From: a virus
DNA length: 45,823 nucleotides
Virus record (IMG/VR): IMGVR_UViG_3300040801_002379
Coordinates: 64,001 to 109,823 of that record
Strand: one strand, 5' to 3'
Numbering within the stretch: the first letter of the stretch is position 1; each line of letters starts with the position of its first letter. Below are positions 1 to 45,823 of this stretch, in pieces. A program made the position numbers and the translations under genes. Under the pieces are notes generated by a model. The model made no database searches and was not told the DNA's origin. It saw only the letters and a program-made list of their open reading frames with translations.

Positions 1-1036
1 GGGTCAGCTCGGCGTGGAGCTTCGCCTTCTCGTTCTGGAGATGCTGGCCTGTGACCGGCTGGCCACACTCGGAACACTCGCCTTCCTGCATCGCCTCCAG
101 CTTCTGGAGCCTCTTGTTGATGTGCTCGACGTGAGCGTTGGCCTGAGAGACGGGCTGTTGAGCCGCGTTGCACGCTTGGAGTCGGCGGTCCCGCTCCGTA
201 GCCCACGCCCAGGTGACCTCAGGAGCCACCAGGGAGGCCAGCTCCTGCTGCTTCTGGGGGAGCACCGCGACCACCGATTGCGCGTACTGGAGGGCCTCCT
301 GAGCCTGCTGGAGCTGCGCCTGCGCCTGTTGGAGGCGTTGGTCGCGGTTGGCCCGCCACTGCTCCTCCATCACGCCAACGTTGGTCTGCTTGTACCCTGC
401 GAGGTTGGCCTCGATGGCCTGGTTCGCAGCGATGACGTTCGAGTACGCCGTCGAGGCTTCGGCCGCCTTCTCCTTCGCGCGCTCCTGGAGCCGGTCGCAC
501 TCGGACAGCTCGGGTACGATTCTGGACAGGATGCGCTTCCGCTCGGAATCCGTGGCGTCAGCGAAGTCGAAGTTGTCGCCCTGCTTCCGGTAGACCGCCG
601 CCAGGAAGACGTCCTTGTCCATGCCGATGACGGTCTCGATGCGGGCGTCGGTCGCCTTGCCGTCCATCATCGTGCAGTTGGTCACCTCGTTGCCCTTCAT
701 GCAGAACAGCTTCACCCCATGCCCCTCAGGCATCTGGCGGTAGCGATAGACCAACCACGTCTCGTCCTTCTCCACTTCCAGCTCGACCTGGACCCAACAC
801 CGCTTCCCCGCCTCCTCGTTGACGACCGACTGCGCCTTGTCGCCCTTCGGCACCGTACCGAAGAGGGCCCAGAAGAGTGCATCGAAGACGGTCGACTTGC
901 CGGCGCCATTCGACTCCATCTTAGGCTCGTCCAGATTATCGCCCAGCACGAACGTGAGGCCTCGATTCCGGAGGTCGAGTTGGTGGGTCCCGTAGAAGGA
1001 CCCGAAGTTGTTCATGATGACCCTACCGACCCTCAT
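1..1036 (-). CDS. sbcC: SbcC/Rad50-like exonuclease ATPase subunit (3' end missing)
   Basis: The reading frame is open on the minus strand from an ATG at 1036 to the left edge without a stop, giving 345 codons, so the C-terminal half lies outside. The N-terminus carries a P-loop, ESNGAGKST at residues 41-49. It is followed by an alanine/glutamine-rich coiled-coil region and a zinc hook, CSEC at residues 321-324, in the usual Rad50/SbcC order. With its partner SbcD it would form an ATP-driven nuclease that opens or trims DNA ends (like T4 gp46/gp47) and feeds phage recombination. Its ATG overlaps the sbcD stop as ATGA, implying translational coupling and a 1:1 complex. The second Walker motif and signature motif should lie beyond the edge. 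Confidence 0.93.
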   Translation of the reverse strand, partial: MRVGRVIMNNFGSFYGTHQLDLRNRGLTFVLGDNLDEPKMESNGAGKSTVFDALFWALFGTVPKGDKAQSVVNEEAGKRCWVQVELEVEKDETWLVYRYRQMPEGHGVKLFCMKGNEVTNCTMMDGKATDARIETVIGMDKDVFLAAVYRKQGDNFDFADATDSERKRILSRIVPELSECDRLQERAKEKAAEASTAYSNVIAANQAIEANLAGYKQTNVGVMEEQWRANRDQRLQQAQAQLQQAQEALQYAQSVVAVLPQKQQELASLVAPEVTWAWATERDRRLQACNAAQQPVSQANAHVEHINKRLQKLEAMQEGECSECGQPVTGQHLQNEKAKLHAELT

Positions 1037-2001
1037 TGCAGCTCATCCCACATGTGCCAAAGCACCTTCTCGTCGAGGTTCTGGTCCGGCTTCGCTTTGT
1101 CCAGAATGTACTGGTTCACGTACTCCGAAAGGCCAGTCCCCTCCTGGAATGCGAACCGAGGCTGGACCGTCTGCTCGGTCGTGTCTTCCAGAATGACCTT
1201 GGCCGGATGGTTCTGAGCCCACTGCTTCCATCCGTCGGTCACGCCAGGGACAGATAGACGAATCGTATCACCTGGATTGCCCGGAATGGCCTGGCCCTCT
1301 ACGAAGTCCGAGGCGTCGAATCGATAGTGCTTCGGGCCCCAATCCTTCTGGATGCGGTGGAACTTCACGCCATCCCAGACCGCCACACCCTTGTCCTGTC
1401 CCCACTCGTCCGCACGGGTCTGCCATGGGGAGCCGATGTAGTGCGCGACGCCGCCAAGGAAGGTCTGCTGCTTGTGGTAGTGGCCAAGGAGGACCTGCTT
1501 GAAGCCCTTGAACTCGCCGATGCTGATGCCGTGCTCATCGACTTTGAGGTTGTTCATCATCGCTCCCTTCACGGGAAGGTGCGCGAACAACGGAATCGGC
1601 TTCTTCTGCCTCAACGACTTGAGGATTTCGGGAACGAACTCAGGCTTTCGATACGGACACCACGCACCCCACTCATCGATGGTGGGGTCGTCGTGAACGC
1701 GGACGCCCTTCCGCCTGAAGACGGACAGCGCGTTCTCTCCAGCCTCATCGACCTGGTCGTGGTTGCCGGGGAGGAAGATGACCTCGATGACGTTCTGCTG
1801 ACACTTCAAGAGCCATCGGTCCACGAGGTTCACAAGATGGACCGGGACGTTGTAGCGGATGTGCCAGAAGTCCCCGAGGAAACCGATGGTTCCAACGCCC
1901 AGGTTCAAGGCCTGTTCGAGCACGCCGTCCAGAACGGTGCTGCACACGGCCTGGCTTTCTGGACGAAGATGGAGGTCCGAGAAGAGGAGGATGCTGTTCA
2001 T
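1033..2001 (-). CDS. sbcD: SbcD/Mre11-like nuclease subunit
   Basis: A 322-residue calcineurin-type metallophosphoesterase. Metal-binding motifs appear in order: SDLHL (D9, H11), GDFWH (D44, H47), GNHDQ (79-83), AHLPV (H141) and GHYH (173-176). These are the hallmarks of the Mre11/SbcD nuclease, which works with SbcC on double-strand ends and hairpins. I chose the ATG at 2001 because it forms an ATGA overlap with the zinc-ribbon gene upstream. A GTG two codons earlier (2007) is also possible. The gene is coupled to sbcC by a second ATGA. The C-terminal third is the capping region that contacts the ATPase and is poorly conserved in the family. Confidence 0.93.
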   Translation of the reverse strand: MNSILLFSDLHLRPESQAVCSTVLDGVLEQALNLGVGTIGFLGDFWHIRYNVPVHLVNLVDRWLLKCQQNVIEVIFLPGNHDQVDEAGENALSVFRRKGVRVHDDPTIDEWGAWCPYRKPEFVPEILKSLRQKKPIPLFAHLPVKGAMMNNLKVDEHGISIGEFKGFKQVLLGHYHKQQTFLGGVAHYIGSPWQTRADEWGQDKGVAVWDGVKFHRIQKDWGPKHYRFDASDFVEGQAIPGNPGDTIRLSVPGVTDGWKQWAQNHPAKVILEDTTEQTVQPRFAFQEGTGLSEYVNQYILDKAKPDQNLDEKVLWHMWDELQ

Positions 2002-2252
2002 CGCCACTTGCCGCCCTTCTTGGTCGGAGCGTACCGGCCGAAGTTACCCGGAATCTTCTGGCCAGTCTTCTTCGAGATGGCCGCCATCTCGTAGCCACCT
2101 CCAGTGTCGATTCTGGAGCCCTGGACTGGAATCTCTTCGCGGGCTCCGGTCTCACCGCATTCTGGACACGCCCGAGGCTCGTCCCGCCGGGAAATGGAAC
2201 TGAAGACGTCGTACGTGTGCCCGTTCGGACAGTAGAATTCGTACTTCGGCAT
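1998..2252 (-). CDS. Small FmdB-type zinc-ribbon protein
   Basis: An 84-residue protein beginning MPKYEFYCPNGH, with a second CPEC pair at residues 29-32. The pattern C8-x3-H12 ... C29-x2-C32 resembles the FmdB/CxxC regulatory-ribbon family, whose N-terminus usually reads as Tyr-x-Tyr-x-Cys. The rest is basic and ends in KKGGKWR. A good ribosome binding site (AGGAGGGCGCC before ATG) fixes the start and overlaps the recA stop. Function is unknown. Its place between recombinase and nuclease genes suggests a nucleic-acid or protein adaptor, but that is inference. Confidence 0.8.
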   Translation of the reverse strand: MPKYEFYCPNGHTYDVFSSISRRDEPRACPECGETGAREEIPVQGSRIDTGGGYEMAAISKKTGQKIPGNFGRYAPTKKGGKWR

Positions 2253-2261
2253 GGCGCCCTC

Positions 2262-3371
2262 CTACGCTGCAACGCACTGGCTATAGACCCAGCACAAATG
2301 CTCGTAGAGCTTCGGGTCTTCTTGGAGCTTCTCCGCGAGCCCGATGTGCTGGCCTGTCCACTTCAAGTCGCCCTGGTCGGGTATCTTCATCGACCACCAA
2401 GGCCCAGAATTCCCGATGTAGCCTTCATCCTTCAGCGCATTGAACAGCGTCCACGTGTTGTCGATACCGCGCCCGTGAAGGATACCGAACTTCACCTTGT
2501 TTCCGGTCATTCCAGAAACCTTGGTCTTGAGCACGTTCGCCTGAGAAATCATCCCGATGACTTCGTCACGCGAGGTCTTGATGGCCCCCATCCGGTTGAG
2601 CCTCATTCGAACCGAGGCGTGGTATCGGATGGCGCGGCCTCCGTACTCCTTCCGTTGGTCGAACCCGAAGCCCCCGATGTTATCGTAGAGCTGGTTGACG
2701 AACACGAGCGTGATGTTCGTCTGCGCGATTCTCTGGATGGTCGTCCGAAGGCCATGGTGGATGCTCTTGGCCGCATCACCAGGCTTCAGCTCTCCCGCTT
2801 CTCGCTTCGTGTCCTCCTCAGTCGGAAGCCCGGCGATGCTGTCGACTCCGATGAGCACGGTGCGGTTCGGGTCCTTCTCCCTGAAGTAGTCGCACGTCCT
2901 GCCGATGAACGAGAACACCTGCTCGATGGTGAAGAACTTCCCATCCTTCGGCTGAGGTGAAAACAGCTTGTCGGCGTCGACACCGATGCCGCGAGTGTAC
3001 TTCGCATCACGGCCGACTTCGGGGTCGATGAGGATGGCTGTCCCGCCTATGCGCTGCGTCTCGGCGAAGAGGTGGTCCAGAACCGTCGACTTGCCCGTGT
3101 GCTCGTCTCCAGAGACCTCGATGAGTCGGCCCCGAGGGACGCCCGGAAGTCCGAGCGCCTTGTTCAGGGCCAGGCTCTGCGTCGAGATGTAGCCGGAGAC
3201 GTTCGAGAGGACCTCGTCGTCCGAGAGAACAAGGAGGTCCATCACCTTGTCCCCGGCCATGAAGTCCCGGAAGGCCGCGTCCGAATCCTTCGGCTTCGGA
3301 GGTGCCTTCTTCTTGGCCGTCGTCTTCTTGGTCGTGGTCTTCTTGGTCGTGGTCTTCTTGGCCGGGGGCAT
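2262..3371 (-). CDS. recA: RecA/UvsX-like recombinase with lysine-rich N-terminal tail
   Basis: A 369-residue RecA-fold ATPase. Walker A is GDEHTGKST (residues 88-96), Walker B is VLIGVD (172-177), and LVFVNQ (222-227) matches the sensor strand before loop 2. It would coat single-stranded DNA and drive strand exchange in phage recombination and recombination-dependent replication, with the SbcCD pair downstream supplying processed ends. Residues 5-28 are a run of TTKK and TAKK repeats not found in ordinary RecA; they resemble the H1-like tails of the protein at 7737-8939 and could bind DNA non-specifically. The ATG follows the stop of the upstream gene by 6 bp and has AGGA at the right distance. 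The C-terminal region is short compared with bacterial RecA. Confidence 0.9.
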   Translation of the reverse strand: MPPAKKTTTKKTTTKKTTAKKKAPPKPKDSDAAFRDFMAGDKVMDLLVLSDDEVLSNVSGYISTQSLALNKALGLPGVPRGRLIEVSGDEHTGKSTVLDHLFAETQRIGGTAILIDPEVGRDAKYTRGIGVDADKLFSPQPKDGKFFTIEQVFSFIGRTCDYFREKDPNRTVLIGVDSIAGLPTEEDTKREAGELKPGDAAKSIHHGLRTTIQRIAQTNITLVFVNQLYDNIGGFGFDQRKEYGGRAIRYHASVRMRLNRMGAIKTSRDEVIGMISQANVLKTKVSGMTGNKVKFGILHGRGIDNTWTLFNALKDEGYIGNSGPWWSMKIPDQGDLKWTGQHIGLAEKLQEDPKLYEHLCWVYSQCVAA

Positions 3372-3377
3372 GATGTC

Positions 3378-4934
3378 CTACTTCGAATCGAACGGCGTAC
3401 CCTGCATCTGCTGCTGGAGCTGTTCAGGGCTCTGCGGTTGCCCACCCGGCGCCTGCTGAGGCGGGGGCGGAGGTGGCTGCTGAGGCGGCGGCCCAGGAGG
3501 TTGGGGCGGAGGTGCCGGGGGCTGCCCTTGGGCCTGCTGAGGAGGCTGTGGGGGCGGTGGCGGTGCCGCCTGCTGCTGAGGCTGCTGCCCCGGGTACGCC
3601 GGCAGAGGTTGGGGAACCTGTCCCTGCTGAGGGTACGGTTGGCCCTGATTCTGTCCCTGGTACGGGTTCGGGTTCGGCGGGGCCGGCTGCTGCTGGTAGC
3701 TCTGCGGGTTGGGCATCCCCGGCGGAATCATGGGCTGAGCCGGGTAGGGCTGCTGAGGGTACGCGGGCTGCTGGAACTGTGGCGGGTAGCCTTGGGGCTG
3801 TTGGGGCTGCTGGCCGTAATTCTGGACCTGCTGCATCGGCGGGTACCCGCCCTGCGGTGGGCCCATCGAGGTGCCGGGCCGCAGATGCTCCATGCCCGGG
3901 GGCAGAAGCAGGCCGACTTCCAGAATCGCGGCGAGCTGTTCCTCCTGGCTGGCCTCAGGGAACAGCTCGTGGAGCCGGTACATGTCGCTGAGCCCGGGCC
4001 GGTAGGCGTCGGGCAGAGGCATCGGTTCGAGGCGCGAGATGTCGAACTCGACGTTCATCTGCTCTGCACCGGTCTTCTTCTTGGTCACGAGGAACGGTCG
4101 CCCGTTGTCCTCGTTGAAGCAGAGGCCCCAGCCGGTCAGCCACGCCTTGGCCTCGCCCTCCTCGCCGTGCAGATTCGGGTCCTGGAGCGACATGGCCCCT
4201 ACGAGCTGGACCTCCTTCTTCAGCTTCGTGAAGAGCTTGTAGCTCATGTTGTAGAGCATCGGCTGAATCTTGCCCTGCTGATTCATGCAGGCGTTCGCGT
4301 TCGCGTAGAGCATTCCGTTCTGGTACTCCAACGGGAAGCCCTGCAAGCAAACCTGCCGATTCGGCTTCAGGAAGTCCGGCTTGTTGCCGTTGTCGTAGTT
4401 GTACTTCATCACGGTGGCGATGAGGCTATCCTCGCCAGCGTAGATGCTCTTTCCGCCCGGGTTCTGCTGCGACTTCCAGAACCGCTTCGTTCGCTCGACG
4501 AAGTTGGGGTAGTTGGAATCGTACATGCCGCAGAAGTAGAACCCGCGCTGGCCCTCGTAGCCCACGTACGCGGTCTTCCACTCGCCACCGTTGGGGCCCG
4601 GGATGTTGAAGAACTTCTTCTGACTACCACCCTGCGCTCGATTCTGGATGGCATCGGCGCGCTGCTTCATCTGAGCGATGACGTCAGGATTGGGTGCGGC
4701 GGACGAGCCCGGGTCCTGCTGCGTCGTCGTCTGGCCACCTGGCGGCGGGCCCATGTTGGGCATACCGTGAGGCTGCTGTTGGGGCTGCTGGCCACCGTAC
4801 TGCATCGGCTGGGGCTGAGCAGGCGCCTGAGGCGGGGTGAAGCCGCCCTGCTGGGGCTGCTGCCCCTGCTGGGGGTACTGAGGCTGTTGGGGGTACTGGC
4901 CGCCCGGCGGGGGCGGTGGGTTCCAATGATTCAT
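3378..4934 (-). CDS. Pro/Gln-rich replication-module protein, possible ssDNA-binding protein
   Basis: 518 residues in three parts. Residues 1-75 and about 345-518 are low-complexity Pro/Gln/Gly/Tyr sequence with repeated PQQ and YPQ units. Between them, about 85-340, is a folded-looking aromatic domain with motifs such as KKFFNIPGPNGGEWKTAYVGYE and FYFCGMYDSNYPNF. I do not recognise the central domain. Its place directly before recA, with a strong site AAGGAGACCCTCC before the ATG, is where many phages keep their single-stranded DNA-binding protein, and disordered tails are common there, so ssDNA binding is my best guess but unproven. The tails are repetitive at DNA level too, so assembly or annotation errors could hide here. 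Confidence 0.6.
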   Translation of the reverse strand: MNHWNPPPPPGGQYPQQPQYPQQGQQPQQGGFTPPQAPAQPQPMQYGGQQPQQQPHGMPNMGPPPGGQTTTQQDPGSSAAPNPDVIAQMKQRADAIQNRAQGGSQKKFFNIPGPNGGEWKTAYVGYEGQRGFYFCGMYDSNYPNFVERTKRFWKSQQNPGGKSIYAGEDSLIATVMKYNYDNGNKPDFLKPNRQVCLQGFPLEYQNGMLYANANACMNQQGKIQPMLYNMSYKLFTKLKKEVQLVGAMSLQDPNLHGEEGEAKAWLTGWGLCFNEDNGRPFLVTKKKTGAEQMNVEFDISRLEPMPLPDAYRPGLSDMYRLHELFPEASQEEQLAAILEVGLLLPPGMEHLRPGTSMGPPQGGYPPMQQVQNYGQQPQQPQGYPPQFQQPAYPQQPYPAQPMIPPGMPNPQSYQQQPAPPNPNPYQGQNQGQPYPQQGQVPQPLPAYPGQQPQQQAAPPPPPQPPQQAQGQPPAPPPQPPGPPPQQPPPPPPQQAPGGQPQSPEQLQQQMQGTPFDSK

Positions 4935-4970
4935 GGAGGGTCTCCTTCTTCTCTTCTAACGCCGCAGAGG

Positions 4971-5459
4971 TCAATCTGCGAGAATCTCCGGGTTTCCGTC
5001 ACGTCCTCGACGGACGAAAGAGCGCAGCATGTCGCGCTTCGCCTTCAGCGCGTCCAGAACGCCCTGAGCGCACTGATGGACCTCGGCTGCCTTGTCGACT
5101 TCGGAGCAGAGGTTCTCGTAGTCGGGGAGCTGGCGATAAGCCTCCTCGACCATGTACTTCGCCGCCTTCGGGTCCTTCTCCTTCGCCGCTGCGAACGCTT
5201 CAGCTTTCCAGACACGAAGACGTCGTTCTCGAATCTCCCAGACCCGCTGAGCCAAAGCGACGTGTCGGGCCCATTCGAAAATCTGGACACCGATTTGCTG
5301 GATGTCTTCGTGCAGTCGAGCATGGCGGAGGATGAGCGTCGGCACGAGGTCGGCCGGGTTCACGGTCCACCAAGGAACGATGCTGCCATCCTCCTGGATG
5401 GTCGAGAGGGTGAATGAGGGCAAATTCTGGAGCCTATGGACGCACTCGTCGTAGCTCAT
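4971..5459 (-). CDS. Conserved-looking helical protein of unknown function
   Basis: A 162-residue protein, mostly charged helix from about residue 45 on (RVWEIRERRLRVWKAEAFAAA), with no motif I recognise. The ribosome binding site AAGGAGAGAAC precedes the ATG at 5459 and overlaps the polymerase stop (TAAGGAG), so it is translated from the polymerase operon. It sits between DNA polymerase and the Pro/Gln-rich protein, so a role in replication or recombination is likely from context only. Confidence 0.75.
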   Translation of the reverse strand: MSYDECVHRLQNLPSFTLSTIQEDGSIVPWWTVNPADLVPTLILRHARLHEDIQQIGVQIFEWARHVALAQRVWEIRERRLRVWKAEAFAAAKEKDPKAAKYMVEEAYRQLPDYENLCSEVDKAAEVHQCAQGVLDALKAKRDMLRSFVRRGRDGNPEILAD

Positions 5460-5468
5460 GTTCTCTCC

Positions 5469-7535
5469 TTACAGCCCGGGAACCCGGTGCTTATCTGACC
5501 AGTCGGTCAGGGTGTATTCGACGTCGACGGAGATGGGGACCGACATGTCCGGGAAGTCTTCCATAATGGCCTTCATCCTGCGCACGACCTCGGCGAACTC
5601 ATCCACGGGACCGTCGGCCTGGTTCTCGTCATGCACCGTGCCCGTCAGTCTGGTGGCGAACCCGCCGTCCCTGAGCATTCGATGGATTCGAACCATGCTC
5701 TCCTTCGTGAACTCCGCGGCTGAGCCCTGGATTAGGGTTGCGATGCTCTGGCGCTTCGCGCGCTCGACCTCGGACCTGATGGGCGACGCGATGGAAGGCA
5801 TGTGCCGAGTCCGCCCGAACATGTTGTTGAAGACGCACCCGTTCGAGAGGATGAACGTCCAGAAAGCCTGCCGGAACTCGGACACCTTCGGGAAGTTGAC
5901 GTTGTACTGGTCGAAGTATTGCTGTGCTTCGTCCTCGGTCACCTGTGGAATCTGCCTCTGGAAGCCGATGGGCGTCATGCAGTAGCTGAGCCCGAAGTTG
6001 ATGACCTTTGCGAGTCGGCGGTTCTCTCCGTTCACCTCTTCGCCCTGCTCGTTGACGTACTTGCCGGTCCCGAAGACGGCGCGCTCGACCTCGTCGTGGA
6101 TGTCACCACCTTCGCGGTACGTCTTGAGCAGTCGCGGGTCCTGACTGTAGTGCGCGAGGACTCGAAGCTCCACCTGGCTGTAGTCGGCGAGGATTCGGAC
6201 CATGCGTCGGTTCCCGCACGAGATGGCGAATGGGTCTTCTGGACGGCGTTGGACCACGAAGATGCGCTTGACCGACTCCATGGATGCGCAGACGTCCGCC
6301 TCCTCCTTGGTCATCCCGAGCACCTCGATGAGCCACTTCACGTCGACCTTGGACGGGATGTTCTGGAGGTTTGGATTTCTGCAAGACAGCCTTCCAGTGT
6401 TAGTCCCCATCTGCTGGAAGTTGCCGTGGAGGACGCCGTTCTCGTCGACGTAGGGAAGCAGGCTCTGCGTGTACGTGCTGTCGAGCTTGTCGACGTCGCG
6501 CCAGCGTAGAACCCACTTGAATGCGGGGACCACCTTCATAGCATCCGTCAGGACGTCACTATCGACCGCCAGGTTGCCCTTCTTCGTCGTCTTGGTGAGC
6601 GGGACCTTCATGTACTGAAGCCGCTCTCGAAGCTCATCATCCGAGCTTAGCTTGAAGTATTCGAGCCCGGTTTCCTGGAAGAACCTGGCTTCAGCCTTCG
6701 CTTTCTCGCTCACGAGATGCGTGTGCATCTGGAGGATGTACTCGACGTCCACCGGCTGGCCGACCTCCTCGACGTCCGTAAGGACCTCGGTGAGCGCCAT
6801 CTCGATGTTCCAGATTCCGTCAAACTGCTCTCCGCGAGGGCTCTTCGAGTAGTAGTCCCGAACCCCCTTGGCCTCGTAGAACTCTCGAAGAAGAAGCGTG
6901 AGGTACGTGTCGTGAGCTGCGTATTTCCCGGCGAGATAGATGTCCAGAAGACTGTACCCGAACCGTTCGAGGTACGCCGTCTTGGTCATTCCGAGCGAAA
7001 CCAGATGACGAGCGATGTCCAGATTGAGCTGGTCCTCATGCAGCTTCGCGTCGGTATTGCCGAGGTCAAAGAACGCCCTCTCCTTCAGTCCGGCTGGCTG
7101 GTCTTCATGGTACAGGCGAGCCTCCATCATCGTGTCGATGACCTGGCCGGCGAGGTGAATTCCTTCTCGACGCCCCATGTGGTCGTCGAACTTCCGGTTG
7201 TGCATGATGACCGTCTTCGACGGGTCCTCATCCACGGTCTTGCAGAGCTTGACGACCTTGTCGGCGTCTAGCTGGCGTTGGCCCGTGATGTGGCGATACG
7301 GGATGTAGAAGGACTGAATGTCCTCTTCTGGACGAGGCCTGGCCGAGTAGGCGACGCCACATGGTTCATCACCCCGCCACCAGGCCAATCCCGTCGACTC
7401 GTAGTCCTTGGCGTAAACGCTCGACGCCGCGAGGACATTCGCCACTTTCTGGAGCTGGTCTGCTGTCGTTACGACCTGGAATCGAGGGTCTTGGTGGTGT
7501 TGGAAAAACGAGTAGCCATCCATCTGCACGTACAC
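5469..7535 (-). CDS. polA: DNA polymerase I (family A) with 3'-5' exonuclease domain
   Basis: A 688-residue family-A polymerase. The proofreading domain has Exo I KDYESTGL (D44, E46), Exo II MHNRKFDDHM (N113, D117) and Exo III YAAHD (D209). The polymerase domain has GRLSCRNPNLQNIP (381-394), motif A DYSQVELR (451-458), motif B RRLAKVINFGLSY (506-518) and motif C VHDE (634-637), so all catalytic residues are present. There is no 5'-3' nuclease domain, as usual in phage enzymes. It should be the phage replicative polymerase, working with the helicase at 11033-12475 and the primase at 9726-10781. I use the GTG at 7535, which has GAGAGG about 8 bases upstream; ATG at 7523 is the alternative. Confidence 0.96.
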   Translation of the reverse strand: MYVQMDGYSFFQHHQDPRFQVVTTADQLQKVANVLAASSVYAKDYESTGLAWWRGDEPCGVAYSARPRPEEDIQSFYIPYRHITGQRQLDADKVVKLCKTVDEDPSKTVIMHNRKFDDHMGRREGIHLAGQVIDTMMEARLYHEDQPAGLKERAFFDLGNTDAKLHEDQLNLDIARHLVSLGMTKTAYLERFGYSLLDIYLAGKYAAHDTYLTLLLREFYEAKGVRDYYSKSPRGEQFDGIWNIEMALTEVLTDVEEVGQPVDVEYILQMHTHLVSEKAKAEARFFQETGLEYFKLSSDDELRERLQYMKVPLTKTTKKGNLAVDSDVLTDAMKVVPAFKWVLRWRDVDKLDSTYTQSLLPYVDENGVLHGNFQQMGTNTGRLSCRNPNLQNIPSKVDVKWLIEVLGMTKEEADVCASMESVKRIFVVQRRPEDPFAISCGNRRMVRILADYSQVELRVLAHYSQDPRLLKTYREGGDIHDEVERAVFGTGKYVNEQGEEVNGENRRLAKVINFGLSYCMTPIGFQRQIPQVTEDEAQQYFDQYNVNFPKVSEFRQAFWTFILSNGCVFNNMFGRTRHMPSIASPIRSEVERAKRQSIATLIQGSAAEFTKESMVRIHRMLRDGGFATRLTGTVHDENQADGPVDEFAEVVRRMKAIMEDFPDMSVPISVDVEYTLTDWSDKHRVPGL

Positions 7536-7536
7536 G

Positions 7537-7689
7537 TCATGGTCCTCTCGGTCCTATGACCGGAACCCCAACCACCATTTCGATGGCCTGCTCTCTGGAG
7601 TGTCCGGTCGTCAGCAATGCTCGAACCTGCGCCAGCATCTCAGGAGTGCATTGAAGCACGCCGGGAACCTCCGCTCCCAGCTTCGTCAC
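7537..7689 (-). CDS. Small hypothetical protein, start uncertain
   Basis: A short frame ends in TGA just before the polymerase GTG (TGACGTG). No ATG precedes it outside the upstream gene. Candidate starts are GTG at 7689 (50 residues) and GTG at 7659 (40 residues, with GCGGAGG 8 bases upstream). The peptide contains CTPEMLAQVRALLTTGHSRE, a helix-turn-helix pattern like small three-helix domains, but too short to assign. It fills an otherwise empty 200-bp gap. I am unsure that it is translated. Confidence 0.4.
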   Translation of the reverse strand: MTKLGAEVPGVLQCTPEMLAQVRALLTTGHSREQAIEMVVGVPVIGPRGP

Positions 7690-7736
7690 GAGGACGACCC
7701 AGCTCCGCAGCTCCCACGAGTACAGCGTCAGGATTT

Positions 7737-8939
7737 CTAGTCGGGGTCCTTCAGTCCAAAGAACCGCTTCGCCGACATGCTGGCCTGGACCTTCCCGCCG
7801 ATGCTCTTGTGTCCCTCGATTTCGAGCTGGACCGAGTACAGCGTCGGATACAGCGCCTTTCCGTACTTGAAGCCCTCCTTCGTGATGGTGACCTTGTGCG
7901 TCGTACCATCCTTCTGCTTCCGCTCCAGAACTGTACCCCAAGGAAGGTCCTTCATGTACGGCTTCTGGAGGTCTCTTTCGAACCGGCTGGCGAACGTGGG
8001 GTTGAGCGTAGAGCCCGACGGTTTCGCCGCCGGCTTCGTAGGGCCCTTCTTCGCCGTAACCTTCTTGGTCGGAGCCTTCTTCGCCGTGACCTTCTTGGTC
8101 GAAGCCTTGGCCTTGGTCTCCACGAAGTCCTTCTTCTTCAGCTTCACCTTCTTCTGGACCTTCTTGGTCGGAGCCTTCTTGGTCGGAGCCTTCTTGGTAA
8201 TCGGAGACTTCTTCTTGGCGGCCGTGGCCTTCTTGGTCGGAGTCTTCTTCTTCACGACCTTCTTGGTGGGGGTCTTCTTGGTCATCGTCATTTCCTTCTC
8301 TTCAGGCCCATCGTCGAACTCGGGCAGAGCGTCAGGGGCGAACGCTACCTCGTTCTTCTCGTCGCTGTCAGCGAAATTCTGGAGGACATTCGCCAGCTCG
8401 GTACCGTCAGCCTTCTCCGCGTATTCCGGGGACACTTCGAACGAATCGTCGCCACCAGTGATGTCCTTCTCCGCCATCTCCTGGTCCAGAATCTCGCTCT
8501 CGCTCTTGATGAGCGCCGGGTCGCCGCCTGCAAGCTGAGCTGCTGAGCCGGGAGGCCCTTTGGGTGGTCCAGAATTCGAGGGCTGAAGGGTGTTGTCGGC
8601 CTGGAGGATGGGGAGGCCCATGCCGTGGTTGCTGTAGAGCTTCTTCGCGTACTCGATGCCGTTGGGCTCGGAGCCCAGCATGGCTGCGACCTCGTCGGCC
8701 TCGACGTCCCCGACCAAAGGCGTTTGCTTGTCCATCGTCTCGGCGATGCTGTGACCCATCTCCAGAGCAAGCTGAGGTAGGTGCTTCAGGGCCAGCGTGT
8801 ACAGACAGCGGGCTTGAGCCCCGCACTCGTTGTAGCAGAGCGAGTCGTACGGGTTCCACATGGACCCGAAGCAGGCGATTTCTTCCCGAATGTCCTCGTC
8901 GGACATGGCTTGGATGGTCTCGGAATTGATGTCCGTCAT
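7737..8939 (-). CDS. Lysine-rich histone H1-like protein with DUF2924-like C-terminus
   Basis: 400 residues in four regions. The N-terminus has a cysteine cluster (ACFGSMWNPYDSLCYNEC, then CGAQARC), possibly metal-binding. An acidic middle follows, then about 85 residues of APTKK/KTPTKK repeats like bacterial histone H1-like tails. The last 50-60 residues (HKVTITKEGFKYGKALYPTL ... KRFFGL) look like the DUF2924 family, which ends in a FFGL-type motif and is often found in phages. It probably binds DNA, through the lysine repeats at least. AGGAGAGAAC before the ATG at 8939 sets the start; an in-frame start at 9005 would run into the sigma-like gene. Its role could be genome compaction or regulation, which is inference. 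Confidence 0.82.
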   Translation of the reverse strand: MTDINSETIQAMSDEDIREEIACFGSMWNPYDSLCYNECGAQARCLYTLALKHLPQLALEMGHSIAETMDKQTPLVGDVEADEVAAMLGSEPNGIEYAKKLYSNHGMGLPILQADNTLQPSNSGPPKGPPGSAAQLAGGDPALIKSESEILDQEMAEKDITGGDDSFEVSPEYAEKADGTELANVLQNFADSDEKNEVAFAPDALPEFDDGPEEKEMTMTKKTPTKKVVKKKTPTKKATAAKKKSPITKKAPTKKAPTKKVQKKVKLKKKDFVETKAKASTKKVTAKKAPTKKVTAKKGPTKPAAKPSGSTLNPTFASRFERDLQKPYMKDLPWGTVLERKQKDGTTHKVTITKEGFKYGKALYPTLYSVQLEIEGHKSIGGKVQASMSAKRFFGLKDPD

Positions 8940-8947
8940 GTTCTCTC

Positions 8948-9406
8948 CTACAGGACCGCTTCGAGGCCCCGGGTGGCTTCTCTGTACCAGGCTCTCAGGG
9001 TCCAATCGGACACCTGCTTCTTCTTCGCCATCGCCCGAAGCGATAGGCCTTGGAGATGGTCGATGATGAGCTTCCTGTCAGATTCTGGAGTCTGGAACCA
9101 TCGGTCTCGCAAATCAAGCATCCGGTCCAGATTTATCGTGTAGCTCTGCTCGGGAAGGTCGACGAACACCCGGCATGCCATCTCGCGGTAGTGCAGGCGT
9201 CGGAGGTCGCGACCTCGGTTCCAGATGCTCCGGTAGACGTACTTCGGGTCGGGGCACTTCTGGAGGGCTCGCCATGCGCTGAGCCTCAGCTCGTTCGCGT
9301 AGTCGTCGCGGTCGGGGTCGTTGGGCTTGGTGAAGTAGGCGACGGCCTGCTGGATGCAGGGCTCGAACGCCTTCAGGGCCTTTCGGCCCGAAGTCCGATT
9401 TTCCAT
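8948..9406 (-). CDS. Sigma-70-family-like (ECF-like) transcription factor
   Basis: 152 residues with the size and layout of a small ECF sigma factor. The first 80 residues resemble region 2 (FEPCIQQAVAYF ... DDYANELRLSAWRAL ... YRSIWNRGRDLRR). The last 45 form a region-4-like helix-turn-helix (LSLRAMAKKKQVSDWTLRAW). Similar short sigma-like proteins are known in large phages and direct host RNA polymerase to phage promoters. I start at ATG 9406, which has GAGG about 10 bases upstream; ATG 9460 is possible but would put the upstream palindrome inside the gene. It has its own candidate promoter with a palindrome over the -10 box, which suggests self-regulation. Confidence 0.68.
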   Translation of the reverse strand: MENRTSGRKALKAFEPCIQQAVAYFTKPNDPDRDDYANELRLSAWRALQKCPDPKYVYRSIWNRGRDLRRLHYREMACRVFVDLPEQSYTINLDRMLDLRDRWFQTPESDRKLIIDHLQGLSLRAMAKKKQVSDWTLRAWYREATRGLEAVL

Positions 9407-9430
9407 GTCATTCTGCCTCGTTACGGTACG

Positions 9431-9471
9431 CCTATGGCAATCCGCCATAGGACGATTCATTTCACGTTCAA
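9431..9471 (-). promoter_or_regulatory. Candidate promoter with palindromic operator before the sigma-like gene
   Basis: On the minus strand, TTGAAC (9466-9471) and TATGGC (9444-9449) are separated by 16 bases. The -10 box lies inside a perfect palindrome, CCTATGGC-AATCC-GCCATAGG (9431-9451, read on the plus strand). The 16-base spacer equals that of the three-copy promoter family in this window. The 92-bp gap here is one of few in the replication block. A protein bound to the palindrome would cover the -10 box and repress. The palindrome has no T-tract, so it is not a terminator. Confidence 0.45.
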
Positions 9472-9498
9472 TTTCTGTCGCCTAATGATTTCAGGTAC

Positions 9499-9729
9499 TT
9501 AGTCGGTGCTCTCCTCCACTTTCTTCATCTCGGCCTCGAAGGCCTCTCGGATTTCCTGGAGCAGGTCCTGCCGCTTGGCGCCGAACTCCATGGCTCGGGC
9601 GTGCTGCGCCGCGAGGGTCAGAGCCCCGAGGCTGTAGACCCCGGTCAGCGACATGCCGCTCATCCCCGCGAGACGACGGACGATGGCCGCCACCCGCTCG
9701 GTGGGGTTGATGGTCGTCTTGCTCTTCAC
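9499..9729 (-). CDS. Small hypothetical protein, GTG start coupled to primase
   Basis: 76 residues from a GTG at 9727-9729 that overlaps the primase stop as GTGA, with GGAG 7 bases upstream. The sequence is helical: an arginine-rich first third (PTERVAAIVRRLAG), a short hydrophobic middle (VYSLGALTLAAQHA) and an acidic coiled end (LLQEIREAFEAEMKKVEE). No family recognised. Coupling to primase suggests a replication accessory. A longer reading from 9816 would be mostly inside the primase and is not credible. Confidence 0.7.
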   Translation of the reverse strand: MKSKTTINPTERVAAIVRRLAGMSGMSLTGVYSLGALTLAAQHARAMEFGAKRQDLLQEIREAFEAEMKKVEESTD

Positions 9730-10781
9730 CGGAGGACTCCAGGGATGGCCATCGGATTCAGGGCATGGAACGGAAGGGCAGAGGCACGGAAGGCGTCCAA
9801 GGATGCGCGGTCCCAATCACCCGGGTCACCTTGCGGAAGGAAGACGAGGCGCAAGTCGAAATGCGCGGCGAGGGTGGGGGCCACCTGCATCATCTCGGGG
9901 TGGGCACCGTCAGGCTCGGACGGTGTCGGCCCATCCCACATAAGGTCCACGGCACGGACCCCCTTCTCGACCAAACGCCGAATCTGTCGAGGGTGAATCT
10001 GCTTGCCGAAGGTGCAGACTGCGCTTGGGCCCGCCCTCACAACGTCCATGGGACCCTCAACGATGGCGACGCGGTGGTAGGAGCAGGCGGTGTCGAGGTT
10101 CATCAGAACGTCAGAGGAGACCGCTGCGCCGGGCGACCGTGCCGGGTTCAGGGCCTTGATGAAACGTCCTTGGCTCTCGCTCTGCTCGTACATGGCCCTC
10201 GCCTGCCAGTAGACCAGGAACCCATCTTCCCAAACCGGGAAGACCAGTCGGTTCCGATACCGCCCCTCGGCGCACCAGAACAGACCGAACGTCCTGACGT
10301 CCTCCATCGTGATGCCGCGTTTGAGCATGTAAGGCAAGGGGGACAGGATGGGTCGCGCGCCTTCTGGCGCTGCGATGACGGCGGGGCGTCCAGAATTCGC
10401 AGCCGCCGCGAGCGCCTTGAGGTCCAGCTCGGGAAGAGCTTCTTCGAGGTGGATGCCGTTGGCGTCCAGAACCATCTGGATGGCCTCGTTGGCATCAATG
10501 CCTTCGAGCCACTCGATGAGCTTGAGCAGGCCTCCCGCTCCAGAAGCGGGACGCCTTCGCATGTAGCCGGCATGGTCATCCCACTGGTCCTCGTACTGCT
10601 GGCAGACCCAACAATGGAACGTCTTCTTCTCGGTGTTGACGGCGCACTTGTCCGTCTTGCCGCAGTGTGGGCAGTCGCCAACCCACTCGTCGGTTTTCAG
10701 GGCGTGGAACCCCTTGTCGGTGAGGTAGCCCTCGATGTCGAACGCATCGATTGCGCTCATCAGCTCGGCGTACCCGCTCAT
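9726..10781 (-). CDS. DNA primase (zinc-binding and TOPRIM domains)
   Basis: 351 residues. The N-terminus has a zinc ribbon CPHC ... HCWVC (C37, C40, C57, C60) as in DnaG/T7 primases, which read template trinucleotides. A TOPRIM core follows: VAIVEGPMDV with E242 and D246, then AVDLMWDG (D279, D283), and QGDPGDW (D319) in place of the usual DPDE. It should make RNA primers for the polymerase at 5469-7535 and work with the separate DnaB-like helicase at 11033-12475. The stop of the upstream small gene ends 1 bp before its ATG, so translation is coupled. Its transcript starts at the promoter at 10996-11023. Confidence 0.9.
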   Translation of the reverse strand: MSGYAELMSAIDAFDIEGYLTDKGFHALKTDEWVGDCPHCGKTDKCAVNTEKKTFHCWVCQQYEDQWDDHAGYMRRRPASGAGGLLKLIEWLEGIDANEAIQMVLDANGIHLEEALPELDLKALAAAANSGRPAVIAAPEGARPILSPLPYMLKRGITMEDVRTFGLFWCAEGRYRNRLVFPVWEDGFLVYWQARAMYEQSESQGRFIKALNPARSPGAAVSSDVLMNLDTACSYHRVAIVEGPMDVVRAGPSAVCTFGKQIHPRQIRRLVEKGVRAVDLMWDGPTPSEPDGAHPEMMQVAPTLAAHFDLRLVFLPQGDPGDWDRASLDAFRASALPFHALNPMAIPGVLR

Positions 10782-10782
10782 C

Positions 10783-10974
10783 TCAAATGTCGAACTTCGA
10801 CCCCATGTCCGGGAAGACGCGCTCGATGGGCTCTTCGTCCTCGGTCACCGAAGCAGGGCGCACGACGATGAACTTGCCCATCCACCGACAAACCTCGCGG
10901 GGCTCGATGCTCTCATTCGCTTTCTTCTGAGCCGAGGCTCGTGCCTCTTCCAGGGTCTCGAATGTCTCTGGCAT
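10783..10974 (-). CDS. Small hypothetical protein, first gene of a replication operon
   Basis: 63 residues from ATG 10974, with a strong site AAGGAGGAGCAG upstream and the promoter at 10996-11023 directly before it. The protein has a helical start (FETLEEARASAQKKANE) and a beta-like end (KFIVVRPASVTEDE), resembling small ssrAB-like or DUF folds, but I cannot assign it. It ends 1 bp before primase. Confidence 0.75.
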   Translation of the reverse strand: MPETFETLEEARASAQKKANESIEPREVCRWMGKFIVVRPASVTEDEEPIERVFPDMGSKFDI

Positions 10975-10995
10975 CTGCTCCTCCTTTCCATCTAC

Positions 10996-11045
10996 AGCAT
11001 AGCACAAAAGTCCAGAACGTCAATCAGAAAAGCTAAGATTCTGGA
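10996..11045 (-). promoter_or_regulatory. Promoter P1 of a three-copy family, with two TTCTGGA motifs
   Basis: Minus-strand TTGACG (-35, 11018-11023), a 16-base spacer and TATGCT (-10, 10996-11001) preceded by TTGTGC. The spacer begins with TTCTGGA (11011-11017 on the plus strand reads TCCAGAA). A second copy in the opposite orientation lies 15 bases upstream of the -35 box (11039-11045). Between them is a T-rich stretch, GCTTTTCTGA. The same architecture recurs at 18687-18737 and 19224-19273. It would drive the small gene and primase at 10974 and below. The upstream part overlaps the last codons of the helicase gene. Confidence 0.75.
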
Positions 11046-12475
11046 GTTGGCACGTACCCCATGGGAACCGGAGCCGGCTGGACCCCGGGGCCGTGGTGAA
11101 CGTGGTCACTCGGGGGGTCTTTCTGGACTCCCACGAACCGCATCTGGCTCGGCTCGGTGGCGACCGAGATGACCTTGCCCGCCTGGTTGTCTCGGTACAG
11201 CTCCGCGAAGATTCGAAGCCAGCCGTATTCCTTCTCCTCCTGCGTCGCGTTCAAGCTGCCGATGAAGTCGGTGACCCGAGCCTTCTCGATGGCACCGGCC
11301 ACCTGCGCGGTCTTCAGGAGGTGCTGGTTGGTGTCGTAATTCTTGGTGTCGGGGCGGCGGGCCTGCGAGGCGGTCCAGACCGCGTAGCCCCGATTGGCCA
11401 GGAGCTTCATGTCCCGGAAAGCGTCCACCTCGCTCTCCCACCCCGCCTTGTACGGACCGTGGCGGCCTCGGAGGAGGTCTCCGTAGTCGATGATGATGAG
11501 GTCCGGGCTCCAGCCATGCGAACGCCGGAGCTGTTGCAGCTCGGAGTTGATGTCCAGAATCGTGTAGTCGAACTTCTCCAGAAGTCCGATGACGACGAGA
11601 TGGTCGCGGACGATGGTCTGGTAGTAGTGGAACAGGTCCTTGTACGCCTGCTTGTCCATCTGGCCCGTCTTCACGGCCCAATAGTCGCGGCGAGCAAAGA
11701 AGGCGTCGTAGCGGTCCTGTACCTGCTGCGTTGAACCCTCCAGAACGAAATGAACCACCCGCTTGTATAGGCTGGCCGCGACGGCGGCGTGGTTCAAGAG
11801 CATCGTCGACTTGCCGCCCTTCGCGTACGCAATCCAGATTCCCAGCTCTCCAGGAGACAGGCCGCCGCCCATCACCTTGTCGAGGTCCGGAATGCCGGTG
11901 GAGATGGCGTCTCCCGTTTCACCGTATTCCTGGAACTTCTTCTCTCGGAGCTGCTGTCTCTGACTCAGCTCCTTCGCCAGGAAGGACCGCTCCTTGTGCT
12001 TCCACATGACCTCCTGGAGCTGGTCCATTCGGTGATGCATGAAGTCCATGGCCTCCTGCCGCTTCCCGTGATTCCAGAGCGCCTGAGCGTCCTTGAACGT
12101 GGCGTAGAAATGGTTGGCCCTGGCCCAATCGACGAGTTGCTCCTTCAGCCACTCGTGGTCGCTGAGGCCCGTGTGCTGAAGCTGGTCGACGAGGAGGAGG
12201 ATGGTCGGAGTGAGCTGCTCCCCTTTCTGCTGCGCGAGATGGCGGAGAACGTCGAGCGTCGGGACGCGGCCGTAGTGAGCCCAATACGTCCAGATTTCCG
12301 AGAAGGTCCACCGCATGTCTGGCGTCGAGAAGAACTGCGGCTTGAGATGATGAAGGACGACGTCGACCGTGCCGTCGTCGACGAGGAGGAGCTTGAGCAG
12401 CTTGAGTTGAAATTCTGGACCGAAGGGGAAGGGGGCCTGCGGTACCTGCTCCTGAGGAACGGGGGTCTTATGCAT
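11033..12475 (-). CDS. dnaB: DnaB-like replicative helicase
   Basis: 480 residues. The N-terminal 170 residues are helical, like the DnaB N-domain and linker (VLHHLKPQFFSTPDMRWTFSE). The RecA-like C-terminal domain has Walker A AYAKGGKST (216-224) and Walker B LIIIDYGD (326-333). Then comes WTASQARRPD, matching the H3 motif with its glutamine sensor. This hexameric helicase would unwind the fork ahead of the polymerase and recruit the primase. It overlaps the upstream gene stop by 8 bases and has only a weak ribosome binding site, so it is coupled. The proline-rich last 25 residues are extra. Confidence 0.9.
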   Translation of the reverse strand: MHKTPVPQEQVPQAPFPFGPEFQLKLLKLLLVDDGTVDVVLHHLKPQFFSTPDMRWTFSEIWTYWAHYGRVPTLDVLRHLAQQKGEQLTPTILLLVDQLQHTGLSDHEWLKEQLVDWARANHFYATFKDAQALWNHGKRQEAMDFMHHRMDQLQEVMWKHKERSFLAKELSQRQQLREKKFQEYGETGDAISTGIPDLDKVMGGGLSPGELGIWIAYAKGGKSTMLLNHAAVAASLYKRVVHFVLEGSTQQVQDRYDAFFARRDYWAVKTGQMDKQAYKDLFHYYQTIVRDHLVVIGLLEKFDYTILDINSELQQLRRSHGWSPDLIIIDYGDLLRGRHGPYKAGWESEVDAFRDMKLLANRGYAVWTASQARRPDTKNYDTNQHLLKTAQVAGAIEKARVTDFIGSLNATQEEKEYGWLRIFAELYRDNQAGKVISVATEPSQMRFVGVQKDPPSDHVHHGPGVQPAPVPMGYVPTPES

Positions 12476-13079
12476 TGGCCTGCGCCCTGGCCTCTTCGGC
12501 CGTGATTTCGCCGCGGCGAAGCGCGAGGATGTCGAACTTCACGAGGCGCTGGAGCAGATTCTGGCACTCCACCTTCTTAGGGCACTTCTGACACCACTGA
12601 GACTTGGGGTGGTAGCCGTAGGTGTCGGACATGATGAGCGCCATGCAGAGGTTCGCTTGGCCGTTCTTCAGGTAGACGCGCTTCCGTTGCTCGGCTCCGT
12701 GGATGACGTCTCGGTTCGGGTCCGCGCCCTTCTGAGGGCCCTTCGTGTAGAGCCGGTACCCGTCCAGAGCGCCGCTCTCGACGACCTTCTGGTAGCGCCC
12801 GCTCGCGAGGAGCTTCTCCGACATGAGGTGTCCTGGAGAGAGCTGAGGCGCGAACATCCACCGTCTGGAACGGAAGAGGATGAACAACCAGAGGCGCGGG
12901 TCCAGCTCTCGCTCGACGCACCAGTCGTAGAGCTGCTCGAACAGCTTGTAGCGGTCAGGCGTTAGCTTCGGTGACCGGACCGGCCTCCCGGAGGCTCGGA
13001 GCTTCTGGATGTTGGAGGTTTGGAGCCAGTACGTCGTGTAATCGCTCCAGAGTTGTCGGACTTCTGCTCGTTGTTCCAT
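12468..13079 (-). CDS. Hypothetical protein with C-terminal cysteine cluster
   Basis: 203 residues, no family recognised. The N-terminal half is rich in Trp, Tyr and Arg (LFEQLYDWCVERELDPRLWL). Near the end, WCQKCPKKVEC with a further upstream His (YHPKSQW) could bind zinc or iron. Its ATG at 13079 lacks a clear ribosome binding site and lies 118 bases inside the gene above. It is placed just before the replicative helicase, where phages often carry a loader or accessory protein; this role is only contextual. Confidence 0.75.
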   Translation of the reverse strand: MEQRAEVRQLWSDYTTYWLQTSNIQKLRASGRPVRSPKLTPDRYKLFEQLYDWCVERELDPRLWLFILFRSRRWMFAPQLSPGHLMSEKLLASGRYQKVVESGALDGYRLYTKGPQKGADPNRDVIHGAEQRKRVYLKNGQANLCMALIMSDTYGYHPKSQWCQKCPKKVECQNLLQRLVKFDILALRRGEITAEEARAQANA

Positions 13080-13291
13080 GCTGCTCTGCCCTTCGGTGGC
13101 TCATGCGGCCTGAGGACCAAACCCGGTCCCTTGAAAACCATGCACTCCTTCCCCGTATCGTCGGGGACGAAGCCGAAGGTGTAGTCGGCCTGCCAGGTGA
13201 GGCGACCCGTGACGGGAACTGCGTCCTGGTACATGAGGTCGCAGCCCTTCTTGCAGGCTTCGTAGAAGGCCTTCTCGCGGTTGTTGCTCAT
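12962..13291 (-). CDS. Hypothetical protein overlapping the next gene
   Basis: 109 residues from ATG 13291 with GGAGAGCCCACT upstream. The first 70 residues look folded (KAFYEACKKGCDLMYQDAVP, then TWQADYTFGFVPDDTGKE). The last 39 are Ser/Arg/Gly-rich and lie in the 118-bp overlap with the gene at 12468-13079, so they may be a poorly conserved tail. A frameshift joining the two frames, natural or a sequencing error, is an alternative. Confidence 0.65.
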   Translation of the reverse strand: MSNNREKAFYEACKKGCDLMYQDAVPVTGRLTWQADYTFGFVPDDTGKECMVFKGPGLVLRPHEPPKGRAAWNNEQKSDNSGAITRRTGSKPPTSRSSEPPGGRSGHRS

Positions 13292-13334
13292 AGTGGGCTC
13301 TCCATGGTGCGACGTCCCGAGGACGGCGTCAACC

Positions 13335-13769
13335 TTACAGCGGGTCGTCTTCGAGAGACCAGCTCGGATTCCGGTCGAACATCTCACGGGTGAGCTGCCG
13401 AATCGCGCGGTCCAGCTCGGCCGTGGTGAGCGTGTCGTCCTTCATCTTCTCGGTCCGAACGATGTGCTTGGTGCCGTCTGGCGCGCGAGCTTCCTCCTCC
13501 TGGACCTCTCCAGAAGGGAGGGTGAGGCGATGGCCTCGGTAGGCGTTGACGACCTGCTGGAAGGCGAGCAGTCCAACGGGTTCACCGGACTCGTCGGTGA
13601 TGTCACTCAGGCACTTGACCAGGTCCGGAGTGTACAGCACCAGAAACGTCCTGTTCGTTTTCTGGAGCCACCTCAGGAGATGGTCCGTGTCCGTCAGGGC
13701 TACCGCCTGCTGGCGGGCCAGAAGCTCCGCTGGTGTCGCCTTTTCGAATTGAAGTCCTAGCTTGGTCAC
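13335..13769 (-). CDS. Hypothetical protein, GTG start
   Basis: 144 residues. The GTG at 13769 has a near-perfect ribosome binding site, GGAGGAGG, five bases upstream, so I prefer it to a TTG at 13784. The protein is acidic and helical with a central segment NRTFLVLYTPDLVKCLSDI and a C-terminal LTREMFDRNPSW. No family recognised. It is the first secure gene after the terminator at 13958-14000, so it needs either read-through or a promoter I could not find. Confidence 0.72.
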   Translation of the reverse strand: MTKLGLQFEKATPAELLARQQAVALTDTDHLLRWLQKTNRTFLVLYTPDLVKCLSDITDESGEPVGLLAFQQVVNAYRGHRLTLPSGEVQEEEARAPDGTKHIVRTEKMKDDTLTTAELDRAIRQLTREMFDRNPSWSLEDDPL

Positions 13770-13914
13770 GTTGTCCTCCTCCAAGGGGAACGGTCAGGTT
13801 GAGGCCCGGCACTCCGAAGATGATGGCGGCTCCAGAACGGAGACTCCACTTGGCTCGGAGCAGAGGGCCCAAGGTGATGCTCTTCGAGATGTTGAGCCGG
13901 GGGCTTTTGGCCAT
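13603..13914 (-). CDS. Possible small protein between terminator and next gene
   Basis: The frame from ATG 13914 gives 103 residues. The first 48 codons have mostly G or C in third position and read like protein (LNISKSITLGPLLRAK, then IIFGVPGLNLTVPLG), vaguely like DUF4236 small proteins. There is no ribosome binding site, and the last 55 codons overlap the better-supported gene at 13335-13769. I report it because it fills an otherwise empty 145 bp; it may be spurious. Confidence 0.3.
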   Translation of the reverse strand: MAKSPRLNISKSITLGPLLRAKWSLRSGAAIIFGVPGLNLTVPLGGGQRDQARTSIRKGDTSGASGPPAGGSPDGHGPSPEVAPENEQDVSGAVHSGPGQVPE

Positions 13915-13957
13915 TGGCCAGACGGTAGCCGCAGAAGGCTCGTTCGTCGTGTTCTGG

Positions 13958-14000
13958 AAAAAGAAAGCCCCCTCACCCGAGCAGAAAGGGTGAGAGGGCT
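13958..14000 (-). terminator. Rho-independent terminator
   Basis: Read on the minus strand, the stem AGCCCTCTCACCC pairs with GGGTGAGGGGGCT (13 positions, one mismatch) around a 9-base loop. It is followed at once by TTTCTTTTT. This ends the transcript carrying the SF2 helicase and the gene at 14114-14452. The 113 bp between that gene and the stem hold no convincing gene; a frame from 14117 runs straight through the terminator. Confidence 0.85.
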
Positions 14001-14113
14001 GGTGCATGAACCGTGTACCGCAACGTCGTGACCCCCATGGAAAGGAGCTTTGACTTGAAGAGATGATGACAGCATCCCTTCTGGATGTCCAGAGCTTCCA
14101 GAAACATGCGGAC

Positions 14114-14452
14114 TCATTCGCCCTCCTCGGATTTTTGAGGAGAAACCCCCTGATACCGCACTTCGAAGCGATGACGCCCGACGCCAGCCTCGATGTTCGC
14201 CCGAGCCGCTTCAACGATTCCAGGAAAGGCCTCGATGAGAGCCTTCTTGAAAGCCTCTCTGATGGCCGCTGGGAGGCCCAGGCGGAACCCGTCCAGCCCT
14301 CCGGTCGGGACCTCTGCGATGGCCCCTGCGACCTCTGAGCCCCCTTTGCGTTCTTCCTGCCAGGGCTGAGCCCTGACGAGGCGCTGAATCTCGTGGCCCG
14401 CGGCCTCCAGGGACGCCATGTCCACGTGGAAGGTGTCGTCTTCGTCGGTCAT
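14114..14452 (-). CDS. Hypothetical protein
   Basis: 112 residues from ATG 14452, with AGGAGGAGAGAGG upstream that overlaps the SF2-helicase stop region. An acidic start (TDEDDTFHVDMASLEAAG) is followed by a helical body (AIREAFKKALIEAFPGIVEA). No family recognised. It is the last gene before the terminator and therefore co-expressed with the helicase. Confidence 0.75.
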   Translation of the reverse strand: MTDEDDTFHVDMASLEAAGHEIQRLVRAQPWQEERKGGSEVAGAIAEVPTGGLDGFRLGLPAAIREAFKKALIEAFPGIVEAARANIEAGVGRHRFEVRYQGVSPQKSEEGE

Positions 14453-14466
14453 CGGCCTCTCTCCTC

Positions 14467-16002
14467 CTAACGCTCGGGCCCCCAAGGTGCGAGGTGTTGG
14501 CACCAGTCGTGGAACTGGTGGAGGTCGTCGCAGTAGCTCATCCGGAAGATGGGGTCGGTCGACATTGTGTGCCAGCGCTGCTGCGAGTGCTCCTTGAGCT
14601 TTCGGTGGTGGCAGTCGGCGAAGTCGACCACCACCGCGTACTTCTTGGTCCCCGTCTGCGTCAGGACCCGGTACCAGGCCTGCGTGAGGGTGACGGCGGC
14701 CTTCCCGCCCGCGGCGTAGACCAGAGCGTCGGCCGGTGGAAGGTCGGTCCCCTCACCCACCATGGACGTCCCGATGAGGACCCGGACGTTCCCGTGCTCC
14801 CGGAAGCTGTCCAGAACCTCCCGGATGTGATGCTTCGGCCTGTCGGTCGAGACGAACTCCACCGGGGACACGGTCTGGTTCGGGGCCTTCGAAGGAAACA
14901 TCGGCGCGAGGCGCTCGGCGATGGCGTAGCCCTGCTTCTTGGCTCCGACGAGGACGAGCACCGTCCGTCCAGAGTTGGATAGGTGCTTGGCGATGCTGGC
15001 CACGGCGTCATTCCGGAAGTCGTGCTTCACGATTCCCAAAGTCCCGTGACCGGCTGGCCCGAAGAAGCCGCGGACGCCGGCCTTCTTCGGAACCCGGACC
15101 TTCGGTCCAGAGATGCGGACGAAGGTGCTGTAGCAGGGGACGAGGTGCCCACGTTCCTCCAGAAACTTCGAGTCGACCCGGAAGAGGACCCGGCTGAGGA
15201 AAGCGTGCATGGCCATGTCGTCGCCGGATGACCGGAAGAACGTTCCGGACAGGCCCTTCCGATGCGAGATGTGCGAGCACTTGTCGTTGAGGTGCGAGCC
15301 CCAGCCCTTCTGCGCGAGGTAGTGGTGGGCCTCGTCGCAGACGAGGACGTGTCTGGACTTCCAGAACGGGTCCTTGAGCGTGAAGCAGCCCGCGGCCGTG
15401 GTGACGGTCAGAAGAGCATTGGTGACCTCGGTCTGGTTGCCGCTGGTCACCTGGACGGCGTCGTAGTCCTCGAAGAACGCACGAGCAGCCTTCACCGTCT
15501 GGTCGACGATGCTGGTCGAGGGAGCGACCCAGACCGTCGGAAGGCCGAGACGTCGCACCATCTCGAACGCCGTCCGTGTCTTGCCGGCGCGAGGTGGCAT
15601 CTCCGCCACCCCATCGGGGCTGGCGGTCAGAGCTTCGACCGCGGCCTCCTGGTAGTCGCGAAGCGGAATCGGCTTCGGGTAGCGCTCGGCAAATTCTGGA
15701 TAGGGCTCCAGAGGCGCACGGAGGTCACGAACCTCAAACGGGACTTGAGCTTCGTGCAGCGTCCACATGGCGACGTCGCGAAGTCCAGAAGGAAGCCAAG
15801 GAGGGATGGTCTTCGGCCGATGAAGAAACCGAATCCATCCATCCCAGGCTTTCTCCCGGTCGACGACGTTGTACTTCGGCGCGTGCCCCGTACCCTCGTT
15901 GTGCAAGTAGCAGGTCCGCGCGTCGATGAGGTCCAGAACCGAATCTGGAACGCCCTCCATCGACACGCGAGTCGGGGTGATGGTGAGCTTAGCCTTCTGC
16001 AT
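14467..16002 (-). CDS. SF2 DEAH-box helicase (UvsW-like)
   Basis: 511 residues of a superfamily 2 helicase. RDYQEAAV (115-122) acts as the Q-like motif, Walker A is MPPRAGKT (135-142), motif II is CDEAHH (222-227) and motif III is LSGTFFR (251-257). The C-terminal lobe has VLVGAKKQG, motif V TSMVGEGTDLP and motif VI-like QAWYRVLTQTG. Phage enzymes of this type (T4 UvsW) migrate Holliday junctions and unwind R-loops, switching origin-dependent to recombination-dependent replication. That fits a genome that also encodes RecA and SbcCD. The N-terminal 110 residues are a variable DNA-binding region. It overlaps the upstream gene by 14 bases and has a weak ribosome binding site. Confidence 0.88.
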   Translation of the reverse strand: MQKAKLTITPTRVSMEGVPDSVLDLIDARTCYLHNEGTGHAPKYNVVDREKAWDGWIRFLHRPKTIPPWLPSGLRDVAMWTLHEAQVPFEVRDLRAPLEPYPEFAERYPKPIPLRDYQEAAVEALTASPDGVAEMPPRAGKTRTAFEMVRRLGLPTVWVAPSTSIVDQTVKAARAFFEDYDAVQVTSGNQTEVTNALLTVTTAAGCFTLKDPFWKSRHVLVCDEAHHYLAQKGWGSHLNDKCSHISHRKGLSGTFFRSSGDDMAMHAFLSRVLFRVDSKFLEERGHLVPCYSTFVRISGPKVRVPKKAGVRGFFGPAGHGTLGIVKHDFRNDAVASIAKHLSNSGRTVLVLVGAKKQGYAIAERLAPMFPSKAPNQTVSPVEFVSTDRPKHHIREVLDSFREHGNVRVLIGTSMVGEGTDLPPADALVYAAGGKAAVTLTQAWYRVLTQTGTKKYAVVVDFADCHHRKLKEHSQQRWHTMSTDPIFRMSYCDDLHQFHDWCQHLAPWGPER

Positions 16003-16249
16003 CCAGGTCGCCGTTGTGCACGAGGTCCCAGAACGAACGTGACCCTTTGACCACGTCCTGGAACTTCCGGAGCTTCCGGCTCACGGTCTTGAGCGCGTTC
16101 CGCTTCCGGTCCACGTAGGGGAGCAGATTCAGAACGCCTGCCGCGAGGTCCTTCGCCGCCGGGCTGTCGGTGCCGGACAGAACGTCCAGAGCCATCTCCC
16201 GCAGCTCTAGGAGGCGCTGGTCATCCCATTCGTCAGGTCTGGATTTCAT
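15989..16249 (-). CDS. Hypothetical helical protein
   Basis: 86 residues, with GGAGGAGACG before the ATG at 16249. Almost entirely charged helix (RLLELREMALDVLS ... RKRNALKTVSRKLRKFQDVV). No family recognised. It overlaps the genes on both sides (17 and 14 bases), placing it in the helicase operon. Confidence 0.75.
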   Translation of the reverse strand: MKSRPDEWDDQRLLELREMALDVLSGTDSPAAKDLAAGVLNLLPYVDRKRNALKTVSRKLRKFQDVVKGSRSFWDLVHNGDLDAEG

Positions 16250-16652
16250 CGTCTCCTCCTCTCCACGCCTGGACCAGACTCGCGTACTCGTCCGGCGTGC
16301 TCTCCACTCGAACCTCCCCGATGGGCGTCAGCCCAGGAGGAGCCTCCTTCGGAGGCAGATAGCCCTCGGCGTATTTGGCCTCGGGGGTCTTTTCTGGACT
16401 CTTCGGCACGGGGGTCTTCTTGGCCTGAGGTGGAGGTGGGGTCTCCCAATCCTGGCTGAACCAAAGGATGTTCCTCTTCTCCTTCAGGCCAGGCTTCTTC
16501 GGAGTGACGTCCCACTCCTCCACGAGGATTCTGGACCCAGGTTCCTCTTCCATCTCCTTGGCGTGCCCAAGGCACGCTTCCTTCTTGTTCCAGACTTCCA
16601 ACACGTCTGAACCCTGATTCTGGACTTCACGTACGATGAGGTAGATTTTCAT
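16233..16652 (-). CDS. Hypothetical protein, first gene of the helicase operon
   Basis: 139 residues from ATG 16652 (another ATG is directly before it). The start MKIYLIVREVQNQGSDVLEV looks like a small alpha/beta domain of about 65 residues. It is followed by a Pro/Lys linker (PPPPQAKKTPVPKSPEKTP) and a short conserved-looking end. GGAAAGG lies close to the start. It follows the hairpin-rich non-coding stretch at 16653-16993, which is therefore its probable leader. Confidence 0.7.
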   Translation of the reverse strand: MKIYLIVREVQNQGSDVLEVWNKKEACLGHAKEMEEEPGSRILVEEWDVTPKKPGLKEKRNILWFSQDWETPPPPQAKKTPVPKSPEKTPEAKYAEGYLPPKEAPPGLTPIGEVRVESTPDEYASLVQAWRGGDDEIQT

Positions 16653-16993
16653 CATCCTTTCCCTTCTGGCTGAGGAGAAGGCTCCTCAAGTTTCTGGACC
16701 GTCAGGTCCGGACACACCCATAGCAACCAAGTAGGCTCCTTGAAGGCAGCCCCGTAGGGGGCTCCTTACTTGCCGCAAGCGGCAAGGATGCCCGAGACAA
16801 GCTCGGGCATGGCCGTGTGAGCCTTGAGGCGAACATGGCGGGGAGGGGAGTGGAGCGAGGCTCCCACTGAGCCTAACGTTCCCCAGACCCAAATGCGAGG
16901 TGCAAAAGCCAAACTTTCGTATTTCCTCATCTAGAACGCACACTTACAGAGCACGATTTTTATCCTACATGGCAGGCTATGTTGCGCGGGTAT
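16653..16993. other. Non-coding stretch with an array of hairpins
   Basis: No convincing gene in 340 bp. At least five inverted repeats lie in a row: TGAGGAG/CTCCTCA (16671-16688), GGACC/GGTCC (16696-16709), AGCCCC/GGGGCT (16748-16763), CTTGCCGC-AA-GCGGCAAG (16769-16786) and ATGCCCGAG-ACAAG-CTCGGGCAT (16788-16810, nine pairs). A sixth, imperfect one is AGTGG..CCCACT near 16849-16867. None has a T-tract. CAAGTA (near 16728) can also pair with TACTTG (near 16767) to enclose one hairpin. It could be a structured leader of the helicase operon, an untranslated RNA, a replication origin, or captured host intergenic DNA. Confidence 0.6.
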
Positions 16994-17269
16994 CTACTCT
17001 CCCATCGGGTTCTCCACTACACTCAGCTCCCGGGCGGGGACGGGCTTGATGCGCTCCGCGTTGTAGGCCTGGCCCATCTGACCGGTGACCCAGGCGATGA
17101 GGCACGCAGAGGGGTTCAGGTGGCCCCTGGTGGCTTCATCTAGGTACCCGGTGGTCTGAATCCAGGGAGGGGCCATCGAGGGCCAGAGGACGCCGTCAGA
17201 GGCCTTGCAGGTCGCGACGACTTGGGTCCCGCAGAGGACCACGTACTTCGGGGGCTGGAGCGGGTTCAC
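16994..17269 (-). CDS. Hypothetical protein, GTG start
   Basis: 91 residues from a GTG at 17267-17269 overlapping the upstream stop as GTGA, with GAGG about 8 bases before. The sequence has a beta-like start (KYVVLCGTQVVATCKASDGV) and a glycine/proline-rich middle. No family recognised. It is coupled to the secreted cysteine-rich peptide and may be its partner, though nothing in the sequence shows this. Confidence 0.65.
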   Translation of the reverse strand: MNPLQPPKYVVLCGTQVVATCKASDGVLWPSMAPPWIQTTGYLDEATRGHLNPSACLIAWVTGQMGQAYNAERIKPVPARELSVVENPMGE

Positions 17270-17475
17270 GGCGCCACCTCGTAGCCGGCCGGGACTGCGC
17301 TGACGTCGGCGCAGTAGCCGGTCAGGTCCATGGGCCTCTTGATACAGACGCACCCCGAGCCTCCGCAGAACGCGCTGCTCGCGCATTCCGCGTCGAAGCA
17401 GAGCCCGGCCTCACACCGGTTGTGCCAGACGATGAGCCCCAGCGCGAAGGCCAGGGCGGCGATGATGAGCTTCAT
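17266..17475 (-). CDS. Secreted cysteine-rich peptide with knottin-like spacing
   Basis: 69 residues. An N-terminal hydrophobic segment (residues 2-17) is a signal peptide or membrane anchor. Seven cysteines follow: C21, C26, C31, C37, C42, C44, C55. The run C26-x4-C31-x5-C37-x4-C42-x-C44-x10-C55 matches the loose spacing of inhibitor-cystine-knot peptides, including the C-x-C pair. It would act outside the cytoplasm, where disulfides form. Possible roles are protease inhibition, surface modification or superinfection exclusion, none proven. The ATG overlaps the preceding stop as ATGA, after GGAGAAGAGAC. No TTCTGGA motif occurs nearby, unlike most of the window. Confidence 0.7.
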   Translation of the reverse strand: MKLIIAALAFALGLIVWHNRCEAGLCFDAECASSAFCGGSGCVCIKRPMDLTGYCADVSAVPAGYEVAP

Positions 17476-17642
17476 GTCTCTTCTCCTTCTGACGGCATGT
17501 CCGCCGTCTCTTCGTAGACGACCTCGTCGAGGTCGCGGGTGATGGCTGACACGAGGTCGGCGGTCTCCATCTCGAAGCGCCGCCGTTCCTCTTCGAGGTC
17601 GGCCGTGGTGAACGTGGGCAGGTCGTCAGTCGTGGTAGCCAT
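17472..17642 (-). CDS. Short acidic hypothetical protein
   Basis: 56 residues, MATTTDDLPTFTTADLEEER onward, very acidic, ending in EGEET. The stop overlaps the ATG of the cysteine-rich peptide (ATGA), and the start lies 17 bases inside the upstream gene. The tight packing on both sides and coding-type base use support it although it is very short. Function unknown. Confidence 0.7.
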   Translation of the reverse strand: MATTTDDLPTFTTADLEEERRRFEMETADLVSAITRDLDEVVYEETADMPSEGEET

Positions 17643-17940
17643 CGTCTTCCTCGTACTGGCGCATCAGGGAGGCCTCCTCAGCGGGCGTAGGGCTCCGCTG
17701 GGACTCCGCGTAGCAGTCGCAGGTCCGGGTCCCGCACTCGTGGCAGAACGGCGCGTAGACCAGCTCCTCGGGCGCGTGGGAGCTAGGCATGCCCGGGAAG
17801 TCCATGGCCCAGAGAACCTGGACGCGGGTCCAGTCGAACCCCATCACGGTGCCCACCATGTCCCGGTAGGCGGGGATGGAGTTGGAGTTGGCGTCGGACC
17901 GCCGCACGCGGTCACCAACCTGGAGCTTACGCTTGGTCAT
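17626..17940 (-). CDS. Small protein with KOW/SH3-like start and cysteine cluster
   Basis: 104 residues from ATG 17940, preceded by AGGAGGCCGT. The first half, QVGDRVRRSDA ... MVGTVMGFDWTRVQVLW, has the alternating pattern of small KOW/SH3-type beta barrels that bind nucleic acid or protein. The second half has CHECGTRTCDC, a possible zinc site. Acidic tail. I cannot name a family. It overlaps the stop of the preceding gene as ATGA. Confidence 0.72.
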   Translation of the reverse strand: MTKRKLQVGDRVRRSDANSNSIPAYRDMVGTVMGFDWTRVQVLWAMDFPGMPSSHAPEELVYAPFCHECGTRTCDCYAESQRSPTPAEEASLMRQYEEDDGYHD

Positions 17941-18161
17941 ACGGCCTCCTGGAGGTTCGAGACCTCCTGAAAGAGCTTGGCGGTGTCGATGAGGCACCGA
18001 AGCTGCGAACGCTGAGCGATGCAGCGCTCGGCTGCTCGCGGGTCCATCTCCTCGGTGGCTTCCTGGAGGGAGGTCCCGAGGGTGGTCATCTCGCGTTCCA
18101 TCATGTCGATGACGTGGGCGAGGATGGGGTTGGGGGTGGGGAGGTAGTCGTCGAGTCGCAT
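17937..18161 (-). CDS. Hypothetical helical protein
   Basis: 74 residues from ATG 18161, with GAGGAGAAGTGACC upstream (the stop of the previous gene lies inside this leader). Predicted to be two or three charged helices (ILAHVIDMMEREMTTLGTSL ... AAERCIAQRSQLRCLIDTAK). No family recognised. Confidence 0.72.
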   Translation of the reverse strand: MRLDDYLPTPNPILAHVIDMMEREMTTLGTSLQEATEEMDPRAAERCIAQRSQLRCLIDTAKLFQEVSNLQEAV

Positions 18162-18163
18162 GG

Positions 18164-18646
18164 TCACTTCTCCTCGGGGAGCCGCTCGGCTTCGGTTCCC
18201 CAGCTTTCGCGGTCGGTTCGGTAGGTCACCACCCGGGCGGTGGCGAGGCCGCTGAGGCCCTTTCCAGAGCCGTTGATGGCAGCCCATGCCGGGGCCATTT
18301 CGCGGGCTTCGTGGAGCCCCAGAGCCTTCTGGACCTTGCTCCGTCGACCCATGGGGATGAACTTGCGGCCGAAGCGGTTGGCTTCCGCCTCGTGGAGGAG
18401 CCACACGCATCCGAACTTGCCGTCGACCACCTTGGCCTTCAGGCGCCGCTCGCCCTCGTACAGTCCGGTGAACTCGGCCCGCTTGCCGTTCTCGGTCAGC
18501 TCGGCCTTGGCCTTGGCGAGTTGGGCGCTCAGGCCGGAGCACCACTGGCTGACGAAGCCGTCGGTGTCGCAGCGCTCGAAGCTCTCATGGGCGCGGGTCT
18601 CGTGGGTTTTGGCTTCTTCGCGGTATTCATGCGCAGTCTTGGTCAT
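18164..18646 (-). CDS. Hypothetical protein, first gene after promoter P2
   Basis: 160 residues from ATG 18646 with GGAAGGAGAGCAG upstream. A helical start (AHEYREEAKTHETRAHESFE) is followed by a mixed alpha/beta body with FVSQWCSGLSAQLAKAKAEL and GRKFIPMGRRSKVQKALGL. No family recognised. As the promoter-proximal gene of a set of small coupled genes it is probably expressed early. The same P2 transcript should carry the five genes down to 16994. Confidence 0.75.
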   Translation of the reverse strand: MTKTAHEYREEAKTHETRAHESFERCDTDGFVSQWCSGLSAQLAKAKAELTENGKRAEFTGLYEGERRLKAKVVDGKFGCVWLLHEAEANRFGRKFIPMGRRSKVQKALGLHEAREMAPAWAAINGSGKGLSGLATARVVTYRTDRESWGTEAERLPEEK

Positions 18647-18686
18647 CTCTGCTCTCCTTCCGGGAGCATCCGCTCCCTGCATCTCT

Positions 18687-18737
18687 ACAGTAGCACAACC
18701 GTCCAGAACGTCAAGCAGAAAAACTCAAGTTTCTGGA
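18687..18737 (-). promoter_or_regulatory. Promoter P2 of the three-copy family, with two TTCTGGA motifs
   Basis: Minus-strand TTGACG (18709-18714), a 16-base spacer starting TTCTGGA, and TACTGT (18687-18692) after TTGTGC. A second motif in the opposite orientation is at 18731-18737, 16 bases upstream of the -35 box, separated by a T-rich stretch GAGTTTTTCTG. It serves the gene at 18164-18646 and those after it. Compared with P1, the -35 hexamer and the spacer start are identical. Confidence 0.78.
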
Positions 18738-18745
18738 CTTTTCGT

Positions 18746-18997
18746 TCATGGCTTCCAGGTCCGTTCCGCCCAGAAGGCATGGAGGTCGGTCGGGTGCTCC
18801 TGACAGAGCTTCTCAACGTCTTCCGCGCCGATGATGGTCTTCAGCTCCCAGAACCGGCCCTCGACGAAGGCGTTCCGAATCTGGACGCAACGCTTCCGCA
18901 TGGCTCGGGCCTCGGCTTCGAGCTGCTCGGCTGAAGCCGAAAGGTGTTCGATGGTGGCTTGGCAGGCTTCTCGGGCCCGCTCTTCAGGGGTCAGCAT
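18746..18997 (-). CDS. Hypothetical helical protein
   Basis: 83 residues, helical and charged (LTPEERAREACQATIEHLSA ... AEARAMRKRCVQIRNAF). The start ATG 18997 has AAAGGAG upstream, and the seven bases between that site and the start codon are exactly TCCAGAA, a copy of the window-wide motif. It ends just before promoter P2 and is transcribed from P3. No family recognised. Confidence 0.75.
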   Translation of the reverse strand: MLTPEERAREACQATIEHLSASAEQLEAEARAMRKRCVQIRNAFVEGRFWELKTIIGAEDVEKLCQEHPTDLHAFWAERTWKP

Positions 18998-19010
18998 TTC
19001 TGGACTCCTT

Positions 19011-19181
19011 TCAGACCAGGTGAAGGAGGTTGGGCTTGGTTTCTTCGACTTCGACCACCTCGACGGAGGTCCTGTTGCCGGTGGCGCCTTCGTACTTGAG
19101 GATTTCAGCAGCCAGCTCGGTCACCTCGGTGGTCTCGAAGAGGATGCGGCCGTTGTGATTCTTGAGGCAGAACAGTTTCAT
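19011..19181 (-). CDS. Small hypothetical protein, first gene after promoter P3
   Basis: 56 residues from ATG 19181, with AAGGAGCCTCTG upstream. A compact beta-alpha start (MKLFCLKNHNGRILFETTEV) and an acidic end. Similar in size and position to the other promoter-proximal small genes; no family recognised. Longer readings from 19235 cross the promoter and are rejected. Confidence 0.75.
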   Translation of the reverse strand: MKLFCLKNHNGRILFETTEVTELAAEILKYEGATGNRTSVEVVEVEETKPNLLHLV

Positions 19182-19223
19182 CAGAGGCTCCTTCCGGGGG
19201 AAGCAACCGCTCCCCACGCCTCT

Positions 19224-19273
19224 ACAGTAGCACACCCACGAGGGGTGTCAATCAGAAAAACTCAGATTCTGGA
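19224..19273 (-). promoter_or_regulatory. Promoter P3 of the three-copy family, with an operator-like palindrome
   Basis: Minus-strand TTGACA (19246-19251), a 16-base spacer, and TACTGT (19224-19229) preceded by TGTGC. Instead of TTCTGGA the spacer holds the palindrome ACACCC-CTCGT-GGGTGT, which could bind a repressor. The upstream TTCTGGA copy is kept at 19267-19273, 15 bases before the -35 box, as in P1 and P2, as is the GAGTTTTTCTG stretch. It drives the two small genes at 19181 and 18997. Confidence 0.78.
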
Positions 19274-19277
19274 TGGA

Positions 19278-19300
19278 GACACAAACCCCGGAGTTGTGTC
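19278..19300. other. Hairpin between the structural block and promoter P3
   Basis: GACACAA-ACCCCGGAG-TTGTGTC is a perfect seven-pair stem directly after the last structural-side gene. No T-tract follows on the minus strand, so it is at best a weak terminator; it could also be an operator next to P3. Confidence 0.4.
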
Positions 19301-19305
19301 GCGGG

Positions 19306-19788
19306 TCAGTCGTTGAGGGTGGCGTCCAGAAGAACGCCGAAGCCGAGGGCCACGAAGCCGGAGGCGACCAAGGTGGCGGGGATGACGAAGCCCGGGCGCT
19401 CGTACCACTTCGGCCGGACCTCTTCGAGTCGGTCGAGGGCCGTCTCCGTCTTGGCCTTCTCGGCGTCCAGCTCGATGCGGTGCAGCTCATCTTGGAACCG
19501 GAGCTTCTCCGTCCAGAAGGCCCGGGTCGAGGTCAGCGTGAGCTGGAGCTTCTTTTCAGCTCGCTCTTTGCCCTGTGCCAGGCTGAGCGCGAGGTCGGGC
19601 TCCAGTAGCTGTCCAGAAAAGGGAGCTGGACAGTCCTCGTCGAGCTGGACCGCGCGCATGGGCTCGGACCCAGCGACGGGGTGCGCGCACTCAGAGGCGC
19701 GTGCCGACGTCAACCAGGTACTTGCTGAGAGCAGCAGGGTCAGAGCGAAGGCGCCGAGCCGCCTCTTTCTGATGTTCATCCAGAGCAT
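19306..19788 (-). CDS. Exported protein with C-terminal membrane segment, possible spanin partner
   Basis: 160 residues. Residues 1-31 form a signal peptide (basic start, then LGAFALTLLLSAS, then a small-residue stretch ending near SARAS). A periplasmic part with a coiled coil follows (KERAEKKLQLTLTS ... ELHRIELDAEKAKTETALDR). Residues about 132-154 are a membrane segment (GFVIPATLVASGFVALGFGV). There is no clear lipobox, so it is not a standard outer-membrane spanin. It overlaps the next gene upstream by 98 bases in another frame, the arrangement typical of spanin pairs. ATG 19788 has GGAGAAGCTCG upstream. Confidence 0.6.
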   Translation of the reverse strand: MLWMNIRKRRLGAFALTLLLSASTWLTSARASECAHPVAGSEPMRAVQLDEDCPAPFSGQLLEPDLALSLAQGKERAEKKLQLTLTSTRAFWTEKLRFQDELHRIELDAEKAKTETALDRLEEVRPKWYERPGFVIPATLVASGFVALGFGVLLDATLND

Positions 19789-19996
19789 CGAGCTTCTCCT
19801 TGTACTTCTCCTCGATGCGGCGGATGGCCTCCTCGTGGCCGAGCTTGGCCTTGAGCTTGTTGGCTTCCGTCTCCGCGTCGATGCGCTTGAACTGCTTCTT
19901 GAGGTCCGGAGGGTCCACCTTCCCTCCAGAAAGCACGAAGAACAGGACGCCAGCGATGGCGCCCAGAATCGCTAGAATGTACCAAAGCCACTTCAT
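19691..19996 (-). CDS. Membrane-anchored coiled-coil protein, inner-membrane spanin-like
   Basis: 101 residues with one N-terminal membrane segment (residues 4-22, WYILAILGAIAGVLFFVL) followed by a charged coiled coil (FKRIDAETEANKLKAKL ... KYKEKLDALDEHQKEAARRL). This is the layout of an inner-membrane spanin (Rz), which spans the periplasm at lysis. GAGGAGAGACC precedes the ATG. Overlap with the exported gene downstream supports a pair. No endolysin is visible beside it, so the lysis role remains inference. Confidence 0.6.
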   Translation of the reverse strand: MKWLWYILAILGAIAGVLFFVLSGGKVDPPDLKKQFKRIDAETEANKLKAKLGHEEAIRRIEEKYKEKLDALDEHQKEAARRLRSDPAALSKYLVDVGTRL

Positions 19997-20005
19997 GGTC
20001 TCTCC

Positions 20006-21430
20006 TCAATACAGGTAGTCGACGCGAGCGCCCTGGAAGAAAGGGACACCGTCGGGTGCGTAGCAGAAGAAGTAGTAGGCGTACTGCTCGTTGTCCACGG
20101 TCCGAACCGCGAGCGACTCGTTGATGGTAAGGGCCTGGAGTGTGGTCACCGTGATGGTGTCGAAGTCCGGGGAGCCGGTCTTCAAGCTCACACGGGTGCC
20201 GGTCGAAATCTCCTGTCGTCCGATGCCTGCCCGTACGTTCGAGTTTGGGTTCGAGCTGAAGATGACGGCGCCGCCGTTGATGACCGCGTTCTGGGGAAGA
20301 TGAATTGGAATCCAGAACCTCTGAGGGTCGGTGGTCGCGATGATTTGGAGAAGAACCGCACCTTCGACGCCCACCTGGGTGGTGCCTCGGTCCAAGTAGA
20401 CCGCCGCCGCATTCGTCGGTGTGAAGACAGCGTCCAGAGAGCTGTACATTTTCTGACGCTGGACGCTGCCGCCGTTGATGATGAGAGACTGCTCGACTTC
20501 GACTTCCGCTCCTCGAAGCACGATTCTGCCCGCGTTCGCGCCAGCATCGATGGACAGCTCAACGGTGGTCCCACCCGGTCCGCTATTCGGGGAGCTGTTG
20601 ATGAAGACGCGGTTGTCGACCGAGGCCTCGTCCTGGCTCATGTTGATGGCCGAGTCGAGCCCGGCCGACGGGTTGTTGACCTCCAGAGTGCCGAGCATGA
20701 CGTTCGAATTGTCCCGCCTGAGGAAGGGGCCGGTGGCGATGCCGGCCGTCGGGTCCGCCTTCCAGTCGGTGTCTCCGATGATGTCTTGGACCTGGCGGGC
20801 CAGGGCCATGACCATGTCTCTGAGGCTCGTGATGACGGAGGTCCGGTCCGAGCCCCATTCGCCGTTGGTGATTTCAGCCGAGACCGTGTCGAAGAAGAAC
20901 TCTCGGGCATCCGACTCGGTGAACGTCGTTCCGCCGCCAGCGACCACGACTTCCGCAATCTTGACCCACTCGGGGCCGGGGCTGGTGGAGCCGACGGTGA
21001 CGACCCAATCCTCGGCCAGGCGCGTCGCCACGTTGGCCGGGGTCTCGGCTGGAGTCGCAGCGAGCGGGTTCCAGAAGAACCGATTGGCGAAGTCGTCTTC
21101 GACGAACTGGAACCGGATGTAGATGTCGTATGTGCCGTCCGCGAGCCCGCTGAGGTCGACGTTCTTCGACGCCGGGCCTCCGGTCGTGACCATGCCGAAC
21201 CGGGTCTGTCCAGCTCTCTGGAAGCCCAAGATAGCTCGCCCGTTGTTGACCGTGAGCGTGCTGGTCGACGTCGAGACCGAGAATCCAGACAGGATGTACG
21301 ACTTCTCGGCCGTCATGATGTCCGAGCCGATGGCCTCCATCGTGTCGACGTGTGAATCGACGGCGGCGTTGATTGCGTCGCTCGCTTCGAGCCGCTGTCC
21401 GGTTTCGTAGTTGCTCCACTTCTTGCTCAT
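20006..21430 (-). CDS. Tail-associated structural protein (fibre or baseplate appendage)
   Basis: 474 residues from ATG 21430, with GGGAGCTGAT upstream. The helical start (NYETGQRLEASDAINAAVDS) is followed by long beta-rich sequence with small and aromatic residues (GRAILGFQRAGQTRFG, then NGEWGSDRTSVITSLRDMV), typical of phage tail appendages. The last 100 residues resemble a beta-sandwich end domain. It is the last large gene of the tail block. A receptor-binding role is plausible but unproven. Confidence 0.6.
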   Translation of the reverse strand: MSKKWSNYETGQRLEASDAINAAVDSHVDTMEAIGSDIMTAEKSYILSGFSVSTSTSTLTVNNGRAILGFQRAGQTRFGMVTTGGPASKNVDLSGLADGTYDIYIRFQFVEDDFANRFFWNPLAATPAETPANVATRLAEDWVVTVGSTSPGPEWVKIAEVVVAGGGTTFTESDAREFFFDTVSAEITNGEWGSDRTSVITSLRDMVMALARQVQDIIGDTDWKADPTAGIATGPFLRRDNSNVMLGTLEVNNPSAGLDSAINMSQDEASVDNRVFINSSPNSGPGGTTVELSIDAGANAGRIVLRGAEVEVEQSLIINGGSVQRQKMYSSLDAVFTPTNAAAVYLDRGTTQVGVEGAVLLQIIATTDPQRFWIPIHLPQNAVINGGAVIFSSNPNSNVRAGIGRQEISTGTRVSLKTGSPDFDTITVTTLQALTINESLAVRTVDNEQYAYYFFCYAPDGVPFFQGARVDYLY

Positions 21431-21431
21431 A

Positions 21432-24239
21432 TCAGCTCCCAATGTGGGGACCCGCGGAGTCCCTGAAGAACCGCGAGAAGTCAGGGATGACGCCAGCCGC
21501 GGTGAGAATGTCGACGACGGTTCGAGCGAACCCGATGTCGTCGTAGAGGTATGCAGGATAGATTTCGTATTCGAGGGGGCTCAAAGAGACGAGCGCATTT
21601 CGGACCGTCGGGTCGAACAGATAGCCCGACTCGACCTTGGAGTAGTAGACCTCCATCAGCGTGTCCGACGGGAAGGGTAGAGCCGCGGGAAGCGTGACCA
21701 CGCCTCCAGATTCTGAGCCTGCATCGGCCACCTCCCCCGTGACGCTGGAGTGCGAAGGGAAGTTGGGGACGATGCGCCACTCGACGTCCGTCTCTCCGAC
21801 GGCGAAGACGCCGAACGGACGAGCGCTCGTGTCCAGAAGAACCGCGTTCGAGCGCTGTCGGAATCGGATGGCGTTCTTGCTCGTGTAGCCTGCAACCCCG
21901 AGCGGGCCGGGGTCGTAGGGGAGAAAGGTGACCGGGTCCAGAACATCAACGATGGGGTACGTGCCCGCGTTCGGTCCGGAAAGAATCTCGATGCTGTGGC
22001 TTTGGTGGTCAGGCCAGACGAACGGGAAGCCATCGTCCACGAGGAATCTGGACTGGTCGTCGTTCGTGAAGAAGCCCGTGCTCAGCTCTCGCCCGCGCAC
22101 CGTTGCGGCTGAGCCCGACTCGGCCGTGATTTCCCAGAGGCCGAGCGCATTCGCGCCGTTCGCGTCGGTGTCCGCGAAGTCCTTGATGGTGAGGAAGCGG
22201 CCGACGTCCGCCGCCGTGAACGTGTCGGCAATCTGGTCTCCAGAAGCCGTCGCTCCAGAAAGCTGCCGGTTGAACCAGTCACGCTTCGGCTCGGAACTCC
22301 AGAGAATCTCCTTGAAGACGATGAAGCCGTCCGCCGCCATGCCCCCGAAGACGAACTCGCGGTCCGCGGAGGTGTAGTTGGCATCGTCGAAGGCCGTGGC
22401 CCAATCGCCGACGGTCGAGAAGTCGGTGTAGTCGGCCTCCTGGACCACCTCGCCATTGAGGATGAGCTGGACGTTGTCCTCGCCGTTCTTCTGGATTTTG
22501 ACGTGGAAGAACGTGTTGTAGCCGGGGCCAAAGACCGCGCTTCCGATGTTCACGCCCGCCGTGGTCGAGAACCGGACAACGGCATTCGTTCCAGACTCCT
22601 CGATGGAGACGATGATGGCGCGGGCCCCGTCCAGAATCGCCATGATGCCCTGGAAGTCGGAGCCGGTGGCTGAGCTGTCGATGGCCACGTAGCCCTCGAA
22701 GGACACGACGTCCTCGGGCTGCACCCGCGCCGCTCGGGCGTAGGCCGTGTGGTACGAAGCGTTGCCGGTGAAGCCGGCGCCCGTGTCGAAGGTCGCGTCC
22801 GCCGTGTAGAGCGTGATGGAGGGGGTCTCGCCCGGGCCGGTGCCCATCCATGCCCACGGGTTCCGGGTCGCCCCGCCCTCCAGATGGATGACGTTGCTCG
22901 GGCGGTAGTACCCGAAGCGGTCCGACGTCCGGAAGATTTCCCAGCTCGCGTCCACGAGCCCATCTGGAGCCACGCCCAAGAAAGGCCACCCGCGGACGAA
23001 GCCCGTGGTCACCAGGGAAGGTGACCCGCGGGTGAGGATGGTCGCCGTGGCCCCTTCGAAGGGTCCCGAGGTGATGCGCAGCATGTCCCCGGGGTAGACG
23101 TAGACCGGGATGGGGCTGCCGTTGAAGTTGACCGTGCCGCCGGATGACGAGCTGATGAGGGTCGAGCCCGTGCTCTCGGCCACCGTCACCTCAGACGTCT
23201 CAGGAGCCGTTCTGACGCCCGCGACGGTCAGGATGTCGTCTGGGCTGATGGTGAGCGTCGAAGCTCCTGCTGAAGCCGTGAGGACCTGCTCATAGCCATC
23301 CAGCCAGGTCTTGCCGTACGGGTTCTCTGGTTGGGCCCCGGTACCGGCGCCATCGATGAAGACTTCCCCTCCATCTTGGAGGTCCCCCTGCCCGAACTGC
23401 TGGGAGGCGATGGTGAGGTTCTCGAAGATTTCGTAGTTGCCGGCCCCCAGGATGGCCTCCAGGGCCAGCTCGATGGCGTAGATGGTCCCGCGCGGGGCGT
23501 AGGCGATGGCCTTCACGAGGGCCCGGAAGAGGTCATCGTCGGCCAGCTCGGGCGGACGATTGACGCCGACGGTCCGGGCGACGGTCGTGAGGTCCTCGCC
23601 GGTCGCGTAGTTGATGAGGAAGGACCGCCGGTAGATGTCGAGGTCGCTTTCCGAGAGCGAGTAGTCCTCGACGATGGCGAGAGGCTGATGCTCCTTCAGG
23701 ATTCCAGAAACCAGGGACCCTTCACCGTTGTCGTGAACGAGCCCCGTGAACGTCGTGTTGGTCCTGCCCGTGTAGTAGTAGATGACCTCGTCGATGACGA
23801 GCCGGCCCATGTAGTCGACGCCATCGACCGTGAAGGCCACTCCAGAATCCGGGAAGCCCAGCGTGCTCTCCACGTTGAGCGTCGTCTCTGCTGGTCGTTC
23901 GACTTCCCAATCGGCGCCCGTGAACGCACCAACGGTCGCGCCACCCGACTGGAGGATGGCCGTGACCGCAGCGGGGCCTCCCACCGCAGTGATGGTCCCC
24001 TCGGCTCCTCGCGCCGGTCCAGATAGGACACGGACCGTGTCGCCAATCGCGGCGGTGCCGAAGTCGCCAGAGGTCAGCGTAACCGCATCGACGCCGTCGA
24101 AGTCCAAGGACGCGAGACCCTCGACGACCTGGAAGGCCGGACGAGCGAGAGCCGTCGTGCGCGTGATTTGGTATCCGCGAAGCTCGGTCAGCGCTTGGCC
24201 GATGACGGAGGTCAGGCCTTCGATGATGCCCATGGTCAT
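21432..24239 (-). CDS. Large baseplate/tail protein with LamG-like insert
   Basis: 935 residues. The region around residues 190-270 (DLDIYRRSFLINYATGEDLT ... DDLFRALVKAIAYAPRGTIY) is like the helical core of baseplate proteins that follow gpJ (Mu gp48/P2 gpI type). Around 470-630 is a beta-sandwich with the ConA/LamG pattern (ASYHTAYARAARV ... TFFHVKIQKNGEDNVQLILN), a fold that often binds glycans. The rest is repeated small beta domains. It would sit at the baseplate edge, possibly touching the cell surface. The start overlaps the upstream stop as ATGA; no strong ribosome binding site. Confidence 0.6.
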   Translation of the reverse strand: MTMGIIEGLTSVIGQALTELRGYQITRTTALARPAFQVVEGLASLDFDGVDAVTLTSGDFGTAAIGDTVRVLSGPARGAEGTITAVGGPAAVTAILQSGGATVGAFTGADWEVERPAETTLNVESTLGFPDSGVAFTVDGVDYMGRLVIDEVIYYYTGRTNTTFTGLVHDNGEGSLVSGILKEHQPLAIVEDYSLSESDLDIYRRSFLINYATGEDLTTVARTVGVNRPPELADDDLFRALVKAIAYAPRGTIYAIELALEAILGAGNYEIFENLTIASQQFGQGDLQDGGEVFIDGAGTGAQPENPYGKTWLDGYEQVLTASAGASTLTISPDDILTVAGVRTAPETSEVTVAESTGSTLISSSSGGTVNFNGSPIPVYVYPGDMLRITSGPFEGATATILTRGSPSLVTTGFVRGWPFLGVAPDGLVDASWEIFRTSDRFGYYRPSNVIHLEGGATRNPWAWMGTGPGETPSITLYTADATFDTGAGFTGNASYHTAYARAARVQPEDVVSFEGYVAIDSSATGSDFQGIMAILDGARAIIVSIEESGTNAVVRFSTTAGVNIGSAVFGPGYNTFFHVKIQKNGEDNVQLILNGEVVQEADYTDFSTVGDWATAFDDANYTSADREFVFGGMAADGFIVFKEILWSSEPKRDWFNRQLSGATASGDQIADTFTAADVGRFLTIKDFADTDANGANALGLWEITAESGSAATVRGRELSTGFFTNDDQSRFLVDDGFPFVWPDHQSHSIEILSGPNAGTYPIVDVLDPVTFLPYDPGPLGVAGYTSKNAIRFRQRSNAVLLDTSARPFGVFAVGETDVEWRIVPNFPSHSSVTGEVADAGSESGGVVTLPAALPFPSDTLMEVYYSKVESGYLFDPTVRNALVSLSPLEYEIYPAYLYDDIGFARTVVDILTAAGVIPDFSRFFRDSAGPHIGS

Positions 24240-24769
24240 GGTTGTGGGAACGCCTTTCTGGACGGGTTACGAAGACCCGTCGCCAGCCATGGTGGCAGAA
24301 TCCTCCGAAGGAGCAACGTCCGGGAATCAAACGTCTCGGGGAGCACCGTCAGATTCTCCTCTGTCGTGATGGCCGAACCCCCAGCGACTGGAGTGAGCGT
24401 GAGCGAGTACGTCCCGACCGGAAGAGGCGGGAGGTAGATGGGGTCTTCTGGAACGATGACGCCACCTCCAGCATCGACGAAGACGACCTCTCGTCCTCCA
24501 GAACCTGGCCGGCCGTTATAGGCCTCGACGGGAGCCCCAGGGACGTCGACCTGCACGTAGTAGGTCCCAGCCGTGCCCTCGACTTCTGGAGAGACCGGAC
24601 CCTGACCGTTGTTCTCGACCACTAGCGCGGCCAGAACCGGGAGCGGAGGCTCTGGAAGAACCGTGAAACCGACGACACTGAACCTCTCCGATACGGCGGG
24701 CTTCTCGGCCACCACGACGGGAGAGGACGTGATTCTAGTTGCAGGTTCTGGATTCTCAGTGAAGGCCAT
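24236..24769 (-). CDS. Small structural protein sharing its N-terminus with the preceding gene
   Basis: 177 residues, beta-rich and Pro/Val/Gly-rich. Its start MAFTENPEPATRITS is nearly the same as that of the 40-residue gene upstream (MAFAANPEPATRVES), and KPAV follows in both. A domain with GTYYVQVDVPGAP and VGTYSLTLTPVAG looks like an Ig-like fold. The TGATG junction with the preceding gene and the ATGA junction with the next imply coupling. Probably a minor tail component by position. Confidence 0.65.
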   Translation of the reverse strand: MAFTENPEPATRITSSPVVVAEKPAVSERFSVVGFTVLPEPPLPVLAALVVENNGQGPVSPEVEGTAGTYYVQVDVPGAPVEAYNGRPGSGGREVVFVDAGGGVIVPEDPIYLPPLPVGTYSLTLTPVAGGSAITTEENLTVLPETFDSRTLLLRRILPPWLATGLRNPSRKAFPQP

Positions 24770-24891
24770 CAGCTACCTGCCTGTCGTGGGCGCTCCGCAT
24801 TGAACACCGGCTTCACCGCGGGCTTGCGGGGGACCACGCCCGGGGTGCTCTCGACCCGGGTTGCGGGTTCTGGATTCGCAGCAAATGCCAT
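24769..24891 (-). CDS. 40-residue protein, N-terminal duplicate of the next gene
   Basis: Reads MAFAANPEPATRVESTPGVV, then a basic end, RPRQAGS. About 12 of its first 15 residues match the next gene. It ends in TGATG, sharing one base with that start. The leader GTGAGGTGACCC resembles that of the 330-residue gene upstream. It looks like a decayed or minimal copy left by tandem duplication, but coding-type base use suggests it is still translated. Confidence 0.65.
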   Translation of the reverse strand: MAFAANPEPATRVESTPGVVPRKPAVKPVFNAERPRQAGS

Positions 24892-24899
24892 GGGTCACC

Positions 24900-25892
24900 T
24901 CACAAGATGGGGAACTCTCCGGAGGGCCATGGAATCATGACGCCCGCCGCCACCACCGCGTACCGGAGCGGTTCGCCATCACCATCCTCAACCGTGCCTC
25001 CAGGCGTATTGTTGCTCACCGCCTTGATGTCGACCCACTTGCCCATCCACCTGAAAGGTGAAGTAGAAGAGTAGAACTCCAGGTCGAACACGAGTAGCCG
25101 CCCTGCGAAGTCGAGCCCGTTCGCCCATGCGGTGTTATTTGGTCCAGAACTAGAAGCCCAACCGCCCGGTCCACCGACTGCAATTCGGATTGCGATTTCG
25201 TCGGACAGGTTCATATAAGCGCCGCAGTCGCTTGAAATAGAAGAGCCAGCCCCCAGCCCAGAGCCAGCGAAGTTGCTCGGGTTGTGAATACGGAACACGC
25301 ACAAGTGGTCTTCGCCCGTGCCAACCCCTGCTTCCACCGGGTCGTCGACCCTGAGCCAGAACTCAAACTCGTTGAATGCCTGAGACTGCCGCTTCGCGAA
25401 GAAGATGACGTCACCTCGGTCGCTCACGATGCTGTGCCACACCCCATCGACCGGCGTCGTCCAATCCCGGAGAATGACCGAATCTGTTTGAAAGTACGTT
25501 GCCAGCGACGGCTCGACGGGCGCCGCACTCGCACTGATACTGGAGATGTCGAAGTCGAGCGAGCTGAAGGTGTAGCGGATGTCCTGCGGTGTGGTGGTCG
25601 CCGTGTCTTCGGCTTCGATAAGAATTTGCCCCTTGTGCTGAAGGGCGCCAAACTCATACAGAGCCCACGTCCGGGCCGCTGCGCTGCTGCCCACCACCAC
25701 GTCGCCAGAACTACCGATATTGTCGCCCGCTGAGGCTGACACGCCATCGCTCGACGCGACCACGGTGTACCCCGCCGCCACGAACGCCGAGTGCAACGCG
25801 AAGAAAAGCTCCTGATACTGCTGCACCTGCGTCAGCCCGGCACCGATTACGTTGTTGACGTCGTGAGTCCAAGTTTTAATCAGAGTCGCCAT
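24900..25892 (-). CDS. Tail-region structural protein, paralogue 1 of 3
   Basis: 330 residues. Opens MATLIKTWTHDVNNVIG and ends VMIPWPSGEFPIL. Both ends and internal stretches (AAGYTVVASSDG, RTWALYEF) recur in the next two genes upstream at the same positions. Beta-rich, no family known to me. Three similar proteins in a row beside baseplate J suggest a repeated or hetero-oligomeric baseplate or fibre part. This copy is the most diverged of the three and has one TTCTGGA-type site. Confidence 0.65.
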   Translation of the reverse strand: MATLIKTWTHDVNNVIGAGLTQVQQYQELFFALHSAFVAAGYTVVASSDGVSASAGDNIGSSGDVVVGSSAAARTWALYEFGALQHKGQILIEAEDTATTTPQDIRYTFSSLDFDISSISASAAPVEPSLATYFQTDSVILRDWTTPVDGVWHSIVSDRGDVIFFAKRQSQAFNEFEFWLRVDDPVEAGVGTGEDHLCVFRIHNPSNFAGSGLGAGSSISSDCGAYMNLSDEIAIRIAVGGPGGWASSSGPNNTAWANGLDFAGRLLVFDLEFYSSTSPFRWMGKWVDIKAVSNNTPGGTVEDGDGEPLRYAVVAAGVMIPWPSGEFPIL

Positions 25893-25895
25893 GGG

Positions 25896-26888
25896 TCAAC
25901 CTACTGGAAAAGCATCTGCGGGCCATGGAATCATGAGCCCCTTGATGACGTGTGCGTACCGCACCGGGTCTGCGTCGTCGGCTTCCACAATACCGAAGGG
26001 GTAGTTGGGGTTGCACTGCCGCACGTCAGTCCACACCCCGAACCATCGACGGTCAGTCCCCTGACTGCTCGAAAGGTAGACCGGAAAGTGGACGACGCGC
26101 TGTCCCTGCTCAACGTCCGGAGATGACTGGGCGAGCGTCGTGTAGCCGCCTATGGAAACGCCGGATGTGTAGTTGCCGAGCGCGTCCTCGTCACATGCCG
26201 TGGAGTCTGGACTCGGCGAGAGAACTGGCGATGATGAGGCGGAAGACCACTCCATGAGCATCTGGAGGTTTCCTGCTGGAGTGCCCGCACGCGCGGCTGT
26301 GTCTGTACGAATGGCGAAAATGCCCTGGGGGAAGGGGTCGACCGGTACGTAGTACGCTTCGCGCGTGAAGAAGAAGAAGTCCCCTTCATCGGACCACACG
26401 GCGTGCCACCACATGCCTTGCCACTCTTCCACGCCGCTCCAGGGACGAAGCTCGAAGTCGACCTGGATGCTAAGCGCGGTATCAGGACCGTTGGGCGTCG
26501 GCGTGCTGCTCACCGTGGCTGCCGCTGTATCGAAGCCGAGCACGTCCGCGTAGCTGTCGACGCCTTGGTTCTTCGAGACGCCTACGACGGTTTCAGGTTC
26601 GACTAGAAGCTGCCAGCTCCCGGCGTCAGGCATCCCGGCGGGCGGGTCGTAGAGAATCCATGTCCGGGCGCTGGACGTATTGTCGCCCTGCACCACGTCC
26701 GCAGTTGTGACCACGTTGTCGGTGGCGTCAGCCGTGACCCCGTTGGAGCTGAAGACCACCGTGTACCCGGCGGCTTTCAGGGACTCATGCAGCGCGATGA
26801 ACGCCAGGGCGTACTGCTCCTCCACCGTCGCCTGCGGACCAATGAAGTTGTTGACGTTGTGGGACCAAGTCTTTGCGAACGTAGCCAT
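25896..26888 (-). CDS. Tail-region structural protein, paralogue 2 of 3
   Basis: 330 residues, opening MATFAKTWSHNVNNFIG and ending LMIPWPADAFPVG. It shares with paralogue 3 AAGYTV-SSNG, RTWILYDPP, FVRTDTA/IRTDTA and AGTPxGNLQ, so these two are closest to each other. No TTCTGGA-type site in the gene. Function unknown, see paralogue 1. The start overlaps the previous stop as TGATG. Confidence 0.65.
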   Translation of the reverse strand: MATFAKTWSHNVNNFIGPQATVEEQYALAFIALHESLKAAGYTVVFSSNGVTADATDNVVTTADVVQGDNTSSARTWILYDPPAGMPDAGSWQLLVEPETVVGVSKNQGVDSYADVLGFDTAAATVSSTPTPNGPDTALSIQVDFELRPWSGVEEWQGMWWHAVWSDEGDFFFFTREAYYVPVDPFPQGIFAIRTDTAARAGTPAGNLQMLMEWSSASSSPVLSPSPDSTACDEDALGNYTSGVSIGGYTTLAQSSPDVEQGQRVVHFPVYLSSSQGTDRRWFGVWTDVRQCNPNYPFGIVEADDADPVRYAHVIKGLMIPWPADAFPVG

Positions 26889-27889
26889 CAGAGCACCGGG
26901 AACCCGTCAGAAGGCCATGGAATCAAAAGCTCATGGATGAGGTGGATGTAGCGAACCGGGTCCGTGTCTCCGTCTTCGACCCAGCCCGCCTCAAGCTCAT
27001 CGGACACGGTTCGGATGTCGGTCCAGATACCGAGGTACCGAGCGATGTCCTGCGCGGCAGACGACGACCAGTAACAGGGCCAATCAATCAGTCGTCCTCG
27101 TTCATCGAGCCCATCGGTCCACGTGTCTGGTGCATCGAAGGACACCGAACTCAGCGTCGCATTCGCAGTGCTGCTGGGCTTTCCACTGCGGTTGAAGCAC
27201 ACACAAGGGAGGTTCGCGTTGGGGATGACGGGAAAGGTGGTCGAGTTGCTGGCCGACCAGCCACCCACGATTTGAAGATTCCCATCTGGAGTGCCTGCTC
27301 GCTCCGCGGTGTCAGTCCGCACGAACAAGATGGACCCTGCGAAGGCGTCACGCATTCCGCGTGCCCGGGTGATGAAGAACAGGTCACCCTCGTCGGACCA
27401 CATGGCGTGCCAAGTAGCCGCTGAATCCTCTGTCGTGCTCCAGTAACGAATGTCGACCAGCACGTCGATAACGGTCAGTGCCTGTTCATCGTTGGGCGTC
27501 GGCAGCGTACCCGTTGCGGCTGCCGACGTGTCGAAGCCCACGAAGTCGGAGTACAGCTTGACGCCCTGGTTCTGGCTCGGTGCCGAGTTGATGACCTCGG
27601 GCTCGATGAGAATCTGCCAGGTGTCGCTGTCCGGCGCAGTCGCGGGCGGGTCGTAGAGAATCCACGTCCGTGGGGTCGAGGTCAGGTTCCCAACCACAAC
27701 GTCTGCCTTGGTGAGCACGTTGTCGCTGGCGTCCGCGGTAGTGCCGTTGCTGCTGTAGGCGACGGTGTAGCCCGCGTTCTTGAACGTATTGTGGAGCTGA
27801 AGGAACAGCTCCTGATACAAGTCCTCGACCGTGGTCTGGGGGACCACGTTGTTCACGTCGAAGGACCAATTCTTGGAAAGCGCTACCAT
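26888..27889 (-). CDS. Tail-region structural protein, paralogue 3 of 3
   Basis: 333 residues, opening MVALSKNWSFDVNNVVP and ending LLIPWPSDGFPVL, with GAGGAGCATC before the ATG. This is the first copy read after baseplate J. It has a cysteine pair (LPCVCFNRSG) not seen at the same place in the others. No TTCTGGA-type site. Role inferred only from position. Confidence 0.65.
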   Translation of the reverse strand: MVALSKNWSFDVNNVVPQTTVEDLYQELFLQLHNTFKNAGYTVAYSSNGTTADASDNVLTKADVVVGNLTSTPRTWILYDPPATAPDSDTWQILIEPEVINSAPSQNQGVKLYSDFVGFDTSAAATGTLPTPNDEQALTVIDVLVDIRYWSTTEDSAATWHAMWSDEGDLFFITRARGMRDAFAGSILFVRTDTAERAGTPDGNLQIVGGWSASNSTTFPVIPNANLPCVCFNRSGKPSSTANATLSSVSFDAPDTWTDGLDERGRLIDWPCYWSSSAAQDIARYLGIWTDIRTVSDELEAGWVEDGDTDPVRYIHLIHELLIPWPSDGFPVL

Positions 27890-27897
27890 GATGCTCC

Positions 27898-29259
27898 TCA
27901 GGTCAGGTTGATGAGAGACGCCGCCGAGATTCGAGGAATCTGGTCGTCCAGAATGTTGATGTTGGCCGCGGGGAGGTCGAGCTGGACGTCCACCACACCG
28001 TCGACACCCATGATGCGGTCGATGACCTCGTTCCGGATGACGTCTCCAGAAATGCCGAGCGAGTTGACGTAGTCCAGAACAGCCTGCTGAGCATTCGCGA
28101 TGGCGTCAGCCTTGGCGACGCGGTCGACGAAGAGGAAGCCTTGGACGTCGACCGGAACCACCGTCGGACTGAGCACGCGGACATGGACTCCTGCCGCTCG
28201 GAAGCCCGGGAAGTTGGCGCGGTCCGCCGGGTCTCCATCGATGACTTTCTGGACTTCGGCGATGAGGTTCACATACGGGGTGTAACTCGCCGTGATTTGC
28301 TCGCCAGCGGTCAGAGCCGGGACGAAGAAGAGTCGCCCGTTCGCCGGGTTCACGTAGTATTCGGTGCCGACCGTCAGGGTCCCACGGAAGCTCGACGTCA
28401 CCGTCAGGCCCGCAGAGAGGGCCACCGGGGTCTGGATGAGGTCCAGAAATTCCTCCCCGCCGAGAGCCGATGCGATGACGACCTCTCCGACTACGGCCGT
28501 GCCGAGGTCCGCGGCAGTGCCCGCCCCATCGTCGATGTAGAGCGTCACGTTGCTGGGGTCGAGCGGGTCCTCGAATACGCTGGCGAACTTCACGGCCTTT
28601 CCGGTCGTTGGGTCCACAACGCCGAGAGCGATGAATTCCAGTCCGTCGACCGTGCATCGACTGAGGGAAGCGATGTAGTTTCGGATGCGCTCCCGGAAGC
28701 TGTCGTCCGTCTCCTCATCTGCACCAGAGGAGGTTCCAACCGGGTTCGTGACGGTGTCGACGCCCGGAATCTTGGACGCGAACTTGACGATGGTGTCCGC
28801 GGGGACGTTGCCGTCTTCGCCAACCGAGGCGGCCACGATGGGTGTCGCGGCAGAGCTGGCCGAGCCCGATGCGATGGTGACCTGCTGCGAGGTCGTGAAC
28901 ACGGTTCCGTCCGCGGTCTTCACCTCGGTGCCCGCCTGGATGGTGACCGTTCCCGTGGTTGTGGCACGGCCGAAGACGACCTCCCCGATGGCGCGGCTGG
29001 CCGGAAGTCGGGACAGCGTGTTCGGCGCGATTTCGGCCGCGCGCTCGTCCAGGTCCTCGCCAGCCGCAGTGCGGAGGTCGAAGAGGTCCCGGAGCCGAGT
29101 CATCTGCCAGTAGGCTTCGTCCTGCTCGCGAGCCATGGCCGCGAGGATGTTCTTCACGATGCCGACGTCGCTGACGTCCGAGAGGTCGGTGCGAGCAACC
29201 AGACGCCCGATGGCGCGTTCCAGAATCTGCTCGTAACGGCGTAGCTGTATCTGAGGCAT
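27898..29259 (-). CDS. Baseplate J-like protein
   Basis: 453 residues of the baseplate J family (Mu gp47, P2 gpJ; related to T4 gp6). The N-terminal helical part (ILAAMAREQDEAYWQMTRLR) is followed by a beta domain with GRATTTGTVTIQAGTEVKT, where such proteins have VPAGT-like motifs. The conserved stretch GADEETDDSFRERIRNYI lies near residues 183-200. It forms the wedge ring of the baseplate together with the LysM/gp25-like protein. It follows that gene's stop by a few bases. Confidence 0.88.
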   Translation of the reverse strand: MPQIQLRRYEQILERAIGRLVARTDLSDVSDVGIVKNILAAMAREQDEAYWQMTRLRDLFDLRTAAGEDLDERAAEIAPNTLSRLPASRAIGEVVFGRATTTGTVTIQAGTEVKTADGTVFTTSQQVTIASGSASSAATPIVAASVGEDGNVPADTIVKFASKIPGVDTVTNPVGTSSGADEETDDSFRERIRNYIASLSRCTVDGLEFIALGVVDPTTGKAVKFASVFEDPLDPSNVTLYIDDGAGTAADLGTAVVGEVVIASALGGEEFLDLIQTPVALSAGLTVTSSFRGTLTVGTEYYVNPANGRLFFVPALTAGEQITASYTPYVNLIAEVQKVIDGDPADRANFPGFRAAGVHVRVLSPTVVPVDVQGFLFVDRVAKADAIANAQQAVLDYVNSLGISGDVIRNEVIDRIMGVDGVVDVQLDLPAANINILDDQIPRISAASLINLT

Positions 29260-29262
29260 GAA

Positions 29263-31149
29263 TCAGACCTCGAATCCAACGGGGATGCTCCCCGAGTAGT
29301 TGATGGGCTGGACGTCGAATTCGATTTCGACCTTGTCCAGCTCGGAGCGGGAACGAAGATTCTGGACGGCCACCACTCGCGGGTCGGCTCGGACGGCCTG
29401 TGCGATGCGGAAGAGGACGATGTCCCGGTTGAGCGCCGCGTCCTGTGTGGCAATGATGCGGTCCACGCCGACCTCTCGGTAGAGCTGGTTCGTCCCCTTC
29501 TCCGTGCGAAGGCGAGAAAGGATGCCCTGCTTCAGGTTGTCGACCCCGGAGGCCAGCTTGATGTCCTCGGAGCCGCCCTCGACGTCGATTTCGATGTCGA
29601 AGGTGTCGGTGCCCGCCACCCGTGTGAGCTTCGCATCCGCGCCGAGGAGGCGCTCTGCGCCCGACTCCTCGGGGTCCACGCCCAGCACGGGGGTCAGCGT
29701 TCGCTGGACCGGCGGCGGGTTCGTGCTCGGGATGAGGATTTCGCTGCCGATGGTCGCGGTGCCCGGGATGCCGGAGGTCGAGATGTAGGGCGGCTTCAGG
29801 CGGTTCAAGACGGCGATGGCTCGCCATCTTCGCGCGTCCCCGAGGAACCTCGAAGCCAGATTCTGGAGCGTGTCGCCTGAAGCGACTCGGTACTCGACGG
29901 CACTCTGATACGAGACCAGCTCTCGTCCGATGCCCAGCTCGCCTTCGGCTTTCTGGAGGTCGCCGGGGAGGTTGGCCGTGCCGAGCGCCAGGAGACCTTG
30001 GAAGCTGTTGGGCGGCGTTCGTGCTGCCGCGGCCTCCAACGTGGCTCGGCTCTTCGAGGTGGACAGCTCCGAGTTGCGCTGAGCCCGACGCAGTGAGGTC
30101 TGGGAGTCCGTGCGAAAGAACTCGGGGAACTGGCCCAACCGGTCGAACGAATCTTGGACCTGTCGAAGGCTCTGGAAGATGGTATCCGGAACGGACACGG
30201 TGGCGTCGCCCAGAGCTTCGAGTCCTGCTGCGAGGTTCGTGGTCACGCTGGTGACCGCATCGAACGGGCTGGCGATGAACTCTGCGGAGCCGTTCACGAA
30301 GTCGGCCGCGTCGTCCAGAACGGACGTCGCGTTGTTGATGGTTGTGGCGATGCCGTTCACCAGCTTGTCCAGAGTGTTCACGAGGTTGGTGACGTCCTGG
30401 ATGGCTCCCCGAGCGGTACGGACCGCGCTATTCACCATCCGGAGCCCGTCCTTGATGGTGTCGATGACGTTCTTGTCTTCAGAGAAGACACGGCCGATGT
30501 CATCCGCGGGAGCGTAGGCGAGCAGCTCGATGTCGTACGGGTACGTCGTTCTGGAACTGCGGTCTCGTTCGTTCTTGAAGTTTCTCGGCTCGACGAGCCA
30601 GTGCTCATCGTCTTTCGGGTTGTGCCAGACGAGGAACGTCCGCGTAGCGTATCGAGGAGTCTGGAGCAGGTCCGAATACGTTCGGAAGACCGCGTCCTGG
30701 AGGAACTGGAAGTGTCTCTGTCCAGAAAAGGCGAGGAGACCGGCGGCGTTGTTGAGGGACCGGTCCAGAACTCCGCGGTTGTAGCCCTTCTTGATGTCGC
30801 TCGCCTGGATGGCGGGGAAGGTGTCGCCGCGGTAAGGTCGCGGCTTGAACCCGGTCGTGCCTCGCAATCGGATGGTCCTACGGATGATGCCGTTGCGCTC
30901 GATGTACAGGCCGGCCCCCTGCGTCTCCGTCTCGGAGAGCGTGAAAGGCTCGGTGACCGAAATCTGGTCCGGAGCCAGTACGAGCGGGAACACGAAGCTG
31001 GTCGCGCCGGCGGTGTTCGTCTCGGGCGGGACCCGAAGCTCGAAGTAGTAGGTCGGCGCCGTCAGGAAGTCCTGGTCGAACGCGCGCTCCTGACGGAGGC
31101 GCTCACGGATGACTCCGCCGATTCCGAGCTGTCCGAGAACGTCAGCCAC
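29263..31149 (-). CDS. LysM-containing baseplate protein with gp25-like C-terminus
   Basis: 628 residues. The first 200 resemble N-terminal domains of baseplate-hub connectors (YYFELRVPPE ... QISVTEPFTLSETE). A long helical part (220-370) follows, then a LysM domain (418-475, VEYRVASGDTLQNLASRFLG). The last 100 residues (QGILSRLRTEKGTNQLYREV ... EFDVQPINYSG) look like gp25/gpW lysozyme-like baseplate wedge proteins. In Mu-type phages these are separate genes, so this may be a fusion. The GTG start at 31149 has CGGAGAG upstream. LysM here may bind the tube or peptidoglycan. Confidence 0.75.
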   Translation of the reverse strand: MADVLGQLGIGGVIRERLRQERAFDQDFLTAPTYYFELRVPPETNTAGATSFVFPLVLAPDQISVTEPFTLSETETQGAGLYIERNGIIRRTIRLRGTTGFKPRPYRGDTFPAIQASDIKKGYNRGVLDRSLNNAAGLLAFSGQRHFQFLQDAVFRTYSDLLQTPRYATRTFLVWHNPKDDEHWLVEPRNFKNERDRSSRTTYPYDIELLAYAPADDIGRVFSEDKNVIDTIKDGLRMVNSAVRTARGAIQDVTNLVNTLDKLVNGIATTINNATSVLDDAADFVNGSAEFIASPFDAVTSVTTNLAAGLEALGDATVSVPDTIFQSLRQVQDSFDRLGQFPEFFRTDSQTSLRRAQRNSELSTSKSRATLEAAAARTPPNSFQGLLALGTANLPGDLQKAEGELGIGRELVSYQSAVEYRVASGDTLQNLASRFLGDARRWRAIAVLNRLKPPYISTSGIPGTATIGSEILIPSTNPPPVQRTLTPVLGVDPEESGAERLLGADAKLTRVAGTDTFDIEIDVEGGSEDIKLASGVDNLKQGILSRLRTEKGTNQLYREVGVDRIIATQDAALNRDIVLFRIAQAVRADPRVVAVQNLRSRSELDKVEIEFDVQPINYSGSIPVGFEV

Positions 31150-31174
31150 GGCGGCATTCTCTCCGGGAGGGCCT

Positions 31175-31217
31175 GAGCTGTCGTGGGCTGAGGCTTATCG
31201 GATGTTCCCTACAGCTC
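31175..31217 (-). promoter_or_regulatory. Leader hairpin with shared 11-base element
   Basis: GAGCTGT (31175-31181) and ACAGCTC (31211-31217) can pair across 29 bases in the gap before the LysM gene. The element GCCCACGACAG (minus strand, 31178-31188) overlaps one arm. The same 11 bases occur at 36593-36603 (before the tail chaperone gene) and 24781-24791 (just before the gene at 24236-24769). Function unknown. Confidence 0.4.
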
Positions 31218-31220
31218 TTG

Positions 31221-32165
31221 TCAGGTATCAGGGATTGTCACCTTGTCGGAGTTGATGTTCGAGTCCCAGCCCGGGGCCGGCATGAGCGGGGCCGTTGAAG
31301 CTGTCGTACCCGTGGGCCCGACAATGGGAACGGTGTGGGTGTGCGCATCGAAGGCCGCCTTGAGCTGCCCGTACAGGGCCTCCAGGTGGTCCGCCACGGC
31401 CACCGAGACCGCCCCATCCCCCACGGTCAGCGTCGCGTCTCCGTCCTTCTCCGTGAGCAGGAGGGTGGCTCCATTGCCCGTCCGGACGGTGAGCGTGGAG
31501 CCTTCCTGGAGGTCGATGACGGTGTTCCCGTTGGACCCGTCCTCGGTGGGCGCGGGCTCGGAGCCATCGTCTTCGTACACACCCGAGTGTGCGATGCGCG
31601 TGTCGAGCTTCCAGTTGCCGTCCTGGTCCACCCCGAATGCCGTCCCTCGGTGCTTCCAGAGTCTCGGGTTCCCGTCTCCAGACCGGATGCGCATGCGCTG
31701 GCCGAGCGGGTCTTCAGGCGTCTTACCGATGTCCGAGCTTGGATGCTGGATGCAGCCGAGGACGATGGGCTGTGTGAGGTCGTCCTCCAGAAAGCCGACG
31801 ATGACGTGGTCCCCATCGATGGCTTGGGGCTTCGAGCGCTGGACGTTCAGCTCGGACTGCGTGTCGAGCGTGGCTGCGCGCGGGATGACGATGTCTCCTT
31901 CGTGGAGTCCAGAACGAGGAGAAGACCACTGCACCCGAGGAAGGACGACGTTGTTTCGACCGTAGAGAAGGACGTCCACGTAGATGTCGTTGATTTGCAC
32001 GTCGGGAAGATTCAAGAAGACCTGTTCGGCGTCGTAGACGTAGACCGCCACCACGACACCGCGAAGCAGCATGCCGTTGGCCTTCAGAGCTGGTTGGGCG
32101 CCTGAAGGGACAGCGCTCTGGACGCGAGTCCCCTGCCGTGTCGTCGTTGGGCTCCACCGGTTCAT
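31221..32165 (-). CDS. gpV-like baseplate spike protein
   Basis: 314 residues of the phage baseplate assembly protein V type (Mu gp45, P2 gpV). An OB-like domain (GVVVAVYVYDA ... GDIVIPRAATLD, then DHVIVGFLEDDLTQPIVLG) is followed by a beta-helix of short repeats (TLTVRTGNGATLLLTEKDGD). The end, FDAHTHTVPIVGPTG, has the HxH iron-binding motif of spike tips. It would puncture the outer membrane, which points to a Gram-negative host. The TGATG junction couples it to the hub gene. Confidence 0.85.
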   Translation of the reverse strand: MNRWSPTTTRQGTRVQSAVPSGAQPALKANGMLLRGVVVAVYVYDAEQVFLNLPDVQINDIYVDVLLYGRNNVVLPRVQWSSPRSGLHEGDIVIPRAATLDTQSELNVQRSKPQAIDGDHVIVGFLEDDLTQPIVLGCIQHPSSDIGKTPEDPLGQRMRIRSGDGNPRLWKHRGTAFGVDQDGNWKLDTRIAHSGVYEDDGSEPAPTEDGSNGNTVIDLQEGSTLTVRTGNGATLLLTEKDGDATLTVGDGAVSVAVADHLEALYGQLKAAFDAHTHTVPIVGPTGTTASTAPLMPAPGWDSNINSDKVTIPDT

Positions 32166-33706
32166 CAGAACTCGCCTGTACCTTCCCGCACGTTGAGCGC
32201 CTCAGGAGCGCCTTCGATGAGAGAGAACCGACGCCGTGCATCGACAATGGCTGAGAGCAGCGAGTCGTCCGTTCCCTCCCAGCCTCTCGACACCGTGACC
32301 TGCGTCGACATGCCGCGCATGAGGCTCCATGAATGTTGGACGCCTTCGACATAGAAGACGGTGTCTTCTTCCGGACCAGTCTCTCCGAGGATGCGTAGCT
32401 TGGTGCCGATGCGGATTTCTGGAAAGCCGCGCCTCAGTGGGATGACGCCATTGAGGAAGTACGGATTGAGCGCATGCCAATCTCGAAGCTGTCCCCGCTG
32501 AAGCTCGATGAAGGTTCTCCAGTTTTCGTCGTTGAAGAAGTTGGGATGGTAGTTGGTCGTGGCGTCGAACCGACGGAAGCCGTGGCGCTTCACGTCTTCG
32601 ATGTCGATGAGAGGAGCCACGAGGTCCACGCCCGCGCTCGACTGCTCTGCGTACGCCTTGGCCTTCACGAAGAAGGCGTTGTAGCGCTCTTCTCCGCCCC
32701 GCCCGAGGTCGGTACCCGTATCGAGCGCCTGCCGGGGGATGGCGACTTCTGGAAGGTTGAACCACGCCGAGTCGTTCCTGAGGTCGTTGCCGTAGGGGAA
32801 CGGTCGGTCGCGAAGGATGACGGCCATGCCCGCGTCTTCTGGAGTCAGGTCTTCGTCAGGTCCCGGGATGGCGAACTTGTTCTTGTCGACCAGCTCCGTG
32901 TACAGCTCGCAGAAGACCGGGTCAGACCACTGCTGTGCGAGAGTCCAGATGTCAGTACCCTGCGCCTGGATGAAGCTCGGGCGGAATGCGAGTCGTGATG
33001 GGCGGTCCGTGTACCCGATGCCTCCCGTGTGCCCGCCGTTGTCCCGGAAGAAGTTGACGACTTCGGTGAAGAGCGCCCGCCGGCCGATGCCCGGGATGCC
33101 CGGTGGGAGCGTCCAGAAAACTCCGTTGTTCTCGTTCTGCTGTCGGTCGATGATGAACTGCTGCAAGAACGCGAAGACCGTCTCCGGAACGTCGCCGAAG
33201 AGCTGCTCGCCGTTGCCGGCGTTGGCCTGGATGAGTGCCGTCCCACCGACGTCGTCAGCGATGAAGCGGTTGAAGTAGATTTGGGTCTGCGTCCAGATTT
33301 TGCCGAAGTCTCGACCGCGAATGGTGAAGGTCGTGTCGGTGGCGCCGTTCGAGACCTGTGTCCCTCGTCGAACCGTGTCGACCATCCCGCGGCAGACATG
33401 GAACTGTCGGTCACCTCGCGTGAACACGAGGTCGAGCCAGTCGTCATCGATGACCTGCTTGCGGAACTCGGCCTCGTTCGGTGCCTTCACCTGAAGCTGG
33501 AACTGGCCAGCGGGCTGCCCCATGGTCTTGACCCAGGTCGCCGCCACGATGGAGGGCTCGACGTCGCGATTGCTCCGACCGCGAAGAGTGATGCCTCCCT
33601 GCGGGCCCGGGAAGACCGGGTCATCTCCGTAGCTGTAGACGGTGGCCTGGACGCCTGAGGTCTCGCTGCCCTGCCATCCAGGTCGAAGCTGTCGATTCTC
33701 AGCCAT
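32165..33706 (-). CDS. Tail hub protein (gpD/gp44-like)
   Basis: 513 residues. Order and content match tail hub proteins (P2 gpD, Mu gp44, T4 gp27). A first domain with SIVAATWVKTMGQPAGQFQL and WLDLVFTRGDRQFHVCRGMV fits the tube-like barrel. Later come EIRIGTKLRIL and FYVEGVQHSW, typical of the second barrel. It forms the trimeric platform on which the spike sits. Start overlaps the tape-measure stop as TGATG. Confidence 0.8.
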   Translation of the reverse strand: MAENRQLRPGWQGSETSGVQATVYSYGDDPVFPGPQGGITLRGRSNRDVEPSIVAATWVKTMGQPAGQFQLQVKAPNEAEFRKQVIDDDWLDLVFTRGDRQFHVCRGMVDTVRRGTQVSNGATDTTFTIRGRDFGKIWTQTQIYFNRFIADDVGGTALIQANAGNGEQLFGDVPETVFAFLQQFIIDRQQNENNGVFWTLPPGIPGIGRRALFTEVVNFFRDNGGHTGGIGYTDRPSRLAFRPSFIQAQGTDIWTLAQQWSDPVFCELYTELVDKNKFAIPGPDEDLTPEDAGMAVILRDRPFPYGNDLRNDSAWFNLPEVAIPRQALDTGTDLGRGGEERYNAFFVKAKAYAEQSSAGVDLVAPLIDIEDVKRHGFRRFDATTNYHPNFFNDENWRTFIELQRGQLRDWHALNPYFLNGVIPLRRGFPEIRIGTKLRILGETGPEEDTVFYVEGVQHSWSLMRGMSTQVTVSRGWEGTDDSLLSAIVDARRRFSLIEGAPEALNVREGTGEF

Positions 33707-35676
33707 CAGGGCTCCGTCTGCGGTTCAGAGGACATGGGCGCGTTCGTTCCACCGAGAGCGCCGAGGATGTTCTGGAGCGTCTGCGCGATGCCGGGGAGGT
33801 AGCCCGCGACGGTGTTCGCTCCATCGCCCAGCGCGTTGAGCGCCGGTTCGAGCTTGGTGATGGCGCCCGCCGTCTTGAGGGTGGCGTTCTCGAATTTCTG
33901 GACGATGGGGAGCATCTCCGCGCCGATGCCGATGCGTCGGTTCTCCAGGTCCGCCGCGCGCCGCCGGCCAGAAGCCCCGCCGACCAATCGCTCGGCCTCG
34001 CCTTGCAGGTCGAACGCGCCGCCGAGCTGCGAAGTCTGCTGCTCGATGAAGGCCCGGTCCTGCGCGTTCTGGGGGCCGAGCCGAAGAATGCGCTCCAGTC
34101 GGTCAGACTCTGCGACGCCGAGCCGGATGCCGGAGCCGAAGTTGCGGAAGGCCGTCTGAAGGGCCTGAGAGCGTGCTGCCGGGCCTCCTTGTACGCTGCC
34201 GGCCGCCTGCCCTGCGAACTGCATGAAGCGACCACGGGCCTCATTCTGGGGCGTGTTGGGGTCATCTTGGAAGGCCTCCCCCGACTCCAGCCTGCGCCTG
34301 GCCGCCTGGTAGCTTTCCAGCGTGTTGTTGTCGAAGCCGCCGAAGACCCGGAGGGCCAGGAAGTCGGCCGCGCTCTGCGGGCCTCGGTCTGCGAGAGTCC
34401 GGCCCGCGGCGCCGAGCTGCTGAGCGATGGCCGACGACCGGCCGCCTGCCCGGAAGGCCCCGGTGACCGCCCGACCCATGTCCAGAAGACTGCGGGTGTT
34501 GATGGGCATACCGGTCTGAAGGAACTGCTGCTGCCCAGAAGCGATGACCTGGAGCAGCTCGTTCGCCTCGGACCGGTTCATGCCGGCTTCCATGGCGCCT
34601 TCGATGGTGTCTTCGAGGTCGCCGCCGACCACCCCTCCTCGCTGCCGACCCCGGATAAAGCCGCCCAGCGATGCCGCATTGCCGATTCCGAGCGTTTGGG
34701 CCGCGAGAGACGACCTCAGGTTTCCACTACCTTGGGCCGTCCCGAAGGTGCGGTCGAGTCCGCTGAGGCCCATTTGCGACGCGAATTGGAGGGCCTCGGT
34801 CCGGTTCAGGACCGAGAGCCGTTGGGCGCTCATCTGGAACTGCCGCATCGGGTCCGCGCGCATCACGCGGTCGGCCGCGGCCTCGGCCGCCGCGCGCTGA
34901 CGACGAGCCCCCTCCTCAGGAGCCTTCTCCGCTTGGGTGGTGCCGAACCGCCGCATCTGCGCATGCCAGGCCGGGTCGTTCAGGTTCCGCTGGCCCGCCT
35001 CACCTCGTCCTGCCTGCCGCTTCACCTCCTCCGCGTAGGAGCCCCGCATGTAGGTAGGGGTAAACTCGTCTACGTTTCGACCCATCACACCCGAGCGGGC
35101 TCGGTTGGCTTCCGCTAGGAGCGCCGAGGGCGCCCTGTAGCCACCGAAGCCGAGCCGGGCCGTCTGGTACTGGAGTTGGCTGCTGGCCGTCCCCATGGCG
35201 TTGCTGAGCGCCGCTGAGACGAGTCCACCGCCGGGGATGGACATGAGGCCTTGGGAGACGCCCGCGAGCCCGCGGAAGGGCATGGAGGCCGCGCCGCCCG
35301 CGAAGCCTCGCCCCATCCGACCGATGCCCATGCCGGCGGCCTGCCGGTACATGCCGGGCCCGCGCTGGAGGAAGGGGCCAAAGCCCCCGCCCTGGAGCAC
35401 ACCCTGCATGAAGCCGCCTTGGGCGGCGGGCTGCGTGGTCTGCGGCGTCCTCTTCTCGGCCTTCTCCTGGAGCTTGCGCATGCGCTCCATGGCCCGAGTC
35501 AGCTTGTCGACGGACTGGATGGTCCTGCGTGTGGACTTGTCCAGCTCCTCCATGCCCCCGCCCATGGCTTCTGGACTGAGGCCCTCGTTGAGCTTGTCGA
35601 CTATCTTGGAGACCGCCTCCGCACCCTTCTGCTCGAAGTGGAGGGTGAACTTCTTCCTCAGGTCCTCACCGGCCAT
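33706..35676 (-). CDS. Tail tape measure protein
   Basis: 656 residues, long and helical, rich in Ala, Gly, Gln and Arg, following the tail chaperone genes, which is the standard place for the tape measure. The start has an alpha-helical coiled coil (KKFTLHFEQKGAEAVSKIVD). Residues 85-200 are glycine/methionine-rich with possible membrane-active character (GRGFAGGAASMPFRGLAGV). Its length sets tail length. At about 1.5 angstrom per residue, 656 residues predicts a tail near 100 nm, a rough rule only. The start overlaps the chaperone stop by 11 bases. Confidence 0.8.
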   Translation of the reverse strand: MAGEDLRKKFTLHFEQKGAEAVSKIVDKLNEGLSPEAMGGGMEELDKSTRRTIQSVDKLTRAMERMRKLQEKAEKRTPQTTQPAAQGGFMQGVLQGGGFGPFLQRGPGMYRQAAGMGIGRMGRGFAGGAASMPFRGLAGVSQGLMSIPGGGLVSAALSNAMGTASSQLQYQTARLGFGGYRAPSALLAEANRARSGVMGRNVDEFTPTYMRGSYAEEVKRQAGRGEAGQRNLNDPAWHAQMRRFGTTQAEKAPEEGARRQRAAAEAAADRVMRADPMRQFQMSAQRLSVLNRTEALQFASQMGLSGLDRTFGTAQGSGNLRSSLAAQTLGIGNAASLGGFIRGRQRGGVVGGDLEDTIEGAMEAGMNRSEANELLQVIASGQQQFLQTGMPINTRSLLDMGRAVTGAFRAGGRSSAIAQQLGAAGRTLADRGPQSAADFLALRVFGGFDNNTLESYQAARRRLESGEAFQDDPNTPQNEARGRFMQFAGQAAGSVQGGPAARSQALQTAFRNFGSGIRLGVAESDRLERILRLGPQNAQDRAFIEQQTSQLGGAFDLQGEAERLVGGASGRRRAADLENRRIGIGAEMLPIVQKFENATLKTAGAITKLEPALNALGDGANTVAGYLPGIAQTLQNILGALGGTNAPMSSEPQTEP

Positions 35677-36046
35677 TGCGCAAATCCTCCATCGTCATCT
35701 CCATGTCAGGGTCGAGCCCCGCCTCGATTTGGGCTTCCCAAAGGTCGACGAGCGGGTCGCCGGAACCACTGTCGGAGGCCGTGTTGCCGAGGAGCTTGTC
35801 GATGTCCGAGATGCGCTCCATGATTCTGGACCGACCCTGCGTCGTGAGGTCGCCGTCCTGAAGCATCTCCTCCAGGCGTTCTCGGGTGTGGCTCTTGTCG
35901 ACCAGGTACTGCTCCATCAGCTCCCCAAGCGTCTGCTGCCTGAAGAGCGGGTGATTCGGAGGGAGCTGGTACTTCTCGGTCCACCATCGTTCCAGAACGC
36001 CCAGAGTCGTCTTAGCTCTCCGCCTCGCTCGTTTCTGGAGTAGCCC
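35666..36046 (-). CDS. Tail assembly chaperone, downstream frame (frameshift extension)
   Basis: This frame has no credible own start. It is open upstream into the end of the preceding gene, and reads VLERWWTEKYQLPPNHPL and LGELMEQYLVDKSHT, clearly protein, before the ATG at 35917. It is one base out of phase (+1, equal to -2) with the upstream gene. Tail chaperone pairs in most long-tailed phages make a longer form by frameshift just before the tape measure gene, as here. I place the switch at TTGGGGGCTA (36041-36050). The extension is about 126 residues and ends MTMEDLRNGR. A separate start at 35917 (83 residues) is the alternative. Confidence 0.72.
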   Translation of the reverse strand, partial: GLLQKRARRRAKTTLGVLERWWTEKYQLPPNHPLFRQQTLGELMEQYLVDKSHTRERLEEMLQDGDLTTQGRSRIMERISDIDKLLGNTASDSGSGDPLVDLWEAQIEAGLDPDMEMTMEDLRNGR

Positions 36047-36560
36047 CCAATCCGCGAAACGTCCGCTCGTGACCGAGCACCTCCTCGAACAATGCCGTCA
36101 CCGGGTTGGTCGAGATGAGCTTCAGGAAGTTGTCAGCCCATCCCGCGGGGCTCTGCTGCTGCTTCGCCTTGAGGGAGAAGGTCATGTGGGCGATGGCCTT
36201 GGCCGTGGCGCCCATGATGGGCTCGACGGAGTCGTAGTTGACGCCGCCGAGGAGCTGGCTCTCCAGAGTCGTCGCGCGCATCCTTAGGTCGAGGTCCAGA
36301 ATCTGGTTCGTGAAGATGGCGCTGTGACGCTGCTTTGTCTCGGGGTCTGTGTAGTCGAAGTGAAAGGTGTACTCCCGCTTGGTGCGGGGGTCGCTCCCTC
36401 CGCTCTCGCGCTCCTCCTCTTTCTGGATGTGCTTGGCGTCTAGGTCCTCGCGCATCTTCGAAGGGTCGCGTCCCGTGTCCTCCTCCACCTTCGGAGTCGG
36501 CGCACGCTTGGGGGCTTGGGTAGAGGCGTATTCGGCCTCCAGCTCTGATGGGTCTCTCAT
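36012..36560 (-). CDS. Tail assembly chaperone, upstream frame
   Basis: 182 residues from ATG 36560, with no clear ribosome binding site; its leader contains the GCCCACGACAG element. The first 70 residues are charged and disordered (EEDTGRDPSKMREDLD). The rest (REYTFHFDYTDPETKQRHSA ... GWADNFLKLISTN) has the size and position of gpG/gp41-type chaperones that coat the tape measure during tail assembly. Its last codons overlap the downstream frame. The product is expected mostly without, and partly with, the extension. Confidence 0.7.
   Translation of the reverse strand: MRDPSELEAEYASTQAPKRAPTPKVEEDTGRDPSKMREDLDAKHIQKEEERESGGSDPRTKREYTFHFDYTDPETKQRHSAIFTNQILDLDLRMRATTLESQLLGGVNYDSVEPIMGATAKAIAHMTFSLKAKQQQSPAGWADNFLKLISTNPVTALFEEVLGHERTFRGLGATPETSEAES
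36041..36050 (-). promoter_or_regulatory. Candidate programmed frameshift site
   Basis: Minus strand reads TTGGGGGCTA with upstream-frame codons TTG GGG GCT. Slipping back two bases on the five G gives GGG CTA in the downstream frame, matching the -2 or +1 relation between the frames. A -2 shift is known for the Mu chaperone pair. Confidence 0.5.
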
Positions 36561-36610
36561 GGCGAAAGGATGATGCCCCGGAGGGTCGGGGGCTGTCGTG
36601 GGCCGGGGGG

Positions 36611-36657
36611 AGAAAAGTACGGAGCTGGGAGTCGCCCCCACGGAAACCCCCAGCTCC
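36611..36657 (-). terminator. Rho-independent terminator after the tail-tube operon
   Basis: On the minus strand GGAGCTGGG pairs with CCCAGCTCC (nine pairs) around a G-rich 19-base loop, followed by GTACTTTTCT. It lies after the gene at 36684-37031 and before the chaperone gene. It would lower expression of minor tail genes relative to sheath and tube. The 120-bp gap here also holds the GCCCACGACAG element. Confidence 0.7.
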
Positions 36658-36683
36658 AGGCCATGTCCCCCGAAGGGATGGAA

Positions 36684-37031
36684 TCAGGAACCGCTGGTGA
36701 GCGGTGCGGGCTGGCTGGCCAGTCGCGAGCCGATGACGAGGATGTTCACGACCTCGCTGCTGAAGGCCGAGCCCGCGAGCAGGTCGAAGCCAGTCGCCGT
36801 CTTCGTGCTTTCGTCGACGTGAATGTCGTTCTTGCCCTCGGCCTGAGCGATGACGACGTAAGCGCCATCGGCCAGCTCCTCGGGAAGCTCGACACTCATG
36901 CTGGTGCCCGAACCTGGTGCCGTCTCCAGAAGCGCGAAGCAGGCGACGGGTCCGTTCGAGACCACCAGCCACTCTGCCCCGACTGCCTTCAGGAGCGGGA
37001 TGTAATCGTCATGCTTGAGATGTGCCGACAT
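36684..37031 (-). CDS. Hypothetical virion-associated protein
   Basis: 115 residues with AAAGGAGAAAGAA before ATG 37031. Compact alpha/beta sequence (LKAVGAEWLVVSNGPVACFA ... SFSSEVVNILVIGSRL). No family recognised. Strong translation signals and a place just after the tube gene, before a terminator, suggest high expression, perhaps a decoration or tube-related protein. Confidence 0.7.
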   Translation of the reverse strand: MSAHLKHDDYIPLLKAVGAEWLVVSNGPVACFALLETAPGSGTSMSVELPEELADGAYVVIAQAEGKNDIHVDESTKTATGFDLLAGSAFSSEVVNILVIGSRLASQPAPLTSGS

Positions 37032-37065
37032 TTCTTTCTCCTTTCAATCTGGAGCTTCCCGCTCC

Positions 37066-37518
37066 TCAGATTTCGCTTTCGTCGCGCTGGCGGATGGCCA
37101 CGAAGGTCATGTCGTTCCCGACGATGCCGCGCGCGTTGATGGTCCAGTTGTGGGACGCCAGCCGGACCTGTTCGTAGTTGGCGAAGACTTGTCCCGTCGC
37201 GTTGTCCTCGATTTGGCAGACCAGGTCGCCCGCGTTGAGCACGTTCGTCAGGTGCTGCTCCGCGTTCGTTCCGAGCGCCGGGAAGAAGCCCTGCGACTTT
37301 AGCGTCTTCCCGATGATGCGGACTCGGCTGGCGGTCAGGGAGCAGGTGTACCCGATGGGCACGTGCTCCTGGACCTGGATGTTGTCCAGAACCTCGATGG
37401 GCTCGTACTGAATCTCCTCGGAGCCGCTCACGTTCGTGGCGAACCCGATTTTGATACCGTTGATGAGGAACCGCGCTCGGGCTCCCGTGAAGACCAGTCC
37501 TTTCTCAGGTGCCGGCAT
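37066..37518 (-). CDS. Tail tube protein
   Basis: 150 residues with the pattern of contractile-tail tube proteins: a start with FLINGIKIGFATNVSGSEEI and a loop IEVLDNIQVQEHVPIGYTCS, which in this family carries V-E-V-x-D-N-like residues. It should form stacked hexamer rings inside the sheath. It follows the sheath gene by 16 bases, with GAGGAGGAGCTGAGTA before the ATG. Confidence 0.82.
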   Translation of the reverse strand: MPAPEKGLVFTGARARFLINGIKIGFATNVSGSEEIQYEPIEVLDNIQVQEHVPIGYTCSLTASRVRIIGKTLKSQGFFPALGTNAEQHLTNVLNAGDLVCQIEDNATGQVFANYEQVRLASHNWTINARGIVGNDMTFVAIRQRDESEI

Positions 37519-37534
37519 TACTCAGCTCCTCCTC

Positions 37535-39853
37535 TCAGGCCGCCGTCTGCACCTGGTTGACCAGGTGAAGAACCGACCGAACGAAGTTGATGGGGATGAC
37601 CGGAGCGATTTCGACGCTGACGTCCAGAACGTCGAGTGCGAGGGAAATCTGGAGGCTCCGGTAGGTCGTCAGTACACCCGTGTCGACCAAGAGGCCGAGA
37701 GTGTTCTGTGCGACCGACTTCGTCGCGTTGATGGTACCGGAGAACCCGGGCTCGCCGACGGCGAACTCCAGGTTCGTCCGGAAGTTGAACACCGCGAAGT
37801 TGACCGCCTCGTTCACACTCGCCTCGGTGAAGGCGATGTTCGAGGACGACACGTTCGTCGTGATGTTCCGGACCCATCGACGCCCCACGTTCTCGACTTC
37901 CTCCATGAAGAAGAGACCGCGCTCGATGAGCAGCTCAGCATCATCGATGGGGTTCCAGGACGTGTCCTGGTCGACGGAGAGGCAGTTGGCCACCTTGTTG
38001 GTCAAGCTGACGCCGACCCCCGAGCCCGCCTGCATGCCTGCGCCGAGGACCGCCTGGAAGTAGGGGGCGAAGGTCGTCCGCTCCCCCTCCACGTTGAACC
38101 GCTGGATGTTCTGACCGCACGCCCGAAGGTGTCGCGTGTTCAGCGCCACAATCTGCGAGGTGATGTCCGCCAGCGGCGGCAGAATCGAGCTGGTCGCCAC
38201 GTCCTGGAGACCGACGATGCCGTCTCGCTCGTTTCGGCCGATGCCGCCCATGAACTCGCAGTGAGCCTTGAGCGCCGCGTGGACCGCCGCGTCGGAGGTC
38301 AGCGGGACGATGGTCGAGACGCCGATTCGCTTCAGGAGGTTCAGAGCAGCCTGCCACTCGCTGAAGGTCGTCGTCCCCTCAGTGCCGCCAGTCAGGAACA
38401 CCGGGCTCGTCGTATTGTCCGGAACGCCCACCGCGCCGACCTCTCGGGTCGCGTTGATGAGAGAGAACGAGCTGTCGATGGCCTGCTCCAGGAAGAACAG
38501 GTCCGCCAGGAAGTCGACCGAGGCCGGGCTGAGGACCGAAGCCGCCGAGGACGTGAGGTCCAGATTCGCCGCATCGAGGGTCGTGAGGCCCGTGACGAGC
38601 GTGAGCTGGAAGCCGAACGGGTCCGCCGGGTCGCCCGCGTTCGCGGCCTGCCGAGCGTTGAAGAAGTCCGCCACCTTCTGGAGCGTGTCCTGCGAGGTGT
38701 TGGACGACTGCGCCGCCGTCGCCGAGAAGTCCATCACGTCCGCCGCCGAGGACGGACAGAGCGCCTCGACCTCGATGAAGTTGGCCGCGCCCGTGACGGC
38801 GCCGCCCGCTCCATCGTTCGTCAGCGTGTCCACCGCCCGAGTCCCGTTGGCCAGTCGCCCAACCACGTAGACGTCGTTCGACGGAGTGCCGGCATTCGGA
38901 GTGACGGTGACCGGAGCGTTCGCGACGTAGCCCGCGTTCATCTTCACGCAACCCGTGGCGAGGTCACCAATCGCGATGGTGAGGTTCGTGCCCGCCGCAT
39001 CGACGTCCACGGTTCCGACCGCAACCTCGTCCAGAAAAGCGCCAAAGACGCCACCGGAGAAGTTGCCGAGCGAGACCGAAGTCGTGCCGTTGAGCTGCGC
39101 CGACCGGATGACCGCCGTGCCCCCATCGACGCCGATGACCGTGATGGTCTGCGTCGTATCGCCCGCAGCGGACGAGACCGCCGTGAAGGCGCCCGTCTGC
39201 GTGAGCAGTCGGTCCGTAGAGAGGTTCCCGGTCTGGCGAGTCGCGTTTGCGCGCACGCCCGAGGAGATGACCTCGGCCGTCATCGTCTGCCAGCCGAGCC
39301 CGCCTTCCGCGGCACTGGCCGGAGCGTGGTAGGTCAGCGAGAACATCGTGTCCCCGCCGATGTCGTCCACCGACTCGGTCGTGTCCTCGAACGTCGCCGT
39401 GACCAGCTTGCCCTGGTTCGTACCGTTCGCGATGGTGATTTGAATCTGGTTCGTGAACTCACCGTAGTCGGCCGCCGTGATGGTGATGGCTGGACCGTCG
39501 GTGTTGCTGAAGGTCGCCTCAGACTGCGTCGCCGGGTTGACCTTGAGCATGACGACCTCGGCCGCTCCACCTTGGATGGCCTCGTCGTTGCTCGGGGCGA
39601 AGGCCATGGCCGCCGCCTCACGAAGGTCACCGGAGCGAGCGAAGCTGTCGGCCGCTTCCGCGTTCGAGAAGCGAGGGATGTCGATGACCTCGCTGATGGT
39701 GTTGACCGGACGCCCGCCGACTGAGGTGCCGATGAGCGCCACGATGCCGGCGGCGCCAAGGCCGACCGCCTCCAACCCGGTGGCGTCGACCTCCGAGTAG
39801 GAGCCCGGCCGTCGAATGAGCCGGCCGTTGAAGAAGATGCTGGTGGCTGCCAT
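37535..39853 (-). CDS. Tail sheath protein
   Basis: 772 residues, opening with PGSYSEVDATGLEAVGLGAA and GIVALIGTSVGGRP, as in phage sheath proteins. The C-terminal 150 residues (NVGRRWVRNITTNVSSSNIA ... FNFRTNLEFAVGEPGFSGT) form the conserved core that builds the contractile mesh. The middle, about 120-380, is a large beta-rich insertion exposed outside. At 772 residues it is longer than the common 350-650. GAGGAGATAGAAC precedes the ATG. It defines this as a contractile-tail phage. Confidence 0.9.
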   Translation of the reverse strand: MAATSIFFNGRLIRRPGSYSEVDATGLEAVGLGAAGIVALIGTSVGGRPVNTISEVIDIPRFSNAEAADSFARSGDLREAAAMAFAPSNDEAIQGGAAEVVMLKVNPATQSEATFSNTDGPAITITAADYGEFTNQIQITIANGTNQGKLVTATFEDTTESVDDIGGDTMFSLTYHAPASAAEGGLGWQTMTAEVISSGVRANATRQTGNLSTDRLLTQTGAFTAVSSAAGDTTQTITVIGVDGGTAVIRSAQLNGTTSVSLGNFSGGVFGAFLDEVAVGTVDVDAAGTNLTIAIGDLATGCVKMNAGYVANAPVTVTPNAGTPSNDVYVVGRLANGTRAVDTLTNDGAGGAVTGAANFIEVEALCPSSAADVMDFSATAAQSSNTSQDTLQKVADFFNARQAANAGDPADPFGFQLTLVTGLTTLDAANLDLTSSAASVLSPASVDFLADLFFLEQAIDSSFSLINATREVGAVGVPDNTTSPVFLTGGTEGTTTFSEWQAALNLLKRIGVSTIVPLTSDAAVHAALKAHCEFMGGIGRNERDGIVGLQDVATSSILPPLADITSQIVALNTRHLRACGQNIQRFNVEGERTTFAPYFQAVLGAGMQAGSGVGVSLTNKVANCLSVDQDTSWNPIDDAELLIERGLFFMEEVENVGRRWVRNITTNVSSSNIAFTEASVNEAVNFAVFNFRTNLEFAVGEPGFSGTINATKSVAQNTLGLLVDTGVLTTYRSLQISLALDVLDVSVEIAPVIPINFVRSVLHLVNQVQTAA

Positions 39854-39864
39854 GTTCTATCTCC

Positions 39865-40167
39865 TCACTTCACTGGCCGAGCCAGGAACTCCTCGTAGGT
39901 TTTGTGCCAAGCGGGCATCGTCCGAGGCGTCAGCTTTTGCGCTGTCGCCCAAGCTGCGAAGCCCGCCATCTGGTCCCACTTCTTTCCTGAGGCCACGAGG
40001 TAGACCTTCAGCGAAACTGGACTCAGTTGTCGACCTGCCGAGCTGGCGGGGTCTTTCGGTTCGGGGGCGGAAACAGCACGAGATGGCATTCTGCCACCCG
40101 TTTTCTTCTCGCCCGCATCCAGAATCTCGGTGTTGAGCCCAGACCTGGTGCTGCGTCTCTTGCTCAT
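39865..40167 (-). CDS. Small basic protein before the sheath gene
   Basis: 100 residues. The first 45 are basic and disordered (SKRRSTRSGLNTEILDAGEK). The last 50 form a compact helical domain (SLKVYLVASGKKWDQMAGFA ... MPAWHKTYEEFLA). No family recognised. The start overlaps the preceding stop as ATGA. Probably a minor tail or scaffold factor by position. Confidence 0.7.
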   Translation of the reverse strand: MSKRRSTRSGLNTEILDAGEKKTGGRMPSRAVSAPEPKDPASSAGRQLSPVSLKVYLVASGKKWDQMAGFAAWATAQKLTPRTMPAWHKTYEEFLARPVK

Positions 40168-40919
40168 TCGTCATCTCCAATCGGGGTCACTTGGGGGTTG
40201 ATGCTACGAGGTACGCCGTCCTGGTCGACCCCATCGGTGACCACGTCGAGGCCCTCGGGGTTGCGCACGTACGCACCCCCGACCTTGAAGGCGCGGTCTG
40301 GTTGCCCCGCCTCTTCGACGCCTTCGAGGACCTTCGCCTCGATGGTGAATCGACGAACGAACATGTGCTCCGGAGCGTACTGCGGGTCGGGCATCATGTC
40401 TCCTCCAGAAAATGCGCTGTCCAGAACACCGATGTCTGCGGACTTGAGCCACTGTCTGGCGCGCGTGAGGAAGAACTTGCAAAGCTCGTAGTAGTAGATG
40501 CAGACGTCTGGATTCCCGACCGTGTACGTGAAGACGCCGAAGGTCTTCTGTTTGATGGAGCCAGTGAGGCTGGTGAGCCGGCCATCGAACGTGACGTCGT
40601 CCAGCTCATCCCCGAGGTAGCGGCCTTTGTCGTCGTGCTCCTTCTCGTCCATCAGCACGATGAACCAGCCGGGGAACTGCTTGTCGGTCTGCTGGCGCGG
40701 GAACTGGTGCGAGATGTTCACGCCCACCACGGTCTCGTACGCCGTGTTATCCAGACTCCTGCGATAGAACTCCTGCTTCAACCAGAAGTCTCGAATCTCC
40801 TTGGCCTCACTCTCCGCCAGACCCATCCCGCAGAAGAACTGCACGATGAACGACGGGTCATCGTTGATGTGCTGCCGACCTTGGTCGAGAGCCTCGTAGA
40901 TTCGGCGTTCGAGCATCAT
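40164..40919 (-). CDS. Tail terminator/neck-region protein, putative
   Basis: 251 residues (ATG 40919; 40916 is the next). The start MMLERRIYEALDQGRQHIND and the alternating beta strands later (ETVVGVNISHQFPRQ, WFIVLMDEKEHDDKGRYLGD) fit the general look of tail terminator proteins, which lie just before the sheath gene in many myoviruses. I cannot show more than that. Coupled to both neighbours by ATGATG and ATGA junctions. Confidence 0.6.
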   Translation of the reverse strand: MMLERRIYEALDQGRQHINDDPSFIVQFFCGMGLAESEAKEIRDFWLKQEFYRRSLDNTAYETVVGVNISHQFPRQQTDKQFPGWFIVLMDEKEHDDKGRYLGDELDDVTFDGRLTSLTGSIKQKTFGVFTYTVGNPDVCIYYYELCKFFLTRARQWLKSADIGVLDSAFSGGDMMPDPQYAPEHMFVRRFTIEAKVLEGVEEAGQPDRAFKVGGAYVRNPEGLDVVTDGVDQDGVPRSINPQVTPIGDDE

Positions 40920-41737
40920 CGCGAAGCCCCCAACGCCTGCGACATGAAGGTACTGATGGCCGCCGGTGCGGTCCGCTCGACGTACGAGGCAACATCGCTC
41001 ATGAAGTCGCGAGCCTCGATGCCGGGATGGTGCCACTTGTCCTTCACGTTGTCGCTGATGGTGCGGAAGGTCGTGTACGTCCGCTGATGGCTAACCTGCC
41101 CCGGAGCACCGCCCTTTTTCTGGACAGGCTGCATGTTGACCTTCATACCCGCGAAGATGTCGGTCGAATGCTTCTTCCGGAGCTTCGGAGCGAGGCCCTC
41201 CGGGAGGCGCTGCTTCCCCTTCAGCTTCTTGGCCTCCTTGTGGATGGCCTTTCCGAGCGAGGCCGTGTCCTTCAGGACGGTCTTAGGCGCCTGCCGGGAA
41301 CCTGCACCAATGGCCGCGAACTGCGAGCCCATCGGTTGGCCGCCCTGCTTTCCCGCCCCCGGCGTCTTGTGCCGGAACGGAATGGACCGATACTTCGCGC
41401 CGTTCGCCGTCGTCTTGATGGACGCCTGGTTCGCGTTCGGGTTGTGCAGGAGCGTCTCATGCAGTTGCCGAGCGTCCCAGCCCTCCTCGACCATCAGCGG
41501 AAGAGCGCCGACGATGACCAAGGAGATGGCGTCCCCCTCGTCCTCCAAGGGCTGGATGCCCTGGATGTAGTCCATTCGCGTGGAGTGCAGCTTCTCGCCG
41601 GCCATCTTGATGAGCTTCGCCCGTGCGCCCTCCATGATGTTACGGGCAATCTGCTTTCGAATGCCCGGGCTTCGAAGCGCCGAGTAGGCGTCCAGAACCT
41701 CACCGAGGTCCATCTTGATGACCTTGACGTTAATCAT
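40916..41737 (-). CDS. Basic neck/virion morphogenesis-like protein
   Basis: 273 residues from ATG 41737 with GGGGAGCACGCC upstream. The N-terminal helical part (SPGIRKQIARNIMEGARAKL) recalls HK97 gp10-like or virion-morphogenesis proteins that complete the neck or tail top. The middle is very lysine-rich (KEAKKLKGKQRLPEGLAPKL). An open frame to 42211 is a shadow in the next gene. Function inferred from position between connector and terminator genes. Confidence 0.6.
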   Translation of the reverse strand: MINVKVIKMDLGEVLDAYSALRSPGIRKQIARNIMEGARAKLIKMAGEKLHSTRMDYIQGIQPLEDEGDAISLVIVGALPLMVEEGWDARQLHETLLHNPNANQASIKTTANGAKYRSIPFRHKTPGAGKQGGQPMGSQFAAIGAGSRQAPKTVLKDTASLGKAIHKEAKKLKGKQRLPEGLAPKLRKKHSTDIFAGMKVNMQPVQKKGGAPGQVSHQRTYTTFRTISDNVKDKWHHPGIEARDFMSDVASYVERTAPAAISTFMSQALGASR

Positions 41738-42609
41738 GGCGTGCTCCCCTGGTTCCCGAGTCCAGCCAGGTACTCTAGCTGAGCCATGACGCGGATGGGA
41801 AGGTCCTGAGGATTGCCGACTGGCGTCGTGAGGTTCTGCTTCGTGATTTTCTGAAGCTCCACGGCCATCCGAATCCCGTTCATGTGGCTCATGACGAGGA
41901 ACTGCGGATGGTGCAGGTACCGCACCGAGAAAGGCACGTTCGTTCCAGTCGGCCCCTTGCCGGCCAAGAACTTGATGCGGCCTTGGTTGTCGCACGTGAA
42001 GTCCTCGTCCGGCTCGTAGCGGTTCAGGCTCGAATCGATGAGCAGGTCCACGCGCACCGCGGGGAAGCGCAGCTTGAATGCTGCTTCCGACGGAGCCGGA
42101 GCGATGACGAACTCCGAGAACGGAAGCACGGCGTCCAGATAGGTGAGCCGGTCGTAATACTGGAGCTTGTGGTTCTTCCGGACGGTGATGGTTGCCGAGC
42201 CCTCGACCCACGTACCGATGCGGTCGAACGTGTTCTCCTTGCGCTCATGCCCGAACTGAAGAGCCCGCACGACGACCGCGGGGCTGTCGGTTCGGTCGAT
42301 GATGTACTGATGTAGCGGGGTGAGCTGTCCCGCGTCGTCTGGAGGAGCGTACGTGGCCGGGCGAAAGTAGAGGTAGCCTGCGCCACCGCAGCCCTCGCAG
42401 TCCGGGTCAGGTTGGTCGGTCTGCCGATTGATGCCGACGCACGGACACACGGTCTGCTGAGACCAGGCCATCCGAAGGCCCTTGTTCTCGATGACCGTAT
42501 CGAACAGCTCATCACGGAAGTCGACCCTGTTCCCACCCGGCTTCACGCCATCGGGGATGCCGATTTCTGGAGAGTCTCCGAAGACGTCAGGACCTTCGAC
42601 AACCGTCAT
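41734..42609 (-). CDS. Neck-region protein with zinc-like cysteine motif
   Basis: 291 residues from ATG 42609. Residues about 55-80 contain CPCVGINR ... DCEGCGGAGY, a CxC...CxxCxGxG pattern like DnaJ zinc clusters. The rest is beta-rich with conserved-looking blocks (DRIGTWVEGSATITVRKNHK). Similar small zinc motifs occur in some connector-region phage proteins. Coupled to both neighbours by ATGA. Confidence 0.65.
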   Translation of the reverse strand: MTVVEGPDVFGDSPEIGIPDGVKPGGNRVDFRDELFDTVIENKGLRMAWSQQTVCPCVGINRQTDQPDPDCEGCGGAGYLYFRPATYAPPDDAGQLTPLHQYIIDRTDSPAVVVRALQFGHERKENTFDRIGTWVEGSATITVRKNHKLQYYDRLTYLDAVLPFSEFVIAPAPSEAAFKLRFPAVRVDLLIDSSLNRYEPDEDFTCDNQGRIKFLAGKGPTGTNVPFSVRYLHHPQFLVMSHMNGIRMAVELQKITKQNLTTPVGNPQDLPIRVMAQLEYLAGLGNQGSTP

Positions 42610-43697
42610 GCCACCACCAGATTCATCGGATGGTACCGCTGGTACAGCGCCTTCCACATGTCCTTGAGCTGCTTCTGATATTGGACGAGCCTCGCACCGT
42701 ACCCGGAATTTGTCGCTGAAGAAGTTGTGTTGATGGACTGCGAGAGGCCATCGATGCTGAGGCTGGTGGACGCGATGCCGGCGCCGACGAGGAGGTCACC
42801 CGCGATGCCCAAGGGACCGAAGCTCGCCAGCATGCCGACCACCTCAGCCAGGTCTCCCGGAATCTCGCAGCGCTCGAAGCCCGCCGTGTACGTCACCCGA
42901 AGAGCGTTGGGCAGGTAGTCCTGGCCACCGAAGACGAGCGGGAGAAAGGCGCCCGTCTGACCCAACGTGATTTGTCCAGAACCAGGAACGATTTCCAAAA
43001 AGCCCGAGTTGAAATCCACGTTGAAGCTGTTCGGGTTGTAGCTGATGACGTTGACGTTCGTGGGCAGAACCAGCCGACACTCCTCGACGGAGATGACCGG
43101 AACGTGGTCCAGCTTCGTGAAGACGTACTTCTCGTAATCCCGCTTGTAGAAGTCGTGCCGCTCGTCCACGTACCGCGTGGGCGTGAGGACGATGTCCAGC
43201 TTGCTCTCCACGAATGCGACCGCGGACCGGATGTAGAACTGGAAGAGCGCATCCGGATAGGGCTCACCTGCGTCGTTGGTCAGGTCGATGCCGAAGAGGA
43301 AGACGTTCTTCAGCGTGTCGACGCTGAAGAGGTCGAGAGCCGGGTCCGCGGTGCCCTGCGTGGGCGTGCCGAACTGCGACTCGGTACCGTCGGATTTGAG
43401 GTACGTGATGGCGTACCACTCGTCGTCGGTTCCGTTCGGGTCGGTGAAGATGTACTCCGAGTTGTTGCTCACCAGCGCGATGCGTGTCTCTGGAGTCGTG
43501 ACCTCGACGTAGGTCGACGGGTCAGGTGTAGGGCCTCGGGGTCCTGCGGTCAGGTTCCCCTCGATGGTCGTACTCGTCTTGTAGACCTTCACCTTCGTGA
43601 ACCCAGCACCGAGGAGCCGATTCACATTGCTCACTCGGATGGTGAGCGATTTGGTCTGAGGCGTATCCGCCTGGATGAGGACTCCCGAGGCTCCCAT
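42606..43697 (-). CDS. Head-tail connector-like protein with N-terminal beta domain
   Basis: 363 residues. The first 110 form an Ig-like or fibronectin-like domain (AGFTKVKVYKTSTTIEG ... DEWYAITYLKSDG). The rest has FQFYIRSAVAFVESKLDIVL and DFYKRDYEKYVFTKLDHVPV, the pattern of gp6/gp15-like head-completion or adaptor proteins. It would join portal and tail. GGAG lies upstream of ATG 43697. Confidence 0.65.
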   Translation of the reverse strand: MGASGVLIQADTPQTKSLTIRVSNVNRLLGAGFTKVKVYKTSTTIEGNLTAGPRGPTPDPSTYVEVTTPETRIALVSNNSEYIFTDPNGTDDEWYAITYLKSDGTESQFGTPTQGTADPALDLFSVDTLKNVFLFGIDLTNDAGEPYPDALFQFYIRSAVAFVESKLDIVLTPTRYVDERHDFYKRDYEKYVFTKLDHVPVISVEECRLVLPTNVNVISYNPNSFNVDFNSGFLEIVPGSGQITLGQTGAFLPLVFGGQDYLPNALRVTYTAGFERCEIPGDLAEVVGMLASFGPLGIAGDLLVGAGIASTSLSIDGLSQSINTTSSATNSGYGARLVQYQKQLKDMWKALYQRYHPMNLVVA

Positions 43698-43698
43698 T

Positions 43699-44022
43699 TC
43701 AGCAGCTCCGCTTCTCTACGAGGGACAGCATTGTGTGTAGCCTCTCGGTACTGGTGACCGACTTCCGAATGGCCGAACGATTCTGCTTGGCCAATTCGAT
43801 GAGATGACTTTCCGGATGGCGATGAAAGCGCTCGATGGACACGATGTCCGCCTCCTTCTCATCCAGAAAACCACGGTCCACCAAGAACTCCAGAATAGGC
43901 TCGGACCCATTCAGGTCCAGGGCCTCCGAGTCGGCTTGAAGGGCTTCCTTCTCATCCAGAAAACCACATTCCTGCGCAACCTGAATAGTCTTCGACCTCA
44001 GGCTAATTCCGCGTTTCCACAT
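43699..44022 (-). CDS. Small protein with an internal sequence repeat
   Basis: 107 residues from ATG 44022, which has an AAGGAGG site; an upstream ATG at 44109 lies inside the neighbour. CGFLDEKEAL (residues 19-28) and RGFLDEKEAD (50-59) repeat, 31 residues apart, with the same 22 bases beneath. Mostly helical and charged. No family recognised. Confidence 0.7.
   Translation of the reverse strand: MWKRGISLRSKTIQVAQECGFLDEKEALQADSEALDLNGSEPILEFLVDRGFLDEKEADIVSIERFHRHPESHLIELAKQNRSAIRKSVTSTERLHTMLSLVEKRSC
43853..43967. repeat. 22-bp direct repeat inside a gene
   Basis: The same 22 bases occur at 43853-43874 and 43946-43967, 93 bases (31 codons) apart, coding for the GFLDEKEA repeats. Each copy contains a TCCAGAA motif. 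The identity is exact, so the copying is recent or selected. Confidence 0.8.
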
Positions 44023-44275
44023 GCTCAACCCTCCTTTCGAGGCGAGCGAGCGTCTCGTTGACTCTCTCATTGGTCTCCGACTGTCTGGTGGAGGCCGCGG
44101 TTGAGTCAACGAGGACGCCCTGCATTTGGTCGATGAGCTGCTTCATGAAGGTCTCGTGGTTGTCGCGAGCCTTCACGTAAGCGCGGGCCACGAAGCCGAT
44201 GCCAATGAACAGCAAGGCGACAATGGCCCAAGGGCCATTCGCAGCGAGTGCTTCGACCAGTGTCTGGAAGTCCAT
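44003..44275 (-). CDS. Membrane protein with coiled coil, holin-like size
   Basis: 90 residues from ATG 44275, overlapping the preceding stop as TAATG. One membrane segment (residues 15-32, PWAIVALLFIGIGFVARAYV) followed by a charged helical tail (MKQLIDQMQGVLVDS ... LARLERRVEHVE). This layout is found in some one-segment holins and in mobile-element leader proteins. There is no endolysin beside it, so holin is only a possibility. It ends 20 bases inside the next gene. Confidence 0.65.
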   Translation of the reverse strand: MDFQTLVEALAANGPWAIVALLFIGIGFVARAYVKARDNHETFMKQLIDQMQGVLVDSTAASTRQSETNERVNETLARLERRVEHVETRN

Positions 44276-44802
44276 TATGGGCTCACCTCTGGTACTGGTT
44301 CGGTAATGGTGAAGCCCGGGTACCGAGCCGCAGCCGTCAGCTTCGCTGCGTCGTAGATGGACTCTAGGTCTGCGATGATACCGCTTCCGGGGTTGATGGT
44401 ATTCTCTCCAGAAAGCGTGATGACGATTTCTGGATACTCGACGGGGTTTGCTGTCGCCTGCCAGCGGACGAGCTTCGCCACCGCGTTGTCGAAAGGAGCC
44501 GGGTACGACCACCAGACGTTCAGCTTACTCACCGGAGTCGTAGTTAGGTTCTGACCGATGGCAGAGAGTCGAGCGTTGAGCAGGTTTGTCGCCGCCGTCT
44601 GGAGGTTGAGCACTGCCGCCGCGGCAGGGTGACCTGCCTGTACGGTTTCTGGAACCGAGGTCTTCTGGTCCGGGAGGTCATCACGGTCCACTGGAGTCCA
44701 GAAGTATACCGAACGCATACGCACACTCGCTCCAGGACCCGTCTGGGGGAAGGGTGTGAAGCTCAGGAAGTTGTCGATGGCGTTGATTCGAATCGTTGGC
44801 AT
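44275..44802 (-). CDS. Hypothetical structural-region protein
   Basis: 175 residues with AGGAGACCACC before ATG 44802. Beta-rich start (PTIRINAIDNFLSFTPFPQT ... MRSVYFWTP), a helical middle (LQTAATNLLNARLSAIG) and an acidic end. No family recognised. Follows the LamG-like protein by 9 bases and shares its operon. Confidence 0.7.
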   Translation of the reverse strand: MPTIRINAIDNFLSFTPFPQTGPGASVRMRSVYFWTPVDRDDLPDQKTSVPETVQAGHPAAAAVLNLQTAATNLLNARLSAIGQNLTTTPVSKLNVWWSYPAPFDNAVAKLVRWQATANPVEYPEIVITLSGENTINPGSGIIADLESIYDAAKLTAAARYPGFTITEPVPEVSP

Positions 44803-44811
44803 GGTGGTCTC

Positions 44812-45823
44812 CTAGCTGCTGGGCAGCGATGCTGGTGCGCTGGTCGAGTTGTAGATGCGAAGCTCATGACCGGTCCCGTTCCAGGCGCCGAGGTCTTCGC
44901 CCGCAAGCGTCGTACCGCTCGTGGTGGTGAAGGCGCCGTCGCCCGTCCCCGTCCACGACGTCAACGCGGCGCCTGCCGTCACCGCACCGAGGAGCGTTGC
45001 AGACCCAATGGGGTTACCATCATCGTCTGCCTGCTGAATCCAGAGTCGGGCTTGGTCATTGGCGACACTCGCTTCCGCGATGACCAGCCAACGGGCGCCG
45101 GCATAGGGGGCCGCGGATACAGCCACCCGGGCTTGGTCCGTTTGAGGGGGTGCAGCTCCGTTGCCGATACGCCAGACCAGCTCTCCAGCCGTGATGCCGA
45201 GATAGGCGCCATTAGAGCCACCACCAATCTCCAGAATGGTGCCCGTTGGTGTTCCCCCAAAGGTCACGTCCGCAACGATGAAGGCGTCGTCTCCTGCGAC
45301 GATGTCCAGCGCACCATCGATGACGGTCGTGTCGGTTCGGAGCACGTCCGGAGCACCGAGGCCACCTTCGTAGTCGTTCACCGTTCGCTGCCGCTTGACC
45401 CAAGCGTACAGTTGCGCCGTCTGCGCCTCCGTGGGCGCTACGCTGAAAATCATGGCGCCGAACCATCGATAGCTATTGTCGGGGGCGGCCGAAGGTGCGC
45501 CGACCGCGATAGGGTCGAAATGCTCCAGAGGGTCGGCTTCACGCCATGTCCCGCTGGCATTACTCATGGTTATCACTTCACCGTTGAAGACTGCATCTGC
45601 ATCATTGAACGCACGTAGACGTAGGACTTGATGTATGTCGTTTTCGAAGTCTGGAGTAACCGCAATCGTAGGTGTGACGAAAGCGCTGGGCGTACCGTCG
45701 GTTGACACCATGGTCGCCCGCGTCCTGGTCAGAGTATCCACCCGCGTCCCAAAGCCACTGAAGCCACCACTGTTACGATTCGACACGAGAGTAGACCAGT
45801 CCGTCCCGACCGCACCCCATCGA
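44812..45823 (-). CDS. LamG/ConA-like virion protein (5' end missing)
   Basis: The frame stays open past the right edge. The only internal start-like codon, a GTG at 45786, is preceded in frame by sensible sequence (WGAVGTDWSTLV), so the gene begins outside. 336 codons are visible. Around residues 110-330 is a beta sandwich (DAFIVADVTFGGTPTGTILE, then NGAYLGITAGELVWRIGNG and GTGHELRIYNSTSAP) with the LamG-like order in which the last strands carry GxxxxLRIYN. This fold often binds sugars and is used as head decoration or cell-attachment domain. Confidence 0.75.
   Translation of the reverse strand, partial: RWGAVGTDWSTLVSNRNSGGFSGFGTRVDTLTRTRATMVSTDGTPSAFVTPTIAVTPDFENDIHQVLRLRAFNDADAVFNGEVITMSNASGTWREADPLEHFDPIAVGAPSAAPDNSYRWFGAMIFSVAPTEAQTAQLYAWVKRQRTVNDYEGGLGAPDVLRTDTTVIDGALDIVAGDDAFIVADVTFGGTPTGTILEIGGGSNGAYLGITAGELVWRIGNGAAPPQTDQARVAVSAAPYAGARWLVIAEASVANDQARLWIQQADDDGNPIGSATLLGAVTAGAALTSWTGTGDGAFTTTSGTTLAGEDLGAWNGTGHELRIYNSTSAPASLPSS

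Follow-up and report, generated by a model that had tools for sequence, protein, structure and literature searches.

The heptamer TTCTGGA recurs at hundreds of places throughout the genome of a myovirus and is probably where a sequence-specific regulator binds the DNA; this protein is likely to be encoded by the phage itself. The window analyzed here, a stretch of 45,823 bases, is the end part (bases 64001-109823) of a 109,823-base virus record (G000). The analysis computed the word, its excess, its site-by-site conservation, its placement in promoters, and its drift among relatives. Exact counting yields 133 copies in the window (60 TTCTGGA and 73 TCCAGAA) and 336 in the whole record (169 and 167 by strand), or about one per 330 bases.

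These counts bear out an earlier note made from the same DNA, which had put the number at about 133 and described both strands as carrying the word about equally; all six positions that it quoted (102, 520, 1100, 1957, 2511, and 5858) contain the motif. Its claim of a more than 20-fold excess depends on the null model. It holds against independent bases (3.5 expected, 38-fold) and a first-order Markov model (6.1 expected, 22-fold), but the excess is 13-fold at order 2 (10.0 expected), 5.5-fold at order 3 (24.1 expected), and about fourfold against codon-shuffled genes. Neither the Markov nor the codon-shuffled controls give a similar count, and TTCTGGA is the top word under each: by z-score among the 7-mers of the window at orders 1, 2, and 3, and among all 7-mers of the whole record under codon shuffling. 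No crowd of unrelated 7-mers shows the same excess, the other high-ranking words being mostly shifts of the same site, such as TCTGGAC, TTTCTGG, and ATTCTGG. The density of TTCTGGA is near-uniform across all 10-kb blocks of the record. An unrelated word, GTTGATG, is also frequent (28 copies against 4.3 expected).

As the earlier note had argued, the excess of TTCTGGA reflects a genuine signal in the DNA itself, for which codon use does not account. The predicted genes of the record, which are simple codon-score predictions made for this analysis and a non-standard annotation, hold 297 of the 336 copies, and the other 39 lie between them. When synonymous codons are shuffled gene by gene, 73.8 ± 4.6 copies result (maximum 86 in 200 shuffles), about one-quarter of the number observed; this control is conservative, since the shuffled genes retain the motif-inflated codon counts. 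All six gene-relative phases are occupied, with 15, 100, and 36 copies in phases 0, 1, and 2 of the sense orientation and 16, 90, and 42 in the antisense orientation. The excess is extreme in phase 2, for which codon shuffling predicts 0.6 sense and 1.0 antisense copies, and the two orientations are balanced within genes (148 sense, 149 antisense). Markov composition together with codon use was rejected as a sufficient cause by both sets of controls. A mutational or compositional effect without function, arising from codon use or from context-dependent mutation or repair, is thus very improbable: codon shuffling does reproduce part of the genic excess (73.8 of 297), but the use of all phases, the intergenic copies, the changes in the word from one relative to the next, its fixed position in promoters, and a site conservation about fourfold above that of control 7-mers all contradict it.

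The decisive clue to an operator-like role is the fixed place of the word beside the -35 box. Analysis of close pairs in the record revealed an excess of inverted copies 28-30 b apart, several of them intergenic. In 10-11 sigma70-like predicted promoters, TTGACG, TTGACA, or TTTACA directly precedes NTCTGGA, and the family can be written as TCCAGAA-nn-TGAGTTTTTCTGCTTGACG-TTCTGGAC-N8-TANNNT. Ten sequences match this template, each 52-109 b upstream of a gene that, like the promoter, is on the minus strand. The TCTGGA following the -35 box is constant, the rest of the spacer between the -35 and -10 boxes is variable, and the outer flanks are unrelated. Most members also bear an inverted upstream copy, so that the -35 box is flanked in the arrangement TCCAGAA-N21/22-TTCTGGA (two examples are detailed in the table). 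Across the record, TTGAC occurs at the exact offset before the word six times against 0.31 expected; of the six TTTACA in the record, four lie at the exact offset and one is a base nearer, with 0.014 expected per offset. The promoter at record position 59491 departs from this pattern, lacking the usual upstream copy and carrying a second direct copy at its -10 box. The relatives yielded only one or two motif-bearing promoters, which counts against the operator reading. G013 and G014 have one in common, a TTGACA with TTCTGGA in the spacer upstream of head genes, which alone is not significant; in the outlier G017, TTGACA is followed by TGCGGA directly or after one base in two promoters, with a second copy 21 b upstream. 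The approximately 11 promoters share sequence, and an old duplication could partly account for them.

Features of the window and its record (minus strand read in descending coordinates)
Feature	Window position	Record position	Strand	Remark
Lysine-rich histone-H1/HC2-like protein	7737..8939		-	C-terminal domain common to relatives
DnaG-type primase, CHC2 zinc finger	9726..10781		-	In gene run downstream of promoter 10996-11045
Predicted promoter	10996..11045	75036	-	Before small gene 10783-10974 and primase
Upstream copy TCCAGAA	11045-11039		-	Followed by N21, which includes the -35 box
-35 box TTGACG	11023-11018		-	
Downstream copy TTCTGGA	11017-11011		-	
-10 box TATGCT	11001-10996		-	
Predicted promoter	18687..18737	82727	-	Upstream of gene 18164-18646
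Upstream copy TCCAGAA	18737-18731		-	Followed by N22, which includes the -35 box
-35 box TTGACG	18714-18709		-	
Downstream copy TTCTGGA	18708-18702		-	
-10 box TACTGT	18692-18687		-	
Three tandem paralogues, 330-333 aa	24900-25892, 25896-26888, 26888-27889		-	Make up the largest motif-free gap
95-aa protein		58516-58803		Candidate reader, outside the window
219-aa protein		61131-61790		Candidate reader, outside the window

From this arrangement, we infer a protein that binds the word, represses, and is encoded by the phage. At the promoters, where two copies flank the -35 box, a protein occupying them would come into competition or contact with RNA polymerase. At the other approximately 300 copies, inside and between genes on both strands, the same protein would, at some stage of infection, coat the phage genome and silence or organize it; once occupied, these dispersed sites may act as roadblocks to transcription from both sides or as parts of a nucleoprotein scaffold. 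Silencing during lysogeny is unsupported, because no match to tyrosine integrase (PF00589) was found in eight records, and a part in the timing of lytic growth is no less likely than one in lysogeny.

The distribution of sites along the record supports the regulator reading and bears on a rival one as well. The density of TTCTGGA is 4.9 per kb between genes and 2.9 per kb inside them, and four relatives (G013, G014, G007, and G019) likewise have a higher intergenic density. Spacing is more even than a Poisson process would give (variance/mean per kb of 0.66), and pairs closer than 20 b are rare. The largest motif-free gap, 2.8 kb, runs from the site at 25143 to that at 27947 of the window (89143-91947 of the record); because three tandem paralogues make up this gap, their DNA (24900-27889) was probably acquired recently and is still without its share of sites. 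The even spacing, the presence on both strands, and the near-uniform density would suit a nucleoid or genome-packing signal, used by an architectural protein of the phage to condense or partition its DNA, the position in promoters being of secondary importance, and the phage does encode a lysine-rich H1-like protein. This explanation is nevertheless unlikely: the copies in promoters are arranged too precisely to be a side effect, and the H1-like protein has no recognizable sequence-specific domain. It is a possible non-specific partner, and a role for it as the reader is not favored.

Individual sites are conserved well beyond their surroundings. G013 and G014 align over approximately 70.8 kb at 70.5% DNA identity, and 82 of the 154 motif sites in G013 are identical in G014 (53%; 82 of 134, or 61%, from the G014 side), against 13% and 10% for 7-mers of the same composition and 12% for all 7-mers. 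Sites are kept in every phase (about one-half to three-quarters, controls 8-14%), and between genes 7 of 13 are identical against 11% in the control. Between G013 and L455, which are 79.6% identical, 64% of sites are kept against 25%. Conserved, dispersed sites would also be produced by a density-dependent signal such as Chi, which counts against the operator reading.

A Chi-like word would stop a host nuclease of the RecBCD/AddAB type and convert it into a recombination enzyme, and phages of that host would accumulate it. TTCTGGA fits in its length of 7-8 b, its asymmetry, its scatter over both strands, and the conservation of its sites; its CTGG core is similar to that of some known Chi words, and its drift would track the Chi of the respective hosts. 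This rival is nonetheless improbable, as it leaves unexplained both the fixed place by the -35 box in approximately 11 promoters and the inverted upstream copy. Furthermore, no host with a comparable excess appeared among the matches listed, the highest having approximately 2750 copies in 4.9 Mb (0.56 per kb, whereas the phage has 3.1 per kb). Across four phyla (388, 379, 398, and 386 genomes), a host search with sheath or primase profiles brought up chiefly remote sheaths and primases of cellular origin, and the word was in excess at none of the loci recovered.

G000 encodes a family-A polymerase, DnaB helicase, tail sheath, RecA/UvsX, primase, and a Terminase_6-type large terminase. Its sheath is only approximately 30% identical in amino acids to those of known phages, and no near DNA match was present in the phage collection. 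Pattern scans of viral and genome collections listed mostly repeat-rich coding genes and gave one useful find: G007, a 63.7-kb viral contig detected by its pattern of three close copies, which holds 41 and 40 copies of TTCTGGA by strand and is kin to G000 (sheath 49%, DnaB 40%, and primase approximately 48-50% identity). The primase was also used as a query for relatives, and sheath and primase profiles gave dozens more. The carriers of the signal form a family of uncultured phages, for which the word provides a simple sequence marker. Full-text literature searches for TTCTGGA in phages gave nothing.

Counting in these related phages showed that the word drifts. Many relatives have a TCTGGA core with differing edges, in forms that include TTCTGGA[C/G]: L005 has TTCTGGA itself (44 against 3.7 expected), G013 and G014 share TTCTGGAA, an 8-mer that is only nearly symmetric, G019 has TCTGGAA, and L423 has CTCTGGAA. 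In G015, a weaker excess of GCTGGA is partly codon-driven, and in G006 the signal is absent. The word of the outlier G017 is TGCGGAA, present 168 times against 18.7 expected and in all phases. G016 was rejected as a carrier; its TGCGGAA excess is nearly confined to phases s1 and a0 and looks like a codon effect. On the sheath tree, the outlier group stands separate from phages of the TCTGGA type, but the shortness of contigs makes any tally of gains and losses uncertain; motif-label changes counted on this tree gave no clustering signal, with many contigs probably too short to score.

The possibility that the word is a methyltransferase target, kept because the mark is needed, is remote. With its asymmetry and final A, the 7-mer resembles certain targets methylated on one strand, but N6_N4_Mtase (PF01555) is absent from G000, G013, G014, G015, and G007 and occurs only in G016 and G017, and no methyltransferase is among the Pfam matches listed for the proteins scanned, one of these lists reaching to an E of about 5e-5. 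Restriction, moreover, usually brings avoidance, which G000 does show for CTCGAG. Of the potential readers proposed in the earlier note, a regulator and a nucleoid protein remain among the likely ones, whereas a phage methylase is unsupported, given the lack of N6_N4_Mtase in TTCTGGA-type phages.

Two proteins encoded outside the window are candidate readers of the operator-like site. The 219-aa protein is predicted to combine a Myb/SANT-like domain, a MerR-like winged helix, and a zinc ribbon, and its orthologues in G013, G014, and G015 are 35-41% identical and lie beside the same neighbor gene. Its Myb/SANT-like match is weak (E 0.026), its structural model has a mean pLDDT of 65, and Foldseek matches to MerR, RacA, and SANT-like proteins are also weak (E at least 0.6). 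This SANT/winged-helix protein was not found in G016 or in G017, the phage with the TGCGGAA word. The 95-aa protein contains a pair of helix-turn-helix segments, and its match to PHROG 323, the D5-like transcriptional regulators, has an E of 5.5e-9. Its gene run starts at the atypical promoter 59491, and it has no convincing orthologue, which, like the weak matches of the 219-aa protein and its absence from G017, counts against the regulator reading.

A system with hundreds of sites, located inside nearly every gene and kept individually, imposes a constant protein-coding cost that is paid by selection, and the payoff would be a regulator or architectural protein held on the whole genome. A wider and more speculative view may be put forward: throughout this family of approximately 110-kb myoviruses, one evolving sequence-specific protein might coat the genome at hundreds of sites as, in effect, a sequence-coded viral chromatin that silences promoters and marks self DNA, while site and reader co-evolve into mutually unreadable codes in related phages. 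Hundreds of sites per genome and several drifting words offer rich data for protein-site co-change.

Chi, HIP1, KOPS, and DNA-uptake sequences are short words of cellular genomes that are greatly over-represented independently of codon phase; none is known to hold a fixed place in promoters. KOPS are strand-biased and HIP1 is palindromic, whereas TTCTGGA has no strand bias and is not its own reverse complement, and a strand-polar signal of the KOPS type was rejected in the absence of any consistent skew in the record or its 10-kb blocks. The likeness to these four classes suggested in the earlier note is unsupported, because the strands are balanced (169/167), the word has its fixed place at the -35 box, and the matches listed and the profile-search loci of the four phyla include no host that carries the signal. 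The C1 repressor of phage P1 has asymmetric operators, about twenty of approximately 17 b, scattered over a genome of approximately 95 kb; TTCTGGA is similar in being asymmetric and scattered, and differs in numbering hundreds of sites.

Among known systems, the operators and stoperators of Cluster A mycobacteriophages come closest. These phages have 20-30 asymmetric sites, of which some lie in promoters and most stop elongation (PMC6550527), and related phages differ in their site sequence, in step with their repressors (PMC6550527, PMC9283540). The repressor (TipsytheTRex; cf. L5 gp71) is a monomer with two DNA-binding domains (PMC9283540), a feature that both candidate readers described here might share. 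The likeness lies in one short asymmetric site that occurs both in promoters and dispersed and that drifts among relatives; the word adjoins the -35 box in the 10-11 predicted promoters as the Cluster A repressor site overlaps or adjoins early promoters. Dispersed-operator phages known so far have approximately 20-30 sites, which are 13 b long in Cluster A, whereas G000 has about ten times more, of 7-8 b. In addition, Cluster A sites are mostly intergenic and oriented with transcription, unlike those of G000, which lie largely in genes (297 of 336) and have no orientation bias, and G000 is a myovirus unrelated to Cluster A phages in which no tyrosine integrase was found. G000 is therefore not assigned to the Cluster A stoperator class, since the sites depart from its orientation and location rules and are an order of magnitude more numerous. 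By analogy, G000 would resemble an enlarged, orientation-independent stoperator system.

In TTCTGGA-type phages, the SANT/winged-helix protein, a candidate reader of TTCTGGA, is preceded by a gene that has a syntenic equivalent in the outlier relative G017, whose own over-represented word is TGCGGAA, and in the related phage record G016. Downstream of this equivalent, both G017 and G016 encode an N6_N4 methyltransferase; the TTCTGGA-type phages are without it.

Three tandem paralogues in the window are almost devoid of TTCTGGA, have a low codon score and were not detected in most relatives; they are likely a recent acquisition. Elsewhere in the phage record (G000), an ADP-ribosylglycohydrolase gene lies immediately downstream of a predicted operator-bearing promoter at record position 54380, that is, a sigma70-like promoter with the word just downstream of its -35 box. 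The same record encodes a large protein combining inorganic-pyrophosphatase, Hint/intein splicing, DUF5661 and zeta-toxin-like kinase domains, and a second zeta-toxin-like domain occurs in a separate gene.

Features located in the phage record and its relatives
Feature	Sequence	Coordinates	Detail
Multidomain protein	G000 (L001)	14002-18849	1615 aa
Gene with second zeta-toxin-like domain	G000	23343-25586	
ADP-ribosylglycohydrolase gene	G000	53274-54350	E 1.5e-49
Three tandem paralogues	window	24900-27889	330-333 aa each
N6_N4 methyltransferase	G017:C1	71415-72920	behind ParB-like part
N6_N4 methyltransferase	G016:C1	around 51204-51800	

A single palindrome, CTCGAG (the XhoI site), is avoided in some members of this phage family and enriched in others. 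In G000 it is nearly missing, with 1 copy where about 85-112 would be expected, and many of the kin contigs have none. Among the relatives counted, which include G013-G017, G017 shows a strong excess (GCTCGAGC, 76 vs 9), and two sequences among the kin contigs, L388 and L389, are likewise strongly enriched.

Two Victivallales MAGs (G001 and G002; L090, L084) carry TTCTGGA at 0.56 per kb, approximately five times its reversed control, genome-wide and on both strands, an excess that is possibly codon-related.
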